Shown piece after piece: positions 1 through 64,000 of a stretch of DNA of 64,000 bases. The position numbers and the translations under genes are program-made. The stretch is from Roseobacter litoralis Och 149 (lineage in GTDB: Bacteria > Pseudomonadota > Alphaproteobacteria > Rhodobacterales > Rhodobacteraceae): NCBI RefSeq assembly GCF_000154785.2, contig NC_015730.1, positions 1,736,001 to 1,800,000 of the forward strand, written 5' to 3'. The notes under the pieces were generated by a model. That model worked only from the letters and a program-made list of their open reading frames with translations. It was not told the DNA's origin and ran no database searches. How positions within the stretch are numbered: position 1 is the first letter of the stretch; each line of letters starts with the position of its first letter.

Positions 1-215
1 CGGGTGACATGCACCTTGTGAGACCAGCTGTCGGACGCCAGCGTCACGGCGTTTTCCATATTGGCGCGTCCGGCAAGACCCGGCAGGTCAAACGCAAAGA
101 ATATATAGACGAAATAGACGGCGATGATCGACGGGATGCCAAAGCCAATCAAGCGCTTGCGCTGAAAAAGCTTTTCGGCCTCAAACTTGGTCGCGTCCAG
201 ATCAATCGCGGTCAT
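1..215 (-). CDS. phnE: Phosphonate ABC transporter permease, second PhnE (5' part only)
   Basis: Only the N-terminal ~71 residues lie in the window; the gene runs off the left edge. The start ATG at 215-213 overlaps the stop codon of the upstream permease (ATGA), so it is translationally coupled and last in the phnC-D-E-E order seen here. The fragment has a charged cytoplasmic N-terminus, then a hydrophobic first membrane segment (FGIPSIIAVYFVYIFFAF). Tandem phnE genes are common in alphaproteobacterial phosphonate operons. The assignment rests mainly on context, because the conserved permease loop is outside the window. Confidence 0.8.
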   Translation of the reverse strand, partial: MTAIDLDATKFEAEKLFQRKRLIGFGIPSIIAVYFVYIFFAFDLPGLAGRANMENAVTLASDSWSHKVHVT

Positions 216-1087
216 TGGCCTTGCCCCTCGGTCAGTCGGTTGCGGTAGCGGCTGGAAAGTTGATCAAAGAACACGATCGTTCCGAACAGAAGGATGAAAA
301 TCGCAGCGGCTTCATCAAAACGGCCGGGTCCCCAAGCCATGGAATTGCGCAGCTCATATCCCAGCCCGCCCGCGCCAACGAAGCCCAGTATGGCGGATGC
401 ACGAATGTTGATCTCGAAGCGGAGCAAAGCATAGCTCAGGTAGTTTGGCGCGACCTGTGGCAGCACGCCCAGAAGCATCCGCTGCAACCATGTGGCACCT
501 GTGGAGGACAGCCCTTCGACAGCTTTCAGGTCGGTGTTTTCGGAGACTTCGGAAAACATCTTGGCCAGAGCGCCCGCCGTGTGGATGGCGATGGCGATCA
601 TGGCCGGCACCGGGCCGCCACCCAGTACAAAGATCAGAACCAACGCGATGACGATTTCGGGCACGGCGCGCATGATGTCTGAAATGCGGCGGAACAAGGG
701 GATCAGACGCGGCCATTTCGCCAAGCCGCGGGTGCCCAGCAGCGACAGGAACAAACCGCCCATTGCCCCGATCAGGGTCGAGACGGCCGCGATGTTGATG
801 GTCTCCACCAAGGCGGGAAAATACTTGGCGATCAGCGCAGGCAGATCGGCGCGTTTCTCCCACGCTTCGGACAGAACATCGGCAGGGTAGTCGCCGATCT
901 GGTGAAGACCTTCCCAGAAACCACCGGCATTGCGATCATCCGCGACATTAAAGCCCGACACCATCAGAACGACGAAAATCAGGAGGGTGAGACCGCCATA
1001 GAGCCTGCGGCGTTGTACCTGCGCCATATAGGCAGACTGTATGTTGCCTATTGTATGCGCCGAACCGCTAAGTGATATGTCTGACAT
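212..1087 (-). CDS. phnE: Phosphonate ABC transporter permease PhnE
   Basis: Inner-membrane subunit of a phosphonate/phosphite importer. The 291-residue protein has a first membrane span near residues 35-50 and a cluster of spans through the C-terminal two thirds. It carries the binding-protein-dependent permease loop (EGLSSTGATWLQRMLLGVLPQ, then NIRASAILGFVGAGGLG) typical of PhnE. The ATG at 1087 is preferred to an upstream TTG at 1099 because a G-rich ribosome site lies just upstream. It follows phnD after a hairpin-containing gap and overlaps the next phnE by ATGA. Confidence 0.93.
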   Translation of the reverse strand: MSDISLSGSAHTIGNIQSAYMAQVQRRRLYGGLTLLIFVVLMVSGFNVADDRNAGGFWEGLHQIGDYPADVLSEAWEKRADLPALIAKYFPALVETINIAAVSTLIGAMGGLFLSLLGTRGLAKWPRLIPLFRRISDIMRAVPEIVIALVLIFVLGGGPVPAMIAIAIHTAGALAKMFSEVSENTDLKAVEGLSSTGATWLQRMLLGVLPQVAPNYLSYALLRFEINIRASAILGFVGAGGLGYELRNSMAWGPGRFDEAAAIFILLFGTIVFFDQLSSRYRNRLTEGQGQ

Positions 1088-1110
1088 CCCGGCCCCCAAA
1101 CAGAAGAATA

Positions 1111-1134
1111 CCGGCAGCCCATGGAGGCTGCCGG
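1111..1134 (-). terminator. Hairpin between phnD and phnE
   Basis: Perfect 9-bp stem CCGGCAGCC / GGCTGCCGG with a 6-nt loop, followed on the minus strand by a modest T-rich run (TATTCTTCTGTTT). It sits just after the binding-protein gene and before the permease. The likely roles are partial termination or 3'-end protection, giving more PhnD than PhnE. Confidence 0.55.
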
Positions 1135-1151
1135 ATACGTTGCGAAGTGAC

Positions 1152-2063
1152 TTAGTTGCCGATCACGGACTGGCGTGCCGCCACGATGCTCTCGTACATC
1201 GCGTGGGTGACGGGCTGGAAGCCCAGCGTATCGCCCGCAGCGACACCATACGCACATTCCGGGTCTGCTTCGTAAAGACCATCAACCAGCGCAACCATTG
1301 TGGCTTTGACCTCATCGGGCAGGGCTTGACGCAGAACAACGGGGCCTTCGGGGATCACGTTGGATTTCCAGATCTGCACCATGTCATTCATGTCGACGAG
1401 ACCTGCATCAACCGCTTTGCGCAGCGCGCCGGAATTGTAGCCGTCTTCCCAGTTGCCCTGTCCATCGGCCCATGTGACGCCGCCATCGATATCGCCGTTG
1501 TTCACGGCGACGATGGTCTGCTCATGACCGCCCGTGAATTTGACTTCACCGAAGTATTCGCCGGTTTCCATAGTGATGCCGTCCTTGTACTGCGGGATCT
1601 CGATGGACGGGATAAGGTAGCCAGATGTGGAGTTTGGATCACCGAAACCGAACACTTTGCCCTCCATGTCATCCAACGATGTGACGCCGCTGTCGACACG
1701 GGCAAAGCCGATGGAATGATAGCCGACGGAGCCATCAAGATTGACCTTGATCAAAACAGGCTCAACCGCGTCCGGGTCCTGCAGGAAAGTTGCAGCATAG
1801 GAGGACGCGCCCAACCATGCCATGTCGATCGTGCCGCCCAGAAGGCCTTGAATGACGCCATTATAGTCGGCAGGTGCGAAAAGCTTGGTTTCGACGCCGA
1901 GCGCTTCGCTCGTGTAATCCGCCAGACACTGATAGCTGTTCATCCGGTCCTGCGCGTTTTCACCGCCGAGGATCCCGATGCGGAATTCGGTGATGTCTTG
2001 AGCAAAAGCGCCTGTGCTGAGTGTTGTGGAGGCGGCAAGCGCCAGTGCGAGGGTCTTTTTCAT
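1152..2063 (-). CDS. phnD: Phosphonate ABC transporter substrate-binding protein PhnD
   Basis: Periplasmic binding protein of 303 residues. It has a clear Sec signal peptide (about residues 1-21, ending AFA-Q) and family hallmarks such as FRIGILGGENAQDRMNSY at the mature N-terminus and IDMAWLGASSY in the middle. It captures a phosphonate, phosphite or phosphate ester for the PhnE channel. It lies between phnC and phnE and is followed by a stable hairpin. The exact ligand cannot be read from the sequence. Confidence 0.94.
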   Translation of the reverse strand: MKKTLALALAASTTLSTGAFAQDITEFRIGILGGENAQDRMNSYQCLADYTSEALGVETKLFAPADYNGVIQGLLGGTIDMAWLGASSYAATFLQDPDAVEPVLIKVNLDGSVGYHSIGFARVDSGVTSLDDMEGKVFGFGDPNSTSGYLIPSIEIPQYKDGITMETGEYFGEVKFTGGHEQTIVAVNNGDIDGGVTWADGQGNWEDGYNSGALRKAVDAGLVDMNDMVQIWKSNVIPEGPVVLRQALPDEVKATMVALVDGLYEADPECAYGVAAGDTLGFQPVTHAMYESIVAARQSVIGN

Positions 2064-2158
2064 CGGTATCTCCGTGGTTTGTTGCCCGACCGCAGAGCGG
2101 CAGTTTCAGGGCGGGTTGATTTACGTGGCCTGCAGCAGATGCGCAGGCTGAAACCGGC

Positions 2159-2974
2159 TCAGGCGTAGGCTTTCGCTTTGGGAATGTCTGGCCTGTCCAG
2201 TGTCTCGATTTCGGTGGAAGTGGCGGCTTCGGAAAAATCTGCACCAGCCCCGTAGATGTCACGCGCGACATCGGTGGTCAGCTGCTCTGGCGTGCCGTCA
2301 AAAACGATCCGCCCGTCGCGCATCCCGATCACCCGGTCGCAATAGCGCCGCGCCGTCTCAAGCGTATGGAGGTTTGCGATGACCATGCGCCCGTCTTCCT
2401 CATGGATGCGGCGCAGGGCTTGCATGACCACTTGCGCATTCATCGGGTCAAGGCTTGCGATAGGTTCATCGGCGAGGATGATTTTCGGATCCTGCATCAA
2501 AGCGCGCGCAATCGCCACGCGTTGCTGTTGCCCACCCGATAGGGCCTCGGCCCGTTTCGCCGCCTGTTCGGCGATGCCAAGCCGGTCAAGGATTTCAATG
2601 GCGCGGTGGATGTCCGATTGCAGGTAAAGGTTGAACATTGTCGCAAAGGTCGACCGCTTGTTCAGGGTGCCATGCAGCACGTTTGACACGACATCCATGC
2701 GGGGGACGAGGTTGAATTGCTGGAAAATCATGGCGCAACGCGATTGCCAATTCCGCCGCGCAGCCCCCCGCAGCCCGGTAATCTCTTCACCTTCAAAGGT
2801 GATCGTGCCCTCAGAGGCGTTGCTGAGACAATTGACCATCCGCAAGAGCGTGGATTTGCCAGCACCGGAGCGGCCAATGATCCCGATCATGGTGGGCTTT
2901 TCGACCCGGATACTCGCGGCATCCACTGCCGTTTTATCCCCGAACCGCTTGGTCAGCTTATCAATCTTCAGCAT
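2159..2974 (-). CDS. phnC: Phosphonate ABC transporter ATP-binding protein PhnC
   Basis: ATPase of the phosphonate importer, 271 residues. It has Walker [10 protein letters not shown], signature LSGGQQQRV, Walker [14 protein letters not shown] and an H-loop in NLHTLETA. The frame stays open upstream to 3145, but [12 protein letters not shown] is the normal N-terminus and the start at 2974 has a CATGGGGG-type ribosome site, so that start is used. It is the first gene of the phn operon, with a Pho-box-like sequence 38 bp upstream. Confidence 0.95.
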
Positions 2975-3011
2975 ATCGCCCCCATGTTTGATGAGGGCGT
3001 AACTGTCGGAA

Positions 3012-3029
3012 GCTACGGTTTGATGACGG
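3012..3029 (-). promoter_or_regulatory. Candidate Pho box upstream of phnC
   Basis: Read on the minus strand this is CCGTCATCAAACCGTAGC, two 7-bp half-sites separated by 4 bp. It agrees at about 14 of 18 positions with the PhoB consensus CTGTCAT-N4-CTGTCAT. It lies 38 bp upstream of the phnC start, where PhoB would replace a -35 element. A weaker plus-strand match lies at about 3148-3165. This is an inference from consensus only. Confidence 0.5.
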
Positions 3030-3195
3030 TTTTGAGTCAGTTTCTTTACACAAAAGTAAAAGAAAAATGACACTCCCGGAACGCTGTAGGCGCAGGATAT
3101 TGCAATGATTGATGCATATTGCCTTGTGGCCACAGTTACGCACAACGCTTCATAAAACTGTTACATTTTGGAAATCAGGCGATTAGAGTTCTCAT

Positions 3196-3483
3196 ATGGT
3201 TCTCCACTACGCACTCGCCTTGTCTATCTGCTTCTTCGTTCCCGCGCATGCGCAGATGAGCGACGTGACTTGTGATGACCGCACGCGCATGGCGCATATG
3301 CTGACGCATGATCTGGGTGCAGAGCGTCAGGGGAGGGGCCTGCGTGACCCTGAAACGCTGCTTGAAATCTGGGTCACCCAACGAAACGGTGACTGGATCA
3401 TCGTACAGAACTACACAAACGGGACATCGTGCATTGTTGCCATGGGCGAACATTGGGAAGGCGAAATTCCCGAACCTGTCTAA
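3196..3483 (+). CDS. Small exported protein of unknown function
   Basis: A 95-residue protein with a convincing signal peptide (about residues 1-20, ALALSICFFVPAHAQ). The mature part of ~75 residues contains two cysteines (TCDDRTRM and TSCIVAMGE) that could form a disulfide. The sequence WVTQRNGDWIIVQNYTNGTSC suggests a compact beta-rich periplasmic domain. It is divergent from phnC. The start is supported by the signal peptide rather than by a strong ribosome site. I do not recognise a named family. Confidence 0.7.
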   Translation: MVLHYALALSICFFVPAHAQMSDVTCDDRTRMAHMLTHDLGAERQGRGLRDPETLLEIWVTQRNGDWIIVQNYTNGTSCIVAMGEHWEGEIPEPV

Positions 3484-3500
3484 TTGCTGGCTTTCCTAAA

Positions 3501-3597
3501 GCGTCATGCGAAAAACCTGAATCACGTAATGCTGCCTGAAATCAAAGATTTCAACGCGTTACGTGATACTTGATGTTTCAGGTATTTCGTCAGACGC
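3501..3597. repeat. Imperfect inverted repeat with long arms
   Basis: The left arm 3501-3532 pairs with 3556-3567 (11 of 12 positions, around ATCACGTAATGC) and with 3578-3597 (16 of 20 positions, around GCGTC..CGAAA.ACCTGA). The right arm carries a 10-nt insertion at 3568-3577. There is no poly-T tail, so it is not a simple terminator. It may be a small palindromic intergenic element; no protein is encoded. Confidence 0.6.
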
Positions 3598-4167
3598 ACT
3601 AAGCCACTCCTTGGTGACAGGCTTTCCATCCGCACAAAGGCAGGGGTGTTCAGTGCGATGTTACGCGCCTCACCAGTGGACACGAACTGCTGAACGTTGC
3701 CGGTTCCGCGTTCATCTTATTAACGAACTGCGCAAACTATGCTGCAACACCATGCATCCAGCCCTGCCCATACCTTGCGGCATATCGCGTATCAGCCATC
3801 CCGCGCCACCATTCATGTATTTGCCAGTCGAAAGTCCGCAACCGCGCAGCCAGAAGGGCGCGGCCGTGACATATTAGGCGGTCGCCATGGGAAACAGCGC
3901 CCCTTCGGCCGATCACTTTACCAGTGAACACCTCAGCCGAAGGATGTTGATCGTCGTGCCAGAATAACGGGCGATCTCTTGCGCTTTCATCACCTGCCGC
4001 GCGGCAACGTCGGACATGACAGTATAACGAATGCCACCGCACCTGTTTCAGTGTAACAAAAGTGCACTCCGGCTGCCTGTCCGGAGTGCAGCGACGCAAA
4101 TAGAGGGTGCCACTCACATCCATGTCTATTCGGGGAGCGCTTTTCGTCGAATTGCGGCGGGGCGTCT
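3598..4167. other. Spacer with no convincing gene
   Basis: About 570 bp without an open frame that has both coding character and a ribosome site. A minus-strand open frame at 3737-4174 exists but shows no recognisable domain and runs into the dispersed repeat, so it is not called. The stretch separates the phosphonate region from repeat copy 1. Confidence 0.5.
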
Positions 4168-4430
4168 TGTGCACTGCATGTGCAACGTGAAATCGCTTTC
4201 TGTCGTGCGTTCGGCGGTTATGTGGATTTGGTTGGGCCGAAGCGCGTTGGATATGGACCGTCCCAAGGATACCACTAACTCTGGCACGGGAAACAGTAAT
4301 GCGTCCCGTGCCGCGCCCATCAAAAGGCCAGTGATTTGAATGTCGGCTTGGGGCACGGGCGGTCGCACGCCTTTCTTACCGCTCCCCGATCGCATCATGT
4401 TGGGCGCACGGTCCGGTAAACAGTGAAGAG
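4168..4430 (+). repeat. Composite dispersed repeat, copy 1
   Basis: The middle block 4168-4250 begins TTGTGCACTGCATGTGCAAC and ends in AGCGCGTTGG. It matches blocks at 33251-33345, 42088-42180 and 52932-53030, with a ~10-bp internal deletion. The right block 4330-4430 (GCTTGGGGCACGGGC, CGATCGCATC, TCCGGTAAACAGTG) aligns with 42250-42372. The left block (GGGGGCTAGACCGCCCC in copy 2) is degraded or missing here. Any open frames inside are repeat-derived. Confidence 0.7.
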
Positions 4431-4584
4431 CGGGCCTAGTCTGGGTTGGACCCGAGTGTCGCACAGGAGGGACTGAGCGCCATTCCGCTGCTGCTTTTCC
4501 AATGACCGCTTTAGGTCTCCATTGCGAGGTGTCTTTGCATTGAGCCCTCTCGTATACCGTCGCAGAATCGACTATCCTCGGAGC

Positions 4585-4950
4585 ATGCCTGCAGTGCTTT
4601 CAACCTTTTGTAAGCTTCTCACACCCCTCGCATTGATTTTCGCGATGGCAGTATCAGGTTTTGCGCATAAGACGATGCAACCTTCCTTATCGCCGGGTTT
4701 TGCAGCCTACGTTGCAGCGGGTGGCTCGCTGGCAGACATCTGTAGCGGCTCAGGCGAGCAGGATGGAGCACAGGGCCAGAAGTGTGAAGCCTGCCGGTTG
4801 ATCGGGGCAGCACTGGTGCCGCGAAACTGCCATGGCATCGCTCTCAAACTATCGGATCAAACGCGCATATTCACATTTATCGCCAAGCGGTTGCATCACA
4901 CCCGTCCGCTTGACCCTGCACGCCTGACGCGCGCCCCACCCCAAGCCTGA
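4585..4950 (+). CDS. Small Cys-containing membrane/exported protein preceding the PepSY gene
   Basis: A 121-residue protein. It has an N-terminal hydrophobic segment (LLTPLALIFAMAVSGFA, about residues 10-27) that acts as a signal peptide or anchor. A soluble part follows with spaced cysteines (DICSGSG..., QKCEACRL, RNCHG) and a basic tail. This layout resembles the DUF2946-like proteins often encoded beside metal-uptake or PepSY genes. The ATG at 4585 is chosen because it starts the signal peptide; the frame is open further upstream from a TTG. It lies 64 bp ahead of the PepSY gene and is probably co-transcribed. A metal-related role is inferred from context. Confidence 0.65.
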   Translation: MPAVLSTFCKLLTPLALIFAMAVSGFAHKTMQPSLSPGFAAYVAAGGSLADICSGSGEQDGAQGQKCEACRLIGAALVPRNCHGIALKLSDQTRIFTFIAKRLHHTRPLDPARLTRAPPQA

Positions 4951-5014
4951 CCTCATCCATCAGAGTTCAATTTTTGCCCGACTTCATGCGGGCACAGAGG
5001 CTTGGAGCCAACTT

Positions 5015-6403
5015 ATGACATCGACTGACATCAATGCGCAGCCCGAGGGCAGCGCGAACAAACTCTATTTTGCAGCGTGGCGCTGGCATTTCTATGCGGG
5101 GCTTTTCGTTTTTCCGTTTCTTGCCACACTTGCGATTACCGGTATGGCGATGCTGTGGATCGCCTGGATCGATGGGCGTGACGGGGAACGCACTGTGGTC
5201 GTTCCTCAAGAAATCCTGCAGCCTGTCTCGGTGCAGGCAGAGGCGGCAGTTGCTTCTGTCCCCGACGGCACGTTGAAGCAATACGTCGCCCCGCGCACAG
5301 ATAGTGTAGCAGCCCTGTTTCGCGTAGACGCAGGTGACGACGCCATAATGGTCGCAGTCGATCCCTACACCGCGCAGGTCATTGAAACATTCCCACGCCG
5401 CAGTGGGTGGTATGACTTCGCCGACAACATCCACAGCGAATTGATGCTGGGTGTCACGGGCGACCGGATTCTGGAAACGGCAGCATCGCTGACCTTGGTC
5501 TTGATCGCCACAGGGCTTTATATGTGGTGGCCAAGAGACGCTGGTTGGCGTCGTGCATTGATCCCAAGTTTTGGCCCCGGTCGGACCTTGTGGAAATCAC
5601 TGCATGGCGTTGTCGGTATCTGGCTGTCGCTGTTCCTGGTTTTCTTCCTTATTTCGGGACTGGCCTGGGCCGGTATCTGGGGCGGTAAGATAGTGCAGGC
5701 CTGGAGCCAGTTCCCGGCTGAAAAGTGGGACAACGTGCCCTTGTCGGATGAGACCCACGCAAGCATGAACCACGACCGCCGCGAGGTACCTTGGGTGCTT
5801 GAGCAGACACCAATGCCCGCATCGGGTAGTGATGTCGGGAGTGCGGGTGTGGAAAACGGCGTCGTGACGCTTGATGCGGTGGATGCGCTTGCACGCCAGA
5901 TCGGGTTTGACGCCCGCTATCAACTCAACCTGCCGCAATCGCAAGACGGCGTTTGGACGCTCAGCCGGGATTCGATGAATACCGACAGCGCCGATCCGAT
6001 GTCAGACCGAACGGTTCATGTCGATCAGTACACCGGCAAAATACTGGCAGATGTTCGCTTCGAGGACTACTCGCTGGCAGGTAAGGCGATGGCAGTCGGT
6101 ATCGCGTTGCACATGGGCACGTTGGGATTGTGGAGCGTTCTTGCCAATTCGCTTGTCTGCTTGTCCGTCTTGTTTTTGTGCATCAGCTCCATCGTCCTTT
6201 GGTGGAAACGTCGCCCCGTCAAAGCTGGCCGTCTCGCAGCACCGCCGATGCCAAAGGAACTGCCGCTCTGGCAAGGCGCTGTCCTGGTTGGCTTGGCGGT
6301 TTCAATGGCCTTTCCTATGGCCGGTCTCGCGTTGCTGACCGTGCTCGCGATAGATGCTCTGATCTTGTCACGATTGCCCAAGCTGCGACATAGGTTGACC
6401 TGA
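5015..6403 (+). CDS. PepSY-associated transmembrane protein (PiuB-like)
   Basis: A 462-residue inner-membrane protein of the PepSY_TM family, which is linked to iron-siderophore utilisation or periplasmic reduction. The first span is at about residues 25-50 (FYAGLFVFPFLATLAITGMAMLWI). A periplasmic PepSY-type domain follows, then spans near LTLVLIATGLYMWW and IWLSLFLVFFLISGLAW. A second periplasmic section includes DRTVHVDQYTGKILADVRF, and two or more terminal spans end the protein. A GGAG ribosome site lies 7 nt before the start. The gene ends just before a strong hairpin. The exact substrate is unknown. Confidence 0.85.
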   Translation: MTSTDINAQPEGSANKLYFAAWRWHFYAGLFVFPFLATLAITGMAMLWIAWIDGRDGERTVVVPQEILQPVSVQAEAAVASVPDGTLKQYVAPRTDSVAALFRVDAGDDAIMVAVDPYTAQVIETFPRRSGWYDFADNIHSELMLGVTGDRILETAASLTLVLIATGLYMWWPRDAGWRRALIPSFGPGRTLWKSLHGVVGIWLSLFLVFFLISGLAWAGIWGGKIVQAWSQFPAEKWDNVPLSDETHASMNHDRREVPWVLEQTPMPASGSDVGSAGVENGVVTLDAVDALARQIGFDARYQLNLPQSQDGVWTLSRDSMNTDSADPMSDRTVHVDQYTGKILADVRFEDYSLAGKAMAVGIALHMGTLGLWSVLANSLVCLSVLFLCISSIVLWWKRRPVKAGRLAAPPMPKELPLWQGAVLVGLAVSMAFPMAGLALLTVLAIDALILSRLPKLRHRLT

Positions 6404-6410
6404 GCCCAAA

Positions 6411-6444
6411 GCCGGGCACCGCTCCGTCTTGAGGGGTGCCCGGC
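6411..6444 (+). terminator. Hairpin after the PepSY gene
   Basis: A 10-bp perfect stem GCCGGGCACC / GGTGCCCGGC with a 14-nt loop begins 8 bp after the stop codon. Only a short, weak T-containing tail follows (CATTCTCG). It is a probable transcription end for the PepSY operon and lies between convergent genes. Confidence 0.6.
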
Positions 6445-6636
6445 CATTCTCGTCGAAGCTGCCGTTCGAAAGATTTCGGAAATTCTGCTGTGCGGCCCGT
6501 CGAACCTGACCTTTGCCGCGTCCGCGACATTATTCGACCATCTCTGAAAATCGACAAGAGCGTTTTCGTAAAATCAAACTGTTGTGCCACCTGATTGCAA
6601 AAGCGGGTGCACCGGTCGCGGACTTTCCTCATGAGC

Positions 6637-8034
6637 TTACACCTGCATGTCGGGTGCGGTGCGTTCCAGATGAGTGCCCATTGGCGCGCCCACAGGGCTG
6701 CCGTTCTGCATGACAGTTCTTCCGCGCAGGATGGTACGCACGGGCCAGCCCGTCACCTCGAACCCCTCCCATGGTGTGTAATCAGAGCCGTGATGCAGAT
6801 CCTCCTGGCGAATGGGTTTGGTTATCGTCGGATCCCAGAGCGTTATGTCGGCATCCGCACCGACCATGATCGCCCCCTTGCGCGGATAAAGCCCGTAGAG
6901 ACGGGCGTGATTGGTGGCGGTGATCGCAGCAAAGCGTTCAAGCGACAGACGCCCTGCCACCACGCCTTCGGAAAAGAGGATCGGCAGGCGTGTCTCGACC
7001 CCCGGAATGCCGTTTGGGATATTGCGAAAACTCTTGCGGGCGCCGGGGGCATCCTTGCCCGCCGTATCGTTGAAGCGAAAAGGACAGTGGTCTGACGAAA
7101 ACAGATCAAATGTACCTTGTTCGATGCCGGCCCATATCTTCGGCCATTCATCCGCAGTACGCGGCGGGGGAGAGCAGACGTATTTCGCCCCGTCAAACCC
7201 GTCGCGATCCAGATCAGACGCAGTCAGCGTGATATACTGCGGACAGGTTTCGGCAAAAACCGTCAGTCCCCGCGCGCGGGCACGCACGATCTCCTCGGTC
7301 GCCTCGCCGTTGGAAACGTGCACGATGGTCAGCGGCACGCCCGCGATTTCGGCCAATGATATGGCGCGATGGGTCGCTTCACGCTCCACCGGGACGGGCC
7401 GCGTCGTTGCATGATGGTAGGGGCTGGTTTCACCTTTGCGCTCAGCCCGGTCGCGCAGGAATTCAATGGCGTCTTCGTTTTCGGCGTGGACCATGACCAT
7501 GGCATTCTGTTCCTTTGCCACCGCCATGACTTCGAGGATCTGGCGATCTGACAGGGCAAGGCCCGCATAGGTCATGAAAACCTTGAAACTGGTATAGCCG
7601 GCCTGGATCAGCGCGGGCAGGTCCTGACCTAGCGTGACGGGGTCGGTTTGCTTGACGATCAGGTGAAAGGACACGTCGGTCATGCAGTTGCCTTCTGCCT
7701 TCTTGCGGTAGGCCGCCACTGCCTCGCGCAGGGTTTGGCCATCCTCCGGCAGGCAGAACGGCAGGATGGTCGTGTTGCCGCCGCAAGCTGCCGCGCGGGT
7801 GCCCGAGATAAAATCATCGGCCATCTCAATCCCCGGGCCTGAGGGTTGCGAGATATGCACATGGCTGTCGATCCCGCCGGGCAGGGCGATCAGGCCTGTG
7901 GCGTCGATCACCTCTGTGCCCGTCAACCCGCTGCCAAGGGTTGCGATCTGCCCTTGCGTGATGCCGATGTCGCATATTGTGGTCCCGCTCGCAGTGACGA
8001 CGCGGGCCCCGGTGATGACGGTGTCATGGGTCAT
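6637..8034 (-). CDS. Dihydropyrimidinase/D-hydantoinase-type cyclic amidohydrolase
   Basis: A 465-residue metal-dependent hydrolase that should open hydantoin, dihydropyrimidine or allantoin-type rings. It shows the metal ligands HVH in GGIDSHVHISQP, a probable carboxylated lysine in SFKVFMTYAG, histidines in MVHAENED and TIVHVSNGEA, and the SSDHCPF motif shared by hydantoinases. The start at 8034 overlaps the racemase stop (ATGA); the frame extends upstream through the racemase but that is not coding. It is the last gene of the operon importer-amidase-racemase-hydantoinase. The exact ring substrate cannot be assigned. Confidence 0.93.
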   Translation of the reverse strand: MTHDTVITGARVVTASGTTICDIGITQGQIATLGSGLTGTEVIDATGLIALPGGIDSHVHISQPSGPGIEMADDFISGTRAAACGGNTTILPFCLPEDGQTLREAVAAYRKKAEGNCMTDVSFHLIVKQTDPVTLGQDLPALIQAGYTSFKVFMTYAGLALSDRQILEVMAVAKEQNAMVMVHAENEDAIEFLRDRAERKGETSPYHHATTRPVPVEREATHRAISLAEIAGVPLTIVHVSNGEATEEIVRARARGLTVFAETCPQYITLTASDLDRDGFDGAKYVCSPPPRTADEWPKIWAGIEQGTFDLFSSDHCPFRFNDTAGKDAPGARKSFRNIPNGIPGVETRLPILFSEGVVAGRLSLERFAAITATNHARLYGLYPRKGAIMVGADADITLWDPTITKPIRQEDLHHGSDYTPWEGFEVTGWPVRTILRGRTVMQNGSPVGAPMGTHLERTAPDMQV

Positions 8035-8774
8035 GTTTTTTCTCCGGCGATCACGGCAGTCAGCTCTGTGCCCAACCCGGTTGAGGTCTTGTGCAAGGGG
8101 CGGTTTGTGCGATTGTCGTAGCTGGGCGCAAGGCGCAGCAGCGCCAAAGCCTGCAAGGTCGCCGCCGCAATGGGGTCGACCAAAATACCCGGCGCATCCC
8201 ACGCGATCACAGGAGCCAGTCCGGCCAGGGGCGCGCCGCCCATGATCACCACGTCCGCACCATCAAGTGCTACGGCGTCACGCGCCAGATCGATCAGGTC
8301 CTGCCTGAGTGCAGTTGCAACATTCTCGAGCGTATCCGGCGCTGTTACGGGGCACCGTACCCCTGTAAAACGGGCGCCCAACCCGGTCTGGTGCACGCAA
8401 TCGGAGTACCAGCGCGACATGTGAGGCGAGAACGTCACGACCGAAAAACGCTCTCCGAGCATCGCGGCAGACATGACTGCGGCCTCGGCCATACCGACGA
8501 TGGGCAGATCAAACAGTTCGCGTGCCGCTGTCAGACCGGGATCACCAAAGGCTGCGATGATGACCGCGTCCACATCGCTTTGGTGACTGGCAATGGTATC
8601 AAGCACCGCCGCGCCCGCAATCTGGGCCTCTGCGCGCGAGGAGATATAGGGAAAGCCTGTGCGGGCCGTGACGGGGACGATCTCGGCCTGCTGGCTGGCG
8701 ATCTGCCGTGCGACCGTGGTCATCGCCTCTGTCATGCTTTGCGTTGTATTCGGATTGATCAGCAACAGGCGCAT
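8031..8774 (-). CDS. Aspartate/glutamate/hydantoin racemase family protein
   Basis: A 247-residue protein starting MRLLLINPNTTQSMT, the usual N-terminus of hydantoin racemases. The cofactor-independent cysteine-pair fold is expected. An Ala-rich AFGDPGLTAARELFD segment is present, along with MGGAPLAGLAP near the C-terminus. The usual first catalytic cysteine appears to be replaced by Ala (AAFGDPG), while GVRCPVTAPD holds a cysteine elsewhere, so racemase chemistry needs confirming. It lies between the amidase and the hydantoinase, with a 1-bp gap and an ATGA overlap respectively. Confidence 0.85.
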   Translation of the reverse strand: MRLLLINPNTTQSMTEAMTTVARQIASQQAEIVPVTARTGFPYISSRAEAQIAGAAVLDTIASHQSDVDAVIIAAFGDPGLTAARELFDLPIVGMAEAAVMSAAMLGERFSVVTFSPHMSRWYSDCVHQTGLGARFTGVRCPVTAPDTLENVATALRQDLIDLARDAVALDGADVVIMGGAPLAGLAPVIAWDAPGILVDPIAAATLQALALLRLAPSYDNRTNRPLHKTSTGLGTELTAVIAGEKT

Positions 8775-8775
8775 G

Positions 8776-10113
8776 TCAGGCGATCTCCTTCAGAACCGGT
8801 TCCAGCCGCCCTGCGAGGGCAATCAGTTCTGCGTCATGGCCCGCGCGTGCGATCAGTTGCAGGCCAAGCGGTCGCCCTTCGCCATCCGTGCCACAGGGGA
8901 GGGATAGGGCCGGAACACCAGCATGGTTGATCTGCGGCGTGAAGGCGGCATGGTCCCGGGGTCCTGCAGGTTTGCCACCGATCCGGGTCGGGGCGTCTTG
9001 CGTGGCGGGCCATGCCGCACAGGGTGTCGTCGGGGTGGCAATCACGCCGTAGCGATCCAGTGCAGCCCGCAGGGTTTCGCGCATCTGGTGCGAAATCTGG
9101 TGCGCCCCGGCCACGTCAACCCCGGTGAATGACAGGCCTGTTTCGATTTGTCCGGCGATCGCGGGGTCGAACAGTTCTGGTGTTTCCCGCCAGATATCGC
9201 CGTATAAATCCGCAAGACCTGCGCACTGAAGCGGCAGGATGCTATGTCCCTTGATGGTCCCGGGCCAGTCAATCTGCGCTTGCGTAACCGAGACGCCCGC
9301 GCTCTCAAGCACCCCAAGCACTTTGTCAAAATTTGCCGCCACATCTCGATCAAGTGCTTGGCCCGTGCCGAAATCCGATGAGGCGGCGATCTCCAGCATC
9401 GGGGCCGGCACAGGTTCCAGCCCGGCGAGGCTCTGCATGGCGAGGCTGATGTCCTCCATCCGGCGCGCGATGGGGCAAATGACTGAGATGCCCCAGACCG
9501 GCTCATCATGGCATGGTCCGTAGGGGATCAGATCCTGCATCGGTTTGAAACCGCACAGACCCGTATGGGCAGGCGGGCGGCGCGACGAACCACCCGCATC
9601 CGTGCCAAGCGCGAGCGGGACAATCCCTGCTGCGACCGCGGCGACGGACCCGCCCGAAGACCCGCCGGGCGTCAGGTCCGGGTTGACCGGGTTGCGCGTG
9701 ATCCCCTGCAGCGGGGAGTTGGTCGCCCCTTTGCAGGCGAATTCGGAACAGGTGCTGATCCCGATGATGACGGCACCTGCCACGCGCAGGCGTCTCACCG
9801 CTTCGGCATCCTGCGGTGCGATGAAATCGGCAAACAGCCTTGAGCCTTGCGCGCAGCGCAGCCCTGCGACCCAGATATTGTCTTTTATCAGCACAGGCAC
9901 GCCGGCTAGCTGCATGGTCTCTCCGGTTTGCAGCCTTTTGGATACATGCTCTGCCTCAGTAAGGGCGTGGGGATTGATCTGGCAGATAGCATTGATTGCC
10001 GGGTTGCGGTTTTCGGCCCGCGCAAGCGCTTCGCTCACAAGTGTCTTTGGCGTGACTGCGCCGGTTTGAACTGCCGCAACAAGCTGCGAGATAGGACCGT
10101 CGAGAGGGCTCAT
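8776..10113 (-). CDS. Amidase (amidase-signature family)
   Basis: A 445-residue serine hydrolase of the AS family. The Ser-cisSer-Lys triad is visible: lysine in GVPVLIKDN, the Ser-rich TPGGSSGGSVAAVAAG, and the nucleophile region GTDAGGSSRRPP (usual form GGSIRxPA). It hydrolyses an amide or carbamoyl bond, perhaps the open-chain product of the hydantoinase. The start MSPLDGPISQL at 10113 is preferred over an in-frame upstream GTG/ATG at 10161 because the family begins there. It follows the permease gene after 120 bp with no clear terminator. Confidence 0.9.
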   Translation of the reverse strand: MSPLDGPISQLVAAVQTGAVTPKTLVSEALARAENRNPAINAICQINPHALTEAEHVSKRLQTGETMQLAGVPVLIKDNIWVAGLRCAQGSRLFADFIAPQDAEAVRRLRVAGAVIIGISTCSEFACKGATNSPLQGITRNPVNPDLTPGGSSGGSVAAVAAGIVPLALGTDAGGSSRRPPAHTGLCGFKPMQDLIPYGPCHDEPVWGISVICPIARRMEDISLAMQSLAGLEPVPAPMLEIAASSDFGTGQALDRDVAANFDKVLGVLESAGVSVTQAQIDWPGTIKGHSILPLQCAGLADLYGDIWRETPELFDPAIAGQIETGLSFTGVDVAGAHQISHQMRETLRAALDRYGVIATPTTPCAAWPATQDAPTRIGGKPAGPRDHAAFTPQINHAGVPALSLPCGTDGEGRPLGLQLIARAGHDAELIALAGRLEPVLKEIA

Positions 10114-10233
10114 GACCGCATACCTTCGTACTGCGCCCCACCGTTGGCGGAAGCGATCCAAGTATTTTCATAACGGCAGCAGGCGGGCATATTCATAAGA
10201 GTGTCTGTACCATTTCATCAGTATCCATTGTCT

Positions 10234-11034
10234 TCATCCCTGGATCATCCTGTTCAGGCCAACAGTCCGGGAGCCGATGATCAGCACGATACAGGCCAAC
10301 AGGATCAGCCCTGAAGAGATCGCCGCAAGGGACGGGTCCGGTTGTTCTTCGAGGTATTGCAGCATCTTGATCGGCAGTGTCTTGTTGCGCGCATCCGTGA
10401 GGAAAATCGATATCGGGTAGTTGTCCATCGACGCGAGGAAGGCAAACAATCCACCAGTGAGATAGGCGGGCGCCAGATTGGGCACCAGCACTTGCAGGAT
10501 TGCGCGCGGATAGCTCAGGCCAAGGGTTCGTGCGGCATCGACAAGGCTGAAATCGAAGGCCGCCATCGAGGCCAGAAGTGTGCGCATCACGAAGGGCAGG
10601 GTGATGACGATATGACCCAGCAGCAGCGACCAATAGGCGTCCCGCAGGCCAATCTCTCGAAAGAACTGCAGCAATGCAACACCGACCACCAGCCCCGGCA
10701 TCATCAGGGGCGAAACCGTAAAGGTGGCAATCGCCTCGCGTCCCTGAAACCGCCCGCGCGCAACAGCGATGGCGGCCAGCGTCCCAAGCACGAGCGAGAT
10801 CATGGTCGAGACGACCGCAAGGTTGAGCGACAGCGCCACGGCGTCCCACAGCCCGAGGCGACGCTCCAGCGACTGATACCAACGCAGCGACCATTCAGGT
10901 GGCGGCAGCGTGTAGACGGCGGAGGAGGTAAAAGACGCCGCAAGGGTAATGACAATCGGCAACATCAGGAAAAAGACACAGCCCAGGGCGATAATCCAGC
11001 TCAGGCTGAGGGCAAGGCGGTCCGTTCCAGTCAT
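10234..11034 (-). CDS. Polyamine-type ABC transporter permease (PotC-like)
   Basis: A 266-residue inner-membrane permease with about six spans. It carries the conserved EAA-type loop (VDAARTLGLSYPRAILQVLVP) and the FLASMDNYPISIFL segment typical of PotC/YdcV proteins. It pairs with the permease at 11031-11861 and overlaps it by ATGA. In this operon the importer most likely brings in the substrate for the downstream amidase and hydantoinase. Confidence 0.92.
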   Translation of the reverse strand: MTGTDRLALSLSWIIALGCVFFLMLPIVITLAASFTSSAVYTLPPPEWSLRWYQSLERRLGLWDAVALSLNLAVVSTMISLVLGTLAAIAVARGRFQGREAIATFTVSPLMMPGLVVGVALLQFFREIGLRDAYWSLLLGHIVITLPFVMRTLLASMAAFDFSLVDAARTLGLSYPRAILQVLVPNLAPAYLTGGLFAFLASMDNYPISIFLTDARNKTLPIKMLQYLEEQPDPSLAAISSGLILLACIVLIIGSRTVGLNRMIQG

Positions 11035-11861
11035 TGCCGTGCCCCCAGACGGTTCGCAAGCCAGCTTGACCCCAGAACCACCGAGATCGCGATAACCAGC
11101 AGGATTGAAGATATCGTGGCCCCAAGTGCTTCATTGCGCAGGTAGAGAAACGAGCGCGCGGTGAGCATGGACAGGGTTTGCTGCCTTTCCCCCACGATGA
11201 GCGATGGGATCACATACATCGAAACGGCGAGGCTGAAGGTGAAGGCGGATCCCGCGACCACGCCGGGCAGGCTGAGCGGCAGAGTGACGTTCATGAAGCG
11301 AAAGACCGGTGTCGCCCCCAACGACGCCGCAGCCTCCGGCAGGCGGCTGTCCATCTGACGCAACACCGCGTAGATCGGCAACACCATGAAAGGCAGGAAT
11401 ACATTCGCAGCACCAATCACAAGCGCTGTTTCAGTGAAAAGCATGCGGATCGGTGCCTCCGTGATGCCTAGTGACATCAACGTGTCATTCAGTACGCCGC
11501 GCGTGCGAAAAAGGATCGTCCATGCAAAGGCTTTGACGACAACGCCGACAGACATCGGCAGCACCATCGCCACCAGAAACACGGACAGCCAGAACCCCTT
11601 TACCCGCGCCATGATGATCGCGGTGGGATAGGCGATGATCAGCGCCAGACCCGTGGTCAGCAGGGCCACGCGCAGGGTGCGCCACAGCACGTTCAGATTA
11701 TACTCATCGCTGAAAAAAGTGACGTATTCCGCCACGGAAAACTGACCGTCGATCTGGAACGACTTGAGCAGCAGCATAAAAAGCGGCAGCGCATATATGA
11801 TTGCCAGAAAGCTCAGGCCGGGCAGCGCGAGAAGCCCGATACGTTCGGCTCGGCCCGTCAT
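11031..11861 (-). CDS. Polyamine-type ABC transporter permease (PotB-like)
   Basis: A 276-residue permease with the PotB-type layout: an N-terminal span (LLALPGLSFLAIIYALPLFMLLLKSF) and then the EAA loop (EAAASLGATPVFRFMNVTLPLSLPG). The start MTGRAERIG at 11861 overlaps the ATPase stop by ATGA; the frame stays open upstream but over the ATPase gene. It forms the transport channel with the 10234-11034 permease. Confidence 0.92.
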   Translation of the reverse strand: MTGRAERIGLLALPGLSFLAIIYALPLFMLLLKSFQIDGQFSVAEYVTFFSDEYNLNVLWRTLRVALLTTGLALIIAYPTAIIMARVKGFWLSVFLVAMVLPMSVGVVVKAFAWTILFRTRGVLNDTLMSLGITEAPIRMLFTETALVIGAANVFLPFMVLPIYAVLRQMDSRLPEAAASLGATPVFRFMNVTLPLSLPGVVAGSAFTFSLAVSMYVIPSLIVGERQQTLSMLTARSFLYLRNEALGATISSILLVIAISVVLGSSWLANRLGARQ

Positions 11862-12913
11862 GGTGCCGCTTCGTAGACGAGGGTATCGGCGGCGGCCCAG
11901 CCAAAGGTCACGCTGTCCCCTGCGGACAGTCCGCAGCCCATGCCCGGCAGTTCGCACAGCAGCCGGTCGCCGTCATTGGCGCGCCCATGCAACTGGGTTT
12001 TCGAGCCTAGGACCATTGCATCCGCAAGCGTGACGCTCACGCTGTTTTCCCCCGGCTCTGTTTTGATGAGTTCCGGGCGGACACCGACAGTTACCCGTTC
12101 TCCGGGGAGGCGTTTGCCGGGAGTCTTGATGGTGCCATAGGCGGTCCGGACGATGGATTGATCCGCGTCTGTGTCGATGACCTCCCCGGTCAGCCGCGTG
12201 GAAAGCCCGACAAAATCCATTACGAACGCACTTGCGGGCCGGGCGTATAGATCGGCTGGTGAGGCGAATTGTTCGATCCGGCCTGCGTTCATAACGGCGA
12301 TGCGATCGGAGACGCCCATCGCCTCATCCTGATCATGCGTCACGAAAATCGCGGTCATGTCGCGCTCCCGCAAAAGCGTTTTCAACTCGACCTGCATGGT
12401 TTCGCGCAACTTGCGGTCCAGTGCGGAAAACGGCTCGTCCAAAAGCAACAGCACCGGATCGACAATCAGCGCGCGCGCAACGGCGACGCGTTGTTGCTGC
12501 CCTCCCGAGAGGGCGGCAACAGGGCGGTCGGCAAATTCACTCATCCGCACAAGGGCGAGCGCCTCGGTGACTTTCGGACCGCAATCGACTTTTGCCGTTC
12601 CCCGTGCGCGCAGTCCAAAGGCCACGTTCTCCGCAACCGTCAGATGCGGAAACAGCGCATAGCTTTGGAAGACGACGGAGATATTGCGCCGATGCGCAGG
12701 CACTGTGGTGATCGCGCGCCCGTCCAGCAGGACATCGCCCGTATCCGCAGGGGTCAACCCTGCGATGATGCGCAACAGCGTGGTCTTGCCACACCCCGAA
12801 GGTCCAAGCAGAGAAACCAGTTCCCCCCGTGCTACGGAAAAATGCATGTCCGACATGACCGTGGTGCCTTTGAACGCCTTGCCGACAGCAGTGACATCCA
12901 GATATTTGCCCAT
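11858..12913 (-). CDS. Polyamine-type ABC transporter ATP-binding protein (PotA-like)
   Basis: A 351-residue ATPase with Walker A GPSGCGKTT, Q-loop VFQSYALFPH, signature [15 protein letters not shown], Walker B LLLLDEPFSALD and switch histidine FVTHDQDEA. A C-terminal TOBE-type domain (about 270-351) follows. The ATG at 12913 is chosen because GGAG lies 7 nt upstream; an ATG ten codons earlier lacks a ribosome site. It lies 35 bp after the binding-protein gene. Confidence 0.94.
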   Translation of the reverse strand: MGKYLDVTAVGKAFKGTTVMSDMHFSVARGELVSLLGPSGCGKTTLLRIIAGLTPADTGDVLLDGRAITTVPAHRRNISVVFQSYALFPHLTVAENVAFGLRARGTAKVDCGPKVTEALALVRMSEFADRPVAALSGGQQQRVAVARALIVDPVLLLLDEPFSALDRKLRETMQVELKTLLRERDMTAIFVTHDQDEAMGVSDRIAVMNAGRIEQFASPADLYARPASAFVMDFVGLSTRLTGEVIDTDADQSIVRTAYGTIKTPGKRLPGERVTVGVRPELIKTEPGENSVSVTLADAMVLGSKTQLHGRANDGDRLLCELPGMGCGLSAGDSVTFGWAAADTLVYEAAP

Positions 12914-12947
12914 TCGCAGGCTCCGCGGCACTTGGGGTGGCATGGGT

Positions 12948-14003
12948 TCAGAGCGCCATCAACTTGTCAAAACGCTCAATCCAGTCGCGCCGGTTTGCCG
13001 CAACAAAGGACCAGTCGGGTGAATAGATCGGCACACCGTCGGGGATAATGGCACCGGCGGTGACTGTGGTATTGGCGGGCACCGAGGTCGCAAAATCCGC
13101 AATCGCCGTTTGCATCTGGGGCCCGAGCATTTCGTTGACATAGGCCTCGGCCAGTTCAGGGTTCGGACCCCCTTTGACGAGGCAGATGCCCGATGGCATG
13201 GCGAATATACCCTCGGACGGGGCAGCCAGATTAACAGGCACCCCGGTCGCCTTGCGCGGCAGCGTGTAGGACGAGAAATTACCGGCCAGCATGGTAATCT
13301 CGCCTTGCTCCAGCAGGTTAAAGGCCTGGCTCATCGTTGTGTAGACCGAGAGCAGGTTGGGTTTCAGTTCCTCCAGTTTGGCGAATGCGGCGTCGATTTC
13401 ATATTGCGCCTCTGAAAAGGGTTTGCCCGACCCCAGCATGGCTGACACGAAGAGGGTCCACATGCCTTCGGTGTTCTGCAGCGATGGGATGATCAGCTGC
13501 CCCTTGGCTTCGTCGGTCCACAATTGCGCCCAGGATTGCACCCCATCTGCCTGAAATTCGGTGTTATAGGCGACCCCCGCCCATGGCTGAACGTAGTTAC
13601 ACCACATGCCGTCCATATGCACCGCGTCCGGGCGCAGATCGGTCATGTTGGGCACCGGTTCTGCGGTGATCGGGGTCAGCAGGTCCGCCTCGACCGCTTG
13701 TATCATGACCGGGTCGTCCATCTGAACCACCGAAAGATAGGGCGCATCCTTGTTGGACGACATCTTTTCAAGGTTCACCGAGGATTTGGTGCCCTCAAAC
13801 AGGATATCCGCGCCGATAGCGGTTTTCATGTGCGGCACGACAATCTGCTCCATCCACGCTGTGTGAGACCCCGCGCAGCCAATGACCAGTTCGCTGCTTT
13901 GAGCACGCAGAATGGCGGGCGCGGCCAAAGTACCAAGTGCTGCATAGCCCGATACCTTGAGCACAGATCGGCGCGTCATCGCGGTAAATTTCGGTTGTGT
14001 CAT
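12948..14003 (-). CDS. Extracellular solute-binding protein of a polyamine-type ABC importer
   Basis: A 351-residue PotD/AfuA-like periplasmic protein. The N-terminus carries a Tat-like motif (TRRSVLKVSGYAALGTLAAPAILRA), followed by the binding lobe with SSELVIGCAGSHTAW. The start at 14003 has GGGGA upstream; open frame beyond that is not coding. It is the first gene of the importer-amidase-racemase-hydantoinase operon. A 16-bp palindrome lies 32 bp upstream. Confidence 0.92.
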   Translation of the reverse strand: MTQPKFTAMTRRSVLKVSGYAALGTLAAPAILRAQSSELVIGCAGSHTAWMEQIVVPHMKTAIGADILFEGTKSSVNLEKMSSNKDAPYLSVVQMDDPVMIQAVEADLLTPITAEPVPNMTDLRPDAVHMDGMWCNYVQPWAGVAYNTEFQADGVQSWAQLWTDEAKGQLIIPSLQNTEGMWTLFVSAMLGSGKPFSEAQYEIDAAFAKLEELKPNLLSVYTTMSQAFNLLEQGEITMLAGNFSSYTLPRKATGVPVNLAAPSEGIFAMPSGICLVKGGPNPELAEAYVNEMLGPQMQTAIADFATSVPANTTVTAGAIIPDGVPIYSPDWSFVAANRRDWIERFDKLMAL

Positions 14004-14034
14004 ATCAATCCCCAGTTGTTGTAATTTGGAGCAT

Positions 14035-14050
14035 AAATGGCATGCCATTT
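14035..14050. promoter_or_regulatory. Palindromic operator AAATGGCATGCCATTT, site 1
   Basis: A perfect 16-bp palindrome in the leader of the binding-protein gene starting at 14003. The same core recurs as an 18-bp palindrome at 27203-27220 in front of another importer operon. GntR regulators of the FCD group bind short palindromes of this kind, and one is encoded at 14148-14828. Binding is inferred. Confidence 0.7.
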
Positions 14051-14147
14051 TGACTGACGTCATGAAAATAGCGGCAGACACGGCGGTCTAATTCGCAATT
14101 GATGTAAATTTAGGCGGAATTTGGGGCTGCTGCTCAGAATGTGCCGC

Positions 14148-14828
14148 TCAGACGTCTGCCTCAGCCAGCAACACAGCTGCGACCGTTTCCCCGGTATGGC
14201 GCAGATGCGTTTCCCAAACCTGCGCAGCCTTGTCGGCGCTTTCATGGCGGAATGCCTGCATCAGGTCTTCGTGTTCTGCGACGGCCTGTTCCAGACGTGG
14301 CTGGTTCATAATCGCAAGATAGCGACCGCGCCGGGCACGGATCATCAGGCGGTTGTGCGTTGTGATCAGGACGGGGTTGGCGCAGGACTGGATGATGAAA
14401 TCATGGATCAGCGTGTTGTGATCGAAGTAGTCATTTGTGCGGCCCGCGTGATGATATTCCAGCATCTGACCATGCAGATCTTCGAGGCGCTGAAGGGTGG
14501 ACGGCGTCATGCCTTCGCAAACCCGTCTGGCTGCAAGGCTTTCCAGCACCGAGATCACATCAAAAAGAACCACAGCGTCTTCCGGCTTGTAGTCCGACAC
14601 GATTGCCCCGCGGTGAAGTGTAATCTCGATCAGCCCATCCGCTTCAAGCAGCTTGAGCGCTTCCCGGATCGGTGTCCGCGAGACATCGAGTTCGGCGGAC
14701 AACTGTCGCTCGACGATCCGGTCGCGTGCGGCCAGTTCACCCTTGACGATGCGGTCACGCAAAACTGCCGCGACGTGTTCTGCAACGGCTGTTGAGTTCT
14801 TTTGGACGGGCATTGGGTTTCTCAACAT
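14148..14828 (-). CDS. GntR-family transcriptional regulator (FadR/FCD type)
   Basis: A 226-residue regulator. It has an N-terminal winged helix (AAVLRDRIVKGELAARDRIVERQLSAELDVSRTPIREALK, about residues 17-55) and a C-terminal all-helical FCD ligand domain with metal-type histidines (e.g. DHNTLIHDF, RHTGE). ATG codons at 14828 and 14813 and a GTG at 14852 are all possible; 14828 has the best upstream GAG. It is transcribed in the same direction as the downstream importer operon and probably binds the palindromes at 14035 and 27203. Confidence 0.9.
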   Translation of the reverse strand: MLRNPMPVQKNSTAVAEHVAAVLRDRIVKGELAARDRIVERQLSAELDVSRTPIREALKLLEADGLIEITLHRGAIVSDYKPEDAVVLFDVISVLESLAARRVCEGMTPSTLQRLEDLHGQMLEYHHAGRTNDYFDHNTLIHDFIIQSCANPVLITTHNRLMIRARRGRYLAIMNQPRLEQAVAEHEDLMQAFRHESADKAAQVWETHLRHTGETVAAVLLAEADV

Positions 14829-15308
14829 TTGTTTTCTCAGCCGCAATGGCACCTGTACATGCGGGAGGCATCCTGCTGCGTCAATCCCTTATGAAAACTG
14901 AACCTCGCTGCGTTACGCATTTATGCGACGCTAACGATGAAGGAAGCAAAAAGGCTGCAATCTGCACCATTCCTACGCTACGTGAGGCTATTTGGTGCCG
15001 CTTACGGCACAACATTTAGGCATAGACAGGGGTTTTTGCTCTCAAAATCGATCCCTTCGGGACGATGACTAAACTTTTCGGTGCAGGTCTGATGCCGGGC
15101 CTGCCACGACGCGTAAGTGCAAATTCAGTGAAACGAGGCGGATTCGCCGCCGAAAGCAAATCGAAATAATCCCTTCGCTTTCGGGGGCACTGGTCTGGGT
15201 GTTTCATGATTGCTCATGCGGGTCCCGGCCACTTAAACAAGTCGTGTCATGGCATAGTTCCGACGTGCAAAGAGGCGAGATGCCGCGATCCTACCGGTTT
15301 GCTGCGGA
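14829..15308. other. Spacer with no convincing gene
   Basis: 480 bp between the GntR gene and the 3' end of the second importer operon. It holds the GntR promoter and, near 15050-15065, a short TCCC-TTC-GGGA hairpin. Short open frames here show no ribosome site or domain. No repeat copy was seen. Confidence 0.5.
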
Positions 15309-16127
15309 TCATTCGTTTACTTTGTCCAGCCCAATGCTCATCGACACGGCGACGAGTGCGAGGATTGCCAGCAGGATCTGAACGCCTGACACCGCTGCCA
15401 CGAGGGGGGTGGAGGTGTATTGTACCAGGGCGAGCAACTCTACAGGCAAGGGTCTGTCGCGGAAACCATGGGTGAAAATCGCAACCGACAGGTTGTCGAA
15501 GCCTTCGACGAAGGTGAACACAGCCCCCGCCAATATCGCCGGGAGCAGAAGCGGGAAGGTAATCGTGCGCAGGCTCTGAAAGGATGACGCACCGAGGTTT
15601 GTCGCGGCTTCTTCCAGCGCGGGGTCGAGGCGCACAAGACGGCTTTGCACCGTGCGCACCATGACGGCCATGATAAACACGGCGATGGAAACCGCCTGCA
15701 GCCAGATCGAGGGGGAGACGCCCACAAGCGCCCCGGCAAAAAGCACCGCGACCCCGAGCACGATGCCGGGCACCATATGCGGCACCAGCACGAAAACCGA
15801 AAGCGCCGTGGTGCCGCGAAACTTGCCACGTACGCAGGCGAGGGCGGTTGGCACACCGAGCACGATGCACAGCACCGTGACCATCAGACCCACCTTGAGG
15901 CTGGTCCACATGGCACCGACCAGTTCGGTCTGCTCAAAAACCTCTGCATACCAGCGCAGGGTGAAGCCTTCCGGCGGAAAGCTCACGAACGCGCGGGTGT
16001 CAAAAGAAATGATGACGACAATGATCGACGGCGCGATCAGCAGGATCAGCGAAAACACCGCGATGAAAAGGACCAAGCCGATGCCCAGAATGTCCCCGAG
16101 CGAAGAGGTGCGCAGCGCTTTGATCAT
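15309..16127 (-). CDS. Polyamine-type ABC transporter permease (PotC-like), importer 2
   Basis: A 272-residue permease with about six spans. It has the EAA loop (LEEAATNLGASSFQSLRTITFPLLLP) followed by FVEGFDNLSVAIF, the PotC-type signature. The start MIKALRTSS at 16127 overlaps the upstream permease by ATGA. It is the last gene of the minus operon binding protein-ATPase-permease-permease. Confidence 0.92.
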   Translation of the reverse strand: MIKALRTSSLGDILGIGLVLFIAVFSLILLIAPSIIVVIISFDTRAFVSFPPEGFTLRWYAEVFEQTELVGAMWTSLKVGLMVTVLCIVLGVPTALACVRGKFRGTTALSVFVLVPHMVPGIVLGVAVLFAGALVGVSPSIWLQAVSIAVFIMAVMVRTVQSRLVRLDPALEEAATNLGASSFQSLRTITFPLLLPAILAGAVFTFVEGFDNLSVAIFTHGFRDRPLPVELLALVQYTSTPLVAAVSGVQILLAILALVAVSMSIGLDKVNE

Positions 16128-17056
16128 GCATCCCGTCCTTTGGTCCAGCGGGTAAAGATGTTCGTCAGCATCGCGATGATCACGAGGACGATCAGGCATG
16201 TGGCCATGAGGATCAGCGAACTGACGGATCCTTTGCTCCATTCCAGTGAAAAGACGACCTGTTCGTAGATCATGGTGGCCGCGTTGAGATAATTGCCGCC
16301 GCCCAATAGCTGAGGCACGACAAACGTCGTATAACTTAGCGTAAAGACGAGGGCCGCGCCCGTGCCGATGCCCGGCGCGCTGAGCGGCAGGATCACCGTG
16401 CGCAGGGTCCCGAGCCGGGATGCGCCGAGATTGGCCGAGGCCTCCATCAGCCCACCTTCATGGCGACTCATGACAGCGATCAGCGGCAGGATCATCACGG
16501 GCAGGTGGATTTGAACCATGCCGATCAGAACTGCCCAATGCGTGTTCATGATGCGCAAGGGCTGGTCGATCAGGCCAAGGCTCATCAGGGTTGAATTCAC
16601 CACACCGCGCCCGCCAAGGATCACCAGCCATGCATAGGTGCGCACGATCCCGCTGGTCAGCAGGGGCGCGATGGTCAGGATAAGGATCAGCCGCCGCGTC
16701 CACTTGCCGCCAATCAGAAACAGGTAGGCAACGGGATAGCCGAACAGCAGACAAAGCAGGGTGGTATTGATCGCCAGCACCAGTGAACGCTGAAAGGTGA
16801 TCCAATAAAGCGGGTCGGTCAGCGCGTTGGTCAGATGGGAAAAAGACAGGGTTTGCGACACGATCGCGCCGCGCGCCACCTCTATGTTCGAAAACCCGAG
16901 AGACAGCAGGATCACGAATGGAACAACTGCAACGACCATCAGAACAATGATTGCGGGCACGGCGGGCCAGATGCCCCGACCGGATACCAGCTTGTCGAGA
17001 ATGACTTCGCCCAGTCGCGCGTTCGGCGGAGGTTGGAAGGCTGTGGCGTCCGACAT
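16124..17056 (-). CDS. Polyamine-type ABC transporter permease (PotB-like), importer 2
   Basis: A 310-residue permease with a ~30-residue cytoplasmic N-terminus and a first span at about residues 36-60 (AIIVLMVVAVVPFVILLSLGF). The EAA loop is MEASANLGASRLGTLRTVILPLS. The start MSDATAFQ at 17056 abuts the ATPase stop (TGATG overlap). It forms the channel with the 15309-16127 product. Confidence 0.92.
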   Translation of the reverse strand: MSDATAFQPPPNARLGEVILDKLVSGRGIWPAVPAIIVLMVVAVVPFVILLSLGFSNIEVARGAIVSQTLSFSHLTNALTDPLYWITFQRSLVLAINTTLLCLLFGYPVAYLFLIGGKWTRRLILILTIAPLLTSGIVRTYAWLVILGGRGVVNSTLMSLGLIDQPLRIMNTHWAVLIGMVQIHLPVMILPLIAVMSRHEGGLMEASANLGASRLGTLRTVILPLSAPGIGTGAALVFTLSYTTFVVPQLLGGGNYLNAATMIYEQVVFSLEWSKGSVSSLILMATCLIVLVIIAMLTNIFTRWTKGRDA

Positions 17057-18135
17057 CAGACCGGATAAACCGCGCAATAGGACGGATCGATCACCGATAA
17101 GCTCACGACCTCTCCGGGTTGCAAAGGGCGCGCGCGTTCCTGCCGCATGGTGGCGATCTGTATCGTCGTCCCATCCGGTATTTCGACATGATATTCTATC
17201 AAAGCACCGACTGTCCTGTGAAATGAAACCTGTCCGCGCCAAGTGCCCTTGTCCCCCGCGGCCAGACGCAGGTTATGCGGCCTTGTCATCACTTGCACCG
17301 GCCCCGACATATCGGTGTGCGTGATCTGCCCGTCGGGCAATGCCACCTGACCGCCCGAGGCCTGCGCCTGCCAGAAATTGGACGTGCCGATAAAATCCGC
17401 GACATAGGCTGTCGCAGGATGATCAAACACAGTATCGGGCGCGGCGACCTGTTCAATCCGGCCCGCCCGCATGACTGCGATACGGTCCGACATGGTCAGC
17501 GCTTCTTCCTGATCGTGGGTCACGAAGATTGCCGTGAGCCCCAGCCGTTTGATCAACTGGCGCAGTTCCACTTGCATGGCACCGCGCAGTTTTGCGTCAA
17601 GCGCACTGAAAGGTTCATCGAGCAGGAGCACACGCGGCTGCAGGATCAGGACCCGCGCAACAGCCACGCGCTGCTGTTGACCACCAGAAAGCTGCGCGGG
17701 GTAGCGATCCGCGAAATCCGCAAGCGACACGGTTTCCAGCGCCTCGCGGACGCGCGCGTCGATCTCGCTTTGGGGCACACCTCGCATGCGCAGACCGTAT
17801 CCCACGTTCCGCGCGACGGTCAGATGCGGGAAAAGCGCGTAGCTTTGGAAAACCACGCCGACAGGGCGGCGATTGACGGGCAGGTCACCGACGTCGTGGC
17901 CGTCGATCTCGATCTTGCCTTCCTCGGCGTCCCAGAACCCGGCGATGCACCGCAGCAGCGTGGTCTTGCCACAGCCCGACGCACCAAGCAGCGTGACGAT
18001 TTCGCCCTCAGCAATATTCAAGGAACAGTCCTTCAGGACAGTGACCGTCCCAAAACGTTTGGAAACCGCCCCGATGCGCAGCACCGGGGCGGCAGGTTCC
18101 GATCCATCGGTCAGATCGGCCTTCTCCTGCCTCAT
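17056..18135 (-). CDS. Polyamine-type ABC transporter ATP-binding protein, importer 2
   Basis: A 359-residue PotA-like ATPase with Walker A GASGCGKTT, Q-loop VFQSYALFPH, signature [13 protein letters not shown], Walker B VLLLDEPFSALD and switch FVTHDQEEA. A TOBE-type C-terminal domain follows. The start overlaps the binding-protein stop by ATGA, so expression is coupled. The ligand is unknown. Confidence 0.94.
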   Translation of the reverse strand: MRQEKADLTDGSEPAAPVLRIGAVSKRFGTVTVLKDCSLNIAEGEIVTLLGASGCGKTTLLRCIAGFWDAEEGKIEIDGHDVGDLPVNRRPVGVVFQSYALFPHLTVARNVGYGLRMRGVPQSEIDARVREALETVSLADFADRYPAQLSGGQQQRVAVARVLILQPRVLLLDEPFSALDAKLRGAMQVELRQLIKRLGLTAIFVTHDQEEALTMSDRIAVMRAGRIEQVAAPDTVFDHPATAYVADFIGTSNFWQAQASGGQVALPDGQITHTDMSGPVQVMTRPHNLRLAAGDKGTWRGQVSFHRTVGALIEYHVEIPDGTTIQIATMRQERARPLQPGEVVSLSVIDPSYCAVYPV

Positions 18136-19181
18136 GTCGCGGCGAACATTCGATCAAAGGATTCAACGGTCTGGCCGCGCAAGGGCGCGAAGTCAGGCCA
18201 CTGCAGAGAGGTGGTCGTTGCCAGCTCTTCGGGTGTCGAAGGAACATAAGGCGCGGCCTCTGCCGGCACCTCGATGCCTTCCACGACCGTTCCGAAATAG
18301 ATCGGCGCGCTGCCTGCCATCGACTGGATTTCCGGCGTCAGCAGAATGTCGGTGAATTCGTGCACAAGGTCTGCGGTGCCGTCCTGCGTGTTGACGAACT
18401 GCACGATGTTCGTAGGCAACATCAGCGGTCCTGGCCCCGTGATCTTGGTGTAGCCGATGGGCAACCCGGAGTTTGCGGCAAGTGCGGAATTGACGTGCCA
18501 CAGGGGGGCCAGATCCACTTCGCCACGTTCGATCATCTGCTGCAACAGCGGCGGTGAGCGACCGACCAGCGGATCAAGTTCCATCCATTTGTTCAGCGCA
18601 AAGTCCATGTCGGACTGCGGCATCCCGAAGGCTTCGCTGGTTGCGGCAAGCACCCCGAGACCAAGGTTGGATTGCGGACGACACATGCCAATGCGCCCGG
18701 TGTAGTCGCCACTCCACAGTTCTTCCCATGTTGTGGGCGGCGTGGTGATCTTGGTCTTGTCGTAGGCGATACCGATCCCTTCGAACCAGATCGGCTGGCC
18801 GACGTCATAGCCATAGGATGGGAATTTCGGATCGACATTGGCCGTGTTTGGGATCTTCGAAAAGTCCAGTGGCACAAGGACGTCTTCGGCCAGCGCGTTG
18901 ATGATCGCGGGGGACCCCATGACGCCGAGGTCATAGGGGGAATTGCCCCGTGCTGCTTTGATCTGAGCGAGCGCTTCGGACGACAGGCCGCCGATGATGC
19001 GCAAAGAAACACCGGGGTTGCGGCGGGCAAGCTCTTCGCCGGCGGCAATCAGAGGCGCATCCGAATCGTTGCCATAGCCTGTCATTACCAATTCGCGGGT
19101 GGCAGCACGTAGAATTACCGGGCTGGCCAAGGCGGTTGCGGCTGTCAGCCCTCCAACAACGCTTCTTCTGGTTAGTTTCAT
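18132..19181 (-). CDS. Extracellular solute-binding protein, importer 2
   Basis: A 349-residue periplasmic protein with a twin-arginine leader (KLTRRSVVGGLTAATALASPVILRA) and a PotD-like fold (ELVMTGYGNDSDAPL at the mature start, WFEGIGIAYDKTKI in the middle). The start at 19181 precedes the leader; open frame further upstream is not coding. First gene of the operon; a DeoR-type regulator gene lies 162 bp upstream on the same strand. Confidence 0.91.
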   Translation of the reverse strand: MKLTRRSVVGGLTAATALASPVILRAATRELVMTGYGNDSDAPLIAAGEELARRNPGVSLRIIGGLSSEALAQIKAARGNSPYDLGVMGSPAIINALAEDVLVPLDFSKIPNTANVDPKFPSYGYDVGQPIWFEGIGIAYDKTKITTPPTTWEELWSGDYTGRIGMCRPQSNLGLGVLAATSEAFGMPQSDMDFALNKWMELDPLVGRSPPLLQQMIERGEVDLAPLWHVNSALAANSGLPIGYTKITGPGPLMLPTNIVQFVNTQDGTADLVHEFTDILLTPEIQSMAGSAPIYFGTVVEGIEVPAEAAPYVPSTPEELATTTSLQWPDFAPLRGQTVESFDRMFAAT

Positions 19182-19242
19182 GTCATGTCTCCCTGTCAGG
19201 ATTGCTATGCCGGATTCCCGGTCTGATGCAGTATACAACAAA

Positions 19243-19256
19243 ACTTTCGAATGCTT
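19243..19256. promoter_or_regulatory. Candidate DeoR operator, site 1
   Basis: ACTTTCGAATGCTT lies 62 bp upstream of the importer 2 binding-protein gene. It matches 12 of 14 positions of ACTTTCGAAGACTT at 20150-20163. DeoR-family repressors often bind TTTCG-containing repeats. Two sites only, so this is weak evidence. Confidence 0.35.
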
Positions 19257-19343
19257 TCGCAAGTTTAAAAATAAAAAAGCCCGATAATTTTTTTCGCTGT
19301 TGATGACCTCGAAGCATTGCGCACAAAAAAGCGGCAGTTCATT

Positions 19344-20141
19344 TCAGGCAAGAACAACTTTCAGGCCCGATTTTTGTAGCGCAGACACTTCAGTGGGGTT
19401 CGCTTTGCGATCGGTTACAAGTGTTGTGATATCCTGAATGGGGGCGATCCGCGCGCCGGCGACGTGCCCGATTTTGCCCCGATCCGCCAGCATGATGCAG
19501 CGCCGCGAGGCTGAAATCATAAAGCGTTTCACCTCTGCCTCCTCAAGGTTTGCGTTGGTAAAGCCGCGTTCCGCGTCGATACCTGCACAGCACAGGTAAG
19601 CGAAATCTGCGTTCAGGTGATCCAGCAGCAGCCCGGCAAAAGGCGGCACAAGGGAGCGGGAATTTGGATTTCGTCCGGATTTCTTGAGTTTGCCGCCCGT
19701 GACGAAAACCGTCGCGCCGGGGTGTTTTTCAAGCGCAATTGCAATGTCCAGGCTGGATGTAATGACCACCACGTCCTCGATGTCCTCGGGCAAAGCCATC
19801 GCCATGGCAAGTGTGGTTGTTCCTGCATCGAGGATAATGGTTTCGCCGCTGCGCACCATGCCAGCGGCGACAGCGCCGATGCGTTCTTTCTCGGATGTGA
19901 AGCTATGCGTGGGTACATCAACCGGGCGCTCAAAGCGGGCGGCCTGCATGGCCATTGCGCCCCCCCGGACCCGTCGCAAGAGCAAGCGTTTGTCCAGCGC
20001 ATCAAGGTCAGAGCGAATGGTAACTGTGGAAACGCCGAGTGCATCCGAGAGCTGGCCGACGTCTGCGATGCTTTGTTTGTTGATAATCTCCAGGATGCGC
20101 TGGTGCCTGTGCGTTAAAGGAGCATTATGCAGATTATCCAT
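19344..20141 (-). CDS. DeoR/GlpR-family transcriptional regulator
   Basis: A 265-residue repressor-type protein. It has an N-terminal DeoR helix-turn-helix (HRHQRILEIINKQSIADVGQLSDALGVSTVTIRSDLDALDKR, about residues 12-55) and a DeoRC sugar-phosphate sensing domain (ILDAGTTTLAMA, TSSLDIAIAL, VTGGKLKKSGRN). These regulators usually sense a phosphorylated sugar, which fits the adjacent divergent SIS and PfkB-kinase genes. The importer 2 operon lies downstream on the same strand. Confidence 0.93.
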   Translation of the reverse strand: MDNLHNAPLTHRHQRILEIINKQSIADVGQLSDALGVSTVTIRSDLDALDKRLLLRRVRGGAMAMQAARFERPVDVPTHSFTSEKERIGAVAAGMVRSGETIILDAGTTTLAMAMALPEDIEDVVVITSSLDIAIALEKHPGATVFVTGGKLKKSGRNPNSRSLVPPFAGLLLDHLNADFAYLCCAGIDAERGFTNANLEEAEVKRFMISASRRCIMLADRGKIGHVAGARIAPIQDITTLVTDRKANPTEVSALQKSGLKVVLA

Positions 20142-20149
20142 TTAGATTT

Positions 20150-20163
20150 ACTTTCGAAGACTT
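20150..20163. promoter_or_regulatory. Candidate DeoR operator, site 2
   Basis: ACTTTCGAAGACTT lies in the 118-bp divergent spacer between the DeoR gene and the SIS gene. It shares 12 of 14 bases with the site at 19243-19256. A repressor here could control both its own gene and the SIS-kinase-BtpA operon. Confidence 0.35.
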
Positions 20164-20259
20164 GCATTTCATTTCAATATGACAAATATCAAAAAGGCGC
20201 GTCGAGTGCCACATTTTTTCGATGCGCCCCTATACTGGCGGTCAATCACGGAGAGCCCA

Positions 20260-21372
20260 ATGAGTATCGAGCAAAGATTGAAAGAAATCCGGCGCGAGTC
20301 GTCTTCGGATGCGGCTGGCGATCCGGAACGGTTTCGCCGTGTCGCGTTGACCGAACATGAGATGATGTCGCAAGGGGAGGCGATCAGCGCCACGCTTGCG
20401 GCGAACAAGGGCCCGCTTGCGGATATCGGGCGCGATCTTGCGGGGCGGACGATCCGTCGCGTGGTCACGGTCGGATGCGGCGACAGCTGGATCGCAGGTC
20501 ACGGTGTGCGTCCCGCCATCGAGGCGGCACTCGGCGCGCCCTGCGAGCCTGTGGAAGCGTTCGACTTCGCCACCTACGGCTTGCACACGATCGATGCAGA
20601 AACCGTGGTGATCGGGCTCAGCTCCTCTGGAAAGACCGAGCCGGTGGTCGAAGGATTGACCGCGTCGGCTGCGCGGGGAGCATATACGATTGGTCTGTCC
20701 AACACGCTTGGCTCTCCGTTGATGGAGCAATGCCCGGGTGCTTTGCATATCCGCGCGACACGGGGCGGTTGGCCCACGCAATCAAGCACGGCCGCAATGG
20801 CTCTGATGCTCGCGATGGCGGCGTCGGTGCAAAAGGCGAAAGGCGGTGACAGCAGCGCGCTTGATGCCGCACTGGCTGATCTACCGGGTCAGGTGGATGC
20901 CGTGGCGCAGGCTTTTTACGAGCCTGCCAAGGAGGTGGCAAAGCACCTTGCCCGCGCCGATCTTATCCTGACGACGGGGGCGGGTCCTTTCTTTGCCCCG
21001 GCTGAGTTCGGCGCGGCCAAGCTGAAGGAACTGGCCCCCATTCACGCCTATTCCTTCCCGCTGGAAGAGTATCACCATTACCGCACACAGAAAGCGGGCG
21101 ATCCGATGTTCATGGTCGCGGGTGACGCAGAAAGCCACGCCCGTGCGCTGGAAACCGCGATCATGTCGCGGGGCTGCGAGGGCTATTGCGTGGCGCTGGT
21201 CCCCGAGGGTGAGACGGAAATTGCCGAGATCGCCGATGTGGCCTGGCATCTGCCGCAGGTGCCTGCCGAGACTGCGCCGATTATCTACAGCGTGCCTTTG
21301 CACCTCTTTGGGTATCACGCCGCGGTAGAGCGCGATGCGCTTGGCCTTGGTGCACCGAGGCTTGGTCTGTGA
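20260..21372 (+). CDS. SIS-domain sugar isomerase/deglycase (GlmS/FrlB-like)
   Basis: A 370-residue protein with two SIS domains. The first has VTVGCGDSWIAGHG and GLSSSGKTEPVVEGL; the second has LILTTGAGPFFAPAEFGAAKLKELAPIHAYSFPLEEYHHYR. There is no glutaminase domain. It resembles the isomerase half of GlmS and the FrlB deglycases that cleave sugar-phosphate amine adducts. GGAGAG lies 6 nt before the ATG at 20260, which is preferred to an in-frame ATG at 20179. First gene of a seven-gene operon. A role in splitting a phosphorylated glycosylamine is inferred. Confidence 0.9.
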   Translation: MSIEQRLKEIRRESSSDAAGDPERFRRVALTEHEMMSQGEAISATLAANKGPLADIGRDLAGRTIRRVVTVGCGDSWIAGHGVRPAIEAALGAPCEPVEAFDFATYGLHTIDAETVVIGLSSSGKTEPVVEGLTASAARGAYTIGLSNTLGSPLMEQCPGALHIRATRGGWPTQSSTAAMALMLAMAASVQKAKGGDSSALDAALADLPGQVDAVAQAFYEPAKEVAKHLARADLILTTGAGPFFAPAEFGAAKLKELAPIHAYSFPLEEYHHYRTQKAGDPMFMVAGDAESHARALETAIMSRGCEGYCVALVPEGETEIAEIADVAWHLPQVPAETAPIIYSVPLHLFGYHAAVERDALGLGAPRLGL

Positions 21373-21373
21373 C

Positions 21374-22396
21374 GTGACGCCTGATCTTATCACGGTCGGC
21401 GGGCTTACGGTGGACAATGTCGTCGCTGCAGACGGCACGGTCGCGCTTGATGTGGCGGGGGGCAACGGCGCATTCTCTGCCGCAGGCGCGCTCAACTGGG
21501 TGCGCCGCGTCGGGTTGGTCAGTTGTGCAGTGGCGAGCTATCCCAAAGAAACCATCGCGCGGCTGGAGGCTGGGGGCGTCGACCTTGCTGGCGTGATCTG
21601 GCGTGACGCGACTTTATCTGCGGGCAGTTGGTTTCTTTATGATGACGCCGGTCGGCGGGAAGAGGGGCTGACCGCGCCGGGCGCTGCACTGGCCGAGGCG
21701 GGTTTTCCGACGGACCGGCTGTCGCCCGCGCAGAGGGTCGCATGGCGCAGCGTGCTGCAGGATCGTGCGCAATCGGACGAGACCGGGTATTCAGGGTTTC
21801 GTGTGTTACACCCCTTAACTGCGGCGCAGGTGCCTGCGTCATGGGCCGATGCGCAGGGCATACATCTGGCCCCGAGTTCGCTGGCGGTTTTCGGCGAGAT
21901 GCTAAATTTCTTTGCCGGGAAAGGCGCCGTGATAACAGCGGATCCCGGCTGGCAGTTGGCCGATCTCTCGCTGGATGAACTTGGCCCGATCCTCTCGCGG
22001 CTGGACGCCTTTCTGCCAAGCGAAGTGGAACTGCGTGCCTTGGTGCCCGGCGCGTCGGTTTCTGATGCGCTGGCCGAGGTGGCCGCGCGGTTTTCCGGTG
22101 TACTCGTGGTCAAGATGGGACCAAAGGGCGCGCTGGTCTGGGACCGCAGCGCGGGCCAACCCATCGACGTGCCGGCGCGCAAGGTTGCGACACGCGATCC
22201 GACGGGTGCGGGCGACAGTTTTTGCGGCGGCTTTCTGGCCGGACTGGTGGAAAGTGGCGACCCGGTGCAGGCGGCACGCTTCGGCGCGATCTCCGCAGCC
22301 CGAACGGTGAGCACATTCGGTGCAGCAGACGCCTTGCCCGAAGACACGACCCTCGCGCGCGCCGCACTGCAACAGGAAGCAAGCCTATGCCATTGA
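21374..22396 (+). CDS. PfkB-family carbohydrate kinase
   Basis: A 340-residue ribokinase-type kinase. The N-terminus DLITVGGLTVDNVV and GGNGAFSAAGAL form the sugar-binding region, and the C-terminal signature ATRDPTGAGDSFCGGFLAGL carries the catalytic Asp. The GTG at 21374, 1 bp after the SIS stop, gives the normal family N-terminus; the frame is open to an ATG at 21335 inside the SIS gene. It overlaps the next gene by 10 bp. It probably phosphorylates the sugar moiety acted on by the SIS protein. Confidence 0.91.
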   Translation: MTPDLITVGGLTVDNVVAADGTVALDVAGGNGAFSAAGALNWVRRVGLVSCAVASYPKETIARLEAGGVDLAGVIWRDATLSAGSWFLYDDAGRREEGLTAPGAALAEAGFPTDRLSPAQRVAWRSVLQDRAQSDETGYSGFRVLHPLTAAQVPASWADAQGIHLAPSSLAVFGEMLNFFAGKGAVITADPGWQLADLSLDELGPILSRLDAFLPSEVELRALVPGASVSDALAEVAARFSGVLVVKMGPKGALVWDRSAGQPIDVPARKVATRDPTGAGDSFCGGFLAGLVESGDPVQAARFGAISAARTVSTFGAADALPEDTTLARAALQQEASLCH

Positions 22397-23175
22397 AATT
22401 ATTCGACCTTCACAAACCCGTCATCGCCGCGCTGCACCTGCCGGATTTCGCGCTGAACCGGCATCTGTCGGTCGCATGGTACGAAGACTACGCGGTCGCA
22501 AATGCCCGCGTTTTTGCCGAGGCTGGGATACCTTGGATCAAACTGCAGGATCAGACCAAGACCGCAGGGCTTGCAGCGCCGGACACGCTAACGCTGATGG
22601 CTTCACTCGGTCGTTTGATCCGCTCGGAGGTGCCCGAGCTTGGGCTTGGTATCATCGTTGAGGCGCATGATCCTAATGCAGCTCTTTGCGTGGCGCATGC
22701 GTCAGGGGCCGATTTCATCCGGTTGAAGGTGTTCGTCGGGGGTGCCATGACCGCGCAAGGCCCGCGCGATGGCCTGAGCGCGGAAGTTGTGGCGATGCGT
22801 GCCGCGCTGCGCCGCGCCGACATCGCTATTCTGGCAGATATTCATGACCGCACGGCGATGCCGCTCTCCAGTGAAAGCCAGCCCTTTGCGGCAAACTGGG
22901 CTGTGAAATCCGGCGCTGATGGCTTGGTCATTACCGGTGCGAGTTTCACCGACACGCTGAGCCGTATCAACGCCGTGCGGGACAGTGGCACACGCAATCC
23001 TATCTTGATCGGAGGCGGCGTGACCGAGAACAACGTGCACGAGGCGATGGCGGCAGCGGATGGTGTGATCGTCAGCAGTGCCCTGATGCGACGCGACGCG
23101 GCGGCAGAGGATGTGATCCAATGGGACGGGGATCTGTGCAAGCGTTTCATGGACGCGGTCGGGGTGGCGGCATGA
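22387..23175 (+). CDS. BtpA/SgcQ-family TIM-barrel protein
   Basis: A 262-residue protein of the BtpA family (MPLKLFDLHKPVIAALHLPDF, SGADFIRLKVFVGGAMTAQG, ILADIHDRTAMPL, LIGGGVTENNVHEAMAAADGVIVSSALM). The phosphate-binding end of a TIM barrel is visible in the last motif. BtpA was first linked to photosystem I in cyanobacteria, but in other bacteria it occurs in sugar operons such as sgc. Here it follows a kinase and a SIS protein, so a sugar-phosphate-processing enzyme is more likely. Confidence 0.88.
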   Translation: MPLKLFDLHKPVIAALHLPDFALNRHLSVAWYEDYAVANARVFAEAGIPWIKLQDQTKTAGLAAPDTLTLMASLGRLIRSEVPELGLGIIVEAHDPNAALCVAHASGADFIRLKVFVGGAMTAQGPRDGLSAEVVAMRAALRRADIAILADIHDRTAMPLSSESQPFAANWAVKSGADGLVITGASFTDTLSRINAVRDSGTRNPILIGGGVTENNVHEAMAAADGVIVSSALMRRDAAAEDVIQWDGDLCKRFMDAVGVAA

Positions 23176-24119
23176 CGCAGCCGCGCGACTTTGCAGGCTA
23201 TGCAGGGCACCCCCCCGCGATGCGCTGGCCCAATGGCGCGGGTCTCGCGGTTTCCATCGTCGTGAATGTCGAAGAAGGGGCCGAGCTTTCCCTCAGCGCG
23301 GGCGATGAACGCAACGAGCATATCTACGAGGCCGTCGAGCGGGTCGAAGGCCAGCCTGATCTGTGTATGGAGAGCCACTTTGAATATGGGCCGCGCGCGG
23401 GATGGCCGCGCATTCGCGAGGCGTTGCGCAGTCGCAAGGTACCCGCCACCCTGAACGCCTGCGGTCGCGCGTTGGAGGCCACGCCGTGGATTGCACAGCA
23501 GGCGGTCGAAGATGGGCACGAGATCGCGGCCCACGGCTGGCGCTGGGAGCGGCATGTCCACATGGACGAGCAGACCGAGCGACGCGCCATCGCCCGCACT
23601 GTGGCGGCAATCGAACGCAGCGCCGGCACCCCGCCGCTGGGGTGGCATACCCGGTCGGCCACCTCATCGCACACCCGTGATTTGTTGATCGAGCAGGGCG
23701 GCTTTCTCTATGACAGCAACGCCTATAATGACGACATTCCCTATGTCGTTGATACGGGGCATGGCCCCCACGTGGTGCTGCCTTATGCCTTTGATACCAA
23801 TGACATGCGGTATTACAACAACGGCGGTTTCGTCTTTGCCGAGGATTTCGCACGGTATTGCATCGCGGGGTTCGACAGGCTGTTGCAGGAGGCCGACGAT
23901 GCCCCGCGCATGCTGTCCATTGGCTTGCACACGCGCATCATCGGACGTCCGGCACGTATTGCGGGGCTGGAGGCTTTTCTGGACCATGTGCTTGCTCATG
24001 AAAACGTCTGGCTCGCGACCCGCGCCGATATCGCACAAGCGTGGCGCAAGGCGATCGGACTGCCAGACTGGCAGCCCCGTCCTTGTCCTGAAACCTTCGC
24101 AACGGATAGTCCAACATGA
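23172..24119 (+). CDS. Polysaccharide deacetylase-fold hydrolase, PuuE-like (paralog 1)
   Basis: A 315-residue CE4-fold protein most like PuuE allantoinases. It has DFAGYAGHPPAMRWPNGA and VVNVEEGAELSL at the N-terminus, ESHFEYGPRAGWPR, the metal-region HEIAAHGWRWERH, and SIGLHTRIIGRPAR near the end. It overlaps BtpA by ATGA. PuuE opens the allantoin ring without zinc in pseudomonads. Divergence from the third paralog at 31217 suggests another ureide or cyclic amide substrate. Confidence 0.9.
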   Translation: MTQPRDFAGYAGHPPAMRWPNGAGLAVSIVVNVEEGAELSLSAGDERNEHIYEAVERVEGQPDLCMESHFEYGPRAGWPRIREALRSRKVPATLNACGRALEATPWIAQQAVEDGHEIAAHGWRWERHVHMDEQTERRAIARTVAAIERSAGTPPLGWHTRSATSSHTRDLLIEQGGFLYDSNAYNDDIPYVVDTGHGPHVVLPYAFDTNDMRYYNNGGFVFAEDFARYCIAGFDRLLQEADDAPRMLSIGLHTRIIGRPARIAGLEAFLDHVLAHENVWLATRADIAQAWRKAIGLPDWQPRPCPETFATDSPT

Positions 24120-25003
24120 CCCGCGACCTTATCGGCTATGGCGGTGCATGGCCCGCCCTGACCTGGCCGGGCGGGTCAAAACTGGCGGTTTCCGTTGTGG
24201 TCAATTTCGAGGAAGGGGCAGAGCAGCAGGTGATAGATGGCGATCCGGTCAGTGAACGGATGGGCGAGGTAATCTCGGTCGTGCCAGAGGGTAGACCGGA
24301 CCCCGGGCAGGCGCAGATCTTTGCCTATGGCACCCGCGCGGGTGCATGGCGCATGGCAGATGCCTTGCGGCACTACCACGTACCGGCGACTGTTTTCGCC
24401 TGTGGGCGCGCGGCTGAACGCGCAGCGCCTGTTTTGCAAGTGTTCTCCAAGGACGGCCATGAAACCGCCTGCCACGGCTGGCTCTGGCGGCCGCATGCCG
24501 ACTATGACAGCGCCGAAGCCGAAGCCCACGATCTGGATCGCGCAACTGCAGCGATCACAAAAGTCACAGGTGCCGCGCCGATGGGTTTTTTCTGCCGGGG
24601 TGCTGAAAGCCCATGGACCCGCGACCTGCTTGCGGCGCGTGGGTTTGTGTATACGTCCAACGGGTTCGATGATGATCTGCCGTACCGCGACCCCTCTGGG
24701 CTGACGGTCGTTCCTTACGCGCTGGACGCCAATGACATGAAGTTCTTCCACCCCAACGGTTTCGTGCGGGCGCAGGACATGGTCGATTATGTCACTGATG
24801 CGCTGGATGTGCTGGAGGCCGAGGCCGCCCGAGGCCTGCCGCGCCTGCTCAACATCGGGTTTCACTTGCGCATCGTGGGGCGGCCCGGCCGGTTCAAGGC
24901 GTTCGAGCAGATCCTCGCTGAACTAGACCGCCGCCGCGACCGGCTCTGGCTGGCGCGGCGCATCGACATTGCCGAGGCGTTTGATAAGGCCTGTCCGGCA
25001 TGA
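24116..25003 (+). CDS. Polysaccharide deacetylase-fold hydrolase, PuuE-like (paralog 2)
   Basis: A 295-residue PuuE-type protein (DLIGYGGAWPALTWPGGS, VVNFEEGAEQQV, IFAYGTRAGAWR, HETACHGWLWRPH, NIGFHLRIVGRPGR). The two adjacent paralogs overlap by ATGA and are clearly divergent, so they may form a heteromer or act on successive intermediates. The substrate is unknown; cyclic ureide hydrolysis is inferred. Confidence 0.9.
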   Translation: MTRDLIGYGGAWPALTWPGGSKLAVSVVVNFEEGAEQQVIDGDPVSERMGEVISVVPEGRPDPGQAQIFAYGTRAGAWRMADALRHYHVPATVFACGRAAERAAPVLQVFSKDGHETACHGWLWRPHADYDSAEAEAHDLDRATAAITKVTGAAPMGFFCRGAESPWTRDLLAARGFVYTSNGFDDDLPYRDPSGLTVVPYALDANDMKFFHPNGFVRAQDMVDYVTDALDVLEAEAARGLPRLLNIGFHLRIVGRPGRFKAFEQILAELDRRRDRLWLARRIDIAEAFDKACPA

Positions 25004-25647
25004 TCGCATTGATCAATCCCAATACGTCGACGGCCACGACCGCCGCTATGCTGCGTATCGCGCGGGAAACGGCAGGGCCCGACGTGGATATACGGGGCTT
25101 TACCGCGCCATTCGGGGCATCGCTCATCACAAATCCGCAAGCCTTGGCTGAGGCGGAACAGGCAGTGATTGCCCTTGCGCCAGAACTGTCGCAGGCGTCT
25201 GCGGTGATCATTGCGGCTTTCGGTGATCCGGGTCTAAACGCTCTTAGCGCACGTCTGCACGTCCCTGTTACCGGCATTGCCGAAGCCGGTATGCAAGAGG
25301 CGGCGGAAGGGAAACGTACCTTTGCGGTCGTCACGACAACACCGGATCTGGTGGATCCCATCGCTGAAATGGCTTCTCGCAATGGTCATGCAACATTCAT
25401 CGGAACATGGACCACAAAGGGCGATCCTGTCCGCTTGATGTCGAACGCGTCTGACCTGCGTGACGCGCTGGCAGAGGCTTGCGCGCGCGCTGTCCGCGCG
25501 GGTGCAGGCGCAATTGTCATCGGGGGCGGGCCACTGGCGCAAGCCGCGCGCGGCCTGTCAGCCACGTCACCCGTCCCGTTGATCGAGCCGCTGCCTGCTG
25601 CCGTCCGGCTGAGCCTCACGCACCTTGGGCAAGGGGGCGTTCAATGA
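25000..25647 (+). CDS. Aspartate/glutamate/hydantoin racemase family protein (second)
   Basis: A 215-residue protein with the family N-terminus MIALINPNTSTATTAAML and the GGGPLAQAARGL segment near the C-terminus. As in the 8031-8774 protein, the central position where a catalytic cysteine is usual is AAFGDPGLNAL, with no cysteine. Both proteins may therefore belong to a non-racemase subgroup. It overlaps both neighbours by ATGA. Confidence 0.85.
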   Translation: MIALINPNTSTATTAAMLRIARETAGPDVDIRGFTAPFGASLITNPQALAEAEQAVIALAPELSQASAVIIAAFGDPGLNALSARLHVPVTGIAEAGMQEAAEGKRTFAVVTTTPDLVDPIAEMASRNGHATFIGTWTTKGDPVRLMSNASDLRDALAEACARAVRAGAGAIVIGGGPLAQAARGLSATSPVPLIEPLPAAVRLSLTHLGQGGVQ

Positions 25648-27155
25648 CCCGTCACCTGGTCGTGGCAGATCATATCATCACCGGCTTTGACGCCAGTGGG
25701 GTGCCGCAAATCGTCGAGGAGGGGGCAATCCTGATCGACGGCGACCGGGTGGCCGGGATCGGTGCGGCAAAGGCGCTGCGGCTGGCACATCCAAATCTGC
25801 CCGAGACCGGAGGCGCGGGATATGTCGCTATTCCGGGCCTGATCAATGCGCATCATCATGTGGGTCTCACACCGTTCCAGATGGGTGCGCGCGACCAGCC
25901 GCTGGAGCTGTGGTTCCCCGAACGCCTTGCCATGCGCGATGTGGATCCGCGACTGGACACGCTCTATTCCGCTTTCGAGATGATTGCCTCGGGCGTGACC
26001 ACTGTACAGCACCTGCACAGCCGTGCGCCGGGGGACACCGACGCGGTGCTTGCCCGTGCCGATACGATCATTGGCGCGTATCGCGAGTTGGGCATGCGGG
26101 CGAGCTATTCTTTTGCCCTGCGCGATCAGAACCGGATGATCTACGCCGCCGATGAGGAATTCGTGGCCGCGCTGCCGCCCGCGTTGCAGAAACCGACGGC
26201 AGAATATCTTGCGGGCTTTGGCCTGCCGCTGTCAGAGCAGATCGCGGTGTTTCATGCGCTGCGCGAACGCTGGGCAGATGATCCGCTGATCGGGATACAG
26301 ATTGCGCCCTCGAACCTGCACTGGTTGTCGGATGCAGCGCTGGAGAGTGCGGCGCGCATGGCGCAGGACACCGGCGCGCCCTTGCACATGCACCTGCTGG
26401 AAACGCCGTATCAGCAAGAATACGCGCATAGGCGGACCGGGGGTTCTGCGCTGGAACATGTGGACAGCTTTGGGTTGATCGGACCGCAGCTTACGATCGG
26501 GCACGGGGTCTGGATGACGCCGGATGACATTGCGCTTGTGGCCGAGCGGGGGGCGTGTTTGTGCCATAACTGCTCGTCAAACCTGCGGCTTAAGAGTGGG
26601 ACGGCCGATCTGAATGCCTTTCTGGCCAGCGGCGTGCCTGTGGGTCTGGGCATTGACGAGGCGGGGATCAATGATGACCGGGATATGCTGCAGGAAATGC
26701 GGCTGGCGCTGACACTGCATCGCCCGCCCGGACATGATGCACCGTCCCCCGATGCCGGCGACATCCTGCGCATGGCCACAGAACACGGTGCCGCCACGAC
26801 ACCATTTGCGGACCGGATCGGTAGGCTTGCGCCGGGGCAGATGGCCGACATTGTCCTGCTGGACTGGCGCGCCGTGACTTACCCATGGCAAGATCCGGCA
26901 ATGCCTTTGATAGATGTACTGGTACGGCGCGCCAAAGCGGGGGCCGTCGCATCGGTGATGATCGGCGGGCGTACCGTTTACCGGGACGGCAATTTCATCG
27001 GCGTTGACCGCGGCGAGACCCTCAAGGAACTCGCACTTGAACTGGCCCGTCCGGACACGCCGACGGAAGCCAACCTACGGCGTTTGTCCAAAGACCTGTT
27101 GGAGCCTGTTCGCAGGTATTACAGCGGATGGTGCAAGGACCTTCAGGGCCACTGA
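25644..27155 (+). CDS. Amidohydrolase (TrzN/SsnA/8-oxoguanine deaminase-like)
   Basis: A 503-residue subtype III-like amidohydrolase. Metal ligands are visible in PGLINAHHHVG (HxH), MHLLETPYQ, TIGHGVWM and GLGIDEAGINDD. The family hydrolyses or deaminates amino-substituted N-heterocycles such as guanine derivatives and triazines. An extra C-terminal region of ~50 residues follows GGRTVYRDGNF. The start MTRHLVVADH at 25644 overlaps the racemase stop by ATGA. Last gene of the SIS-led operon. Confidence 0.91.
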   Translation: MTRHLVVADHIITGFDASGVPQIVEEGAILIDGDRVAGIGAAKALRLAHPNLPETGGAGYVAIPGLINAHHHVGLTPFQMGARDQPLELWFPERLAMRDVDPRLDTLYSAFEMIASGVTTVQHLHSRAPGDTDAVLARADTIIGAYRELGMRASYSFALRDQNRMIYAADEEFVAALPPALQKPTAEYLAGFGLPLSEQIAVFHALRERWADDPLIGIQIAPSNLHWLSDAALESAARMAQDTGAPLHMHLLETPYQQEYAHRRTGGSALEHVDSFGLIGPQLTIGHGVWMTPDDIALVAERGACLCHNCSSNLRLKSGTADLNAFLASGVPVGLGIDEAGINDDRDMLQEMRLALTLHRPPGHDAPSPDAGDILRMATEHGAATTPFADRIGRLAPGQMADIVLLDWRAVTYPWQDPAMPLIDVLVRRAKAGAVASVMIGGRTVYRDGNFIGVDRGETLKELALELARPDTPTEANLRRLSKDLLEPVRRYYSGWCKDLQGH

Positions 27156-27202
27156 AACGCAGCGCCCCCGGTTCTTCATCAGGTTGTTTTTTGCGCATTT
27201 TC

Positions 27203-27220
27203 AAAATGGCATGCCATTTT
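27203..27220. promoter_or_regulatory. Palindromic operator AAAATGGCATGCCATTTT, site 2
   Basis: A perfect 18-bp palindrome, 48 bp after the amidohydrolase stop and in the leader of the third importer operon. Its 16-bp core is identical to site 1 at 14035-14050, which heads the hydantoinase operon. Shared control by the GntR/FCD protein at 14148-14828 is likely. Confidence 0.72.
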
Positions 27221-27375
27221 ATTGAGCAGGTCGCCGGATGGTCTTCTCACGGGGATCGGAAAGTCTGGTCGCGCAGTTTGGGTGCGAATACGCAGAATTT
27301 GTGCAAAATTGTGACGGACAGACTGTGGAACACGCCATTTACATCAACGAAGGGCCGATCACGCCGAACGCTGGA

Positions 27376-28461
27376 ATGCGATCGGTTGGAGAGCCGCTGA
27401 CCCTTGATGGCATATCGCACAGCTATGGGGACGGGTTGGCCGTCGATGACGTCACACTGGAAGTTGCGGGTGGGGAACTGATTGCGCTTCTGGGTCCGTC
27501 CGGGTGCGGGAAATCTACCCTGCTTCGTATCGTGGCGGGGTTCCTCGAACAAACCCGAGGTCAGGTAAAGATCGGGGATCGTTTTGTCGATTCCTTGCCC
27601 CCGAACCGTCGCGAGGTGGGGATCGTTTTTCAGAATTACGCGCTCTTCCCGCATATGACCGTGACCGACAATATCGCCTACGGTCTTGATGCGCGCGGCG
27701 ACGCCAAATCCGATCAGCGACAGCGTGTGTCGGAAATGCTCAAAACCGTGCGGATGGAAGCCTTTGGCAATCGCAAGCCGGGGCAACTGTCGGGTGGACA
27801 ACAGCAGCGCGTTGCCCTTGCGCGTGCGCTTGCTGTACGGCCCCGTATCCTGCTGCTGGACGAACCCTTTGCCGCACTGGACAAGAATCTGCGTCTCGAT
27901 ATGCAGATCGAAATCAAGCGACTGCAAAGACAGTTTGCGCTGACCGCGATCCTCGTGACCCACGATCAGGAAGAGGCGATGGGAATTGCAGATCGCATTG
28001 CGGTGATGAACAAGGGCCGCATTGAACAGTTGGGCAGCCCGGTGGAAATCTATGACCAGCCCGCGACGCTGTTTGTCAATGATTTCATCGGGTCTTCGAA
28101 CCGGTTTGCGGGTGAGGTGCTGGGCCGGGAAGCGGACCGCTATGTCATTCGTCTCGACAATGGCGCGATCTGGCATGTGGCCTCGTCGAAGGCTTTCAAC
28201 ACCGCAGATGGGGTCCTGCTGACTGTGCGGCCGGAGCAACTGATGTTGGTGGACCAGCCCGCGCCCGGCGCGTTTGCGGTCGAGCACACGCTGAGCCTGC
28301 CCTTGGGCGGAACGCTCATTCACGACGTTCAGACGCCAGATGGTGCCACCATCAAGGTGGCAGCGCCACGGCGCGTGGGGGAGGCGGCAAAGCCCCTTGG
28401 CCCGAGCCATTGCGCGCTGGCTGAGACGGCCGCCCCGATCCTGTTTCCCAAGCCCAAATGA
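27376..28461 (+). CDS. Polyamine-type ABC transporter ATP-binding protein, importer 3
   Basis: A 361-residue ATPase with Walker A GPSGCGKST, Q-loop VFQNYALFPH, signature [15 protein letters not shown], Walker B ILLLDEPFAALD, switch LVTHDQEEA and a TOBE-type C-terminus. The frame is open from an ATG at 27238, but the extra 46 residues look unlike an ATPase N-terminus, so the ATG at 27376 is used. The upstream start cannot be excluded. It overlaps a short leader of the next gene. Confidence 0.87.
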   Translation: MRSVGEPLTLDGISHSYGDGLAVDDVTLEVAGGELIALLGPSGCGKSTLLRIVAGFLEQTRGQVKIGDRFVDSLPPNRREVGIVFQNYALFPHMTVTDNIAYGLDARGDAKSDQRQRVSEMLKTVRMEAFGNRKPGQLSGGQQQRVALARALAVRPRILLLDEPFAALDKNLRLDMQIEIKRLQRQFALTAILVTHDQEEAMGIADRIAVMNKGRIEQLGSPVEIYDQPATLFVNDFIGSSNRFAGEVLGREADRYVIRLDNGAIWHVASSKAFNTADGVLLTVRPEQLMLVDQPAPGAFAVEHTLSLPLGGTLIHDVQTPDGATIKVAAPRRVGEAAKPLGPSHCALAETAAPILFPKPK

Positions 28462-28502
28462 AAACAACCATAAAAAACCCAAATCCAACAAAGGAGACCA
28501 CC

Positions 28503-29534
28503 ATGAATGACCTTTCCCGCCGAAGACTTTTGCAAAGCGCCGCTGCGTTTGGCGCAGCCTCAGCATTGCCTTTCTCGGCTGCGCGCGCCGCGGACTCTCT
28601 GGCAGCCGCCATCTATCCAGGAACCTGGGACGAGGCCTACCGGTCGGTCGTCGCCCCCTTGCTTGCGGAAAAGCATGGCGTGGATGTGGCCTTTGATCCG
28701 CTATGGGCCGTGGATCAGGTCACCAAGGCACGCGCCGGGCGCGGCATCGCGCCGTTTGACTGTTTTGTCCTTGACCCCGGACCCACGGCTGCGGCGAGAG
28801 AGGCCGATCTTTTCGAGCCGATTGACGCCTCGATGCTGTCCAATGCGGCAAACCTGCCCGATGGGATGATCTCGGCGGATGCGGCGACCGTCAACGTGCA
28901 GGTCGTTGGGCTGTGCTACAACCCGACCGCCTTCCCCGAGCCGCCAACCCGTTGGGAGCAGATATTCGAGTCACCTTATGTTGAACGGCTTGGCCTCACG
29001 GGGTTCCAGACCACATTCGGTACGGTGTCCCTGATCGAGATGGCAAAGGTCTTTGGCGGATCTGACACGGATATGGAACCGATCTTTGCAAAACTGCAGG
29101 AAGCGCTTCCAAAAGTTGCGGCAGTCACCGGGCCCGCAGGTTTGCCGGGTCTGTTCCAACAGGGTCAGATCGATCTGATGTACACCAATACCAACAACGT
29201 CGCGACGCTCAAGGCGCAGGGCGTGGATATTGAATTTATCGCGCCTGAAACCGGGGCCATTACATTCTCGACGTCTCTTCACATCACGAAGGGATCGGAA
29301 AATGTCGAAGCCGCGCATAAATACATCGACACGGCAATCTCGGCTGAAGCTCAGTCGCAATTGCAGCTTTCTCCCTACAATATGATCCCGGTGAACAAAC
29401 AGGTCGAGCTGGCAGAGACCCTTTACATCAAATCCGTGGATGAGTTGTCGGATATGGTTGTTCACGATTGGAGCGTGATCAATCCGCAGCGTGCGGGGTG
29501 GATTGAGCGGTTCAACAAAGAGATCACCAAATAA
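28503..29534 (+). CDS. Extracellular solute-binding protein, importer 3
   Basis: A 343-residue periplasmic protein with a twin-arginine leader (SRRRLLQSAAAFGAASALPFSA, cleavage near ARA-AD) and PotD-like features (IYPGTWDEAYRSVV, PFDCFVLDPGP, YTNTNNVATLKAQG). AAGGAG lies 6 nt before the ATG at 28503, which decides the start over an ATG at 28458. Second gene of the importer operon. Confidence 0.92.
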   Translation: MNDLSRRRLLQSAAAFGAASALPFSAARAADSLAAAIYPGTWDEAYRSVVAPLLAEKHGVDVAFDPLWAVDQVTKARAGRGIAPFDCFVLDPGPTAAAREADLFEPIDASMLSNAANLPDGMISADAATVNVQVVGLCYNPTAFPEPPTRWEQIFESPYVERLGLTGFQTTFGTVSLIEMAKVFGGSDTDMEPIFAKLQEALPKVAAVTGPAGLPGLFQQGQIDLMYTNTNNVATLKAQGVDIEFIAPETGAITFSTSLHITKGSENVEAAHKYIDTAISAEAQSQLQLSPYNMIPVNKQVELAETLYIKSVDELSDMVVHDWSVINPQRAGWIERFNKEITK

Positions 29535-29536
29535 TC

Positions 29537-30388
29537 ATGGCTGGTGCCGCAACATATGAACCCGGACGCGTGGACTGGCGGCTCGCTGCGCCGCTCGGTC
29601 TGACATATCTGGCGTTTTTTGCGGCACCGCTCGCCATCCTGCTGGCGATGTCGTTTGCGGCGGATGATCGTTTTGCGTCCTTCTCTACGGACAGTTGGGT
29701 CAAGTTCTGGGGTGACCCATTCTATCGCGGCGTGGTCTATGACACGGTGCGGCTGGGTCTGGTCGCTGTGCTCGCGACGTCGGTTTTGTCCTATCCGATT
29801 GCACTGCTTTTCATTTCCTGCGGCCCCCGCCTGCGGAAACTTCTGATCTTCATCATCCTGCTTCCGCTACTGACATCGGTGGTGATCCGCACGTTCGCAT
29901 GGATCGTGATCCTCGCGCGGGAAGGCGTGGTCAATCAGACCCTGATCACACTTGGTCTGACCTCTGCGCCGCTGAACCTGTTGCAAACGGAACTGGGCCT
30001 CGTGATTGCGCTGACGCAGATCGAGATGCCCTTGATGCTGTTGCCGCTCGTCACGGTCATGCAGCAAATTAACCCGAGCCTTTCGGATGCGTCCCGCGCG
30101 CTTGGCGGTTCCAAATGGCGCACGTTTTTCCGCATCATCCTGCCGCTTTCGCTGCCCGGATGGATTGCGGGGGCTACCCTTGTGTTTGCCTCGGCGACAA
30201 CCGCGTTCATTTCGCAGACGGTGATTGGTGGCGCGCGGCTCGTCTATCTGCCGTCGCTGATCTGGCAGCAGTCGATGGTTGTCTTCGACTGGCCCTTCGC
30301 AGCCGTGGCATCCGTTACTTTGCTGGTCGCTGTGCTCAGCGGCGTGATGCTGTTTTCCCTGCTTGGTCGTTTTGCGAGGATAGACTGA
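29537..30388 (+). CDS. Polyamine-type ABC transporter permease (PotB-like), importer 3
   Basis: A 283-residue permease with the first span at about residues 14-34 (LGLTYLAFFAAPLAILLAMSF) and the EAA loop (LSDASRALGGSKWRTFFRIILPLSLPG). It begins 2 bp after the binding-protein stop and its own stop overlaps the next start (TGATG). Confidence 0.93.
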   Translation: MAGAATYEPGRVDWRLAAPLGLTYLAFFAAPLAILLAMSFAADDRFASFSTDSWVKFWGDPFYRGVVYDTVRLGLVAVLATSVLSYPIALLFISCGPRLRKLLIFIILLPLLTSVVIRTFAWIVILAREGVVNQTLITLGLTSAPLNLLQTELGLVIALTQIEMPLMLLPLVTVMQQINPSLSDASRALGGSKWRTFFRIILPLSLPGWIAGATLVFASATTAFISQTVIGGARLVYLPSLIWQQSMVVFDWPFAAVASVTLLVAVLSGVMLFSLLGRFARID

Positions 30389-31209
30389 TGGCGCATCGCA
30401 GCACGGTTTCGGACCGGTCTTATTCCATTGTCATGGGCGGCCTTGCAGCACTTGGCATCCTGATCCTTGTGGGCCCCGTGATCATCGTGCTGCTCACGTC
30501 GTTCACATCGTCCCGCGTGTTGACCTTTCCGCCGCCCGGTTTTTCGCTTGAATGGTATGTGGCGCTTTTTGATCCGGTGAAATCGGGCCATATTCATTCG
30601 GCCTTGGCGAATTCCCTTTATGTTGCCGCGATTGCCACGGCCCTCGCTGTCCTGCTTGCAACGGCTGCGGCACTGGCCATGGCCCGGTCCAGAGGAACCT
30701 CTGCCCGAGCACTCGAAGCCAGCTTCATGTCACCCCTGATCTTGCCGGGGTTGTCCTTCGGCTTGGCGGCGTTGATGTTTTTCTCGATCCTCGGGTTTCG
30801 GCCATCGATCAATCACCTGATTGCAGGGCACCTTGTTGTGATCGCGCCTTTCGTCTTTCGCACGACGCTGGCGAGCCTGTCGCAATTCAATCCTGCACTT
30901 CTGGAAAGCTCCGCCAGCCTTGGGGCAGGGCGCCTTTATGCGTTCCGCCGGATTACGCTGCCAATCATCACGCCGGGCATTGTTGCGGGCGGATTTCTGG
31001 CATTCGTGGCGTCCATGGACAATGTGCCGGTGTCGCTGTTTTTGTCCAATGCACGCACCAATATGCTGCCCATTCGCATGTGGGGCATGATGGAAACGAC
31101 CCTTGATGTGCGCGTGGCCGCGATTTCCGGTGTGATCATCGTTGCTGTGCTGGTGTTGATGATTGTGATGGATCGATTGACCGGCCTGACGCGCCGGATG
31201 AGCATGTGA
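30388..31209 (+). CDS. Polyamine-type ABC transporter permease (PotC-like), importer 3
   Basis: A 273-residue permease with PotC-type features: LTFPPPGFSLEWYVALFD after the first span, the EAA loop (LLESSASLGAGRLYAFRRITLPIITPG) and FVASMDNVPVSLFL. The start at 30388 is chosen for the one-base stop/start overlap; an earlier in-frame ATG at 30115 falls inside the upstream permease and is not coding. Confidence 0.93.
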   Translation: MAHRSTVSDRSYSIVMGGLAALGILILVGPVIIVLLTSFTSSRVLTFPPPGFSLEWYVALFDPVKSGHIHSALANSLYVAAIATALAVLLATAAALAMARSRGTSARALEASFMSPLILPGLSFGLAALMFFSILGFRPSINHLIAGHLVVIAPFVFRTTLASLSQFNPALLESSASLGAGRLYAFRRITLPIITPGIVAGGFLAFVASMDNVPVSLFLSNARTNMLPIRMWGMMETTLDVRVAAISGVIIVAVLVLMIVMDRLTGLTRRMSM

Positions 31210-31216
31210 GGCCCAG

Positions 31217-32128
31217 ATGACTTACCCCCGAGACTTTGTCGGCTACGGCGCCAACCCGCCGGATCCGAAATGGCCAAATGGTGCGCGCGTGGCGATCAAT
31301 TTCGTAATGAATTACGAAGAAGGGTCCGAGCCGTCCATTCAGGACGGTGAGAATTTTACCGAGGTCGCACTGACCGACGCCCACGGCCTTGATCAAGCGA
31401 TCAAGGGGCGTGATCTGGCGGGCGAAGGGCTCTTTGCCTATGGCAGCCGCGTGGGGTTCTGGCGGCTGATGCGGCTCTTTCAGGAGCGCGGGGTGCCCAT
31501 GACTGTCTTTGGCTGCGCGCTGGCTATTGAGCGCAACCGGCAGGCGGCGCAAGCCATTCGCGACTCGGGTTTTGACTGTTGCTGCCATGGTTGGCGCTGG
31601 GTCAAGCACTTTGAGTTGAGTGAAGCCGAAGAGCGAGACCATATCAAACGTGCCATCGCTTCACTGCGGGAGACCTTGGGCGAACGGCCCCTTGGATGGT
31701 ACTGCCGCTACGGCCCCAGCGTGAACACCCGCCAGCTGGTGGTGGAGGAAGGTGGTTTCCTATACGATTCAGATGCTTACGACGATGAGTTGCCCTATTG
31801 GACTGAGGTCGATGGCAAGCCGCATCTGGTCGTTCCCTATTCGCTAACCAACAATGATGCGAAATTCTGCGGGTCTTTTGCGACGTCCAACGATTATTTC
31901 GAGTGGCACAAGGATGCCTTTGACATGCTCTACCGGGAAGGGGCGACCGCGCCCAAGATGATGTCGGTCGGGCTGCACATGCGGCTGATCGGGCACCCCG
32001 CGCGGGCCGCGGGTTTGGAACGTTTCCTCGATTATATTGCGGGTCATGACGATGTCTGGATCACGCGGCGGCTTGATATCGCCCGTCATTGGACCAAAAC
32101 GCATCCCTATTCCGGTCCCCTTGGATGA
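31217..32128 (+). CDS. puuE: Allantoinase PuuE-like polysaccharide deacetylase-fold protein (paralog 3)
   Basis: A 303-residue protein and the best PuuE match of the three: YPRDFVGYGANPPDPKWPNG, FVMNYEEGSEPS, FAYGSRVGFWRLMRLF, CCCHGWRWVKHFELSEAEERDHI, LGWYCRYGPSVNTR, VPYSLTNNDAKF, MMSVGLHMRLIGHPAR. PuuE hydrolyses allantoin to allantoate. No uricase, transthyretin-like hydrolase or OHCU decarboxylase gene is in the window, so the true substrate may be a related ureide. Co-transcribed with importer 3. Confidence 0.9.
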   Translation: MTYPRDFVGYGANPPDPKWPNGARVAINFVMNYEEGSEPSIQDGENFTEVALTDAHGLDQAIKGRDLAGEGLFAYGSRVGFWRLMRLFQERGVPMTVFGCALAIERNRQAAQAIRDSGFDCCCHGWRWVKHFELSEAEERDHIKRAIASLRETLGERPLGWYCRYGPSVNTRQLVVEEGGFLYDSDAYDDELPYWTEVDGKPHLVVPYSLTNNDAKFCGSFATSNDYFEWHKDAFDMLYREGATAPKMMSVGLHMRLIGHPARAAGLERFLDYIAGHDDVWITRRLDIARHWTKTHPYSGPLG

Positions 32129-32979
32129 GCGGCACCCGACACCAGATCGTCGTTGCATTGGGTGACACCCGTTACCGCGTTGATCGACCGTTTGGGGCGT
32201 GGCCGCAAACCGCCGGTAAGGTGTCGGATGTCGTCGTCTTGCGCGATGGCCGCGTCCTCGTGTTGCTGCGCAGCGACCCTTATGTGGACCCGGTTGGCCC
32301 GCGCGTCATCGTGCTGTCCCCCGAAGGTGACTACCTTGGTGCATGGGGCGATCTTGAAATCGCTGATGCGCATTTAATGACCCCGACGCCGGATGGGCGT
32401 CTTTTCATCGTCGACCGTGACATGCATGAAATCATCCTTTTTTCCGCAGATGGACAGCGGTTAGGGGGTATCGGCACACGTGGCGGACCAGGTGCGCCGT
32501 TCAATCACCCCACGGATGTGGCTTTTGCGCCAAGCGGTGAATTTTATGTGTCGGATGGCTACGCGGGCTGGCATATCCACCGTTTTGCCGCTGATGGCAC
32601 GCATCTGGCCACGTGGGGTGCAATCGGCAGCGGTTGCGGCGAATTCCTGGAACCGCATTCCCTTTGGTGCCTGCCCGATGGTCGGGTTGTGGTCGTGGAC
32701 CGGTGTAATAATCGGCTTCAGGTGTTTGATGCAGAGGGCGTTTTTCTTGAAGAATGGACTGGCTTTCATCGGCCTGTCGGGATCTGGGGGGCTGCCGGAG
32801 GTGACGTATTCGTTTCTGATCAGGTACCAAGCCTGCATCGCATATCGCAGAACGGAACACGGTTGGGACGTGCGCGTCCGGTGCTGAACGGAGCACATGG
32901 AATCTTCGGATCGCCGGATGGCACGATTTATCTCGCAGAAGCCAATCCGAGCAGGATTTCCCGTCTTACGCCACTGTGA
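32125..32979 (+). CDS. NHL-repeat beta-propeller protein
   Basis: A 284-residue protein made of about six NHL-type blades (e.g. PFNHPTDVAFAPSGEFYVSD, FLEPHSLWCLPDGRVVVVDR, NGAHGIFGSPDGTIYLAEA). It resembles the lyase half of peptidyl-alpha-hydroxyglycine amidating enzymes, which cleave a carbinolamide. There is no signal peptide, so it is cytoplasmic. It overlaps puuE by ATGA and ends the operon. A lyase acting on a ureidoglycolate-like carbinolamide would fit the context but is speculative. Confidence 0.82.
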   Translation: MSGTRHQIVVALGDTRYRVDRPFGAWPQTAGKVSDVVVLRDGRVLVLLRSDPYVDPVGPRVIVLSPEGDYLGAWGDLEIADAHLMTPTPDGRLFIVDRDMHEIILFSADGQRLGGIGTRGGPGAPFNHPTDVAFAPSGEFYVSDGYAGWHIHRFAADGTHLATWGAIGSGCGEFLEPHSLWCLPDGRVVVVDRCNNRLQVFDAEGVFLEEWTGFHRPVGIWGAAGGDVFVSDQVPSLHRISQNGTRLGRARPVLNGAHGIFGSPDGTIYLAEANPSRISRLTPL

Positions 32980-33189
32980 CAGTGTCCACCAAACACACTG
33001 TTTTGTCCTGTTTGCACGGTCGCTTGCACTTGCCGTGGTGCTATACCTAAGTGTTATTTTTCGCTGTGTGCAGCATCCTAGCGGTTGTGGTTCGATCTCG
33101 ACCCTGCTTTCGCCTTTGGCGAGATTTTTCCAAATTTGATCGGGAGGATAAACTGGTGATTTCATTAACGCTAGGCGCACAGACTCTCT

Positions 33190-33485
33190 GCCCACCAAAA
33201 TACCACCGTTAGCCCGTACTTACCCTTAGGGGGCTAGACCGCCCCAATTCGTGTGCACTGTGTGTGCAACACGAAATCGCCTTCTGGCGCGCTCTGTCGG
33301 GCGTTTGGCGGTTGCGCAGAGTTGGTCAGATTTAGGCGCGTTAAAACCAGTGTGAACTAAGGATTTGGTTAATCCTGTAACGGGAGAAAGAAATTGTTCC
33401 GCGGCGCACCCTCTCAGGATCCAGTGCATTGAGGGTCGACTTGTAATAGGGCACGATAGTCGTACATGCTCGTCGGTTTTTGGCA
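33190..33485 (+). repeat. Composite dispersed repeat, copy 2
   Basis: The best-preserved left and middle blocks. CCACCAAAATACCACCGTTAG leads into GGGGGCTAGACCGCCCC (33230-33246). The core CGTGTGCACTGTGTGTGCAAC follows at about 33250-33270, then CGCCTTCTGGCGCG and a GGCGCGTT-rich end to about 33350. A degraded right block at about 33422-33485 (TTGAGGGTCG...CTCGTCGGTTTTTGG) aligns with 53115-53170. Left and middle blocks are almost colinear with copy 3. Spurious short open frames overlap it. Confidence 0.78.
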
Positions 33486-33847
33486 AGATTTTTACAGTAT
33501 CAGGGAAACCCGACCTTCGCTGCATTCAGGACAATGTCGTGGACGTGAGACAAAGCTATAAGTCACCGGTTTCCCCCCAAATGGGATACGGGCAGGGTTT
33601 GAAGCCTCATCGCGGAAGGTGCTAACGATATGGCGATGGACCGCTTTCTTCGGCGCGCAGACGTTCGTGCGGCAGTTTCCCCGACGGTTGTTTTTGCCGC
33701 AGAGATCGTAAGTGGCATTTTGCAGACCGTTGTGTTTCCTCACGCGTTTTCGAGCCGATTTTAGGGCAATCCATCCACGCCAACGTCTGCATCCAGCCTT
33801 AAAGATCATGCATGCAGAGCGGTCTCCTGTTCAGAACTATCCACGTT
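33486..33847. other. Spacer with no convincing gene
   Basis: About 360 bp between repeat copy 2 and the 3' end of the LysR gene. Open frames are short and lack ribosome sites or domains. A CATGCATGCAGAG stretch near 33809 is the only small palindrome noticed. Confidence 0.45.
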
Positions 33848-34750
33848 TCAATAGTGATGAGTTTCTGCCATTTCTCGGCGCATCCAGGCTACAAAAGCCA
33901 AGGCACCGGGCGTGGTACGCTCCAATGTCGGCGTTACGGTTAAGTATTCCCCGAATGAAAGCGTGAAGTTTCCAAAGGGACGTACGACCAATGATTTCGA
34001 CAGAGCCTCTGCGCCTATGATGCCATCGTTGATTGCAAATCCAGACCCTGCAATCGCGAGGGACAGGGCGGCCTGAGTGCCCGAGGCATAAATCGCGCGG
34101 TGTGGTTTGATCTGTTCGGCGCCGACAGCGGCGAACCATCGGGCCCAAATCTCTCCGTCGTCCTCATGGATCAAGGTTTCGTTATGCAAATCTTCCGGCA
34201 CCATCTTGCGATCAGGTCCTGGCGCGCAAACAGGGAACATTTCAAGGTGTGTCAACGTTTCAACGCGCATGCCCGGAAATTGAACATTGTTAAAAACGAC
34301 GGCGGCGTCGACCTGAGCGAGGTCGGACGATGTCGCAGCGGCCCCAACGTTCAGTGAGAATGTCAAATCCGGGAACAGTTCGAGAAAGCGCGGCAGACGT
34401 GGCACCAACCACTGAGAACTGAAAGCCGGTGCTGCAAGGACTGTGAGGCTTGAGGAAAACGCATCCTCGCTGACCTGCGTCGCAGCAGCGGAAATAGTCT
34501 CAAGCCCTTGTTTTACAGCAACAAGCAGGCGTTTTCCATCTGGCGTCAGCGCAAGGCGTCGTCTGTTTTCGTTGAACAGAGGACGCCCCAGCGCCTTCTC
34601 CAAAGTACGCACCTGATGGCTGACGGCACTTTGTGTCAGGTTCAGTTCCTCGCCTGCACGCCGCATGTTCAGATGTCGCGCTGCAGCTTCGAACCCTTGC
34701 AGGGCATTGAGAGGGAGGTGTTTGGAGCCGACCCGCATTTTGACAAACAT
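33848..34750 (-). CDS. LysR-family transcriptional regulator (GcvA-like)
   Basis: A 300-residue regulator. It has an N-terminal winged helix (PLNALQGFEAAARHLNMRRAGEELNLTQSAVSHQVRTLEKALGRPLF, about residues 13-59) and a LysR substrate domain with FSSQWLVPRLPRFLELFPDLTFS. The start may be ATG 34750 or 34738. It is divergent from the desaturase operon across a 92-bp spacer with a TTTAC-N5-GTAAA site, so it probably controls that operon and itself. Confidence 0.93.
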   Translation of the reverse strand: MFVKMRVGSKHLPLNALQGFEAAARHLNMRRAGEELNLTQSAVSHQVRTLEKALGRPLFNENRRRLALTPDGKRLLVAVKQGLETISAAATQVSEDAFSSSLTVLAAPAFSSQWLVPRLPRFLELFPDLTFSLNVGAAATSSDLAQVDAAVVFNNVQFPGMRVETLTHLEMFPVCAPGPDRKMVPEDLHNETLIHEDDGEIWARWFAAVGAEQIKPHRAIYASGTQAALSLAIAGSGFAINDGIIGAEALSKSLVVRPFGNFTLSFGEYLTVTPTLERTTPGALAFVAWMRREMAETHHY

Positions 34751-34779
34751 TTGTTGTTGAAAAGGAGAGATTTCATCAT

Positions 34780-34794
34780 TTTACACAAAGTAAA
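34780..34794. promoter_or_regulatory. LysR-type operator candidate TTTAC-N5-GTAAA
   Basis: A 15-bp interrupted palindrome TTTACACAAAGTAAA in the divergent spacer, 48 bp before the desaturase start. It contains the T-N11-A arrangement expected for LysR-type regulators. Confidence 0.5.
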
Positions 34795-34842
34795 TTTGTC
34801 GGCAAGCTTCCTTATGACACTTACCCGACAGGAGTAGATTCT

Positions 34843-35826
34843 ATGGAAGCCAGTTTCTCGCGCCGTAAGCTTGTCGCGCCCGCCCGCATGCGCGAGCTCA
34901 TGCAACGCTCTGATCTACATGGCGCGCTTCAACTTGGCAGTCACATTGGTGCCATTCTCATCTCTGGTGTGGCCCTGTGGGTGCTGTGGGGCACATGGTG
35001 GGCGGTGCCATTGTTCATGGTGCACGGGGTACTGATCAATTTTCTGTACGCAGGCCAGCACGAACTGAGCCACGAAACTGTGTTCAAAACGAAATGGTTG
35101 AACGAGGCCTTTGGTCGGATGATCGGCTTTCTGATGATATTCCCTCGTGATTTCGACAAGATACAGCACTGGGCGCACCACCAGCATACCCAAAACTGGG
35201 AAAAAGATGGCGAGTTGGTGCGCGAACCCTATACGCTTCGCAGCTACTTGTTGTGGTTCTGGGGCCCGACCTATTGGTACACGCGCGTGACGCGCATCGT
35301 GCGGTTTTGCCGTGGCGTTGTCGTCGAGCCCTACATCCGCGAAGGTGAGCACGACAAAATCATCCGTGAAGGGCGCATTCACGCAGCGCTCTATGTCGGC
35401 ATTGCAGTTGTATCCTTGATCATTGGCAGCTGGGCCGCTGTGATCCTGTGGCTTGCGCCTATGGTGGTAATGAAGCCCGTTCATCAGTTGCAAAACACGA
35501 TCGAGCACCTTGGCCTCAGCCACAAAGACGACATTCTTGAAAACACACGGTCGACCCGCACCAATGCGGTGATGCGCTGGTTGTGCTGGCAGATGCCTTA
35601 TCACACAGCACACCACACCTTTCCCAGCGTGCCATTCTGGCAGTTGTCCAGCCTGGACGCTGAAATCCGCAACAGCGGCGCGACTCCTCATAAAATGGGG
35701 TGGATCGAATTCCAGATCGAGGTGCTGCGCAAACTGAGCTCAAAATCCGAAGACGAATATCCCTATGACGAAATATGGATCGTCCCGCGCGCCGGTGGTG
35801 GTACCCAACGCATCGAGGCTGCATGA
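34843..35826 (+). CDS. Membrane fatty acid desaturase-family diiron enzyme
   Basis: A 327-residue integral membrane protein with histidine boxes HELSH (73-77), HWAHHQH (109-115) and HTAHH (254-258), plus a QNTIEH segment (217-222). These should bind two irons. Hydrophobic spans at about 33-68 and 185-210 separate the boxes. The family includes desaturases and hydroxylases. Being first in an operon with a polyamine-type importer and a ureohydrolase, it more likely hydroxylates a small imported substrate than a lipid; this is inference. It overlaps the next gene by ATGA. Confidence 0.9.
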   Translation: MEASFSRRKLVAPARMRELMQRSDLHGALQLGSHIGAILISGVALWVLWGTWWAVPLFMVHGVLINFLYAGQHELSHETVFKTKWLNEAFGRMIGFLMIFPRDFDKIQHWAHHQHTQNWEKDGELVREPYTLRSYLLWFWGPTYWYTRVTRIVRFCRGVVVEPYIREGEHDKIIREGRIHAALYVGIAVVSLIIGSWAAVILWLAPMVVMKPVHQLQNTIEHLGLSHKDDILENTRSTRTNAVMRWLCWQMPYHTAHHTFPSVPFWQLSSLDAEIRNSGATPHKMGWIEFQIEVLRKLSSKSEDEYPYDEIWIVPRAGGGTQRIEAA

Positions 35827-36665
35827 GACGCCTGCAGGTCTATCAATCGCTGTGGTCCATGCAGCCGCATGATGCATCCGGCGAGGTTTTGCCGCTTGAT
35901 CGCGTGGCCGGGATGGTGGCCGATGCGGGCTATGCGGGGCTGGCGATTGATCTGGGCGCTGCGGATGTCGAAGTGGCCCACGCCGTACGTCCGCACCTTG
36001 AGCGCGAAGGGCTGACGCCGTTGATCGTGGCCTTTCCGCGATCCGTCGAAAGCCTGCGCGAGACGTTGATCATGGCGCAGGATTTTGGCGCACCTTACGT
36101 GAATGTGGTCGGACAGGTGTTCCCGTTGACGGTAGAAGGCGCGATCCCGATCATTCGAAAGTGGATCGAAATGTCCGACCAAATCGGCATGCCGGTTCAC
36201 TTTGAAACGCACCGCAATTGTATCACCAATGATCTCTTTGCGACCCTGTCGATGCTGGATGCGATCCCCGAGATGCGGTTGGCGGCAGACCTGTCGCATT
36301 ACATGGTGGACCGCGAGTTCAAGCTGCCTCTGGCCAAGTGGGAGCGAGATCTGATGTCGCGTTGCCTGGCGCGCGCAGACAGCTTTCAGGGCCGGATTGC
36401 CAGCCGCCAGCAGATACAGCTGCAGATCGATTTCCCTCAGCACGCCAAATGGGTCACGTTGTTTCAGGAGTTCTGGCTCGAGGGACTTGCCGATTGGCGC
36501 GTCCGCAATGCGCAGGGTGATGTCGTCTTTCTGTGCGAACTTGGTCCCCCAGAATACGCGATGACTGGCGGCGATGGGCGCGAGATGTCGAACCGCTGGG
36601 AAGAAGCGCTTAAAATTAAAGCTATGACCGAGAGAATATGGGCCGATTTGGGCGGGAATACGTGA
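35823..36665 (+). CDS. Sugar phosphate isomerase/epimerase-type TIM-barrel protein
   Basis: A 280-residue AP_endonuc_2-type TIM barrel. It has GMVADAGYAGLAIDLGAADVEVA, YVNVVGQVFPL, HFETHRNCITND (metal-region Glu/His) and RLAADLSHYMVDREF. The C-terminal third includes HAKWVTLFQEFW and FLCELGPPEY. The start MRRLQVYQS at 35823 overlaps the desaturase stop. The reaction is unknown; isomerase, epimerase or dehydratase activity on the oxidised substrate is possible. Confidence 0.83.
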   Translation: MRRLQVYQSLWSMQPHDASGEVLPLDRVAGMVADAGYAGLAIDLGAADVEVAHAVRPHLEREGLTPLIVAFPRSVESLRETLIMAQDFGAPYVNVVGQVFPLTVEGAIPIIRKWIEMSDQIGMPVHFETHRNCITNDLFATLSMLDAIPEMRLAADLSHYMVDREFKLPLAKWERDLMSRCLARADSFQGRIASRQQIQLQIDFPQHAKWVTLFQEFWLEGLADWRVRNAQGDVVFLCELGPPEYAMTGGDGREMSNRWEEALKIKAMTERIWADLGGNT

Positions 36666-36722
36666 CCTTGTGCGGGTCAATGGATAGCCTGACGGTGCTC
36701 GCGTTTCGGAGATAGTGTCCAC

Positions 36723-37796
36723 ATGACTGGTCGTAAGCAGGCCTCGGAAATCCGTGCAGAAGGTATCGGCAAACGCTTTGGCACGTTTGACGCGCTTCAG
36801 GACATATCGCTCACTATTGCGCGTGGAGAGTTCCTGACGTTTTTGGGTCCCTCCGGTTCAGGCAAGACGACCATGCTGATGGTGCTGGGCGGCTTTGTAC
36901 AGGCCTCGGCTGGGACTCTGTTGTTGGACGGCGCAGACGTCACCCACCAACCTGCAGAAGCGCGTGGGTTTGGAATGATGTTTCAGGGCTATGCGTTGTT
37001 TCCCCATATGACCGTTGCACAAAACATCGCGTTTCCACTGAAAGTGCAGCGCCGCTCAACTGCCGAAGTCAAACGGCGCACCGAAGAGATGATCGATATG
37101 GTTGGCCTTGGCGGGCATGCCCATAAGCGCCCCAGCGCTTTGTCAGGTGGCCAGCAACAACGTGTGGCTCTGGCGCGTGCGCTGTCTTATGAGCCGCCGG
37201 TGTTGCTGCTGGACGAGCCGTTCTCGGCACTTGACCGCAATCTGCGTGGCCAGATGCAGGACGAGATGCGCCGCATCCACCGTGATACCGGAACGACCTT
37301 TGTGTTTGTAACCCATGACCAGTCAGAGGCGTTGGCCTTGTCCAGCCGCATTGCTATTTTCGAAGCTGGCACATTGCAACAAGTCGCCACGCCCCGGGAC
37401 ATCTATGAGCGTCCCGCCAACCGGTTTGTGGCGGAATTTTTGGGGGATATCAATTTATTACCCCTTCAAGATATGACGCAGACCGACGCGGGCATCACAG
37501 CGCGTTTTGAGGAGGCAACCCTTCACACGACGTCAGATGCGGGCCCGCCAACAGCGCTGCTGGCGATCCGGCCCGAGCATATGCAGATCACGGTATCAGC
37601 GCCTGAACAGCGCAATGCCATTCCGGCAAAAATAGCGGAGATGACCTATATGGGTGCCGAGACTCGGGTGTCGGTCGTGACTCCTGCAGGCCACACGCTG
37701 ACTTTGAACGCGGGCGCAGATCGGATGCCAGGCCAATTGCAGGTGGGCAGCGATATCTGGATCAGTTGGTCCAAAGACCGCGGCGTCTTTCTATGA
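36723..37796 (+). CDS. Polyamine-type ABC transporter ATP-binding protein, importer 4
   Basis: A 357-residue PotA-like ATPase with Walker A GPSGSGKTT, Q-loop MFQGYALFPH, signature [15 protein letters not shown], Walker B VLLLDEPFSALD, switch FVTHDQSEA and a C-terminal TOBE domain (about 280-357). It lies 57 bp after the isomerase gene and 58 bp before the binding-protein gene. Confidence 0.94.
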   Translation: MTGRKQASEIRAEGIGKRFGTFDALQDISLTIARGEFLTFLGPSGSGKTTMLMVLGGFVQASAGTLLLDGADVTHQPAEARGFGMMFQGYALFPHMTVAQNIAFPLKVQRRSTAEVKRRTEEMIDMVGLGGHAHKRPSALSGGQQQRVALARALSYEPPVLLLDEPFSALDRNLRGQMQDEMRRIHRDTGTTFVFVTHDQSEALALSSRIAIFEAGTLQQVATPRDIYERPANRFVAEFLGDINLLPLQDMTQTDAGITARFEEATLHTTSDAGPPTALLAIRPEHMQITVSAPEQRNAIPAKIAEMTYMGAETRVSVVTPAGHTLTLNAGADRMPGQLQVGSDIWISWSKDRGVFL

Positions 37797-37854
37797 ATAC
37801 CATAAAGATAACAGACCGGAAAACGGCATCCCCCTTATCCAACGGAGAGAAACA

Positions 37855-38967
37855 ATGAACGATCCCTTTGTAAAAGACAGCATCGAAATTCTGGCGGACA
37901 AAGCCCGCAAGGGACGCATTTCGCGCCGCCAGTTTACCCAGTTGGCCGCAGGCTTTTTGGGCACCACGGCGCTGGCGAGCACCGGCATGCCAGTCCTGGC
38001 GGCTGACGGCCAACTGGTGTTTGTGAACTGGGGCGGGGATGCCATGACCGCCTATGACAGCACCCATGGTGCGCCTTTTGCCGACGCCACCGGTGTCAAG
38101 GTTTTGCAGGACGGGTCCGGCCCAACTGAGGGCGCGATGAAAGCGCAGGCCGAAAGCGGCAGCCCAAGCTGGGACATTTGCGACGCCGACCCTTATTCAG
38201 CGCAGGCGCTCGGCAAACAGGGCCTGATCGAAGCGATCGACTATGACGTCGTGGACCCCGCAAAATCGCGTGATGGCTTTGGTTGGGAATACGCCGCCTC
38301 TACCTACTTCTTTTCTTATGTCATCGCCTACGACAGCACCCAATTCGACACGCCCCCGACCAGTATGGCGGACTTCTTTGATGTCGAAAAATTCCCTGGC
38401 AAGCGTGCGATGTACAAATGGGGTGCCGGCATGTGGGAAGCGCTGCTGCTCGGCGACGGTGTTGCCCGCGCTGACCTCTATCCACTGGACTTGGAACGCG
38501 CGCATGCCAAGCTCGAAGGTTTCAAGGAAAACGTCGTTGCATTCTGGGGGGGCGGCGCTGAAAGCCAGTCCTTGTTGTTGAACGGCGATGCCTCAATGGC
38601 ATTGATCTGGTCCACCCGCGCAAAGATCCTCGAAGAGGATTCTGAAGGTGATATCAAATTCATTTGGGATGACGGCTTGATTTCGCCCGGCTCTATGGCC
38701 GTGATCAAGGGCAACCCTGCAGGACGTGATGTGGCCATGCAATACATCGCGGCCGCACAAGACCCGGAAAAGCAGCTCAAGATGTTCGAATTGATGGGGC
38801 AGGGCCCAAGCAATTCGGCGGCGGACGCGCTGGTGCCTGACGCGCTCAAACGCTTTAATCCGGTGGACCCGGCCAACTTCCCCAAACAAGTCGCACTTGA
38901 TATGGCCTGGTACGAAGAAAACTATGGGGCCGCACTTGATGCCTACCTCGGCATCGCGTCGGCCTAA
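37855..38967 (+). CDS. Extracellular solute-binding protein, importer 4
   Basis: A 370-residue PotD-like periplasmic protein. It has an unusually long charged N-terminal region before a twin-arginine leader (ISRRQFTQLAAGFLGTTALAS, about residues 22-43, cleavage near VLA-AD). The mature start is GQLVFVNWGGDAMTAYDSTHG, with a WDICDADPYSAQAL segment. GGAGAG precedes the start. It is followed by a strong hairpin before the permeases, which suggests higher expression than the channel. Confidence 0.93.
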   Translation: MNDPFVKDSIEILADKARKGRISRRQFTQLAAGFLGTTALASTGMPVLAADGQLVFVNWGGDAMTAYDSTHGAPFADATGVKVLQDGSGPTEGAMKAQAESGSPSWDICDADPYSAQALGKQGLIEAIDYDVVDPAKSRDGFGWEYAASTYFFSYVIAYDSTQFDTPPTSMADFFDVEKFPGKRAMYKWGAGMWEALLLGDGVARADLYPLDLERAHAKLEGFKENVVAFWGGGAESQSLLLNGDASMALIWSTRAKILEEDSEGDIKFIWDDGLISPGSMAVIKGNPAGRDVAMQYIAAAQDPEKQLKMFELMGQGPSNSAADALVPDALKRFNPVDPANFPKQVALDMAWYEENYGAALDAYLGIASA

Positions 38968-38973
38968 AGGCTT

Positions 38974-39001
38974 GGGTGCCACAGCATCGTCTGTGGCACC
39001 C
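38974..39001 (+). terminator. Hairpin between binding-protein and permease genes, importer 4
   Basis: A perfect 11-bp stem GGGTGCCACAG / CTGTGGCACCC with a 6-nt loop, 6 bp after the stop and followed by TTTATCTG. It is probably a partial terminator or 3'-protecting structure inside the operon. It ends 8 bp before the next start codon. Confidence 0.75.
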
Positions 39002-39009
39002 TTTATCTG

Positions 39010-39831
39010 ATGTCCCAGTCCCTGCGCACCTGCCTTCTCATTGGTCCGCTGATCCTGTTTTTGGTGGTATGTTATCTGCTGCCGTTTCTGGGCATCGTCG
39101 GGTGGAGCGTGACCTTGCCAGACCCCGGCCTCGGGCAATACGAGACCGCGCTGACCGATCCGTTGGTGCATTCGGTCGCGTGGCGCACATTGCGCATCTG
39201 CGCGCTGGTCACGGTGTTTTCTGTCATTGCGGCCTATGCGATCTCGCTGGTCTGGGTGCGCGGCAGCCCGATGCAGCGCGTGTTGGTCGAGCTGTGCATC
39301 CTCATTCCGTTCTGGATATCTGTGCTCACCCGCGCGTTCGGCTGGCTGTCCCTGTTGTCAAACCGGGGCATCATCAACACGTTCTTGCAGAATATCGGAC
39401 TGATCGACGCCCCCTTGACGCTTGTGCGAAACGATTTCGGCGTGGTGGTTGGCATGACGCACTTCCTTATTCCCTTTGCCGTCTTTCCCATCGCTTCTGC
39501 CATGCGCAGCATGGATGAGCGTGCCCTGATGGCCGCGCGCGGCATGGGTGCAGGACGCACACGCATATTCTGGCAGGTTTTTGTACCTATGACCGGAAAC
39601 GGCATCATTGGTGCCGCGCTGATCGTCTTTGTCTTTGCGCTTGGCTTTTTTGTCACCCCCGCGATCCTTGGCGGCGGGCGCAGTGTGATGATTGCCGAGC
39701 TGATCTATCTGCGCATCTTTCAAAGCCCGAACTGGGGCCTCGCTGCCGCCATCAGTGTGCTGATGATGCTTGCGGTGGGTATGTTCCTGTCGGCCCTCAT
39801 GCGCCACCTTGCGCCAGGAACCGAGCGATGA
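39010..39831 (+). CDS. Polyamine-type ABC transporter permease (PotB-like), importer 4
   Basis: A 273-residue permease with the first span at about 9-30 (LLIGPLILFLVVCYLLPFLGIVG) and the EAA loop region (MDERALMAARGMGAGRTRIFWQVFVPM). The start follows the hairpin closely, with no clear ribosome site, so its translation may depend on the hairpin state. It overlaps the next permease by ATGA. Confidence 0.92.
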   Translation: MSQSLRTCLLIGPLILFLVVCYLLPFLGIVGWSVTLPDPGLGQYETALTDPLVHSVAWRTLRICALVTVFSVIAAYAISLVWVRGSPMQRVLVELCILIPFWISVLTRAFGWLSLLSNRGIINTFLQNIGLIDAPLTLVRNDFGVVVGMTHFLIPFAVFPIASAMRSMDERALMAARGMGAGRTRIFWQVFVPMTGNGIIGAALIVFVFALGFFVTPAILGGGRSVMIAELIYLRIFQSPNWGLAAAISVLMMLAVGMFLSALMRHLAPGTER

Positions 39832-40643
39832 AGGTACGCCTGAGCCCCATTTCGGTTGTCTGTGCCGCCTTTGTGGGCGTCTTCTTGATGTTGCCTCTCA
39901 TCGCTGTTGTGCCTGTATCCTTCACACCAAAGCGGTTTCTGTCCTTGCCTGACGATGTCTGGTCGCTGCGTCATTACGCGGCTCTGATCGACAAGCCGCA
40001 ATGGCTGGAGGCCACGCTGACCTCTGTGCAGATCGCGGCCCTGTCGGGGGTGCTGGCAACCAGCCTTGCGTTCGCCTTCAGTTTAGGCATTTGGATGATG
40101 CGTCCACGCTTTGCCGGCGTGCTGATCGGCCTTGCGCTGTTGCCGATGATGGCCCCGCCCGTTGTGTCCGCGCTGACGCTGTATTTCTTTCTCATCTCGG
40201 TGGGCAAGATGAATGCATTGATTGGCTACGACAACATGGCGGGGGTCGTCCTGGCCCACACGGTGATGATTGTGCCCTTTGCGGTGATCCTGATCTCGGT
40301 GTCTTTGGCGCAGGTGGATCGGCGCATTGACCTGGCCGCGAGGGCGATGGGCGCGGGTCTGCTGACACGCATTTTCGTGGTGCTGTTGCCGAACATCCGC
40401 TTTGGGGTGCTGACGGCGTTTTTTCTTGCTTTCGTGTTGTCGTGGGAGGAAATCGGAGTGACAATTTTTATCACGTCGGTGCAAGTGATCACCCTGCCGC
40501 GCTTGATGTGGATGGGGTTACGCGACAACATTGACCCTGCGATCGCGGCAGCATCGGTGGTTTTGATTGTCATCGTGGCAATTGTGATCGTCTCGCGCGC
40601 GGTTTTGACGGCTGTATTGAGCAAGAAGCGCGCGCAAGAATAG
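39828..40643 (+). CDS. Polyamine-type ABC transporter permease (PotC-like), importer 4
   Basis: A 271-residue permease with FTPKRFLSLPDDVWSLRHYAALI after the first span and the EAA loop (IDLAARAMGAGLLTRIFVVLLPNIR), then FVLSWEEIGVTIFI. It forms the channel with the preceding permease. The stop lies 45 bp before the ureohydrolase gene. Confidence 0.92.
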   Translation: MKVRLSPISVVCAAFVGVFLMLPLIAVVPVSFTPKRFLSLPDDVWSLRHYAALIDKPQWLEATLTSVQIAALSGVLATSLAFAFSLGIWMMRPRFAGVLIGLALLPMMAPPVVSALTLYFFLISVGKMNALIGYDNMAGVVLAHTVMIVPFAVILISVSLAQVDRRIDLAARAMGAGLLTRIFVVLLPNIRFGVLTAFFLAFVLSWEEIGVTIFITSVQVITLPRLMWMGLRDNIDPAIAAASVVLIVIVAIVIVSRAVLTAVLSKKRAQE

Positions 40644-40688
40644 GTCACTGACCTGCATTTTTAACCATACTTAAGGAGGGCCACAATT

Positions 40689-41657
40689 ATGACGGATGCC
40701 CCGTTTTCGTTCCAACCCGTGTCCGCAATGGAGGTGCCTCGGTTCGCTGGCGTGCCCACTTTTATGCGCCTGCCTTTCGTGCCGCTTGAGTCCCCGCACA
40801 TCGCGCAAGTTGATATCGGGCTGGTGGGTGTGCCTTGGGACACAGGCACCACAAACCGTCCAGGTGCGCGCCACGGACCACGCCAATTGCGCGACTTGTC
40901 CACTATGATCCGCGCCCGTCATCCTGTGTCGGGGGTGGAACCTTTCATGGCCCGCAATTGTGCGGACCTTGGCGATTGCCCGGTCAACCCGGCTGACACC
41001 ATGGATACCCTTGATCGGGTGTCCACGTATTTCAAATCTCTCAAAGCCGCCGGGATTACACCTTTGGTTGCGGGTGGCGACCACCTTATCACTTTGCCCG
41101 TGCTGCGTGGATTAGCCCAAAACGCGCCGCTCGGATTAGTGCATTTTGATGCGCATACCGACCTGTTTGACAGCTACTTCTCAGGATGCAAGTTCACCCA
41201 CGGCACTCCGTTTCGGCGCGCCATCGAAGAAGGTCTGCTCGACCCCAAACGCATGATCCAGATCGGGATTCGCGGCACACGGGGCGGTGACGATGTGGAA
41301 TGGGGGTTGGAACAGGGTATTCGGATCGTTACCATAGAAGAGCTTTATGACTTGGGACTTGACGCAGTCATGGAGGAAGCGCGCACTGTCGTAGGCGATC
41401 AACCAACCTATCTGTCGTTTGACATCGACAGCATCGACCCGTCTTTTGCACCTGGCACGGGTACTCCGGAGATTGGCGGATTCACGACGTTCGAGGCACA
41501 GAAAATGGTGCGCCAATTGTCGGGGCTGAACCTCGTGGGTGCTGACCTGGTTGAAGTCAGTCCGCCCTTCGATCCGTCAGGTGGCACCGCTTGGGTTGGC
41601 GTGTCGTTGATGTTCGAGATTTTGTGCCTGCTGTGTGAAAACGCTTCGGACCCTTAG
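40689..41657 (+). CDS. Agmatinase-family ureohydrolase (guanidinobutyrase/guanidinopropionase-like)
   Basis: A 322-residue binuclear metal ureohydrolase. The metal ligands are H132 (GGDH), D154-H156-D158 (DAHTD) and D245-D247 (SFDIDSIDPSFAPGTGTPE). The segments GTTNRPGARHGPRQLRDLST and THGTPFRRAIEEGLLDP resemble GbuA/GpuA, which release urea from guanidino acids, more than SpeB agmatinase. A strong AAGGAGG site precedes it. As the last gene of the importer 4 operon it indicates that a guanidino compound is imported. Confidence 0.92.
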   Translation: MTDAPFSFQPVSAMEVPRFAGVPTFMRLPFVPLESPHIAQVDIGLVGVPWDTGTTNRPGARHGPRQLRDLSTMIRARHPVSGVEPFMARNCADLGDCPVNPADTMDTLDRVSTYFKSLKAAGITPLVAGGDHLITLPVLRGLAQNAPLGLVHFDAHTDLFDSYFSGCKFTHGTPFRRAIEEGLLDPKRMIQIGIRGTRGGDDVEWGLEQGIRIVTIEELYDLGLDAVMEEARTVVGDQPTYLSFDIDSIDPSFAPGTGTPEIGGFTTFEAQKMVRQLSGLNLVGADLVEVSPPFDPSGGTAWVGVSLMFEILCLLCENASDP

Positions 41658-42027
41658 GTGGTGGTGCCGCAATTTTTGTATTTCGGCTATTTCCGTCGCT
41701 GCGCGCGCCCATGAAACTTGAAGTGTCCACCATCAAGAGCTTAAAAGCTGCGTTCCAGAAGCGGGCATTGTTCCATGCCGTCGCTTTAGGCGATTTTGGT
41801 CTCAGATCCGGCTTTCACCGCTGAGCCAACGAAGGAATAGTTTTGGCAATACTTCGAGATGCAAGGTGGTCGGCGGGTGGCGTAGTATAGTGAAACGAAC
41901 GATGCAAAAAATGTCATCGATTGTCGTTCACGCAACGTACCTTTTTGATTCAGCGTCTTTATCGGAATTTTTGAAACCCCATTCCCGTCTGGCTCGAGAC
42001 GTACCGCAGGGGTTCAGGATCACAACC
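41658..42027. other. Spacer with no convincing gene
   Basis: 370 bp between the ureohydrolase gene and repeat copy 3. No open frame with a ribosome site and domain was seen, and no strong terminator follows the ureohydrolase stop. Confidence 0.45.
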
Positions 42028-42372
42028 CCATCCAAACACCACCGTTCGCCCGTCTTTGCTCCCGGGGGGCTGGACTGCTCCAATTCGTATGCACTATGTG
42101 TGCAACACAAAATCGCCTTCTGGCGTGCTATATCGGGTATTTGGCGGTCGCGCGGATTTAATCGACTTGAAGCGCATTGCAACTAGAGTGAATTAGAGAA
42201 CTCCGCTACTCCGCTACTCAGCGACGGAACGTGGTCATTTGCATCGCGTAGCGCGGATTAAGGAATTGATGAGTTGAAGGGGGCTTGGGGCAGGGGCAAC
42301 AGCAACCCTTGCGGGTGGGTCTCGGATCGCGTTTTGACAAGCGACTGATCCGGTAACCAGTGCGAGAGAACG
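42028..42372 (+). repeat. Composite dispersed repeat, copy 3
   Basis: The most complete copy. The left block is CCATCCAAACACCACCGTTCG to CCGGGGGGCTGGACTGC. The core TGCACTATGTGTGCAAC follows at about 42090-42106, then CGCCTTCTGGCGTG and a TTTGGCGGTCGCGCGGATTTA stretch to about 42180. The right block 42250-42372 (GAGTTGAAGGGGGCTTGGGG, GGGTCTCGGATCGCG, GATCCGGTAACCAGTG) aligns with 53110-53212 and 4330-4430. Several short frames across it are spurious. Confidence 0.78.
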
Positions 42373-42508
42373 TGATACGAACGCCTCTGGCGCGGACGCA
42401 GTGATAATCCATCGTTAAAGCTGCAATGGCCGCTTGCGACGCCTTTTCGATCGCAACCATCGTGACAAACGGCGCAAACCACAGCTTTGCGTCTGTTCAG
42501 CGTTCCAT

Positions 42509-44047
42509 CTAACTCTTGTCCCAATAGTCAGATTTCAACACGCGTTTATTCATTTTCCCGGTTGCCGATCGTGGCAAGGTATCTCGAAATTCGATGCTCC
42601 GGGGGCACTTCAGGGCGGACAGTTTTGAGCGGCAAAATAGCATTAAAGTTTCAGCCATATCTTGCGAATTTTCATGTTCCGGCAGCAATTGCACAACCGC
42701 ATGAACGGCTTCACCAAAATCTTCGTGAGGAATGCCGATGACAGCGGCGTCAAGGACAGCGGGATGGCCAAGCAGCGTATCTTCGGTTTCTTGCGGGTAG
42801 ATGTTCACGCCGCCGGATATGATCAGGAACGACTTTCGATCTGTCAAATAGAGATACCCGTCATCATCCAAACGGCCGATATCGCCCAGCGTTGTCCAGC
42901 CTCGCGCGTTGGTGCAAGCGCGGGTCTTTTCGGGATCACCATGATAGGCAAATTTCTGACCGTTCTCAAAGTAGATTTCGCCTTCGGTTCCCACCGACAC
43001 TTCATGGCCATCAGCATTGCAAATATGCACCACGCCCAGTTTTGCACGACCAACTGACCCGGGATGGGCCCGCCATTCTGCGCTGGTGATCGCGGAGAAC
43101 CCGTTATTCTCAGTACCTGCATAATACTCGTGAATAATGTCCCCCCACCACGCCAACATGTCATGTTTGATGTCTATGGGGCAGGGAGCTGCCGCATGAA
43201 CCGCCATTCCCATTGAGGAGAGATCGTACCGTGCGCGCACGGCCTCGGGGAGTTTCAGCAGGCGCACAAACATGGTCGGCACCCATTGACTGTGTGTGAT
43301 CTTGTAACGTTCAATCAGGCGAAGGGACGTTTCGGCGTCGAACCGGTCCATGATCACCGCTGTCCCGCCCATCTTGATCGTGACCATCGCATGCCTCAGG
43401 GGCGCTGCATGATAAAGCGGTGCTGGGCAAAGGTATCGTGTGTCAGGGCCGTAGCCGAACAAACCGTTCAACAAATCAATGAGCATGGTCCGCGCCCCCG
43501 GAGGGCTCTTTTCCAAAGGCCATTTGATGCCTTTTGGGCGTCCGGTCGTGCCGGACGAGTAAAGCATATCGAGTCCTTGGGCTTCATCAGGGATCGGGGT
43601 TGTTTTTTGATCTGAGACTTCTTTGGACCAGAAAGGGTATGTACCGCTGGGTGCTCCAACGATCATGATCTTGCATTGGTCTGCCTGCACGGGGGCCAAT
43701 TGTGTAAGAATATTGACAAACTGATCACCCGCGACGAGCAGCCGTGCATCACAATCGGCCAGAATATAGCCGATTTCATCCGGGTTTAGATGCGTGCTGA
43801 TCGTCGTATAGTAGATGCCAGCGCGATCCGCCGCGAAGCAGACTTCGAGCATTTCACGCCGATTTTCCATTAGAATGGCAATATGGTCGCCGGCATCGAT
43901 GCCCTGTGCCCGCAATACATGCGCACCTTGGTTGGCGCGTGTTTCCAAGGTGCCAAAGGTGACGGTTTCACCGGTGGCGGCCATAATAAACGCAGGCTTG
44001 TCCCTGGGGTGCGCCCGCGGCTGGTATGGATAAGTGTGTTCGGGCAT
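42509..44047 (-). CDS. AMP-dependent acyl-CoA synthetase/ligase
   Basis: A 512-residue ANL-superfamily ligase that activates a carboxylic acid to a CoA thioester. The P-loop is LYSSGTTGRPKGIK, the adenine-binding region is YYAGTENNGF, the hinge region is DIGRLDDDGYLYLTDRKSFLIISGGVNIYPQE, and the catalytic lysine lies in PRSATGKMNKRVL. It is the last gene of the HAAT operon and starts 5 bp after the oxidoreductase stop. With the acyl-CoA dehydrogenase it suggests beta-oxidation-like breakdown of an imported acid. The identity of the acid is unknown. Confidence 0.92.
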   Translation of the reverse strand: MPEHTYPYQPRAHPRDKPAFIMAATGETVTFGTLETRANQGAHVLRAQGIDAGDHIAILMENRREMLEVCFAADRAGIYYTTISTHLNPDEIGYILADCDARLLVAGDQFVNILTQLAPVQADQCKIMIVGAPSGTYPFWSKEVSDQKTTPIPDEAQGLDMLYSSGTTGRPKGIKWPLEKSPPGARTMLIDLLNGLFGYGPDTRYLCPAPLYHAAPLRHAMVTIKMGGTAVIMDRFDAETSLRLIERYKITHSQWVPTMFVRLLKLPEAVRARYDLSSMGMAVHAAAPCPIDIKHDMLAWWGDIIHEYYAGTENNGFSAITSAEWRAHPGSVGRAKLGVVHICNADGHEVSVGTEGEIYFENGQKFAYHGDPEKTRACTNARGWTTLGDIGRLDDDGYLYLTDRKSFLIISGGVNIYPQETEDTLLGHPAVLDAAVIGIPHEDFGEAVHAVVQLLPEHENSQDMAETLMLFCRSKLSALKCPRSIEFRDTLPRSATGKMNKRVLKSDYWDKS

Positions 44048-44052
44048 GTTGG

Positions 44053-45069
44053 TCAGAATTGCACAAGGGTCTTGCCGAAATGACCACCCGTGCGGAGATG
44101 TTCCATGGCGGGTTTCAGGTTTTCGAAGGCAAATGTTTCACCCAAGGCGGGACGCAGGCTGTGTTGCGCCATCGCGCGCAGCATCGCCGTGAACCCGTCG
44201 CGATGGCCTACTGTCACGCCTTGCAAGCGCACCTGACGGGCCACGATGGGGCCCAATGACGCTTCGATATTCAATCCTGACAGCACGCCGATCATCGACA
44301 GCGTCCCGCCCGGACGGACCGCGCGCAGGGACAAGGGCAAAGTCTTTGCACCGCCCAGTTCGATAATGTTGTCATAGCCGCCTCTGTCTGCCGTGATCTG
44401 ACGACTGGCGCGCGCCCAATCCTCTGTTGTGCGGTAGTTGATCGTGGCATCTGCACCCATCTTGCTCACGCGTTCCAGTTTGTCATCGCTCGAGGAAATC
44501 ACGGTTACATGTGCGCCCTGCATCTTTGCAAAGGCCAAGGCAAACAGTGCGACGCTGCCGGTGCCCTGCACCAAAATCTTGTCGCCCGCTTGCGTTTGTC
44601 CATGGGTGACAATCGCGCTCCAGGCGGTCAGGGCAGCGCAAGGCAAAGTCGCGGCTTCGGCGTCCGAAAGGTAGTCGGGTACTTTGACCACACCGTCAGC
44701 AGAGAGGCAGACACGGTCAGCCATGACCCCATCAAGCGGGCCACCCAAGGCTGACGAAAACCGTTCTGGCGTAGGCTCCCCACTGGTCCAGTTCTGGAAG
44801 TATGTGGGGCACACAAGGTCACCTGTCGCGACGCGAGTTACATCGGCACCGACCTCAATGACTTCGCCAACACCGTCTGACACCGGGATCAATGGCAGCT
44901 CGCCCGTCGCTCGTCCATAACCGCGTTCGGGTACGATAATATCACGGGCGTTCAGCGAGGCCATGCGCATCGCCACGATCACCTGACCGGGGCCACATAC
45001 CGGGTCAGGTCGCTGTGAAAGTTTGAGATTGTCAAATCCCCAGTCACCTTCGATCTGGAATACACGCAT
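44053..45069 (-). CDS. MDR-superfamily NAD(P)-dependent oxidoreductase
   Basis: A 338-residue medium-chain dehydrogenase/reductase. It has the GroES-like domain (about 1-130, LIPVSDGVGEVIEVGADVTRV) and a Rossmann domain with ILVQGTGSVALFALAFAKMQGA. The usual structural and catalytic zinc cysteines are absent, so it is likely a zinc-free quinone- or enoyl-type reductase. It lies 3 bp after the acyl-CoA dehydrogenase gene. Confidence 0.9.
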   Translation of the reverse strand: MRVFQIEGDWGFDNLKLSQRPDPVCGPGQVIVAMRMASLNARDIIVPERGYGRATGELPLIPVSDGVGEVIEVGADVTRVATGDLVCPTYFQNWTSGEPTPERFSSALGGPLDGVMADRVCLSADGVVKVPDYLSDAEAATLPCAALTAWSAIVTHGQTQAGDKILVQGTGSVALFALAFAKMQGAHVTVISSSDDKLERVSKMGADATINYRTTEDWARASRQITADRGGYDNIIELGGAKTLPLSLRAVRPGGTLSMIGVLSGLNIEASLGPIVARQVRLQGVTVGHRDGFTAMLRAMAQHSLRPALGETFAFENLKPAMEHLRTGGHFGKTLVQF

Positions 45070-45072
45070 GGT

Positions 45073-46197
45073 CTATGGCCCTTTCTGAGCGGTCAGGCGC
45101 GCCACTCTGTCTTTGAGAATATTGGTGGCCCCATCGGTAAGGCCCGCAATCTGTGCAGCGGCGATATGACGGGTAAAGGGGTGCTCTGGCCGCAATCCTT
45201 CGGCACCCATCAATTGCAACAACTCCGGTAGATGTGTTTGTGCGGTGGTGACGGCCGCTATTTTGGCCTGTGCGGCCGCAAGTTGTGAATCTTGGCCTGC
45301 GTCGATCAATGCTATGGCCTTCGCGGTCAGGTCTTCTGCGGCGCGCAATGCTGTTTCGGCTGCGGATAATTGCGTCTGCCAACTCGGTATGGCGTTCAGC
45401 GGTTTGCGAAAGCTGTGACGCTGCGCGCCATAAGCTGTGACGTCGTCGATGGCGCGTGCGAGCATCCCGTTGCACATGGCGGCAACATAGGTGCGGGCAC
45501 CGTTGATCTCGGTCAGAATGGCTTTGAACGCGGTTCCGGGGGCAATCAGCAGGGCATCAGCGTCAACGCAGACATTGTTCAGAGTAAAACCGCCGGTCCC
45601 CATGCTGGTCTGGGCAAAGCCTGCGTCGATGGCGTAACGATCTACGCCTTGTGAATTCAAATCAACCAGAAAGGCACCGATGCCGTCCGCGTCACCGATG
45701 GTGGTGCACTGGGCATAGATGATGCTCAGACCTGCATGGCGTCCATTGATGATCCACGTCTTTTCGCCATTCAGCGTCCAGCCGCTTTCCGTTCGGCTCG
45801 CCGTTGTGGTCACGGCTGCAAAATCACTTCCCGTGCCGGGTTCAGTCAGTGCGGTACAAGCGCTCATCTGGCCGCCAAGCAGGTCGGGCCCATAGCGCTG
45901 GAAGAGCGGGTAGGGTGCAATTTCGGTCAGCCGCAGCGCGATATTATGCGTGTTGACCAGAGACATCGCAAAGCCGAAATCCGCGCTGGCAAGAATGCGG
46001 CAGGCGGCGGCGCGGGTGGCAAAATCGAGACCGAGCCCACCAGATTCCAGCGGCACTTGCATCCCCAAAATACCCAGAGATCCCGCCATTTCATACATCG
46101 CCGGATCAGGACTGCCACCCATCGACCAACTTGGCGCAGCAGGCGAAATACGATCTGCGGCGAATTCTGACACCCGATATAGAAAGGCTTGTGTCAT
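45073..46197 (-). CDS. Acyl-CoA dehydrogenase family protein
   Basis: A 374-residue flavoprotein with the FAD/substrate motif CTALTEPGTGSDFAAVTTTA, EKTWIINGRHAGLSIIYAQC, and a C-terminal helical bundle with QLMGAEGLRPEHPFTRHIAAAQI. It should desaturate the acyl-CoA made by the ligase at 42509-44047. The start MTQAFLYRVSE at 46197 overlaps the LivM-type stop (ATGA), so enzyme and transporter genes are coupled. Confidence 0.92.
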   Translation of the reverse strand: MTQAFLYRVSEFAADRISPAAPSWSMGGSPDPAMYEMAGSLGILGMQVPLESGGLGLDFATRAAACRILASADFGFAMSLVNTHNIALRLTEIAPYPLFQRYGPDLLGGQMSACTALTEPGTGSDFAAVTTTASRTESGWTLNGEKTWIINGRHAGLSIIYAQCTTIGDADGIGAFLVDLNSQGVDRYAIDAGFAQTSMGTGGFTLNNVCVDADALLIAPGTAFKAILTEINGARTYVAAMCNGMLARAIDDVTAYGAQRHSFRKPLNAIPSWQTQLSAAETALRAAEDLTAKAIALIDAGQDSQLAAAQAKIAAVTTAQTHLPELLQLMGAEGLRPEHPFTRHIAAAQIAGLTDGATNILKDRVARLTAQKGP

Positions 46198-47153
46198 CTC
46201 TTGGGGCGTCCCCATTTGGCCAGTAAATCACTTGTCACTCCAACGATGCCGCGCGGCATGAAGATGGTCGCAAGCACAAGCACCAGGCCATACAGGATCA
46301 GCCGGAAGCTATCGGCAAAGCGCAGGTACTCCGGCAGGAATACGACGAAGAATGCGCCGATGATTGGCCCTGCAATCGTGCCCGATCCGCCCACGATGAC
46401 GGCAAGGATCGCATCAAGCGACTGGGCCACGCCAAAAATCTCGGGGTTGATGAAGCTCTGATAGTGGGCATAAAGCGCACCCGCCAAACCCCCGAACATG
46501 GCCGAGATCACAAAGGCGAATAGTTTGTATTTCCAAGCCGCAATACCGATGGCTCCGACGAGATCCTCGTTCTGACGGATCGCGATCAGCGTTTGTCCGA
46601 TGCGCGAGCGGATGATGAGGGCCGCAAGCGTCGTCATCAACACGGCAATGATCAGGACAAAATAATAATAAACCTCACGGTCGCGCCAGTTGAACATTCC
46701 GTTGTTATCGCCCGGTTTGGGAATTCCTGTAATGCCCGCCTCGCCTTGGGTCAGTTGGTGAAAGTTCATCAGAACGATGAAGATCACCATGTTGAACGCA
46801 AGGGTAACAATCGCAAAGTAATGCCCTTTGACACGCAAACTGGGGTAGCCTGTCAGCAGTGCAAAGAACGCGGTGACGAAGGGTGCCAGTGTGATGGTCA
46901 GCCAGACGGGCAGATCAAAGTGGATGCCCATAAGCGCCGTGGAATAGGCCCCGATCCCCATGAAGCCCGCCTGCACAATAGAAACATAGCCGGTGTAGCC
47001 TTGGATCAGGTTCTGTCCTTGCGCCGCGATCACCCAAATCAGGGCAAGCACGCTGAGATGCAGGTAGTATTTCACAGCAATGAACTGCGGAAGCAGAATA
47101 AAACCCGCCAGTGCTACTGCGTAGAAAATCGCTGTTCGGTTCAGGGTCATCAT
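46194..47153 (-). CDS. livM: Branched-chain amino acid-type ABC permease LivM
   Basis: A 319-residue permease with about ten spans and LivM hallmarks GYTGYVSIVQAGFMGIGAY, LRVKGHYFAIVTLAF, RNEDLVGAIGI-like RQNEDLVGAIGI and VGGSGTIAGPIIGAFFVV. It overlaps livH by ATGA and the acyl-CoA dehydrogenase by ATGA. The HAAT-class importer here probably takes up an organic acid rather than an amino acid, given the downstream ligase. Confidence 0.94.
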   Translation of the reverse strand: MMTLNRTAIFYAVALAGFILLPQFIAVKYYLHLSVLALIWVIAAQGQNLIQGYTGYVSIVQAGFMGIGAYSTALMGIHFDLPVWLTITLAPFVTAFFALLTGYPSLRVKGHYFAIVTLAFNMVIFIVLMNFHQLTQGEAGITGIPKPGDNNGMFNWRDREVYYYFVLIIAVLMTTLAALIIRSRIGQTLIAIRQNEDLVGAIGIAAWKYKLFAFVISAMFGGLAGALYAHYQSFINPEIFGVAQSLDAILAVIVGGSGTIAGPIIGAFFVVFLPEYLRFADSFRLILYGLVLVLATIFMPRGIVGVTSDLLAKWGRPKR

Positions 47154-48007
47154 GCTTTTCCCATCAGGCCTTGGGGGCGGAACAAGAGCACGCCAATCAT
47201 CACCACAAAAGCGATCACGTCCTTGTAAGCGGAGGAGATGAAGCCCGCGGCCAGTGCCTCGGTGATGCCGAGTACAAGGCCACCGACCACCGCGCCGGGG
47301 ATTGAGCCCAAGCCGCCAAGGATCAGCACTGCAAAGCCCTTCACCACCAATCCTTCACCGATGCCAGGTGCTATGGCGAACAGTGAGCCGACCATGACAC
47401 CTGCGCAAACACCAAGCGCGGTCGAAATCGCAAAGACGACGAGCGGTATTGTGTTCACGTTCACGCCCATCAGGATCGCCGCGTCGCGGTTTTCTGCGAC
47501 CGCGCGGATCGCCTGGCCGGTTTTAGTTTTCTCCACGAACAGCGTCATGGCGATGATCAGCAGGGCGGCGGCGAGGATAACGTAAAGCCGCAGCTCTGGA
47601 ATCGTAACGCCGCCAACGTTGAAGACACGCGACAGATCGGTTGGAATCACGACTTGTTCGTGGCCGAAGAATTCAAGGTTCAACCCTTCAACCATCATCG
47701 TCAGGCCCAGTGCCACGATAAAGGCGTTGATGTGATTGGCGTTCCGGACCGGCCTGTAGGCCAGCAACTCGATCAAGACGCCAAGGACGAGACCGACAAT
47801 GAGTGCGACAAGGATCGCAAAAAGAAGAGGAAAACCCCAACTGGTCACAAAGAAGAAGGTAAGATAGCCGCCAAACATCGACACCGAGCCATGGGCGAAA
47901 TGGGCGATCCCAAGGATACCGAAGACCGTGGTTAGGCCCAGTGCGATCAGCACATAGACGCCACCGATGGCCACGCCATTGATAATTTGCTGAATGACTT
48001 CAACCAT
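47150..48007 (-). CDS. livH: Branched-chain amino acid-type ABC permease LivH
   Basis: A 285-residue permease with LivH features: IINGVAIGGVYVLIALGLTTVFG, LAYRPVRNANHINAFIVALG, AVAENRDAAILMGVNV and LGGLGSIPGAVVGGLVLGI. The start MVEVIQQIING at 48007 is the family N-terminus; open frame above it covers the hairpin and is not coding. Confidence 0.94.
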   Translation of the reverse strand: MVEVIQQIINGVAIGGVYVLIALGLTTVFGILGIAHFAHGSVSMFGGYLTFFFVTSWGFPLLFAILVALIVGLVLGVLIELLAYRPVRNANHINAFIVALGLTMMVEGLNLEFFGHEQVVIPTDLSRVFNVGGVTIPELRLYVILAAALLIIAMTLFVEKTKTGQAIRAVAENRDAAILMGVNVNTIPLVVFAISTALGVCAGVMVGSLFAIAPGIGEGLVVKGFAVLILGGLGSIPGAVVGGLVLGITEALAAGFISSAYKDVIAFVVMIGVLLFRPQGLMGKA

Positions 48008-48035
48008 GTCCGGTCCTACACATAAGAGGAAAAAG

Positions 48036-48062
48036 GGGGCACAGGCACATCGCCCATGCCCC
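48036..48062 (-). terminator. Hairpin between livK-type gene and livH
   Basis: On the minus strand the stem GGGGCA-TG-GGC / GCC-TG-TGCCCC (with two G-U pairs) is followed by CTTTTTCC. It is a good intrinsic-terminator shape placed inside the operon. It may reduce read-through from the binding-protein gene to the permeases. Confidence 0.72.
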
Positions 48063-48074
48063 TTCAGGAAGAAA

Positions 48075-49274
48075 TCAGTCGATTGTGCTGAGGAAGGCCG
48101 AATAGGCGGTCGCGTCAGATGGCAGATCCTGCACAAACACCCAATTTCCGCTTTGCCATTGGAAGGCACCGTTTGATGTATAGGCCTGACCGTTCACGTC
48201 GAACATCTTGCCGTCAACCGGCAGGTATTGCATCACCACTTCGTCTGGCACAGCCAGTCCGCGCAGCGCTGCGGCCACGGCGGCAGTATCATCCACTGTG
48301 CCCGCAGCTTCGATTGCGTTTTTCAAAGCATAGGTCTGGTCATAGGCGTAGGGAGAGCTGGGGGACGGCGCGATCCCGAATTCAGCGGAGTAATTCGCAT
48401 GATACGCCTTGCCATTCTCGGATGCCGACAGCAGCGTCAGCTCTGTCGGGCGCAGATCCCAGACACCTTCCATCTGCTCGGACGTTGCAACGCGCAAAAA
48501 CTGCTCTTCACTGCCCGAGGTGAAGCCATACCGCGGCACATCAATGCCCAGTTCAACCGCCTGACGGTAGATGAAGGCCGCCGGCTCAACATAGCCAACC
48601 ACGAGGATCGCATCAGGCTCTTGTCCACGGATCTTGGTTAATTGCGGAGACATATCGCGGTCTTTGAGACCAAACGCCTCGCGGCTTACAATCTCGCCAC
48701 CGGCCTTGTTCAACTCTTTCTCAAAAGCGTCCACATAGCTGGCATAAAACCCCACATCGAGGGCACCCAGAACAGCGACCCGTTTATGACCTTTCTCAGC
48801 GACAAACGTACCTGCGGCTGCCCCGGTGTAGTCCGCTGGCGGGCGCGTGCGCGTGAGGTTTGGAATTTCGCGCGTGGTGATAGAACGTTCCGCCGCATTG
48901 CCCACTAACATTACCGCGTCTTCGTTCTCGATAAAGGATGCAACAGCGCCGGTCGCACCGGAGCAGCAAAACCCGAGGATGTATTTCACGCCGTCGCGGT
49001 CGATCAGCTTGCGCACCGCGTTGGAAGCTTCTGTCGGGTTGGCTTTGTCATCATAGGCGATGACGTTGAGCATGTAGGTGTCGTCGCCCACTTTTATGCC
49101 GCCGGCTGCGTTGATCTCTTTCGCAGCGAGGTTAACGGCGTTGGCTTGCGGCAGGCCGTATACTGCACCCCCGCCAGTCAGGGCGTCGCTTACCCCGATA
49201 TCAAGTGTCTTGTCTGCGGCAAAGGCGGCGGTGGCCGTCAATGCGAATGCAGCGGTTATGGCTGTCAGTCTCAT
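48075..49274 (-). CDS. HAAT-family periplasmic substrate-binding protein (LivK-like)
   Basis: A 399-residue type I periplasmic binding protein. It has a signal peptide (about residues 1-19, ending AFA-A), then LDIGVSDALTGGGAVYGLPQANAVNLAAKEINAAGGI, FCCSGATGAVASF and GALDVGFYASYVDAFEKEL. It binds the imported acid or amino acid for LivHM. It lies between livF and livH and is followed by a terminator-like hairpin. Confidence 0.93.
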   Translation of the reverse strand: MRLTAITAAFALTATAAFAADKTLDIGVSDALTGGGAVYGLPQANAVNLAAKEINAAGGIKVGDDTYMLNVIAYDDKANPTEASNAVRKLIDRDGVKYILGFCCSGATGAVASFIENEDAVMLVGNAAERSITTREIPNLTRTRPPADYTGAAAGTFVAEKGHKRVAVLGALDVGFYASYVDAFEKELNKAGGEIVSREAFGLKDRDMSPQLTKIRGQEPDAILVVGYVEPAAFIYRQAVELGIDVPRYGFTSGSEEQFLRVATSEQMEGVWDLRPTELTLLSASENGKAYHANYSAEFGIAPSPSSPYAYDQTYALKNAIEAAGTVDDTAAVAAALRGLAVPDEVVMQYLPVDGKMFDVNGQAYTSNGAFQWQSGNWVFVQDLPSDATAYSAFLSTID

Positions 49275-49316
49275 GTGTGTCTCCTCCCAGAAACGTTAAA
49301 GTCCCAAACGTTGATC

Positions 49317-50024
49317 TCAGTGGCCCAGATATGCCTTTGCGACATCCGGGTGTGATTGCAGTTCCGCGCCCGTGCCGCTCAGCACGATCTCTCCGGCCTC
49401 AAACAAATAGGCGCGATCCGCGAGGCGTAGCGCCATGGCAGAGTTCTGTTCGACCAGCAGGATAGTCTTGCCCATCTCTTTGATCCGTTTGATGGTTGCG
49501 CCAACCTCGGCCACGATTTTTGGGGCCAGCCCCAGCGATGGCTCGTCAAAGATGCACAGCTTGGGGCGGGCCATCAAAGCACGCCCAATGGCCAGCATCT
49601 CCTGTTCTCCGCCTGAAAGTGTCCCTGCCGCTTGGGTCGAGCGATCCCGCAGAATCGGAAACATATCCATCATCTCGTCGATATCGCTGGTTTGCTCGGC
49701 GTCGGTGCGGGTGTAGGCCCCCATGCGCAGGTTCTGCAGAGTCGTCATTTGGGGAAAGACCTGCCGGCCCTCAGGACACATGGTAATGCCTGCCTTGACA
49801 ATCGCATGGCCACTTTGATTGGTAATATCGCGGCCTTCAAACGTGATAGTACCAGCGCTAGCCGGCACAAGCCCGCAGATAGCCTTGAGCGTCGAGGACT
49901 TGCCCGCGCCATTGGCCCCGATCAGGGCAACACACTCACCCTCACCAACTTCAATATCAATGCCGTGGATGACTTCAATCGGGCCATAGCTGACGCGCAG
50001 GTTTGAAACGGCCAGCATGCTCAT
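49317..50024 (-). CDS. livF: HAAT ABC transporter ATP-binding protein LivF
   Basis: A 235-residue ATPase with Walker A GANGAGKSS, signature LSGGEQEMLAIGRALM and Walker B LCIFDEPSLGL; the switch region has VEQNS, as usual for LivF. It overlaps livG by ATGA and precedes the binding-protein gene. Confidence 0.94.
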   Translation of the reverse strand: MSMLAVSNLRVSYGPIEVIHGIDIEVGEGECVALIGANGAGKSSTLKAICGLVPASAGTITFEGRDITNQSGHAIVKAGITMCPEGRQVFPQMTTLQNLRMGAYTRTDAEQTSDIDEMMDMFPILRDRSTQAAGTLSGGEQEMLAIGRALMARPKLCIFDEPSLGLAPKIVAEVGATIKRIKEMGKTILLVEQNSAMALRLADRAYLFEAGEIVLSGTGAELQSHPDVAKAYLGH

Positions 50025-50788
50025 GCTGCCTCTCCAAGGTAGGCGTCAATGACCACCGGATTGTTGCGGATCTCTTCAGGTGTGCCTTCAGCAATCTTCT
50101 GGCCAAAGTTCAACACGACGATGCGGTCACTGACATCCATGATCAGCGCCATGTGGTGCTCGATTACCAGCACCGAGACACCAAGGGCGCGGATGGATTT
50201 AATCAAATCACTCAGCGTTTTACGTTCGTGCGATACAAGACCGGCAGCGGGTTCATCGAGCAAGAGTACTTTGGGACCGGAGGCCAAAGCCGTTGCTATC
50301 ATCAAGAACCGCTGCTGCGCAGAGCTGATCGTGCCGACGCGCTTTTGCTCGACCTCCTTCAGCCCGGTGATGTCAAGAATATGGGCGACGCGCTTTTCCA
50401 GCGCACTATCTTCGACCGGGTTGCGACCGATGCCAAAGACCGAAGACAACGGATGCGACGTTCGGGTGACGTTGCTGCCCAGCATGATCTGTTCGCGCAC
50501 CGTGAATTCGCCGAATGTGCTGGCAGTCTGGAACGTGCGCGCCAGACCCTGCGCAACGCGCGCATACTCAGGCAAAGCATCGATTTGCACATCGCCGAGC
50601 ACAATTTTGCCAGAAGTGATGGCAAAGATGCCTGCGAGGCTGTTAACGGTTGTAGATTTTCCAGAGCCATTGGGTCCGATAAGTCCAAGGATTTCAGCCT
50701 CTCGCACCTCGAAAGACAAGTCGCGGATGGCGTGAACACCACCAAACGATTTGCACAGTGTATCCACCTTGAGAACAGGCGCTGTCAT
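50021..50788 (-). CDS. livG: HAAT ABC transporter ATP-binding protein LivG
   Basis: A 255-residue ATPase with Walker A GPNGSGKST, a signature-like SSAQQRFLMIATAL (degenerate compared with LSGG) and Walker B KVLLLDEPAAGL, with H-loop VIEHHMALIM. The start MTAPVLKVD at 50788 has GGGGG upstream. It is the first gene of the operon, divergent from the LysR gene. Confidence 0.93.
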   Translation of the reverse strand: MTAPVLKVDTLCKSFGGVHAIRDLSFEVREAEILGLIGPNGSGKSTTVNSLAGIFAITSGKIVLGDVQIDALPEYARVAQGLARTFQTASTFGEFTVREQIMLGSNVTRTSHPLSSVFGIGRNPVEDSALEKRVAHILDITGLKEVEQKRVGTISSAQQRFLMIATALASGPKVLLLDEPAAGLVSHERKTLSDLIKSIRALGVSVLVIEHHMALIMDVSDRIVVLNFGQKIAEGTPEEIRNNPVVIDAYLGEAA

Positions 50789-50855
50789 GAAACCCCCTTC
50801 CGCACGTCGATTGCGGTTCTTTGACGGTAGCGAGGTTAATGAGTCGCTCAAAATT

Positions 50856-50888
50856 CAAAGATTTAGTCTTTGTATCTAAAATTTAGAT
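50856..50888. promoter_or_regulatory. Two adjacent inverted repeats in the livG/lysR divergent spacer
   Basis: CAAAGA-N5-TCTTTG at 50856-50872 is followed directly by ATCTAAA-A-TTTAGAT at 50874-50888. Both lie in the 139-bp divergent spacer and fit a LysR recognition and activation site pair (T-N11-A type spacing). The regulator at 50928-51830 is the likely binder. Confidence 0.55.
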
Positions 50889-50927
50889 GCATATGATTTC
50901 ACGGATTAGTTGAAACAAAGGCGGCAC

Positions 50928-51830
50928 ATGGTAGTTAAAATTAGAAATATAACATCAATTCAAGTGTTTAATGTCGCATGTCAGACTGGAAACGTAACGC
51001 GGGCCGCTCAGTTACTTAACATAAGCCAAAGCTCTGTGAGCTACCACATCAAAAAATTGGAAACTGACCTGGGGTGTTCCTTGTTTCGACGAACCAAGAA
51101 GGGGTTGGAACTGACTGAGGAAGGCACCTCGTTGGCGATCCACGTTGAGAAAGGCTTGAGCATGATCCAGACGGGGCTGGAACGGGTCGCGAACTTGGCG
51201 GGATCAGTCAAAGTCGCGCTGCTGCCTATGTTCTCCAGCCGGTGGCTTTCGTCTCGTCTGGGCAGTCTGATGGAGCTGCATCCGGATTTACAATTGTCGA
51301 TGCACAACCACAACAACAGTTTTGCAAGAATGCAAAATCCGTCCAGCTTTGCTGATCTTGGTATCCAATGGGGCAAGGGTAATTGGAGTGGCTTTGACGT
51401 CCATCGCCTGTGGCCCGAAAAACTGGCCGTGGTGTGCAGCCCGGCGTATTTGGCGGCACATCCAATCAGTCAACCAATGGATTTGTACAAGTGTAACTTG
51501 CTCCATGTTGACGACAGCCGAATGTGGGACGAATGGCTGGCGCTGAACGCATTAACCACAAACGCTGGACAGGCTCAAATGATGTTGGAAGATCGGCACT
51601 TTCAACTGAGTTCGACAATCAACGGGCTGGGGGTGTCGCTATTTGCCTCATGGTTGGTGGAGGAAGAACTTAGAAGTGGTGTTCTGGTGAACCCTTTTGG
51701 GCGCAACTTTGAAACATCCTTTGCGTACCACCTGATCGTGCCCAAGGGCGAAAAGCCGTCCAAGCCCGTCGAACAGTTTTGTGATTGGTTGCTTCAAATG
51801 CGCGGATCGCAAGCAGAAGGGACATCTTAA
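50928..51830 (+). CDS. LysR-family transcriptional regulator
   Basis: A 300-residue regulator. The winged helix is IRNITSIQVFNVACQTGNVTRAAQLLNISQSSVSYHIKKLETDLGCSLF (about residues 4-53). The effector domain is GcvA-like (PMFSSRWLSSRLGSLMELHPDLQLS, NPFGRNFETSFAYHLIVPKG). The ATG at 50928 has AAAGG upstream and is preferred to a TTG at 50910. It is divergent from the HAAT operon and is followed by the CATCGGG array. Confidence 0.92.
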   Translation: MVVKIRNITSIQVFNVACQTGNVTRAAQLLNISQSSVSYHIKKLETDLGCSLFRRTKKGLELTEEGTSLAIHVEKGLSMIQTGLERVANLAGSVKVALLPMFSSRWLSSRLGSLMELHPDLQLSMHNHNNSFARMQNPSSFADLGIQWGKGNWSGFDVHRLWPEKLAVVCSPAYLAAHPISQPMDLYKCNLLHVDDSRMWDEWLALNALTTNAGQAQMMLEDRHFQLSSTINGLGVSLFASWLVEEELRSGVLVNPFGRNFETSFAYHLIVPKGEKPSKPVEQFCDWLLQMRGSQAEGTS

Positions 51831-51878
51831 ATTGCATGTCCGCATTTTTCGGTTTGAGGCTTTTGAAGCAGGGTGCAG

Positions 51879-51962
51879 CATCGGGCATCGGGCATCGGGC
51901 ATCGGGCATCGGGCATCGGGCATCGGGCATCGGGCATCGGGCATCGGGCATCGGGCACCGGG
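51879..51962 (+). repeat. Tandem heptamer array, 11 x CATCGGG plus CACCGGG
   Basis: Twelve contiguous 7-bp units: eleven identical CATCGGG and a terminal CACCGGG. A 7-bp period shifts frame each unit, so all three frames stay open and create meaningless open frames (e.g. GIGHRAS or CPMPDAR repeats). It lies 49 bp after the LysR stop. It is not a CRISPR, since there are no spacers. The copy number is likely to vary by slippage. Confidence 0.95.
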
Positions 51963-52189
51963 TTTCGCTTCGCCATGCGCCGCTGTGCCCTCAAGGAGTC
52001 AGCGTCAGCAATCGCTGCGAATTTTAAAAAGGCCGGCCGACGAAGAAGCGCACCGCGATGCATGTTGCATGAAAAAATAAGTGAGCAGTGTGCAAGTAAA
52101 GTGCCCTTGAGAGGCCGTATCCTTGTCGGCGGTTTGCGAAGTCCATAACTGTGTGCGGTTGTCGTTTGAGGAGGAGCTCACTATCGCTG

Positions 52190-52270
52190 ACCCACCCAAT
52201 CGCCGCCTTTTAATGGCCCTCGCCCTTGGGGGCTAGACCGCCCCAATGTCGCGCTCTGCCGGGGTAGATT
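52190..52270 (+). repeat. Partial composite repeat (left block with internal deletion)
   Basis: ACCCACCCAATCGCCGCC to GGGGGCTAGACCGCCCCAAT matches the left block of copy 2. It then jumps to GTCGCGCTCTGCCGGGG, corresponding to the segment after the missing core. So about 45 bp, including the GTGCACTATGTGTGCAAC core, is deleted. Confidence 0.7.
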
Positions 52271-52740
52271 GAACACTTGGTTTTCCGCGGAGTCAGGCGA
52301 ATGAAGACTGGGGTTAGGCGACGCCGACAAGCGATGTATCGACCACGTTTTTCGGGCCTATCCTTTCGGTGGAATTGGTGGGGTCAAGAGGAAGAATTCT
52401 GCTTTGCTTGCAACGCTGACCGCTACTTATGGCTTTAGGTTTTTCAGCTTTCGCGGTCTACCAGTCAGGTAGCCGGGTTTCAAAATACCTTGTAAGCCTA
52501 AACGACATCAGTCCCTTTATCTTGGATTTCAAAGCAAGGATGGTTGAAATCTTGGCGGGGCTGCCGTCTTGCGCATTGTAACGGATCACCTCTTTGGTCT
52601 CTGTGATAGCCCATCGCATAGGTTAGCAATCTTTGTGCGGGCTATGTGCACACGAGCATTTTATCTTTCCCATAGCGTTTCTCCGACTGAGTCGAGCGAT
52701 AGAAAAGGTGGCTCAGACTAAAAACCAACCCAATTATCGC
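52271..52740. other. Spacer, largely non-coding
   Basis: 470 bp between the partial repeat and copy 4. The only frame of note is a 53-codon minus-strand frame at 52458-52619, listed separately with low confidence. No terminator or promoter was recognised. Confidence 0.4.
52458..52619 (-). CDS. Possible small protein or gene fragment, 53 residues
   Basis: An open frame MRWAITETKEVIRYNAQDG... ending LTRYFETRLPDW. Composition looks protein-like (mixed charged and hydrophobic residues, no repeats), but there is no clear ribosome site and a stop lies just upstream. It may be a remnant of a larger gene. I do not recognise it. Confidence 0.2.
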   Translation of the reverse strand: MRWAITETKEVIRYNAQDGSPAKISTILALKSKIKGLMSFRLTRYFETRLPDW

Positions 52741-53212
52741 CATCCGCATGTCTTAACTCCTGGGGGACTAGACTGCCCCAATTCGTGTGCAGTATGGTCC
52801 CAAGAACCAGCCCGTGGACCATAGGAGAACCAAGAATGCTCGACAACGCAGCCACTGCGGCGGCGAGATTATTCTGCGCGCCCATGATGGATTGGACTGG
52901 TTCATTTTTAAATTCAATAACTTAAACGGCGTCGTGTGCACTATGTGTGCAACGTGAAGTCGCCTTCTGGCGTGCCCTACCGTACGTTTGGCAGTTAAGC
53001 GGATTTGGCAAGATTTAAGCGCGTTGGAACCGGAAGTTCCTTGGGACCTTAACTCATCAGCGACACGATTTAACATAGCCATTTATACTGTGCCACGCCG
53101 TTTAAGAATTGAGTGAGTTGAAGGTCGCACTAGGGTTGGGACGACTCTAGCCCTTGCGCGTCGGTCTCGGATTACGTCTCGATTGTTGATTGATCCGGTC
53201 ACCATTGAAAGC
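52741..53212 (+). repeat. Composite dispersed repeat, copy 4 (interrupted)
   Basis: The left block 52741-52796 (CTGGGGGACTAGACTGCCCC) and core/right parts 52932-53212 are separated by about 149 bp. The sequence TCGTGTGCA[G/C]TATG occurs on both sides of the interruption (52783-52796 and 52932-52945), like a target duplication. The middle block ends near 53030 (AAGCGCGTTGG) and the right block is at 53110-53212 (GTGAGTTGAAGGTCGCACTA, CGGTCTCGGATTACG, TGATCCGGTCACC). Confidence 0.78.
52797..52901 (+). pseudogene. dusA: dusA 5' fragment (tRNA-dihydrouridine synthase A)
   Basis: Inside repeat copy 4, AGGAG and an ATG at 52836 begin a frame that reads ARLFCAPMMDWTG, the conserved DusA N-terminal motif (usual form APMMDWTD). 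Similarity stops near 52901 and the frame ends at 52925. Only ~22 codons plus the leader are present. The 5' end of dusA is a known target of a class of phage and island integrases, so this may be an attachment-site scar. Confidence 0.7.
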
Positions 53213-53318
53213 GGACCTTGTTTGCGCGCCATAGCAGCAGAGATGTCAGAGCAAGTCGTGTGTTCCACACGTTGGAGCAAACTTGGTTCTTTCCTTCTCA
53301 AAGGGGCAAAGCTGTTTT

Positions 53319-53347
53319 GACAGTTTGGCTTTGCCTCTGTAAAGAAT
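53319..53347 (+). promoter_or_regulatory. Candidate sigma-70 promoter of the cox cluster
   Basis: TTGACA at 53319-53324, a 17-bp spacer and TAAAGA at 53342-53347. The expected transcription start is near 53354, leaving a ~65-nt leader before the CoxC start. The consensus -35 and ideal spacing make this the best promoter seen before the cox genes. Confidence 0.5.
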
Positions 53348-53418
53348 CGCAGCCTTGACTTGGTTACGGAAGTGTTCTCTCTGGATTGATTTTACCAGTT
53401 TGATTTGTCCAAGAATTG

Positions 53419-54552
53419 ATGTCATCAAACTACATGGTTTTCCTGAACGTTAGTCATAACACCGCTCTTGTTGCAGCTTCTGTGTTGATCGCGCTTGCGG
53501 CGGGATTCACCGGTTTGACTTTGTCAAAAGACCTTTCAAAGCAAAGTATTTCCCGCCGAAAAATATCTGTTGCGGCGTCAGCGATTGCCTTGGGTGGTGG
53601 CATTTGGTCAATGCATTTTGTGGCGATGCTTGGGATTCAGATGCCCATCTTGTTTTACTATGATGCTGCTATCACGCTGGCGTCAGCGTTGCTTGCGATC
53701 CTTATTGTTGGAACCGCTTTGCTGCTTTTGCATTTTCGTGAACGGACACCTGCCACGGTGTCCGCCGCGGGGGCTTTGGTTGGGTGCGGTATACTTGCGA
53801 TGCACTACATTGGTATGGCTGGACTGCAGTTGTGCCGTGCTGTCTATACACCGCTTGGGCTTGGTCTGTCGGCCATTTCAGCCATTGGTTTGTGCATTGC
53901 TGCGTTCTGGATCGCCTACGGTCAGCGAACCAATCGCAGCATCCTGCTTGGCACGCTTTGTTTCGGTTTTGCTGTCTGTGCAGTGCATTTTGTGGCAATT
54001 GCCAACACAAGGTTTGTTGCTGTTCCCACGTTAAATGAATTTGGTCCGGTCATGAGCAATGAAACGCTGGCCATCGGAGTCATCATTTCAAGCTTTGTTA
54101 TCTTTGGTGGGTTCTTGTGGATGGGTGTGACTTTCTTTATTCCGTCTATTCCTTTGACGCATGACTTAGTGGTTGATGCCGCAAAACCCGCCGCAGATCC
54201 GGTTTCAAGACCTGCGCCCGTGGCACTCCGCATCCCGTGTGAGCAGAACGGCGTCACGCATCTGATTGACCCCGCGCAAGTCGCTTTTGTCCGCGCCGAA
54301 GGGCACTACACAAACGTCTATACAAAGAGCGGCCAACACTTCTGCGTTTGGCCGATCACCGAGGCAGTCAAACGGCTGGCAGAGGCTGGGTTTATCAGGA
54401 CCCACCGCAGCTATCTGGTGAATCCAGTGAAGGTTGATCACTTCGAGCGCAACAAGGACAACGGCGTTTGCCATTTTGCCGAGAGCTGCATGCCCCCTGT
54501 GCCGGTCAGTCGGTCCAACCTGAAGGTCGTCCGCGACGCTCTGGGCCTATAG
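53419..54552 (+). CDS. coxC: MHYT-LytTR membrane sensor-regulator (CoxC-like)
   Basis: A 377-residue protein. An N-terminal MHYT domain of about seven spans carries SMHFVAMLGIQM (~65), AMHYIGMAGLQ (~128) and AVHFVAIANT (~189), thought to bind copper and sense small gases. A C-terminal LytTR DNA-binding domain (about 275-377, VAFVRAEGHYTNVYTKSG, FIRTHRSYLVNPVKVD) follows. This membrane-tethered architecture is that of CoxC/CoxH in Oligotropha. Start ATG 53419 directly follows a TTG. It lies at the head of the cox cluster and may activate it in response to CO. Confidence 0.9.
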   Translation: MSSNYMVFLNVSHNTALVAASVLIALAAGFTGLTLSKDLSKQSISRRKISVAASAIALGGGIWSMHFVAMLGIQMPILFYYDAAITLASALLAILIVGTALLLLHFRERTPATVSAAGALVGCGILAMHYIGMAGLQLCRAVYTPLGLGLSAISAIGLCIAAFWIAYGQRTNRSILLGTLCFGFAVCAVHFVAIANTRFVAVPTLNEFGPVMSNETLAIGVIISSFVIFGGFLWMGVTFFIPSIPLTHDLVVDAAKPAADPVSRPAPVALRIPCEQNGVTHLIDPAQVAFVRAEGHYTNVYTKSGQHFCVWPITEAVKRLAEAGFIRTHRSYLVNPVKVDHFERNKDNGVCHFAESCMPPVPVSRSNLKVVRDALGL

Positions 54553-54687
54553 GCTTTCGCAGTTCGTGCAGGCATAGGCGCATTTCGTGAAAATCAGATG
54601 GCATCTCGCTAAATAACGCAAGCGTTGGCATGCGGCTGCGTACATTCTTCCCTTCCAACACATATCTGCGGATCGGGAGGAGAAGCA

Positions 54688-55542
54688 ATGATACCAGCGG
54701 CGTTTGAGTACTATAGGCCCACAGACATGGCGGGCGTGATCGCCCTGCTTCAAGAGCATGGTGACGAAGCGCGCGTCATCGCAGGCGGGCACAGTCTGAT
54801 ACCCATGATGAAGCTGCGGATGGCAGAGGTGCCGCACCTGGTCGACCTTCAGGGAATTGCGGGATTGAGTGAGATTACCGTCGCAGACGGAACGATCCGC
54901 ATCGGCGCAATGACCACGCAGCACGACATCATTAACTCTGCGCTGCTCGTTGACGCTGCGCCAATCATGAAAGAGGCCGCACTGCAAATCGCGGATCCTC
55001 AGGTCCGCTATATGGGCACCGTAGGCGGCAATGTGGCAAACGGTGATCCCGGCAATGACATGCCCGGTCTGATGCAATGCCTAAATGCGCAATTCCACCT
55101 GACTGGCCCCGATGGGGACCGTAGTGTTGATGCACGTGATTTCTACGAGGCGGCCTACATGACCGACCGCGAGGATGAAGAGGTGCTGACTGCGGTTACA
55201 TTTGCCGCACCTGTCGGTGGCTACGCCTATGAAAAGCAAAAACGCAAGATCGGTGACTACGCCACCGCTGCTGCTGCCGTGCAGATCAGCAAAGCGGACG
55301 GCAAGGTGGCGACTGCGTCGATCGCGATGACGAACCTCAGCGACACACCGGTTTGGTCCGAAGCCGCCGCTGATGCGCTGATTGGTACAGATTGCCGCGA
55401 GGCCGCGATCAAGGCTGCTGTGACTGCCATGCTGGATGATATCGACCCAACAGAAGACAACCGCGGTCCGGTCGCATTCAAACGCCACGCCGCGGGCATC
55501 GTTCTTGGCCGCGCAATCGCGCGCGCTTGGTCACGGGCTTAG
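54688..55542 (+). CDS. coxM: Aerobic CO dehydrogenase medium (FAD) subunit CoxM
   Basis: A 284-residue FAD subunit of the (CoxMSL)2 enzyme. FAD-binding motifs are AGGHS (32-36) and TVGG (111-114), at the positions known from Oligotropha CoxM. It passes electrons from the Fe-S clusters of CoxS to the quinone pool. GGGAGGAG precedes the ATG at 54688. It lies 135 bp after coxC and 13 bp before coxS. Confidence 0.95.
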
Positions 55543-55555
55543 GAAGGAATTTACA

Positions 55556-56050
55556 ATGTCGAATAAGATGCATGTCAAACTGAATGTGAATGGTGAGGAT
55601 CATGAATTCCTTGCCGAACCGCGTGAGCTGCTCATCTATGCGCTGCGCGAGAAGCTGAACATCACGGGACCGCACGTTGGCTGTGAGACATCACACTGCG
55701 GTGCCTGCACGGTTACAATGAACGGCAAGTCCGTGAAATCCTGCACTGTCTTTGTCGCCCAAGCCAATGGCGCCGAAGTCACCACAATTGAAGGACTTGG
55801 CAGCCCGGATGCGCTGCATGTCCTGCAAGAGAACTTCAAAGAGCACCACGGCCTGCAATGTGGTTTCTGTACGCCAGGTATGATCACGCGCGCGGCGAAG
55901 CTGCTTGAGGAAAACCCAAACCCGACCGAAGAAGAGGTCCGTTTTGGCATCGCTGGCAACATTTGCCGCTGCACGGGATACCAGAACATCGTAAAATCCA
56001 TTCTGTCAGCAGCGTCTGAACTGAATGCGGCCAAGGAGGCGGCACAATGA
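55556..56050 (+). CDS. coxS: Aerobic CO dehydrogenase small (2Fe-2S) subunit CoxS
   Basis: A 164-residue protein with two [2Fe-2S] clusters: plant-type cysteines 43, 48, 51 and 63 ([10 protein letters not shown]) and C-terminal cysteines 102, 105, 137 and 139 ([16 protein letters not shown]). It carries electrons from the Mo site of CoxL to CoxM. AGGAAGGA precedes the start, and it overlaps coxL by ATGA. Confidence 0.96.
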
Positions 56051-58473
56051 AAGACGAAGTCACACGCGAAGAACGGGTCGCTGGCCTGAAAGGCATGGGC
56101 TGTTCGCGCAAGCGGGTTGAAGATGCGCGCTTTACACAGGGCAAGGGCAACTATGTCGATGACATCAAGCTGCCGGGCATGTTGCACGGTGATTTCGTGC
56201 GCTCGCCCTATGCCCACGCGCGGATCAAGTCGATCAACAGCGACGCAGCGATGGCGTTGCCCGGCGTAACGGCGGTTCTGACCGCCAAAGATCTTGAGCC
56301 ACTCAACCTGCATTGGATGCCAACGCTCGCGGGTGATAAGCAGATGGTTCTTGCTGACGGTAAGGTGCTCTTCCAAGGCCAAGAGGTTGCCTTCGTTGTT
56401 GCCTCCGACCGCTATGTCGCGGCTGACGCGGTGGAACTCGTTGAAGTGGAGTACGAAGAGCTTGAGGTTCTCGTTGATCCTTTCAAATCCCTGCAGTCCG
56501 ATGTGGTTCTGCGCGAGGATCTGGTGGCAAAAGATGGCTCGATCCCCAACGGCGCGCATGGCCCACGCAAACATCACAACCATATATTTACGTGGGAAGC
56601 GGGTGAGGAAGAAGCGACCAATCAGGTCATCGACAATGCCGACGTCGTCGCCGAATCCGAAATGTATTACCACCGCACTCATCCATGCCCCCTAGAGACA
56701 TGCGGCTCTGTCGCGTCGATGGATAAGGTGAACGGCAAACTGACCCTTTGGGGCACATTCCAAGCACCGCATGTGGTGCGCACGGTTGCGTCTTTGTTGT
56801 CTGGGATCGAAGAGCATAACATTCGCGTCGTCTCACCCGATATTGGTGGTGGTTTCGGCAACAAAGTCGGAGTGTATCCGGGTTATGTTTGCTCGATTGT
56901 GGCCTCCATCGTGACAGGCGTTCCTGTGAAATGGGTTGAGGACCGGATGGAAAACCTGATGTCCACCGCTTTTGCCCGCGACTATTGGATGAAAGGCAAG
57001 ATCAGTGCCACGAAAGAAGGCAAAATCACAGGCTTGCACTGCCATGTGACCGCCGACCATGGTGCGTTCGACGCTTGCGCGGACCCCACGAAGTTCCCGG
57101 CTGGCTTTATGAACATCTGCACGGGGTCCTATGACATCCCGGTTGCTTATCTGGGCGTTGACGGGGTCTACACCAACAAGGCACCCGGCGGTGTTTCCTA
57201 TCGTTGTTCCTTCCGCGTCACGGAAGCTGTCTATTTCATCGAGCGGATGATCGAAGTCCTCGCGATTGAGTTGAACATGGACCCGGCCGAATTGCGGTCG
57301 ATCAACTTTATCAAGAAAGAACAGTTCCCCTATACGGCCGCGCTTGGCTGGGAATACGACTCTGGTGATTACCAGACGGCGTGGGACAAGGCGCTGGAAG
57401 CTGTCGACTACATAGGTCTGCGTGCCGAGCAGGCCGAGCGTGTCGAAGCCTTCAAACGCGGCGAAACCCGGAAAGTCATGGGGATCGGTCTGTCGTTCTT
57501 TACCGAGATCGTCGGCGCTGGCCCTGTCAAAAACTGCGACATCCTCGGCATGGGTATGTTCGATAGCTGCGAAATCCGTATTCACCCAACCGGGTCGGCG
57601 GTTGCACGGCTTGGCACGATTTCGCAAGGGCAGGGGCATGCAACGACGTTCGCGCAAATCCTTGCGACCGAGATTGGCCTATCTGCGGAAAGCATCACGA
57701 TCGAAGAGGGCGATACCGATACGGCACCTTACGGTCTGGGCACTTACGGCTCTCGGTCAACGCCGGTTGCGGGTGCTGCCGCGGCGATGGCGGGACGCAA
57801 GATCCGTGCCAAGGCACAGATGATTGCGGCCTATCTGCTTGAGGTCCACGACAATGACGTGGAATTCGACGTGGACCGGTTTGTCGTCAAAGGTGCACCT
57901 GAGCGGTTCAAGACCATGAAAGAGATCGCCTATGCTGCCTACAATCAGGCCATTCCCGGGCTAGAGCCGGGTCTGGAAGCGGTCAGCTATTACGATCCCC
58001 CCAACATGACCTATCCGTTTGGCGCCTATGTATGTGTGATGGACATTGATGTTGATACCGGTGTGCCTGAAATCCGCCGCTTTTACGCGTTGGACGACTG
58101 CGGTACGCGGATCAACCCAATGGTGATCGAAGGCCAGATCCACGGTGGCTTGACCGAGGCCCTTGCTGTCGCACTGGGCCAAGAGATTGCCTATGACGAC
58201 ATGGGCAATGTCAAGACAGGTACGTTGATGGACTTTTTCCTGCCAACGGCGTGGGAGGTTCCCAACTATGAGACGGACTTTACGGTCACACCCAGCCCGC
58301 ATCACCCTATTGGGGCCAAGGGCGTAGGCGAAAGCCCGCATGTGGGTGGCGTGCCTTGTTTCTCAAACGCGGTACAAGATGCATTCCGGCCGTTCGGCAA
58401 CCGTCACACCAATATGCCCCACGATCATTGGCGCATTTGGCAGACGGCCAACCAACTGGGCATGCACGATTAA
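56047..58473 (+). CDS. coxL: Aerobic CO dehydrogenase large (Mo-Cu) subunit CoxL, form I
   Basis: An 808-residue molybdoprotein oxidising CO to CO2. The active-site loop SYRCSFR places Cys at 387 (Cys388 in Oligotropha), the copper ligand that defines form I; the usual first residue Ala is Ser. The catalytic Glu is E762 in [14 protein letters not shown] (around 267-273) is the Mo-cofactor region. Because the form II motif (AYRGAGR) is absent, true CO oxidation is likely. It precedes a GC-rich hairpin. Confidence 0.96.
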
Positions 58474-58480
58474 TAGACCG

Positions 58481-58509
58481 GGCGCGGGCCGAATTGCGCG
58501 GCCCGCGCC
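58481..58509 (+). other. Strong hairpin between coxL and coxD
   Basis: A perfect 11-bp stem GGCGCGGGCCG / CGGCCCGCGCC with a 7-nt loop lies 8 bp after the coxL stop. No T tract follows; the coxD ribosome site GGGAGGG comes immediately after it. It more likely stabilises the coxMSL transcript 3' end or tunes coxD translation than terminates. Confidence 0.7.
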
Positions 58510-58524
58510 ACCGGGAGGGATCAA

Positions 58525-59400
58525 ATGACTTGGAAAACGCTGCAATCGGCGATGGCTGATCAGGGCTATATTGCGTCTGGTGATTTGGCGATGGCGCTGC
58601 ATTTGTCGCTGTCGCTGGGGCGACCACTGCTGCTTGAAGGTGCTGCTGGCGTCGGAAAGACCGAAGTGGCGCGCGTTCTGGCCGCCGTCGAAGATACGCA
58701 GTTAATCCGTTTGCAGTGCTACGAAGGTCTGGATGCCGCCCAGGCAATTTACGAATGGAACTACCAGCGCCAGCTTTTGGCGATCCGTGCCGCATCAAAG
58801 GATGGTGAGACCGGAAAAAGCGTCGAGGCGCGCATATTCTCGGATGAATTCCTGTTGGAAAGGCCGTTGCTCAGGGCGATCCGCCAAGACAAAGCCCCTG
58901 TTCTGCTGATCGACGAGATTGATCGGGCGGATGAAGAGTTTGAGGCTTACCTGCTGGAAATCTTGTCGGAATTCCAGATCACAATTCCCGAAATGGGTAC
59001 AATCATTGCCACAACACGCCCCATTGTCATCTTGACCGCCAATGGAACCCGTGACCTGAGCGACGCCTTGCGCCGCCGCTGTCTGTACGCGCATGTGCCC
59101 TATCCTGATCACGAGACAGAGCTGGCTATTCTGGTAACGCGCTACCCGGACATCACCGACAGGCTATGCGCGCAGATCGTCGGCTTTGTGCAGGCATTGC
59201 GCAAACAAGAGCTCGAAAAGAAACCCGGCATCGCTGAAATGCTCGATTTTTCCGCCGCCTTGATGGGTCTTGGTGTGGCTGATCTGACCGCTGATCCAGC
59301 GATATTGCAGGCGACCCTGACAACGCTGCTTAAAACACAAATGGATCGTGATGCGATCCCGACCGAGATCGCCCAACGGCTGGCGGGAAAAGCTGCATGA
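58525..59400 (+). CDS. coxD: MoxR-type AAA+ ATPase CoxD
   Basis: A 291-residue AAA+ chaperone-like ATPase with Walker A GAAGVGKT (39-46), Walker B VLLIDE (126-131) and a sensor region ILTANGTRDLSDALRRRC. In Oligotropha CoxD matures the Mo-Cu centre by inserting sulfur. It overlaps coxE by ATGA; the pair forms a MoxR-VWA chaperone system. Confidence 0.94.
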   Translation: MTWKTLQSAMADQGYIASGDLAMALHLSLSLGRPLLLEGAAGVGKTEVARVLAAVEDTQLIRLQCYEGLDAAQAIYEWNYQRQLLAIRAASKDGETGKSVEARIFSDEFLLERPLLRAIRQDKAPVLLIDEIDRADEEFEAYLLEILSEFQITIPEMGTIIATTRPIVILTANGTRDLSDALRRRCLYAHVPYPDHETELAILVTRYPDITDRLCAQIVGFVQALRKQELEKKPGIAEMLDFSAALMGLGVADLTADPAILQATLTTLLKTQMDRDAIPTEIAQRLAGKAA

Positions 59401-60584
59401 GCCGCGTGACCAAATTCGCCGCCCGCGATCCGGGGCCTGCAGCACGCATGGCTGGGTTTGTGGCGCATCTGCGCGACAATGGACTGCGCCTTGGCGTCGG
59501 TGAAACCGGCATTGCCTTGGACGCGCTGACCCATATTAACGCCGCAAACCCGCATGATGCGCGCCGCGCGCTGAAATCCGTCTTTACAGGATGCGCCGAA
59601 GAGGCTGCGCAGTTCGACGGCCTATTCAACAGTTTCTGGATGAACGGCGGACGGGTCAAAACCCGCGTGACACCAACGGCGACACCAAGCCAGAGCGAAA
59701 ATGTCCACTCCTCGCGCGAGGCCGACGCAGAGGAAGACACCAGCGGGGGTGCCGGCGATATCAGCGCGCCAGACGGCGGTGAAGGCGAAGCGACAAGCGA
59801 AGGTGATGGCAAATTGGTTGCCACCGATGTGACCAACCTGTTCAAGAAGGACTTGCGCGATGTTGTGCGGCCTGAGGATATCGAGGCTGCGGAAAAAATT
59901 GCGTTGCGCTTGGGTGCTGCCCTGCGCGACCGCAGATCACGCCGCCGCAAAGCTGCCCGCAAAGGCGACCAGATTCATTTCCGCAAAGTCATGCGGCAAA
60001 GCCTTGCGACCGGGGGCGAGCCATTTGCGCTACCCAAACGCTATCGACCGGATCGTTCACTGCGGATAACGGCCATTTGCGACGTCTCCGGCTCAATGAC
60101 GGTCTATTCGCGCATCTTTCTGGCCTTTCTGGCAGGGCTGATGCGGGCAGATTCCCGCGCGGATGCTTATCTTTTTCACACACGGTTGGTGCGGATCACC
60201 GAAGCTTTGCGCGACAAGGATGCGTTGCGCGCGTTGGCCCGGTTATCTTTGCTTGCTGATGGTTTCGCTGGGGGATCCAAGATTGGTGAAAGCCTTGGCA
60301 GCTTTGCGAACACCTATGGTCGCCGGTTTGTCGACAACCGCACCGTCGTCATGATCTTGTCTGACGGCTATGACACCGCATCTCCGGATGGGATTTCAGA
60401 GGCTTTGGTCCGTTTGAAGAAACGTGGCTGCAAAATCATCTGGCTCAATCCGCTTAAAGGATGGAACGGCTATGAGCCAACCGCGCGCGCCATGGCTGGG
60501 GCCCTGCCGCATCTTGATCTGTTCTGTGCGGCGAACACGTTGGCAGACCTCGCCGCACTAGAGCCGGAGTTGGCCCGGTTATGA
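59397..60584 (+). CDS. coxE: von Willebrand factor A domain protein CoxE
   Basis: A 395-residue protein. An acidic, low-complexity linker (about 100-140, rich in Glu/Asp/Gly) divides an N-terminal helical part from a C-terminal VWA domain with the MIDAS motif DVSGSM at about 229-234 and later MILSDGYD. It partners CoxD in Mo-Cu centre assembly. It overlaps coxF by ATGA. Confidence 0.93.
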   Translation: MSRVTKFAARDPGPAARMAGFVAHLRDNGLRLGVGETGIALDALTHINAANPHDARRALKSVFTGCAEEAAQFDGLFNSFWMNGGRVKTRVTPTATPSQSENVHSSREADAEEDTSGGAGDISAPDGGEGEATSEGDGKLVATDVTNLFKKDLRDVVRPEDIEAAEKIALRLGAALRDRRSRRRKAARKGDQIHFRKVMRQSLATGGEPFALPKRYRPDRSLRITAICDVSGSMTVYSRIFLAFLAGLMRADSRADAYLFHTRLVRITEALRDKDALRALARLSLLADGFAGGSKIGESLGSFANTYGRRFVDNRTVVMILSDGYDTASPDGISEALVRLKKRGCKIIWLNPLKGWNGYEPTARAMAGALPHLDLFCAANTLADLAALEPELARL

Positions 60585-61360
60585 CGCCCAAACAGATCAT
60601 GGAACACAGCCTGCAAGAGGGCGAAGATTATTTCGCCATCGCGACGATTGTACGGACCGCCGGGACGACAGCGGCCAAGCCGGGGGCCAAGGCGCTTTTG
60701 CGGGCAGACGGGACAATTCTTGAAGGGTGGCTTGGCGGCGGATGCGTGAAGGGTGCGATCAGGGAGGCAACGTTGCGCGCCTATACCACCGGTCAGCCGC
60801 AATTCATCTCGGTCGCGCCAGAGGAACATCTGGCCGAAAAGGGTGTGAAGGCGGGCGACGACGTGGACGGTGTCCGATTTGCGCGCAACGGTTGCCCGTC
60901 CAAAGGCACCATCGACATCTTCATTGAGCCGCATCTGCCAGAGCCTGATCTGTTGATCTTTGGCCAGTCCCCAGTCGCCGTAAAACTGATGGAGCTGGCC
61001 CCCCAATTTGGCTGGACCGCCGCAGAGGCCGCAACTAACGCGCCTTTGCCAACTCGCTTGCCCGGTAGCGGACGGTATCTGGTGATCGCGACACAAGGCC
61101 AGGGTGACTTGGCCGCACTCCAGACAGGACTGGCCGAAAGTGCGGATTATGTTGCGTTTGTTGGCAGCGCAAAGAAGTTTGCCGCATTGTCGGACAAGCT
61201 TGTGGCGACAGGCGTCAATGCGGCGCAGATTGCGGATGTTCACGCACCTGCCGGTCTCAACATCGGCGCAGTGACCCCGGCTGAAATCGCCTTGTCGATC
61301 TTGGCCAAACTGACACAGGTGAAGCGCGAAGTCCTGGCGCAGGCTGCCCAAAATGGATAG
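60581..61360 (+). CDS. coxF: XdhC-family molybdoenzyme maturation protein CoxF
   Basis: A 259-residue XdhC/CoxI protein. The N-terminal domain contains VRTAGTTAAKPGAKALL and GWLGGGCVKGAIRE (cysteine of the GGC motif). A Rossmann-like C-terminal domain ends in DVHAPAGLNIGAVTPAEIALSI. It binds and delivers the Mo cofactor. It overlaps mocA by 8 bp. The intact C-terminal motif here serves as a reference for the truncated paralog at 62520. Confidence 0.92.
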   Translation: MTPKQIMEHSLQEGEDYFAIATIVRTAGTTAAKPGAKALLRADGTILEGWLGGGCVKGAIREATLRAYTTGQPQFISVAPEEHLAEKGVKAGDDVDGVRFARNGCPSKGTIDIFIEPHLPEPDLLIFGQSPVAVKLMELAPQFGWTAAEAATNAPLPTRLPGSGRYLVIATQGQGDLAALQTGLAESADYVAFVGSAKKFAALSDKLVATGVNAAQIADVHAPAGLNIGAVTPAEIALSILAKLTQVKREVLAQAAQNG

Positions 61361-61964
61361 GATTGGGGCGATCATACTGGCGGCGGGGCTGTCGCGCCGG
61401 ATGAAAGAGCGCAACAAGCTATTGCTGCCCATTGGAGGCGTGCCAATGATCCGGCATGTCGTAGAAACCTACCTCGCTGCGATTGATGGCGAAGTCTGCG
61501 TCGTTACTGGATTTGAAGCGGTGCGGGTTGATGCGGCTCTTGCGGGGCTGCCTGTCCGACTTGTACACAATGAAGACTTCGAAAAGGGCCAGCCCTTTTC
61601 GGTTCGAGCGGGGCTTCTTGAAGCCCCAAATGCAACGCATTTTCTGATCGGGCTTGGCGACCAACCACAGATCAAGGCAGGCGACTTGCGCGCATTGATC
61701 AAGGCACATCTGAACGGAGACCCAGCAAAGATATCGATCCCTTATCAGGGAGGGTTGCGGGGCAATCCGATCATCGTGCCGTGGGGCATGCGGGCCCGGC
61801 TGCTGTCAGACAAAGCAAATCCGGGCTGTGGAAAATTCACCCGCGCCAACCCCGATTTGGTGCAGCATGTCCCCTTGTCGCAGCCCGGTTTTTTCAATGA
61901 CATCGACACGCCTGCCGCCTTTGCCGCGTATCAAAAAATAGCTTCCGAAGGAGTCAGACCATGA
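61353..61964 (+). CDS. mocA: MocA-type molybdenum cofactor cytidylyltransferase
   Basis: A 203-residue nucleotidyltransferase with the signature LAAGLSRRMKERNKLLLP near the N-terminus and GLGDQP in the middle. The CO dehydrogenase cofactor is the CMP form of molybdopterin, which MocA makes from MPT and CTP. It overlaps coxF by 8 bp. A 110-bp gap follows before coxG. Confidence 0.9.
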   Translation: MDRIGAIILAAGLSRRMKERNKLLLPIGGVPMIRHVVETYLAAIDGEVCVVTGFEAVRVDAALAGLPVRLVHNEDFEKGQPFSVRAGLLEAPNATHFLIGLGDQPQIKAGDLRALIKAHLNGDPAKISIPYQGGLRGNPIIVPWGMRARLLSDKANPGCGKFTRANPDLVQHVPLSQPGFFNDIDTPAAFAAYQKIASEGVRP

Positions 61965-62074
61965 GAAGATTACTTTAATACTTCAGAGCCTAGCGTCGAA
62001 AAGGGGCTCTTACCCCCGCGCAAGCCGAAACGCTTGCTACCATCAAATTTCCCTGTTGTTGAAAAGGTAAAATC

Positions 62075-62527
62075 ATGGAACTCAAAGACGAAATCGTTAT
62101 CAACGCCCCGAAGGAGCGTGTCTACGCGGCCCTGAACGATCCCGAAGTCTTGCGGCAATGCATTCCAGGCTGCGAAGAGCTGGTCCAACACTCCGACACA
62201 GAGCTTGAGGCCAAAATCCTTCTAAAGGTCGGGCCGGTCAAGGCAAGGTTCAGCGGTGATGTCCAACTGGATAAGAGCGGCGCACCTGATGCGTTCTCGC
62301 TGACTGGCCAAGGCAACGGTGGCACTGCCGGGCATGCGAAAGGTGGGGCAGATGTCACTCTGGTCGCGGACGGTGACACGACGATCCTGACCTATGACGC
62401 CAAAGCCCAGATCGGGGGCAAGCTGGCGCAACTGGGCAGTCGTCTCATCCAGAGCACAGCCAAAAAACTTGCCGCCAAGTTCTTCAAAAACTTCGCTGAT
62501 GTGTTGGACGCGGAAGAAGTTGTCTAA
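62075..62527 (+). CDS. coxG: CoxG/SRPBCC-family protein
   Basis: A 150-residue START/SRPBCC-fold protein. It has MELKDEIVINAPKERVYAALND, PEVLRQCIPGCEEL and FSLTGQGNGGTAGHAKGGADVTL, all CoxG hallmarks. In Oligotropha CoxG attaches CO dehydrogenase to the membrane. GAAAAGG lies upstream. The C-terminal anchor seen in some homologs is short here (ends at VLDAEEVV). It overlaps the next gene by 8 bp. Confidence 0.93.
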   Translation: MELKDEIVINAPKERVYAALNDPEVLRQCIPGCEELVQHSDTELEAKILLKVGPVKARFSGDVQLDKSGAPDAFSLTGQGNGGTAGHAKGGADVTLVADGDTTILTYDAKAQIGGKLAQLGSRLIQSTAKKLAAKFFKNFADVLDAEEVV

Positions 62528-63341
62528 CCCCATTGCGTACCAGGACCATGCCGTCGACGTTCTGGCGCAGGTTGCAACCTACGTTGGAACGGGGCGGCTC
62601 TTTGCGCTGATTGCTTCGGTAGATATCAAAGGCGGCAGCGCGCGCGACGTCGGATCTTTGGCGGTCGTCTCAGACGCCGGAGAGATGACAGGCTATATGT
62701 CCAATGGTTGCATAGATCAGGACATTCTTGTCCATGCGATGGACTGCCTGCAATCCGGGACAGCCCGAATTTTGCAATATGGTGAGGGCTCACCGTTTCA
62801 CGATCTCACGCTGCCCTGTGGTGGTGCGTTGTCGGTTTGGATTGATCCCAAACCTGACAAAGACGCGCTTGTGGCAGCGTACAGAAGCCTGTTGGCACGT
62901 CAGCCAGCGTTGCTGACATTCAGTCCACAACAAAAAACCTGTCAGTCGATCACAATTGCCTACCAACCCAAAGTGGCCCTGACCCTTGCAGGACGGGGTG
63001 CCATTTTCCGGGCAACAGCCAAGATCGCCCATGCGATTGGTTTCGATGTGTCCTGTTTTTCTCCGGACACTGATGATCTTAATGCAGTCGCGGGGTACTG
63101 CAAAAACACCCCGACGCATGTGCGGTCCAATAGCAGTATTAACGCGTTGAATTTGGACCCGACGAGCGGCTTTTTGACATTGTTCCACGATCACGACTGG
63201 GAACCGGCTTTTCTCGTCGCGGCGCTCGCCACATCTGTTGGGTTTGTCGGCGCACTCGGCAGTCAACGCACTCAAGAAGCCCGACTTGCGCATTTGGCCA
63301 AACTTGGCGTTTCAAACACCGATCTAAAGCGTATATATTGA
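62520..63341 (+). CDS. XdhC/CoxI-family protein, C-terminally truncated by in-frame TGA
   Basis: The intact part is 273 residues from a TTG at 62520 (GGAAG upstream, giving MSNPIAYQDHAVDVL). It has the family features RLFALIASVDIKGGSARDVGS, SNGCIDQDI, LPCGGALSV, GRGAIFRATAKIAHAIGFDV and VGALGSQRTQEARL. It stops at TGA 63339-63341 after KRIY, exactly where the RIHxPIGL motif should continue; the frame resumes with PIGLVPSL. A single GGA (Gly) to TGA change would explain it. It is either an inactivated gene or one read through. Confidence 0.85.
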   Translation: MSNPIAYQDHAVDVLAQVATYVGTGRLFALIASVDIKGGSARDVGSLAVVSDAGEMTGYMSNGCIDQDILVHAMDCLQSGTARILQYGEGSPFHDLTLPCGGALSVWIDPKPDKDALVAAYRSLLARQPALLTFSPQQKTCQSITIAYQPKVALTLAGRGAIFRATAKIAHAIGFDVSCFSPDTDDLNAVAGYCKNTPTHVRSNSSINALNLDPTSGFLTLFHDHDWEPAFLVAALATSVGFVGALGSQRTQEARLAHLAKLGVSNTDLKRIY

Positions 63342-63494
63342 CCAATCGGCCTTGTTCCATCGCTACGCAATGCAAATCTCATCGCTGTGTCAGCGCTGTC
63401 TGAAGTTGCACAAACGTTTGCATATCAGCAACAAACAATCGTTGATGCGCAATTGGCGAGCCAACGGCCCCAGGGTGTCCCAGTAAAGATCTAG
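63342..63494 (+). pseudogene. Out-of-reach C-terminal tail of the XdhC/CoxI gene
   Basis: In frame with the preceding gene after its TGA, this reads PIGLVPSLRNANLIAVSALS and on to a TAG at 63492-63494. The match to the XdhC terminal motif (PxGLxIGxxxPAEIAxSIL) shows it was coding. PSLRNAN departs from the usual IGxxTPAE, so decay may already have started. Confidence 0.7.
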
Positions 63495-63828
63495 CTGCGC
63501 AGCTCGCATTCATCCAACCGCAAGGTAACAGACAATAGCCGGTCCGCAGAGCTACTTTCGCCCTTATCGCAAGCTCATCGACAAGCCCATCGCAGAGAAG
63601 TGCTCAAACACTCACCATGCCCTTGTTCGATGCCGCCCCACCCAAACACCGCCGTTTACCTATCTCTATCTCCCGCGACGGGCGGTCAGGAGCCTCTCTC
63701 TCGACCTCCAAACCCGTCACGGGAACAGCTTCCTCTCTCTCACTCCGATGGCTGCCCGGATCAAATGCTTCTTTATGGGGCTCTGCTTCTTGAGGCTGTC
63801 GTCCGATGCTTGTATACATATTTCGGAC
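63495..63828. other. Spacer with possible weak repeat remnant
   Basis: About 330 bp without a gene. CCAAACACCGCCGTT at 63642-63656 matches 14 of 15 bases of the left block in copy 3 (42032-42046), but the continuing sequence diverges. A C/T-rich stretch (63660-63745) follows. Confidence 0.4.
63811..63818. promoter_or_regulatory. Palindrome TGTATACA before the AbiEi-like gene
   Basis: An 8-bp palindrome 11 bp ahead of the start codon. AbiEi-type antitoxins often repress their own promoters, so this may be an operator overlapping the -10 region. Support is limited to position and symmetry. Confidence 0.3.
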
Positions 63829-64000
63829 ATGGACCATGCATCAACAGATCTAAAGAGCAATATCCTGACACGGATTGCGAATGGCACGCCGCGTGGCGTC
63901 TGGACGCCGAGGGATTTTCTGGATCTCGGCGAACGTGATGCCGTGGACAAGGTGCTGCAGCGACTGACGCGGGCAGGGGCTCTGCGCCGGGTGGATCGTG
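63829..64000 (+). CDS. AbiEi-like antitoxin/DUF6088 protein (5' part only)
   Basis: The first 57 codons of a gene leaving the window. The frame reads LTRIANGTPRGVWTPRDFLD, then ERDAVDKVLQRLTRAGALRR. This is the winged-helix N-terminus found in AbiEi-type antitoxins and DUF6088 proteins, in which a 'W(T/S)P.DF..LG.R.AVD..L.RL...G.LRR' pattern is usual. The toxin gene (AbiEii-like nucleotidyltransferase) would be to the right of the window. Confidence 0.72.
   Translation, partial: MDHASTDLKSNILTRIANGTPRGVWTPRDFLDLGERDAVDKVLQRLTRAGALRRVDR

Follow-up and report, generated by a model that had tools for sequence, protein, structure and literature searches.

What is the repeat that stands between unrelated catabolic operons in the genome of Roseobacter litoralis Och 149, and what does it say about how those operons came to lie in line? 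In the window that we analyzed, a stretch of 64,000 nucleotides (positions 1,736,001 to 1,800,000 of NC_015730.1), the original prediction had described a composite dispersed repeat of three colinear blocks and offered a nonautonomous mobile element, a recombination site used to assemble the modules, or a structured RNA as explanations. We conclude that the repeat is very probably what remains, after decay, of the attachment-site junctions formed as genomic islands were serially inserted into the 5′ end of dusA. The second of the three explanations was therefore close, the repeat being best read as a junction of dusA-targeting islands. The catabolic operons between its copies resemble captured islands stacked one on another; they do not look like members of a transposon family or parts of an RNA gene.

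Blastn and profile searches confirmed that the repeat is significant, that it occurs in a single orientation, and that its copies lie between clusters of open reading frames. The three blocks, however, do not constitute one unit; they resolve into two sequences, one (RE) corresponding to the left block and the other (LE) to the core and right blocks. With profiles that contained no window sequence (though window queries had served to find their members, which makes the profiles less than fully independent), nhmmer detected four LE and five RE matches in the window, all on the + strand and all between operons. The features are as follows, with RE E-values, LE match coordinates and LE E-values taken from those searches unless stated otherwise:

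4164..4399, + strand: LE, left end of module 1, one 10-bp unit missing in the alignment and neither RE nor att core recognisable to its left (match 4164-4361, E 5.9e-38; E 1.4e-56 with a profile containing this copy)
4400..33189: cargo of module 1, a putative island, with amidohydrolase, amidase-like, ABC-transporter and BtpA-family genes
33190..33273, + strand: RE, dusA promoter region, ending at the shared motif and joined to LE (E 5.5e-16; alignments)
33248..33492, + strand: LE of module 2, joined to RE (match 33248-33444, E 2.6e-37)
33493..42018: cargo of module 2, a putative island, with LysR, desaturase-family, ABC-transporter and arginase-family genes (open reading frame list)
42019..42107, + strand: RE, ending at the shared motif and joined to LE (E 2.9e-19)
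42084..42336, + strand: LE of module 3, joined to RE (match 42084-42299, E 3.8e-39)
42337..52182: cargo of module 3, a putative island, with an AMP-binding enzyme, acyl-CoA dehydrogenase, branched-chain amino-acid ABC transporter and LysR
52183..52247, + strand: RE remnant (E 4.8e-6)
52721..52897, + strand: near-complete RE, with dusA promoter region, leader, start codon and first 21 codons (E 1.4e-41)
52836..52925, + strand: truncated dusA start, 21 DusA-like residues, 8 foreign residues and a stop (translation; DusA identity of the intact counterpart)
52884..52897, + strand: att core ATGATGGATTGGAC (exact pattern match)
52912..52924, + strand: IHF-like site, with one mismatch to the consensus
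52931..53181, + strand: LE of module 5 (match 52931-53137, E 5.3e-34)
52935..52953, + strand: LE motif TGTGCACTATGTGTGCAAC, 49 bp after GATGGATTGGAC (sequence letters)
53182..63631: cargo of module 5, a putative island, with an MHYT-LytTR regulator and a Cox/xanthine-dehydrogenase-like operon
63632..63683, + strand: weak trace of RE, probably the right end of module 5 (E 3.6e-4; absent at E 0.1 with a narrower profile)

Individual copies thus differ from their first description. The copy at 4.17 kb has LE but lacks the left block; RE and LE are fused at 33 and 42 kb but lie apart at 52.7-53.2 kb, with the junction between them; and the right block is weak at 33 kb. The supposed deleted copy at 52.2 kb does contain RE, but the LE part following it is not significant (1.1 bits), and the weak trace at 63.64 kb is recovered with one RE profile and not with the narrower one. 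Up to E 1, additional matches to RE were found at 52930-52956 (E 0.0043), which is the shared motif inside LE, at 53944-53903 on the minus strand (E 0.068) and at 15377-15402 (E 0.28), and one additional match to LE at 36860-36772 on the minus strand (E 0.58); in the reversed window RE gave no match and LE a single one at E 0.5. Within the genome, blastn aligned the copies at 33 and 42 kb at 78% identity over 169 bp (E 7.7e-32). Coding similarities in the window (D6, D8 and I1) fall in ABC-transporter-type genes and are read as paralogy, and local operon duplication, which we considered as a source of the repeat, was set aside on the ground that these similarities may be paralogous. A phage origin was likewise rejected, viral contigs (searched with one exact pattern) and phage records (searched with blastn) giving no match.

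The identity of RE was revealed by related genomes. RE comprises the dusA promoter and the 5′ end of the gene, and it precedes an intact dusA in four of them (G003, G001, G083 and G245); in G083 and G245, an LE...RE pair lies at dusA, the RE opposite LE being of the same type as in the window and leading into the intact gene. Islands bearing LE insert at the dusA codons for PMMDWT and carry a replacement dusA 5′ end. The window retains one whole junction, at 52721-53181, in which the dusA 5′ end, the att core, the IHF-like site and LE follow one another in that order and the truncated dusA start ends at the core. The att pattern has two exact matches in the genome, the one in this junction and one in dusA; the core is gone at 4, 33, 42 and 52.2 kb and unseen at 63.6 kb.

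The spacing between the core and LE links the two sequences beyond the window. In 21 of 28 copies the att core, with up to two mismatches allowed, lies at exactly -49 relative to the LE motif, against 0 of 2520 control offsets; the count took in 28 of about 37 copies, and four named records may duplicate other genomes of the set. The copies known to lack a core (those at 4, 33 and 42 kb and at 4980 kb of G016) were excluded, and the matches in G005, G007 and G010 and the second match in G017 also fell outside the count, as did a later-found copy on a Yoonia plasmid, which has its core at -49. The seven misses include the 4072-kb copy of R. litoralis, misplaced by the script owing to an indel. 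To the left of the core, an in-frame dusA N-terminus was found in 9 of 29 copies and a decayed one in 4 more; the left flank is not recognisable as dusA in the remaining 16, six of which, one of them on a plasmid, have another left flank in common.

LE is conserved over ~100 bp across genera. It is present in 9 of 19 genomes of the genus and, under a stricter filter, in 14 of 296 genomes of the family and in R. litoralis alone among 289 genomes drawn from the class. Where LE and dusA share a contig, LE lies within 150 kb upstream of dusA on the same strand in six of nine genomes; no copy lies near dusA in G000, G004 or G171. The islands of G108 (Poseidonocella pacifica), G025 and G196 have the order core, LE, cargo, integrase, dusA, with an intact integrase in G108 and a stop within the integrase gene of G196. 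In G004, a displaced integrase accompanied by 47 codons of dusA lies 101 kb upstream of dusA itself. In G245, a scan of the island genes for integrases showed that an integrase-less catabolic island with LE and RE ends lies at dusA; this island and module 1 of the window have five proteins in common (60.7-86.1% identity).

These observations suggest how the array may have arisen. The right end of each island would bring a replacement dusA promoter and first codons (RE), and its left end would be an arm of 100-250 bp (LE). After integration at ATGATGGATTGGAC, the previous dusA 5′ end would face the incoming island's LE, and repeated insertion would yield RE-core-LE, cargo, RE-core-LE, cargo, all in the orientation of dusA. 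The absence of the repeat from within cargo operons would follow from the junction being the boundary of the cargo. Older junctions would decay. RE and LE both contain the motif TGTGCA...TGTGTGCAAC, and at 33 and 42 kb a deletion between its two occurrences probably removed the coding start and core. This motif, the IHF-like site and the 10-bp units are putative binding sites for recombination proteins.

The array does not adjoin dusA in R. litoralis, contrary to expectation: dusA lies at 2101 kb and the array at 1740-1800 kb, ~300 kb away and on the opposite strand. The array sits at a synteny breakpoint, between blocks matching 4750-4753 kb and 4857-4942 kb of G016, and G016 has the dusA block in the opposite orientation. 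A later rearrangement may have parted the array from dusA. The stretch at 1655-1832 kb had no match of at least 55% identity over 100 residues in 562,563 bases of G016, and the genes upstream of dusA in 19.7 kb of G003 match neither of the R. litoralis regions examined. None of the genome's 18 PF00589 matches falls in the window, and two dusA-integrase queries found no match there; a dusA-associated tyrosine integrase is present in the island at the organism's own dusA and in relatives. Because the window lacks an integrase, we class its modules as remnants or relatives of dusA islands and not as complete ones; the window holds a series of such remnants in tandem, with catabolic cargo and no integrase. 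A cis-mobilizable element (CIME) has no integrase but functional att sites at both ends; module 5, without an integrase, has an intact left core and, at its right end, the weak trace without a core.

Could the repeat instead be a small nonautonomous, MITE-like transposon that favors the spacers between operons? Some LE copies do stand at a great distance from dusA (those at 2912 and 4072 kb in R. litoralis, those of G004 and G171 and the one on the Yoonia plasmid), and the six copies with a common non-dusA left flank would fit such an element. We nevertheless consider it very unlikely: the copies in the window are direct repeats, with no inverted pair joining two copies among the 25 listed of 28; four of the six LE copies of the genome lie on one strand within 50 kb; and the conserved sequence starts sharply at the dusA att core, whose fixed distance from LE also holds for several copies far from dusA. 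More improbable still is a promoter or operator region common to the catabolic operons and kept by selection. In its favor, every copy occupies a spacer, LE is conserved and RE really is a promoter region, that of dusA; against it, the flanking cargo has no fixed direction, and different modules and species carry unrelated cargo, the constant neighbor being the att core. A structured RNA gene would suit a conserved intergenic sequence of ~100-250 bp with a short hairpin at the motif, but is practically untenable, since Rfam gathering thresholds gave no match, RNAalifold on 15 copies predicted seven pairs with no compensatory change, and one end of the unit is the start of protein-coding dusA.

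The proposed array has parallels in known systems. The dusA-specific islands described by Farrugia et al. 2015 (PMC4482086) target the dusA 5′ end, bring a new dusA promoter and start and leave the old start at the far end, as the window modules are read to do; they are bounded by direct att repeats, of which the window keeps one core. Their integrase is an Rci-like tyrosine integrase, which in our case adjoins dusA in relatives and at the organism's own dusA. Unlike them, the window modules lack an integrase, are stacked, mostly core-less and away from dusA, and carry catabolic operons and a common conserved left arm. Vibrio IEVpaBan1a/1b (PMC8409611) are likewise dusA islands side by side, but they carry integrases, are two rather than several, and require RdfN for excision. 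The tandem ssrA islands of Dehalococcoides, explained in PMC3146451 by cis-mobilizable elements and accretion, also stack at one housekeeping gene with direct repeats of the gene end between them, some without integration genes; unlike the window, they involve a serine recombinase and the ssrA 3′ end, and the array still adjoins ssrA.

These findings raise the tentative possibility that marine Rhodobacteraceae possess an operon-scale cassette system, in which integrase-less catabolic modules, each bearing the common recombination arm LE and, in RE, a spare promoter and start of dusA, would be serially inserted at dusA by trans-acting integrases, move between species and onto plasmids, and later be carried off dusA as ready-made catabolic arrays. 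The idea of modules moved by an integrase in trans becomes directly testable. The signature of att core, 49 bp and LE provides a tool to find dusA islands in marine bacteria, integrase-less ones included, and a previously unrecognised repeat can now serve to mark where islands were inserted and in which direction. Island stacking could explain how unrelated catabolic operons were assembled in line.

The repeat proposed in the original prediction is real: a repeat search, blastn within the genome and profiles built without window sequence all recovered its copies. Its single orientation and spacer location were likewise borne out, every listed window copy lying on the + strand between clusters of open reading frames (ORFs). 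The core and right blocks (together LE, the left end of an island) were also found at 2912 kb and 4072 kb of the same genome, two more copies outside the window. A phage-type integrase fragment lies 21 kb to the right of the window (G000:C3:1821138–1821539, − strand). One further feature lies between cargo module 3 and the 52.2k remnant of the left block, RE (copies are named by window position):

51864–51975: the 7-mer GCATCGG, repeated in tandem.

With the 33k copy as blastn query, matches were found in 9 of 59 genomes, that of R. litoralis included. In two relatives (G003 and G001) the left block directly precedes an intact ORF containing ...APMMDWTDRHCR..., which a search with TIGR00742 (DusA) finds above the curated cut-off in G003 and slightly below it in G001; the left block is therefore the promoter region of the tRNA-modification gene dusA. 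The same dusA start is also present at window 52836, where translation gives 21 DusA-like residues and then foreign sequence, with a stop at 52923–52925. In RE of this type, the dusA leader contains an inverted repeat (ATGGTCC / GGACCAT) immediately 5′ of the ribosome-binding site (window 52796–52824), which is present too in G003, G083 and other copies.

LE starts 49 bp past the att core, the short sequence in the dusA 5′ end where islands insert. LE copies were gathered with a sequence-only model, which found LE in 14 of 296 family genomes and 9 of 19 genus genomes, and further records came from an exact-pattern scan, which returned six named records with LE, including Poseidonocella pacifica, Tateyamaria and Roseicyclus; core-like sequence lies at −49 in all six. 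When 28 distinct LE copies were aligned, with an anchoring that made no use of the core, GATGGATTGGAC (at most 2 mismatches) stood exactly at −49 in 21 of them, versus none of 2520 control offsets. In these copies the mean information per base is 0.09–0.19 from −150 to −61 and 0.43 from −60 to −51; it rises to 1.13 from −50 to −41 and reaches 1.55 over the LE motif's first ten bases. Between core and motif, 13 of the 28 have an IHF-like site (at most 1 mismatch to the IHF consensus), 11 of them at the same position (1000 shuffles: mean 0.65, maximum 5), a count that is not independent evidence of IHF binding because the LE copies are related. LE continues as 10-bp units (TCGCCTTCTG, KCGCGCTCTG, TCGGGYGTTT), of which one G016 copy has gained 10 bp and the copy at window 4.2k has lost 10 bp; these units may correspond to arm-type sites of tyrosine integrases, which they resemble.

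Islands occupy dusA in several relatives. G108, whose junction sequence matches that of P. pacifica DSM 29316, has core and LE at 104.5 kb and dusA at 157.3 kb; its integrase, at 156–157 kb, is intact and 98% identical to the one beside the R. litoralis dusA. G196 shows this layout as well, spanning 56 kb, its integrase interrupted by a stop. An island of 7.8 kb in G025 carries a distinct integrase (32% identity). At dusA, G083 has a 2.6-kb element running from LE to RE; G245 has RE there, and its two LE copies lie 36 and 55 kb upstream of the gene. In G004, an integrase with 47 dusA codons lies upstream of a second integrase and intact dusA, 101 kb away, and both integrases contain a stop. 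Provided that its contig is circular, G016 has four LE copies on the dusA strand 80–145 kb upstream. In its array (G016:C1:4962–5045 kb), RE copies of this type occur at 4962, 4970, 4980, 5023 and 5044 kb, along with two flanks of a different type (G016c, G016d); it looks as though islands from several lineages had stacked there. Among the 22 genomes with LE, LE and dusA share a contig in 9 and are on different contigs in 13. LE lies on the dusA strand at most 150 kb upstream in six of the nine (G016, G025, G083, G108, G196 and G245), G025 weighing little because its contig is only 190 kb; the other three are G000 (R. litoralis itself), G004 and G171.

The dusA-adjoining island of G245 (769.5–805.0 kb) contains 31 non-overlapping ORFs of at least 120 residues. 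A Pfam scan of 28 of the 31 returned amidohydrolases, an amidase, hydantoinases, a racemase, M20 peptidases and TRAP and ABC transporters, with no integrase, and tblastn with two dusA integrases gave no match in this island. In the outer island (805–825 kb), tblastn gave two short integrase matches (24 and 22 residues, E 0.001) at 819.5 kb, and the eight ORFs scanned include a type I restriction system and SNF2, EH_Signature and OmpA proteins. These adjoin one another at G245:C2:805375–818858, a gene set reminiscent of the Zorya defence system. The two ORFs scanned in the G083 element encode part of an aldehyde dehydrogenase and a redoxin. Thus, at the dusA genes of G245 and G083, the island that supplied the newest 5′ end gave no integrase match; the integrase may either have acted in trans or have been deleted later.

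RE and LE have in common the motif CGTGTGCA..TGTGTGCAAC. In the 33k, 42k and G016 4980k copies, RE extends as far as this motif and LE follows; on the simplest reading, such fused copies would reflect deletion between two direct copies of the motif. Part of it is missing from the 52.7k RE itself (11-bp gap). A survey of left flanks (n = 29, the 28 aligned copies and that of Yoonia sp. SS1-5) found a dusA N-terminus (ARL...APMM) that reaches the core in frame in 9, a decayed one in 4 more and none recognisable in 16, 6 of which have another flank in common (G013, G171, G332, G017, the EL129 record (L229) and the Yoonia plasmid (L257)). This flank includes sequence like AAGCGGTCATT, and a short similar string occurs at window 4501 (− strand).

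The R. litoralis dusA lies at 2101 kb on the − strand and the array at 1740–1800 kb on the + strand. The integrase beside this dusA is 98.5% identical to that of G016, and the att pattern has two exact matches genome-wide, at window 52884 (+) and in dusA (−). Synteny with G016 breaks off to the left and to the right of the array and again close to dusA; a rearrangement likely separated the two.

NCBIfam matches of ten cargo proteins were all under curated cut-offs (none for 3 of the 10); with Pfam, domains were above cut-off in 20 of 20 cargo proteins. Compared with the relatives' loci gathered, 5 of 49 window proteins match at 55% identity or more over 100 residues. All five belong to module 1, and all their matches (60.7–86.1% identity) lie in the G245 island, in which gene order is unlike that of module 1; the dusA genes of the two genomes are 68% identical. 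On the Yoonia plasmid (NZ_CP151764.1), core and LE (161998–162116) are followed by ABC-transporter, alcohol and aldehyde dehydrogenase genes, with a molybdoenzyme operon farther along. A search of this plasmid for RE returned nothing significant (best E 0.078), and the two dusA integrases had no match on it; its annotated tyrosine recombinases lie at 152.9–154.1 and 196.1–199.3 kb.

Islands at dusA and replacement of the dusA start have already been described (PMC4482086), as have one tandem dusA pair (PMC8409611) and stacked ssrA islands (PMC3146451). The parts of the literature on such islands that we surveyed contained neither a dusA array of several integrase-less modules nor a shared left arm of the LE kind. 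Our best explanation is that islands integrated serially at dusA and left the repeat as their scar: the mechanism is known, and the form that it takes here is stripped and displaced.
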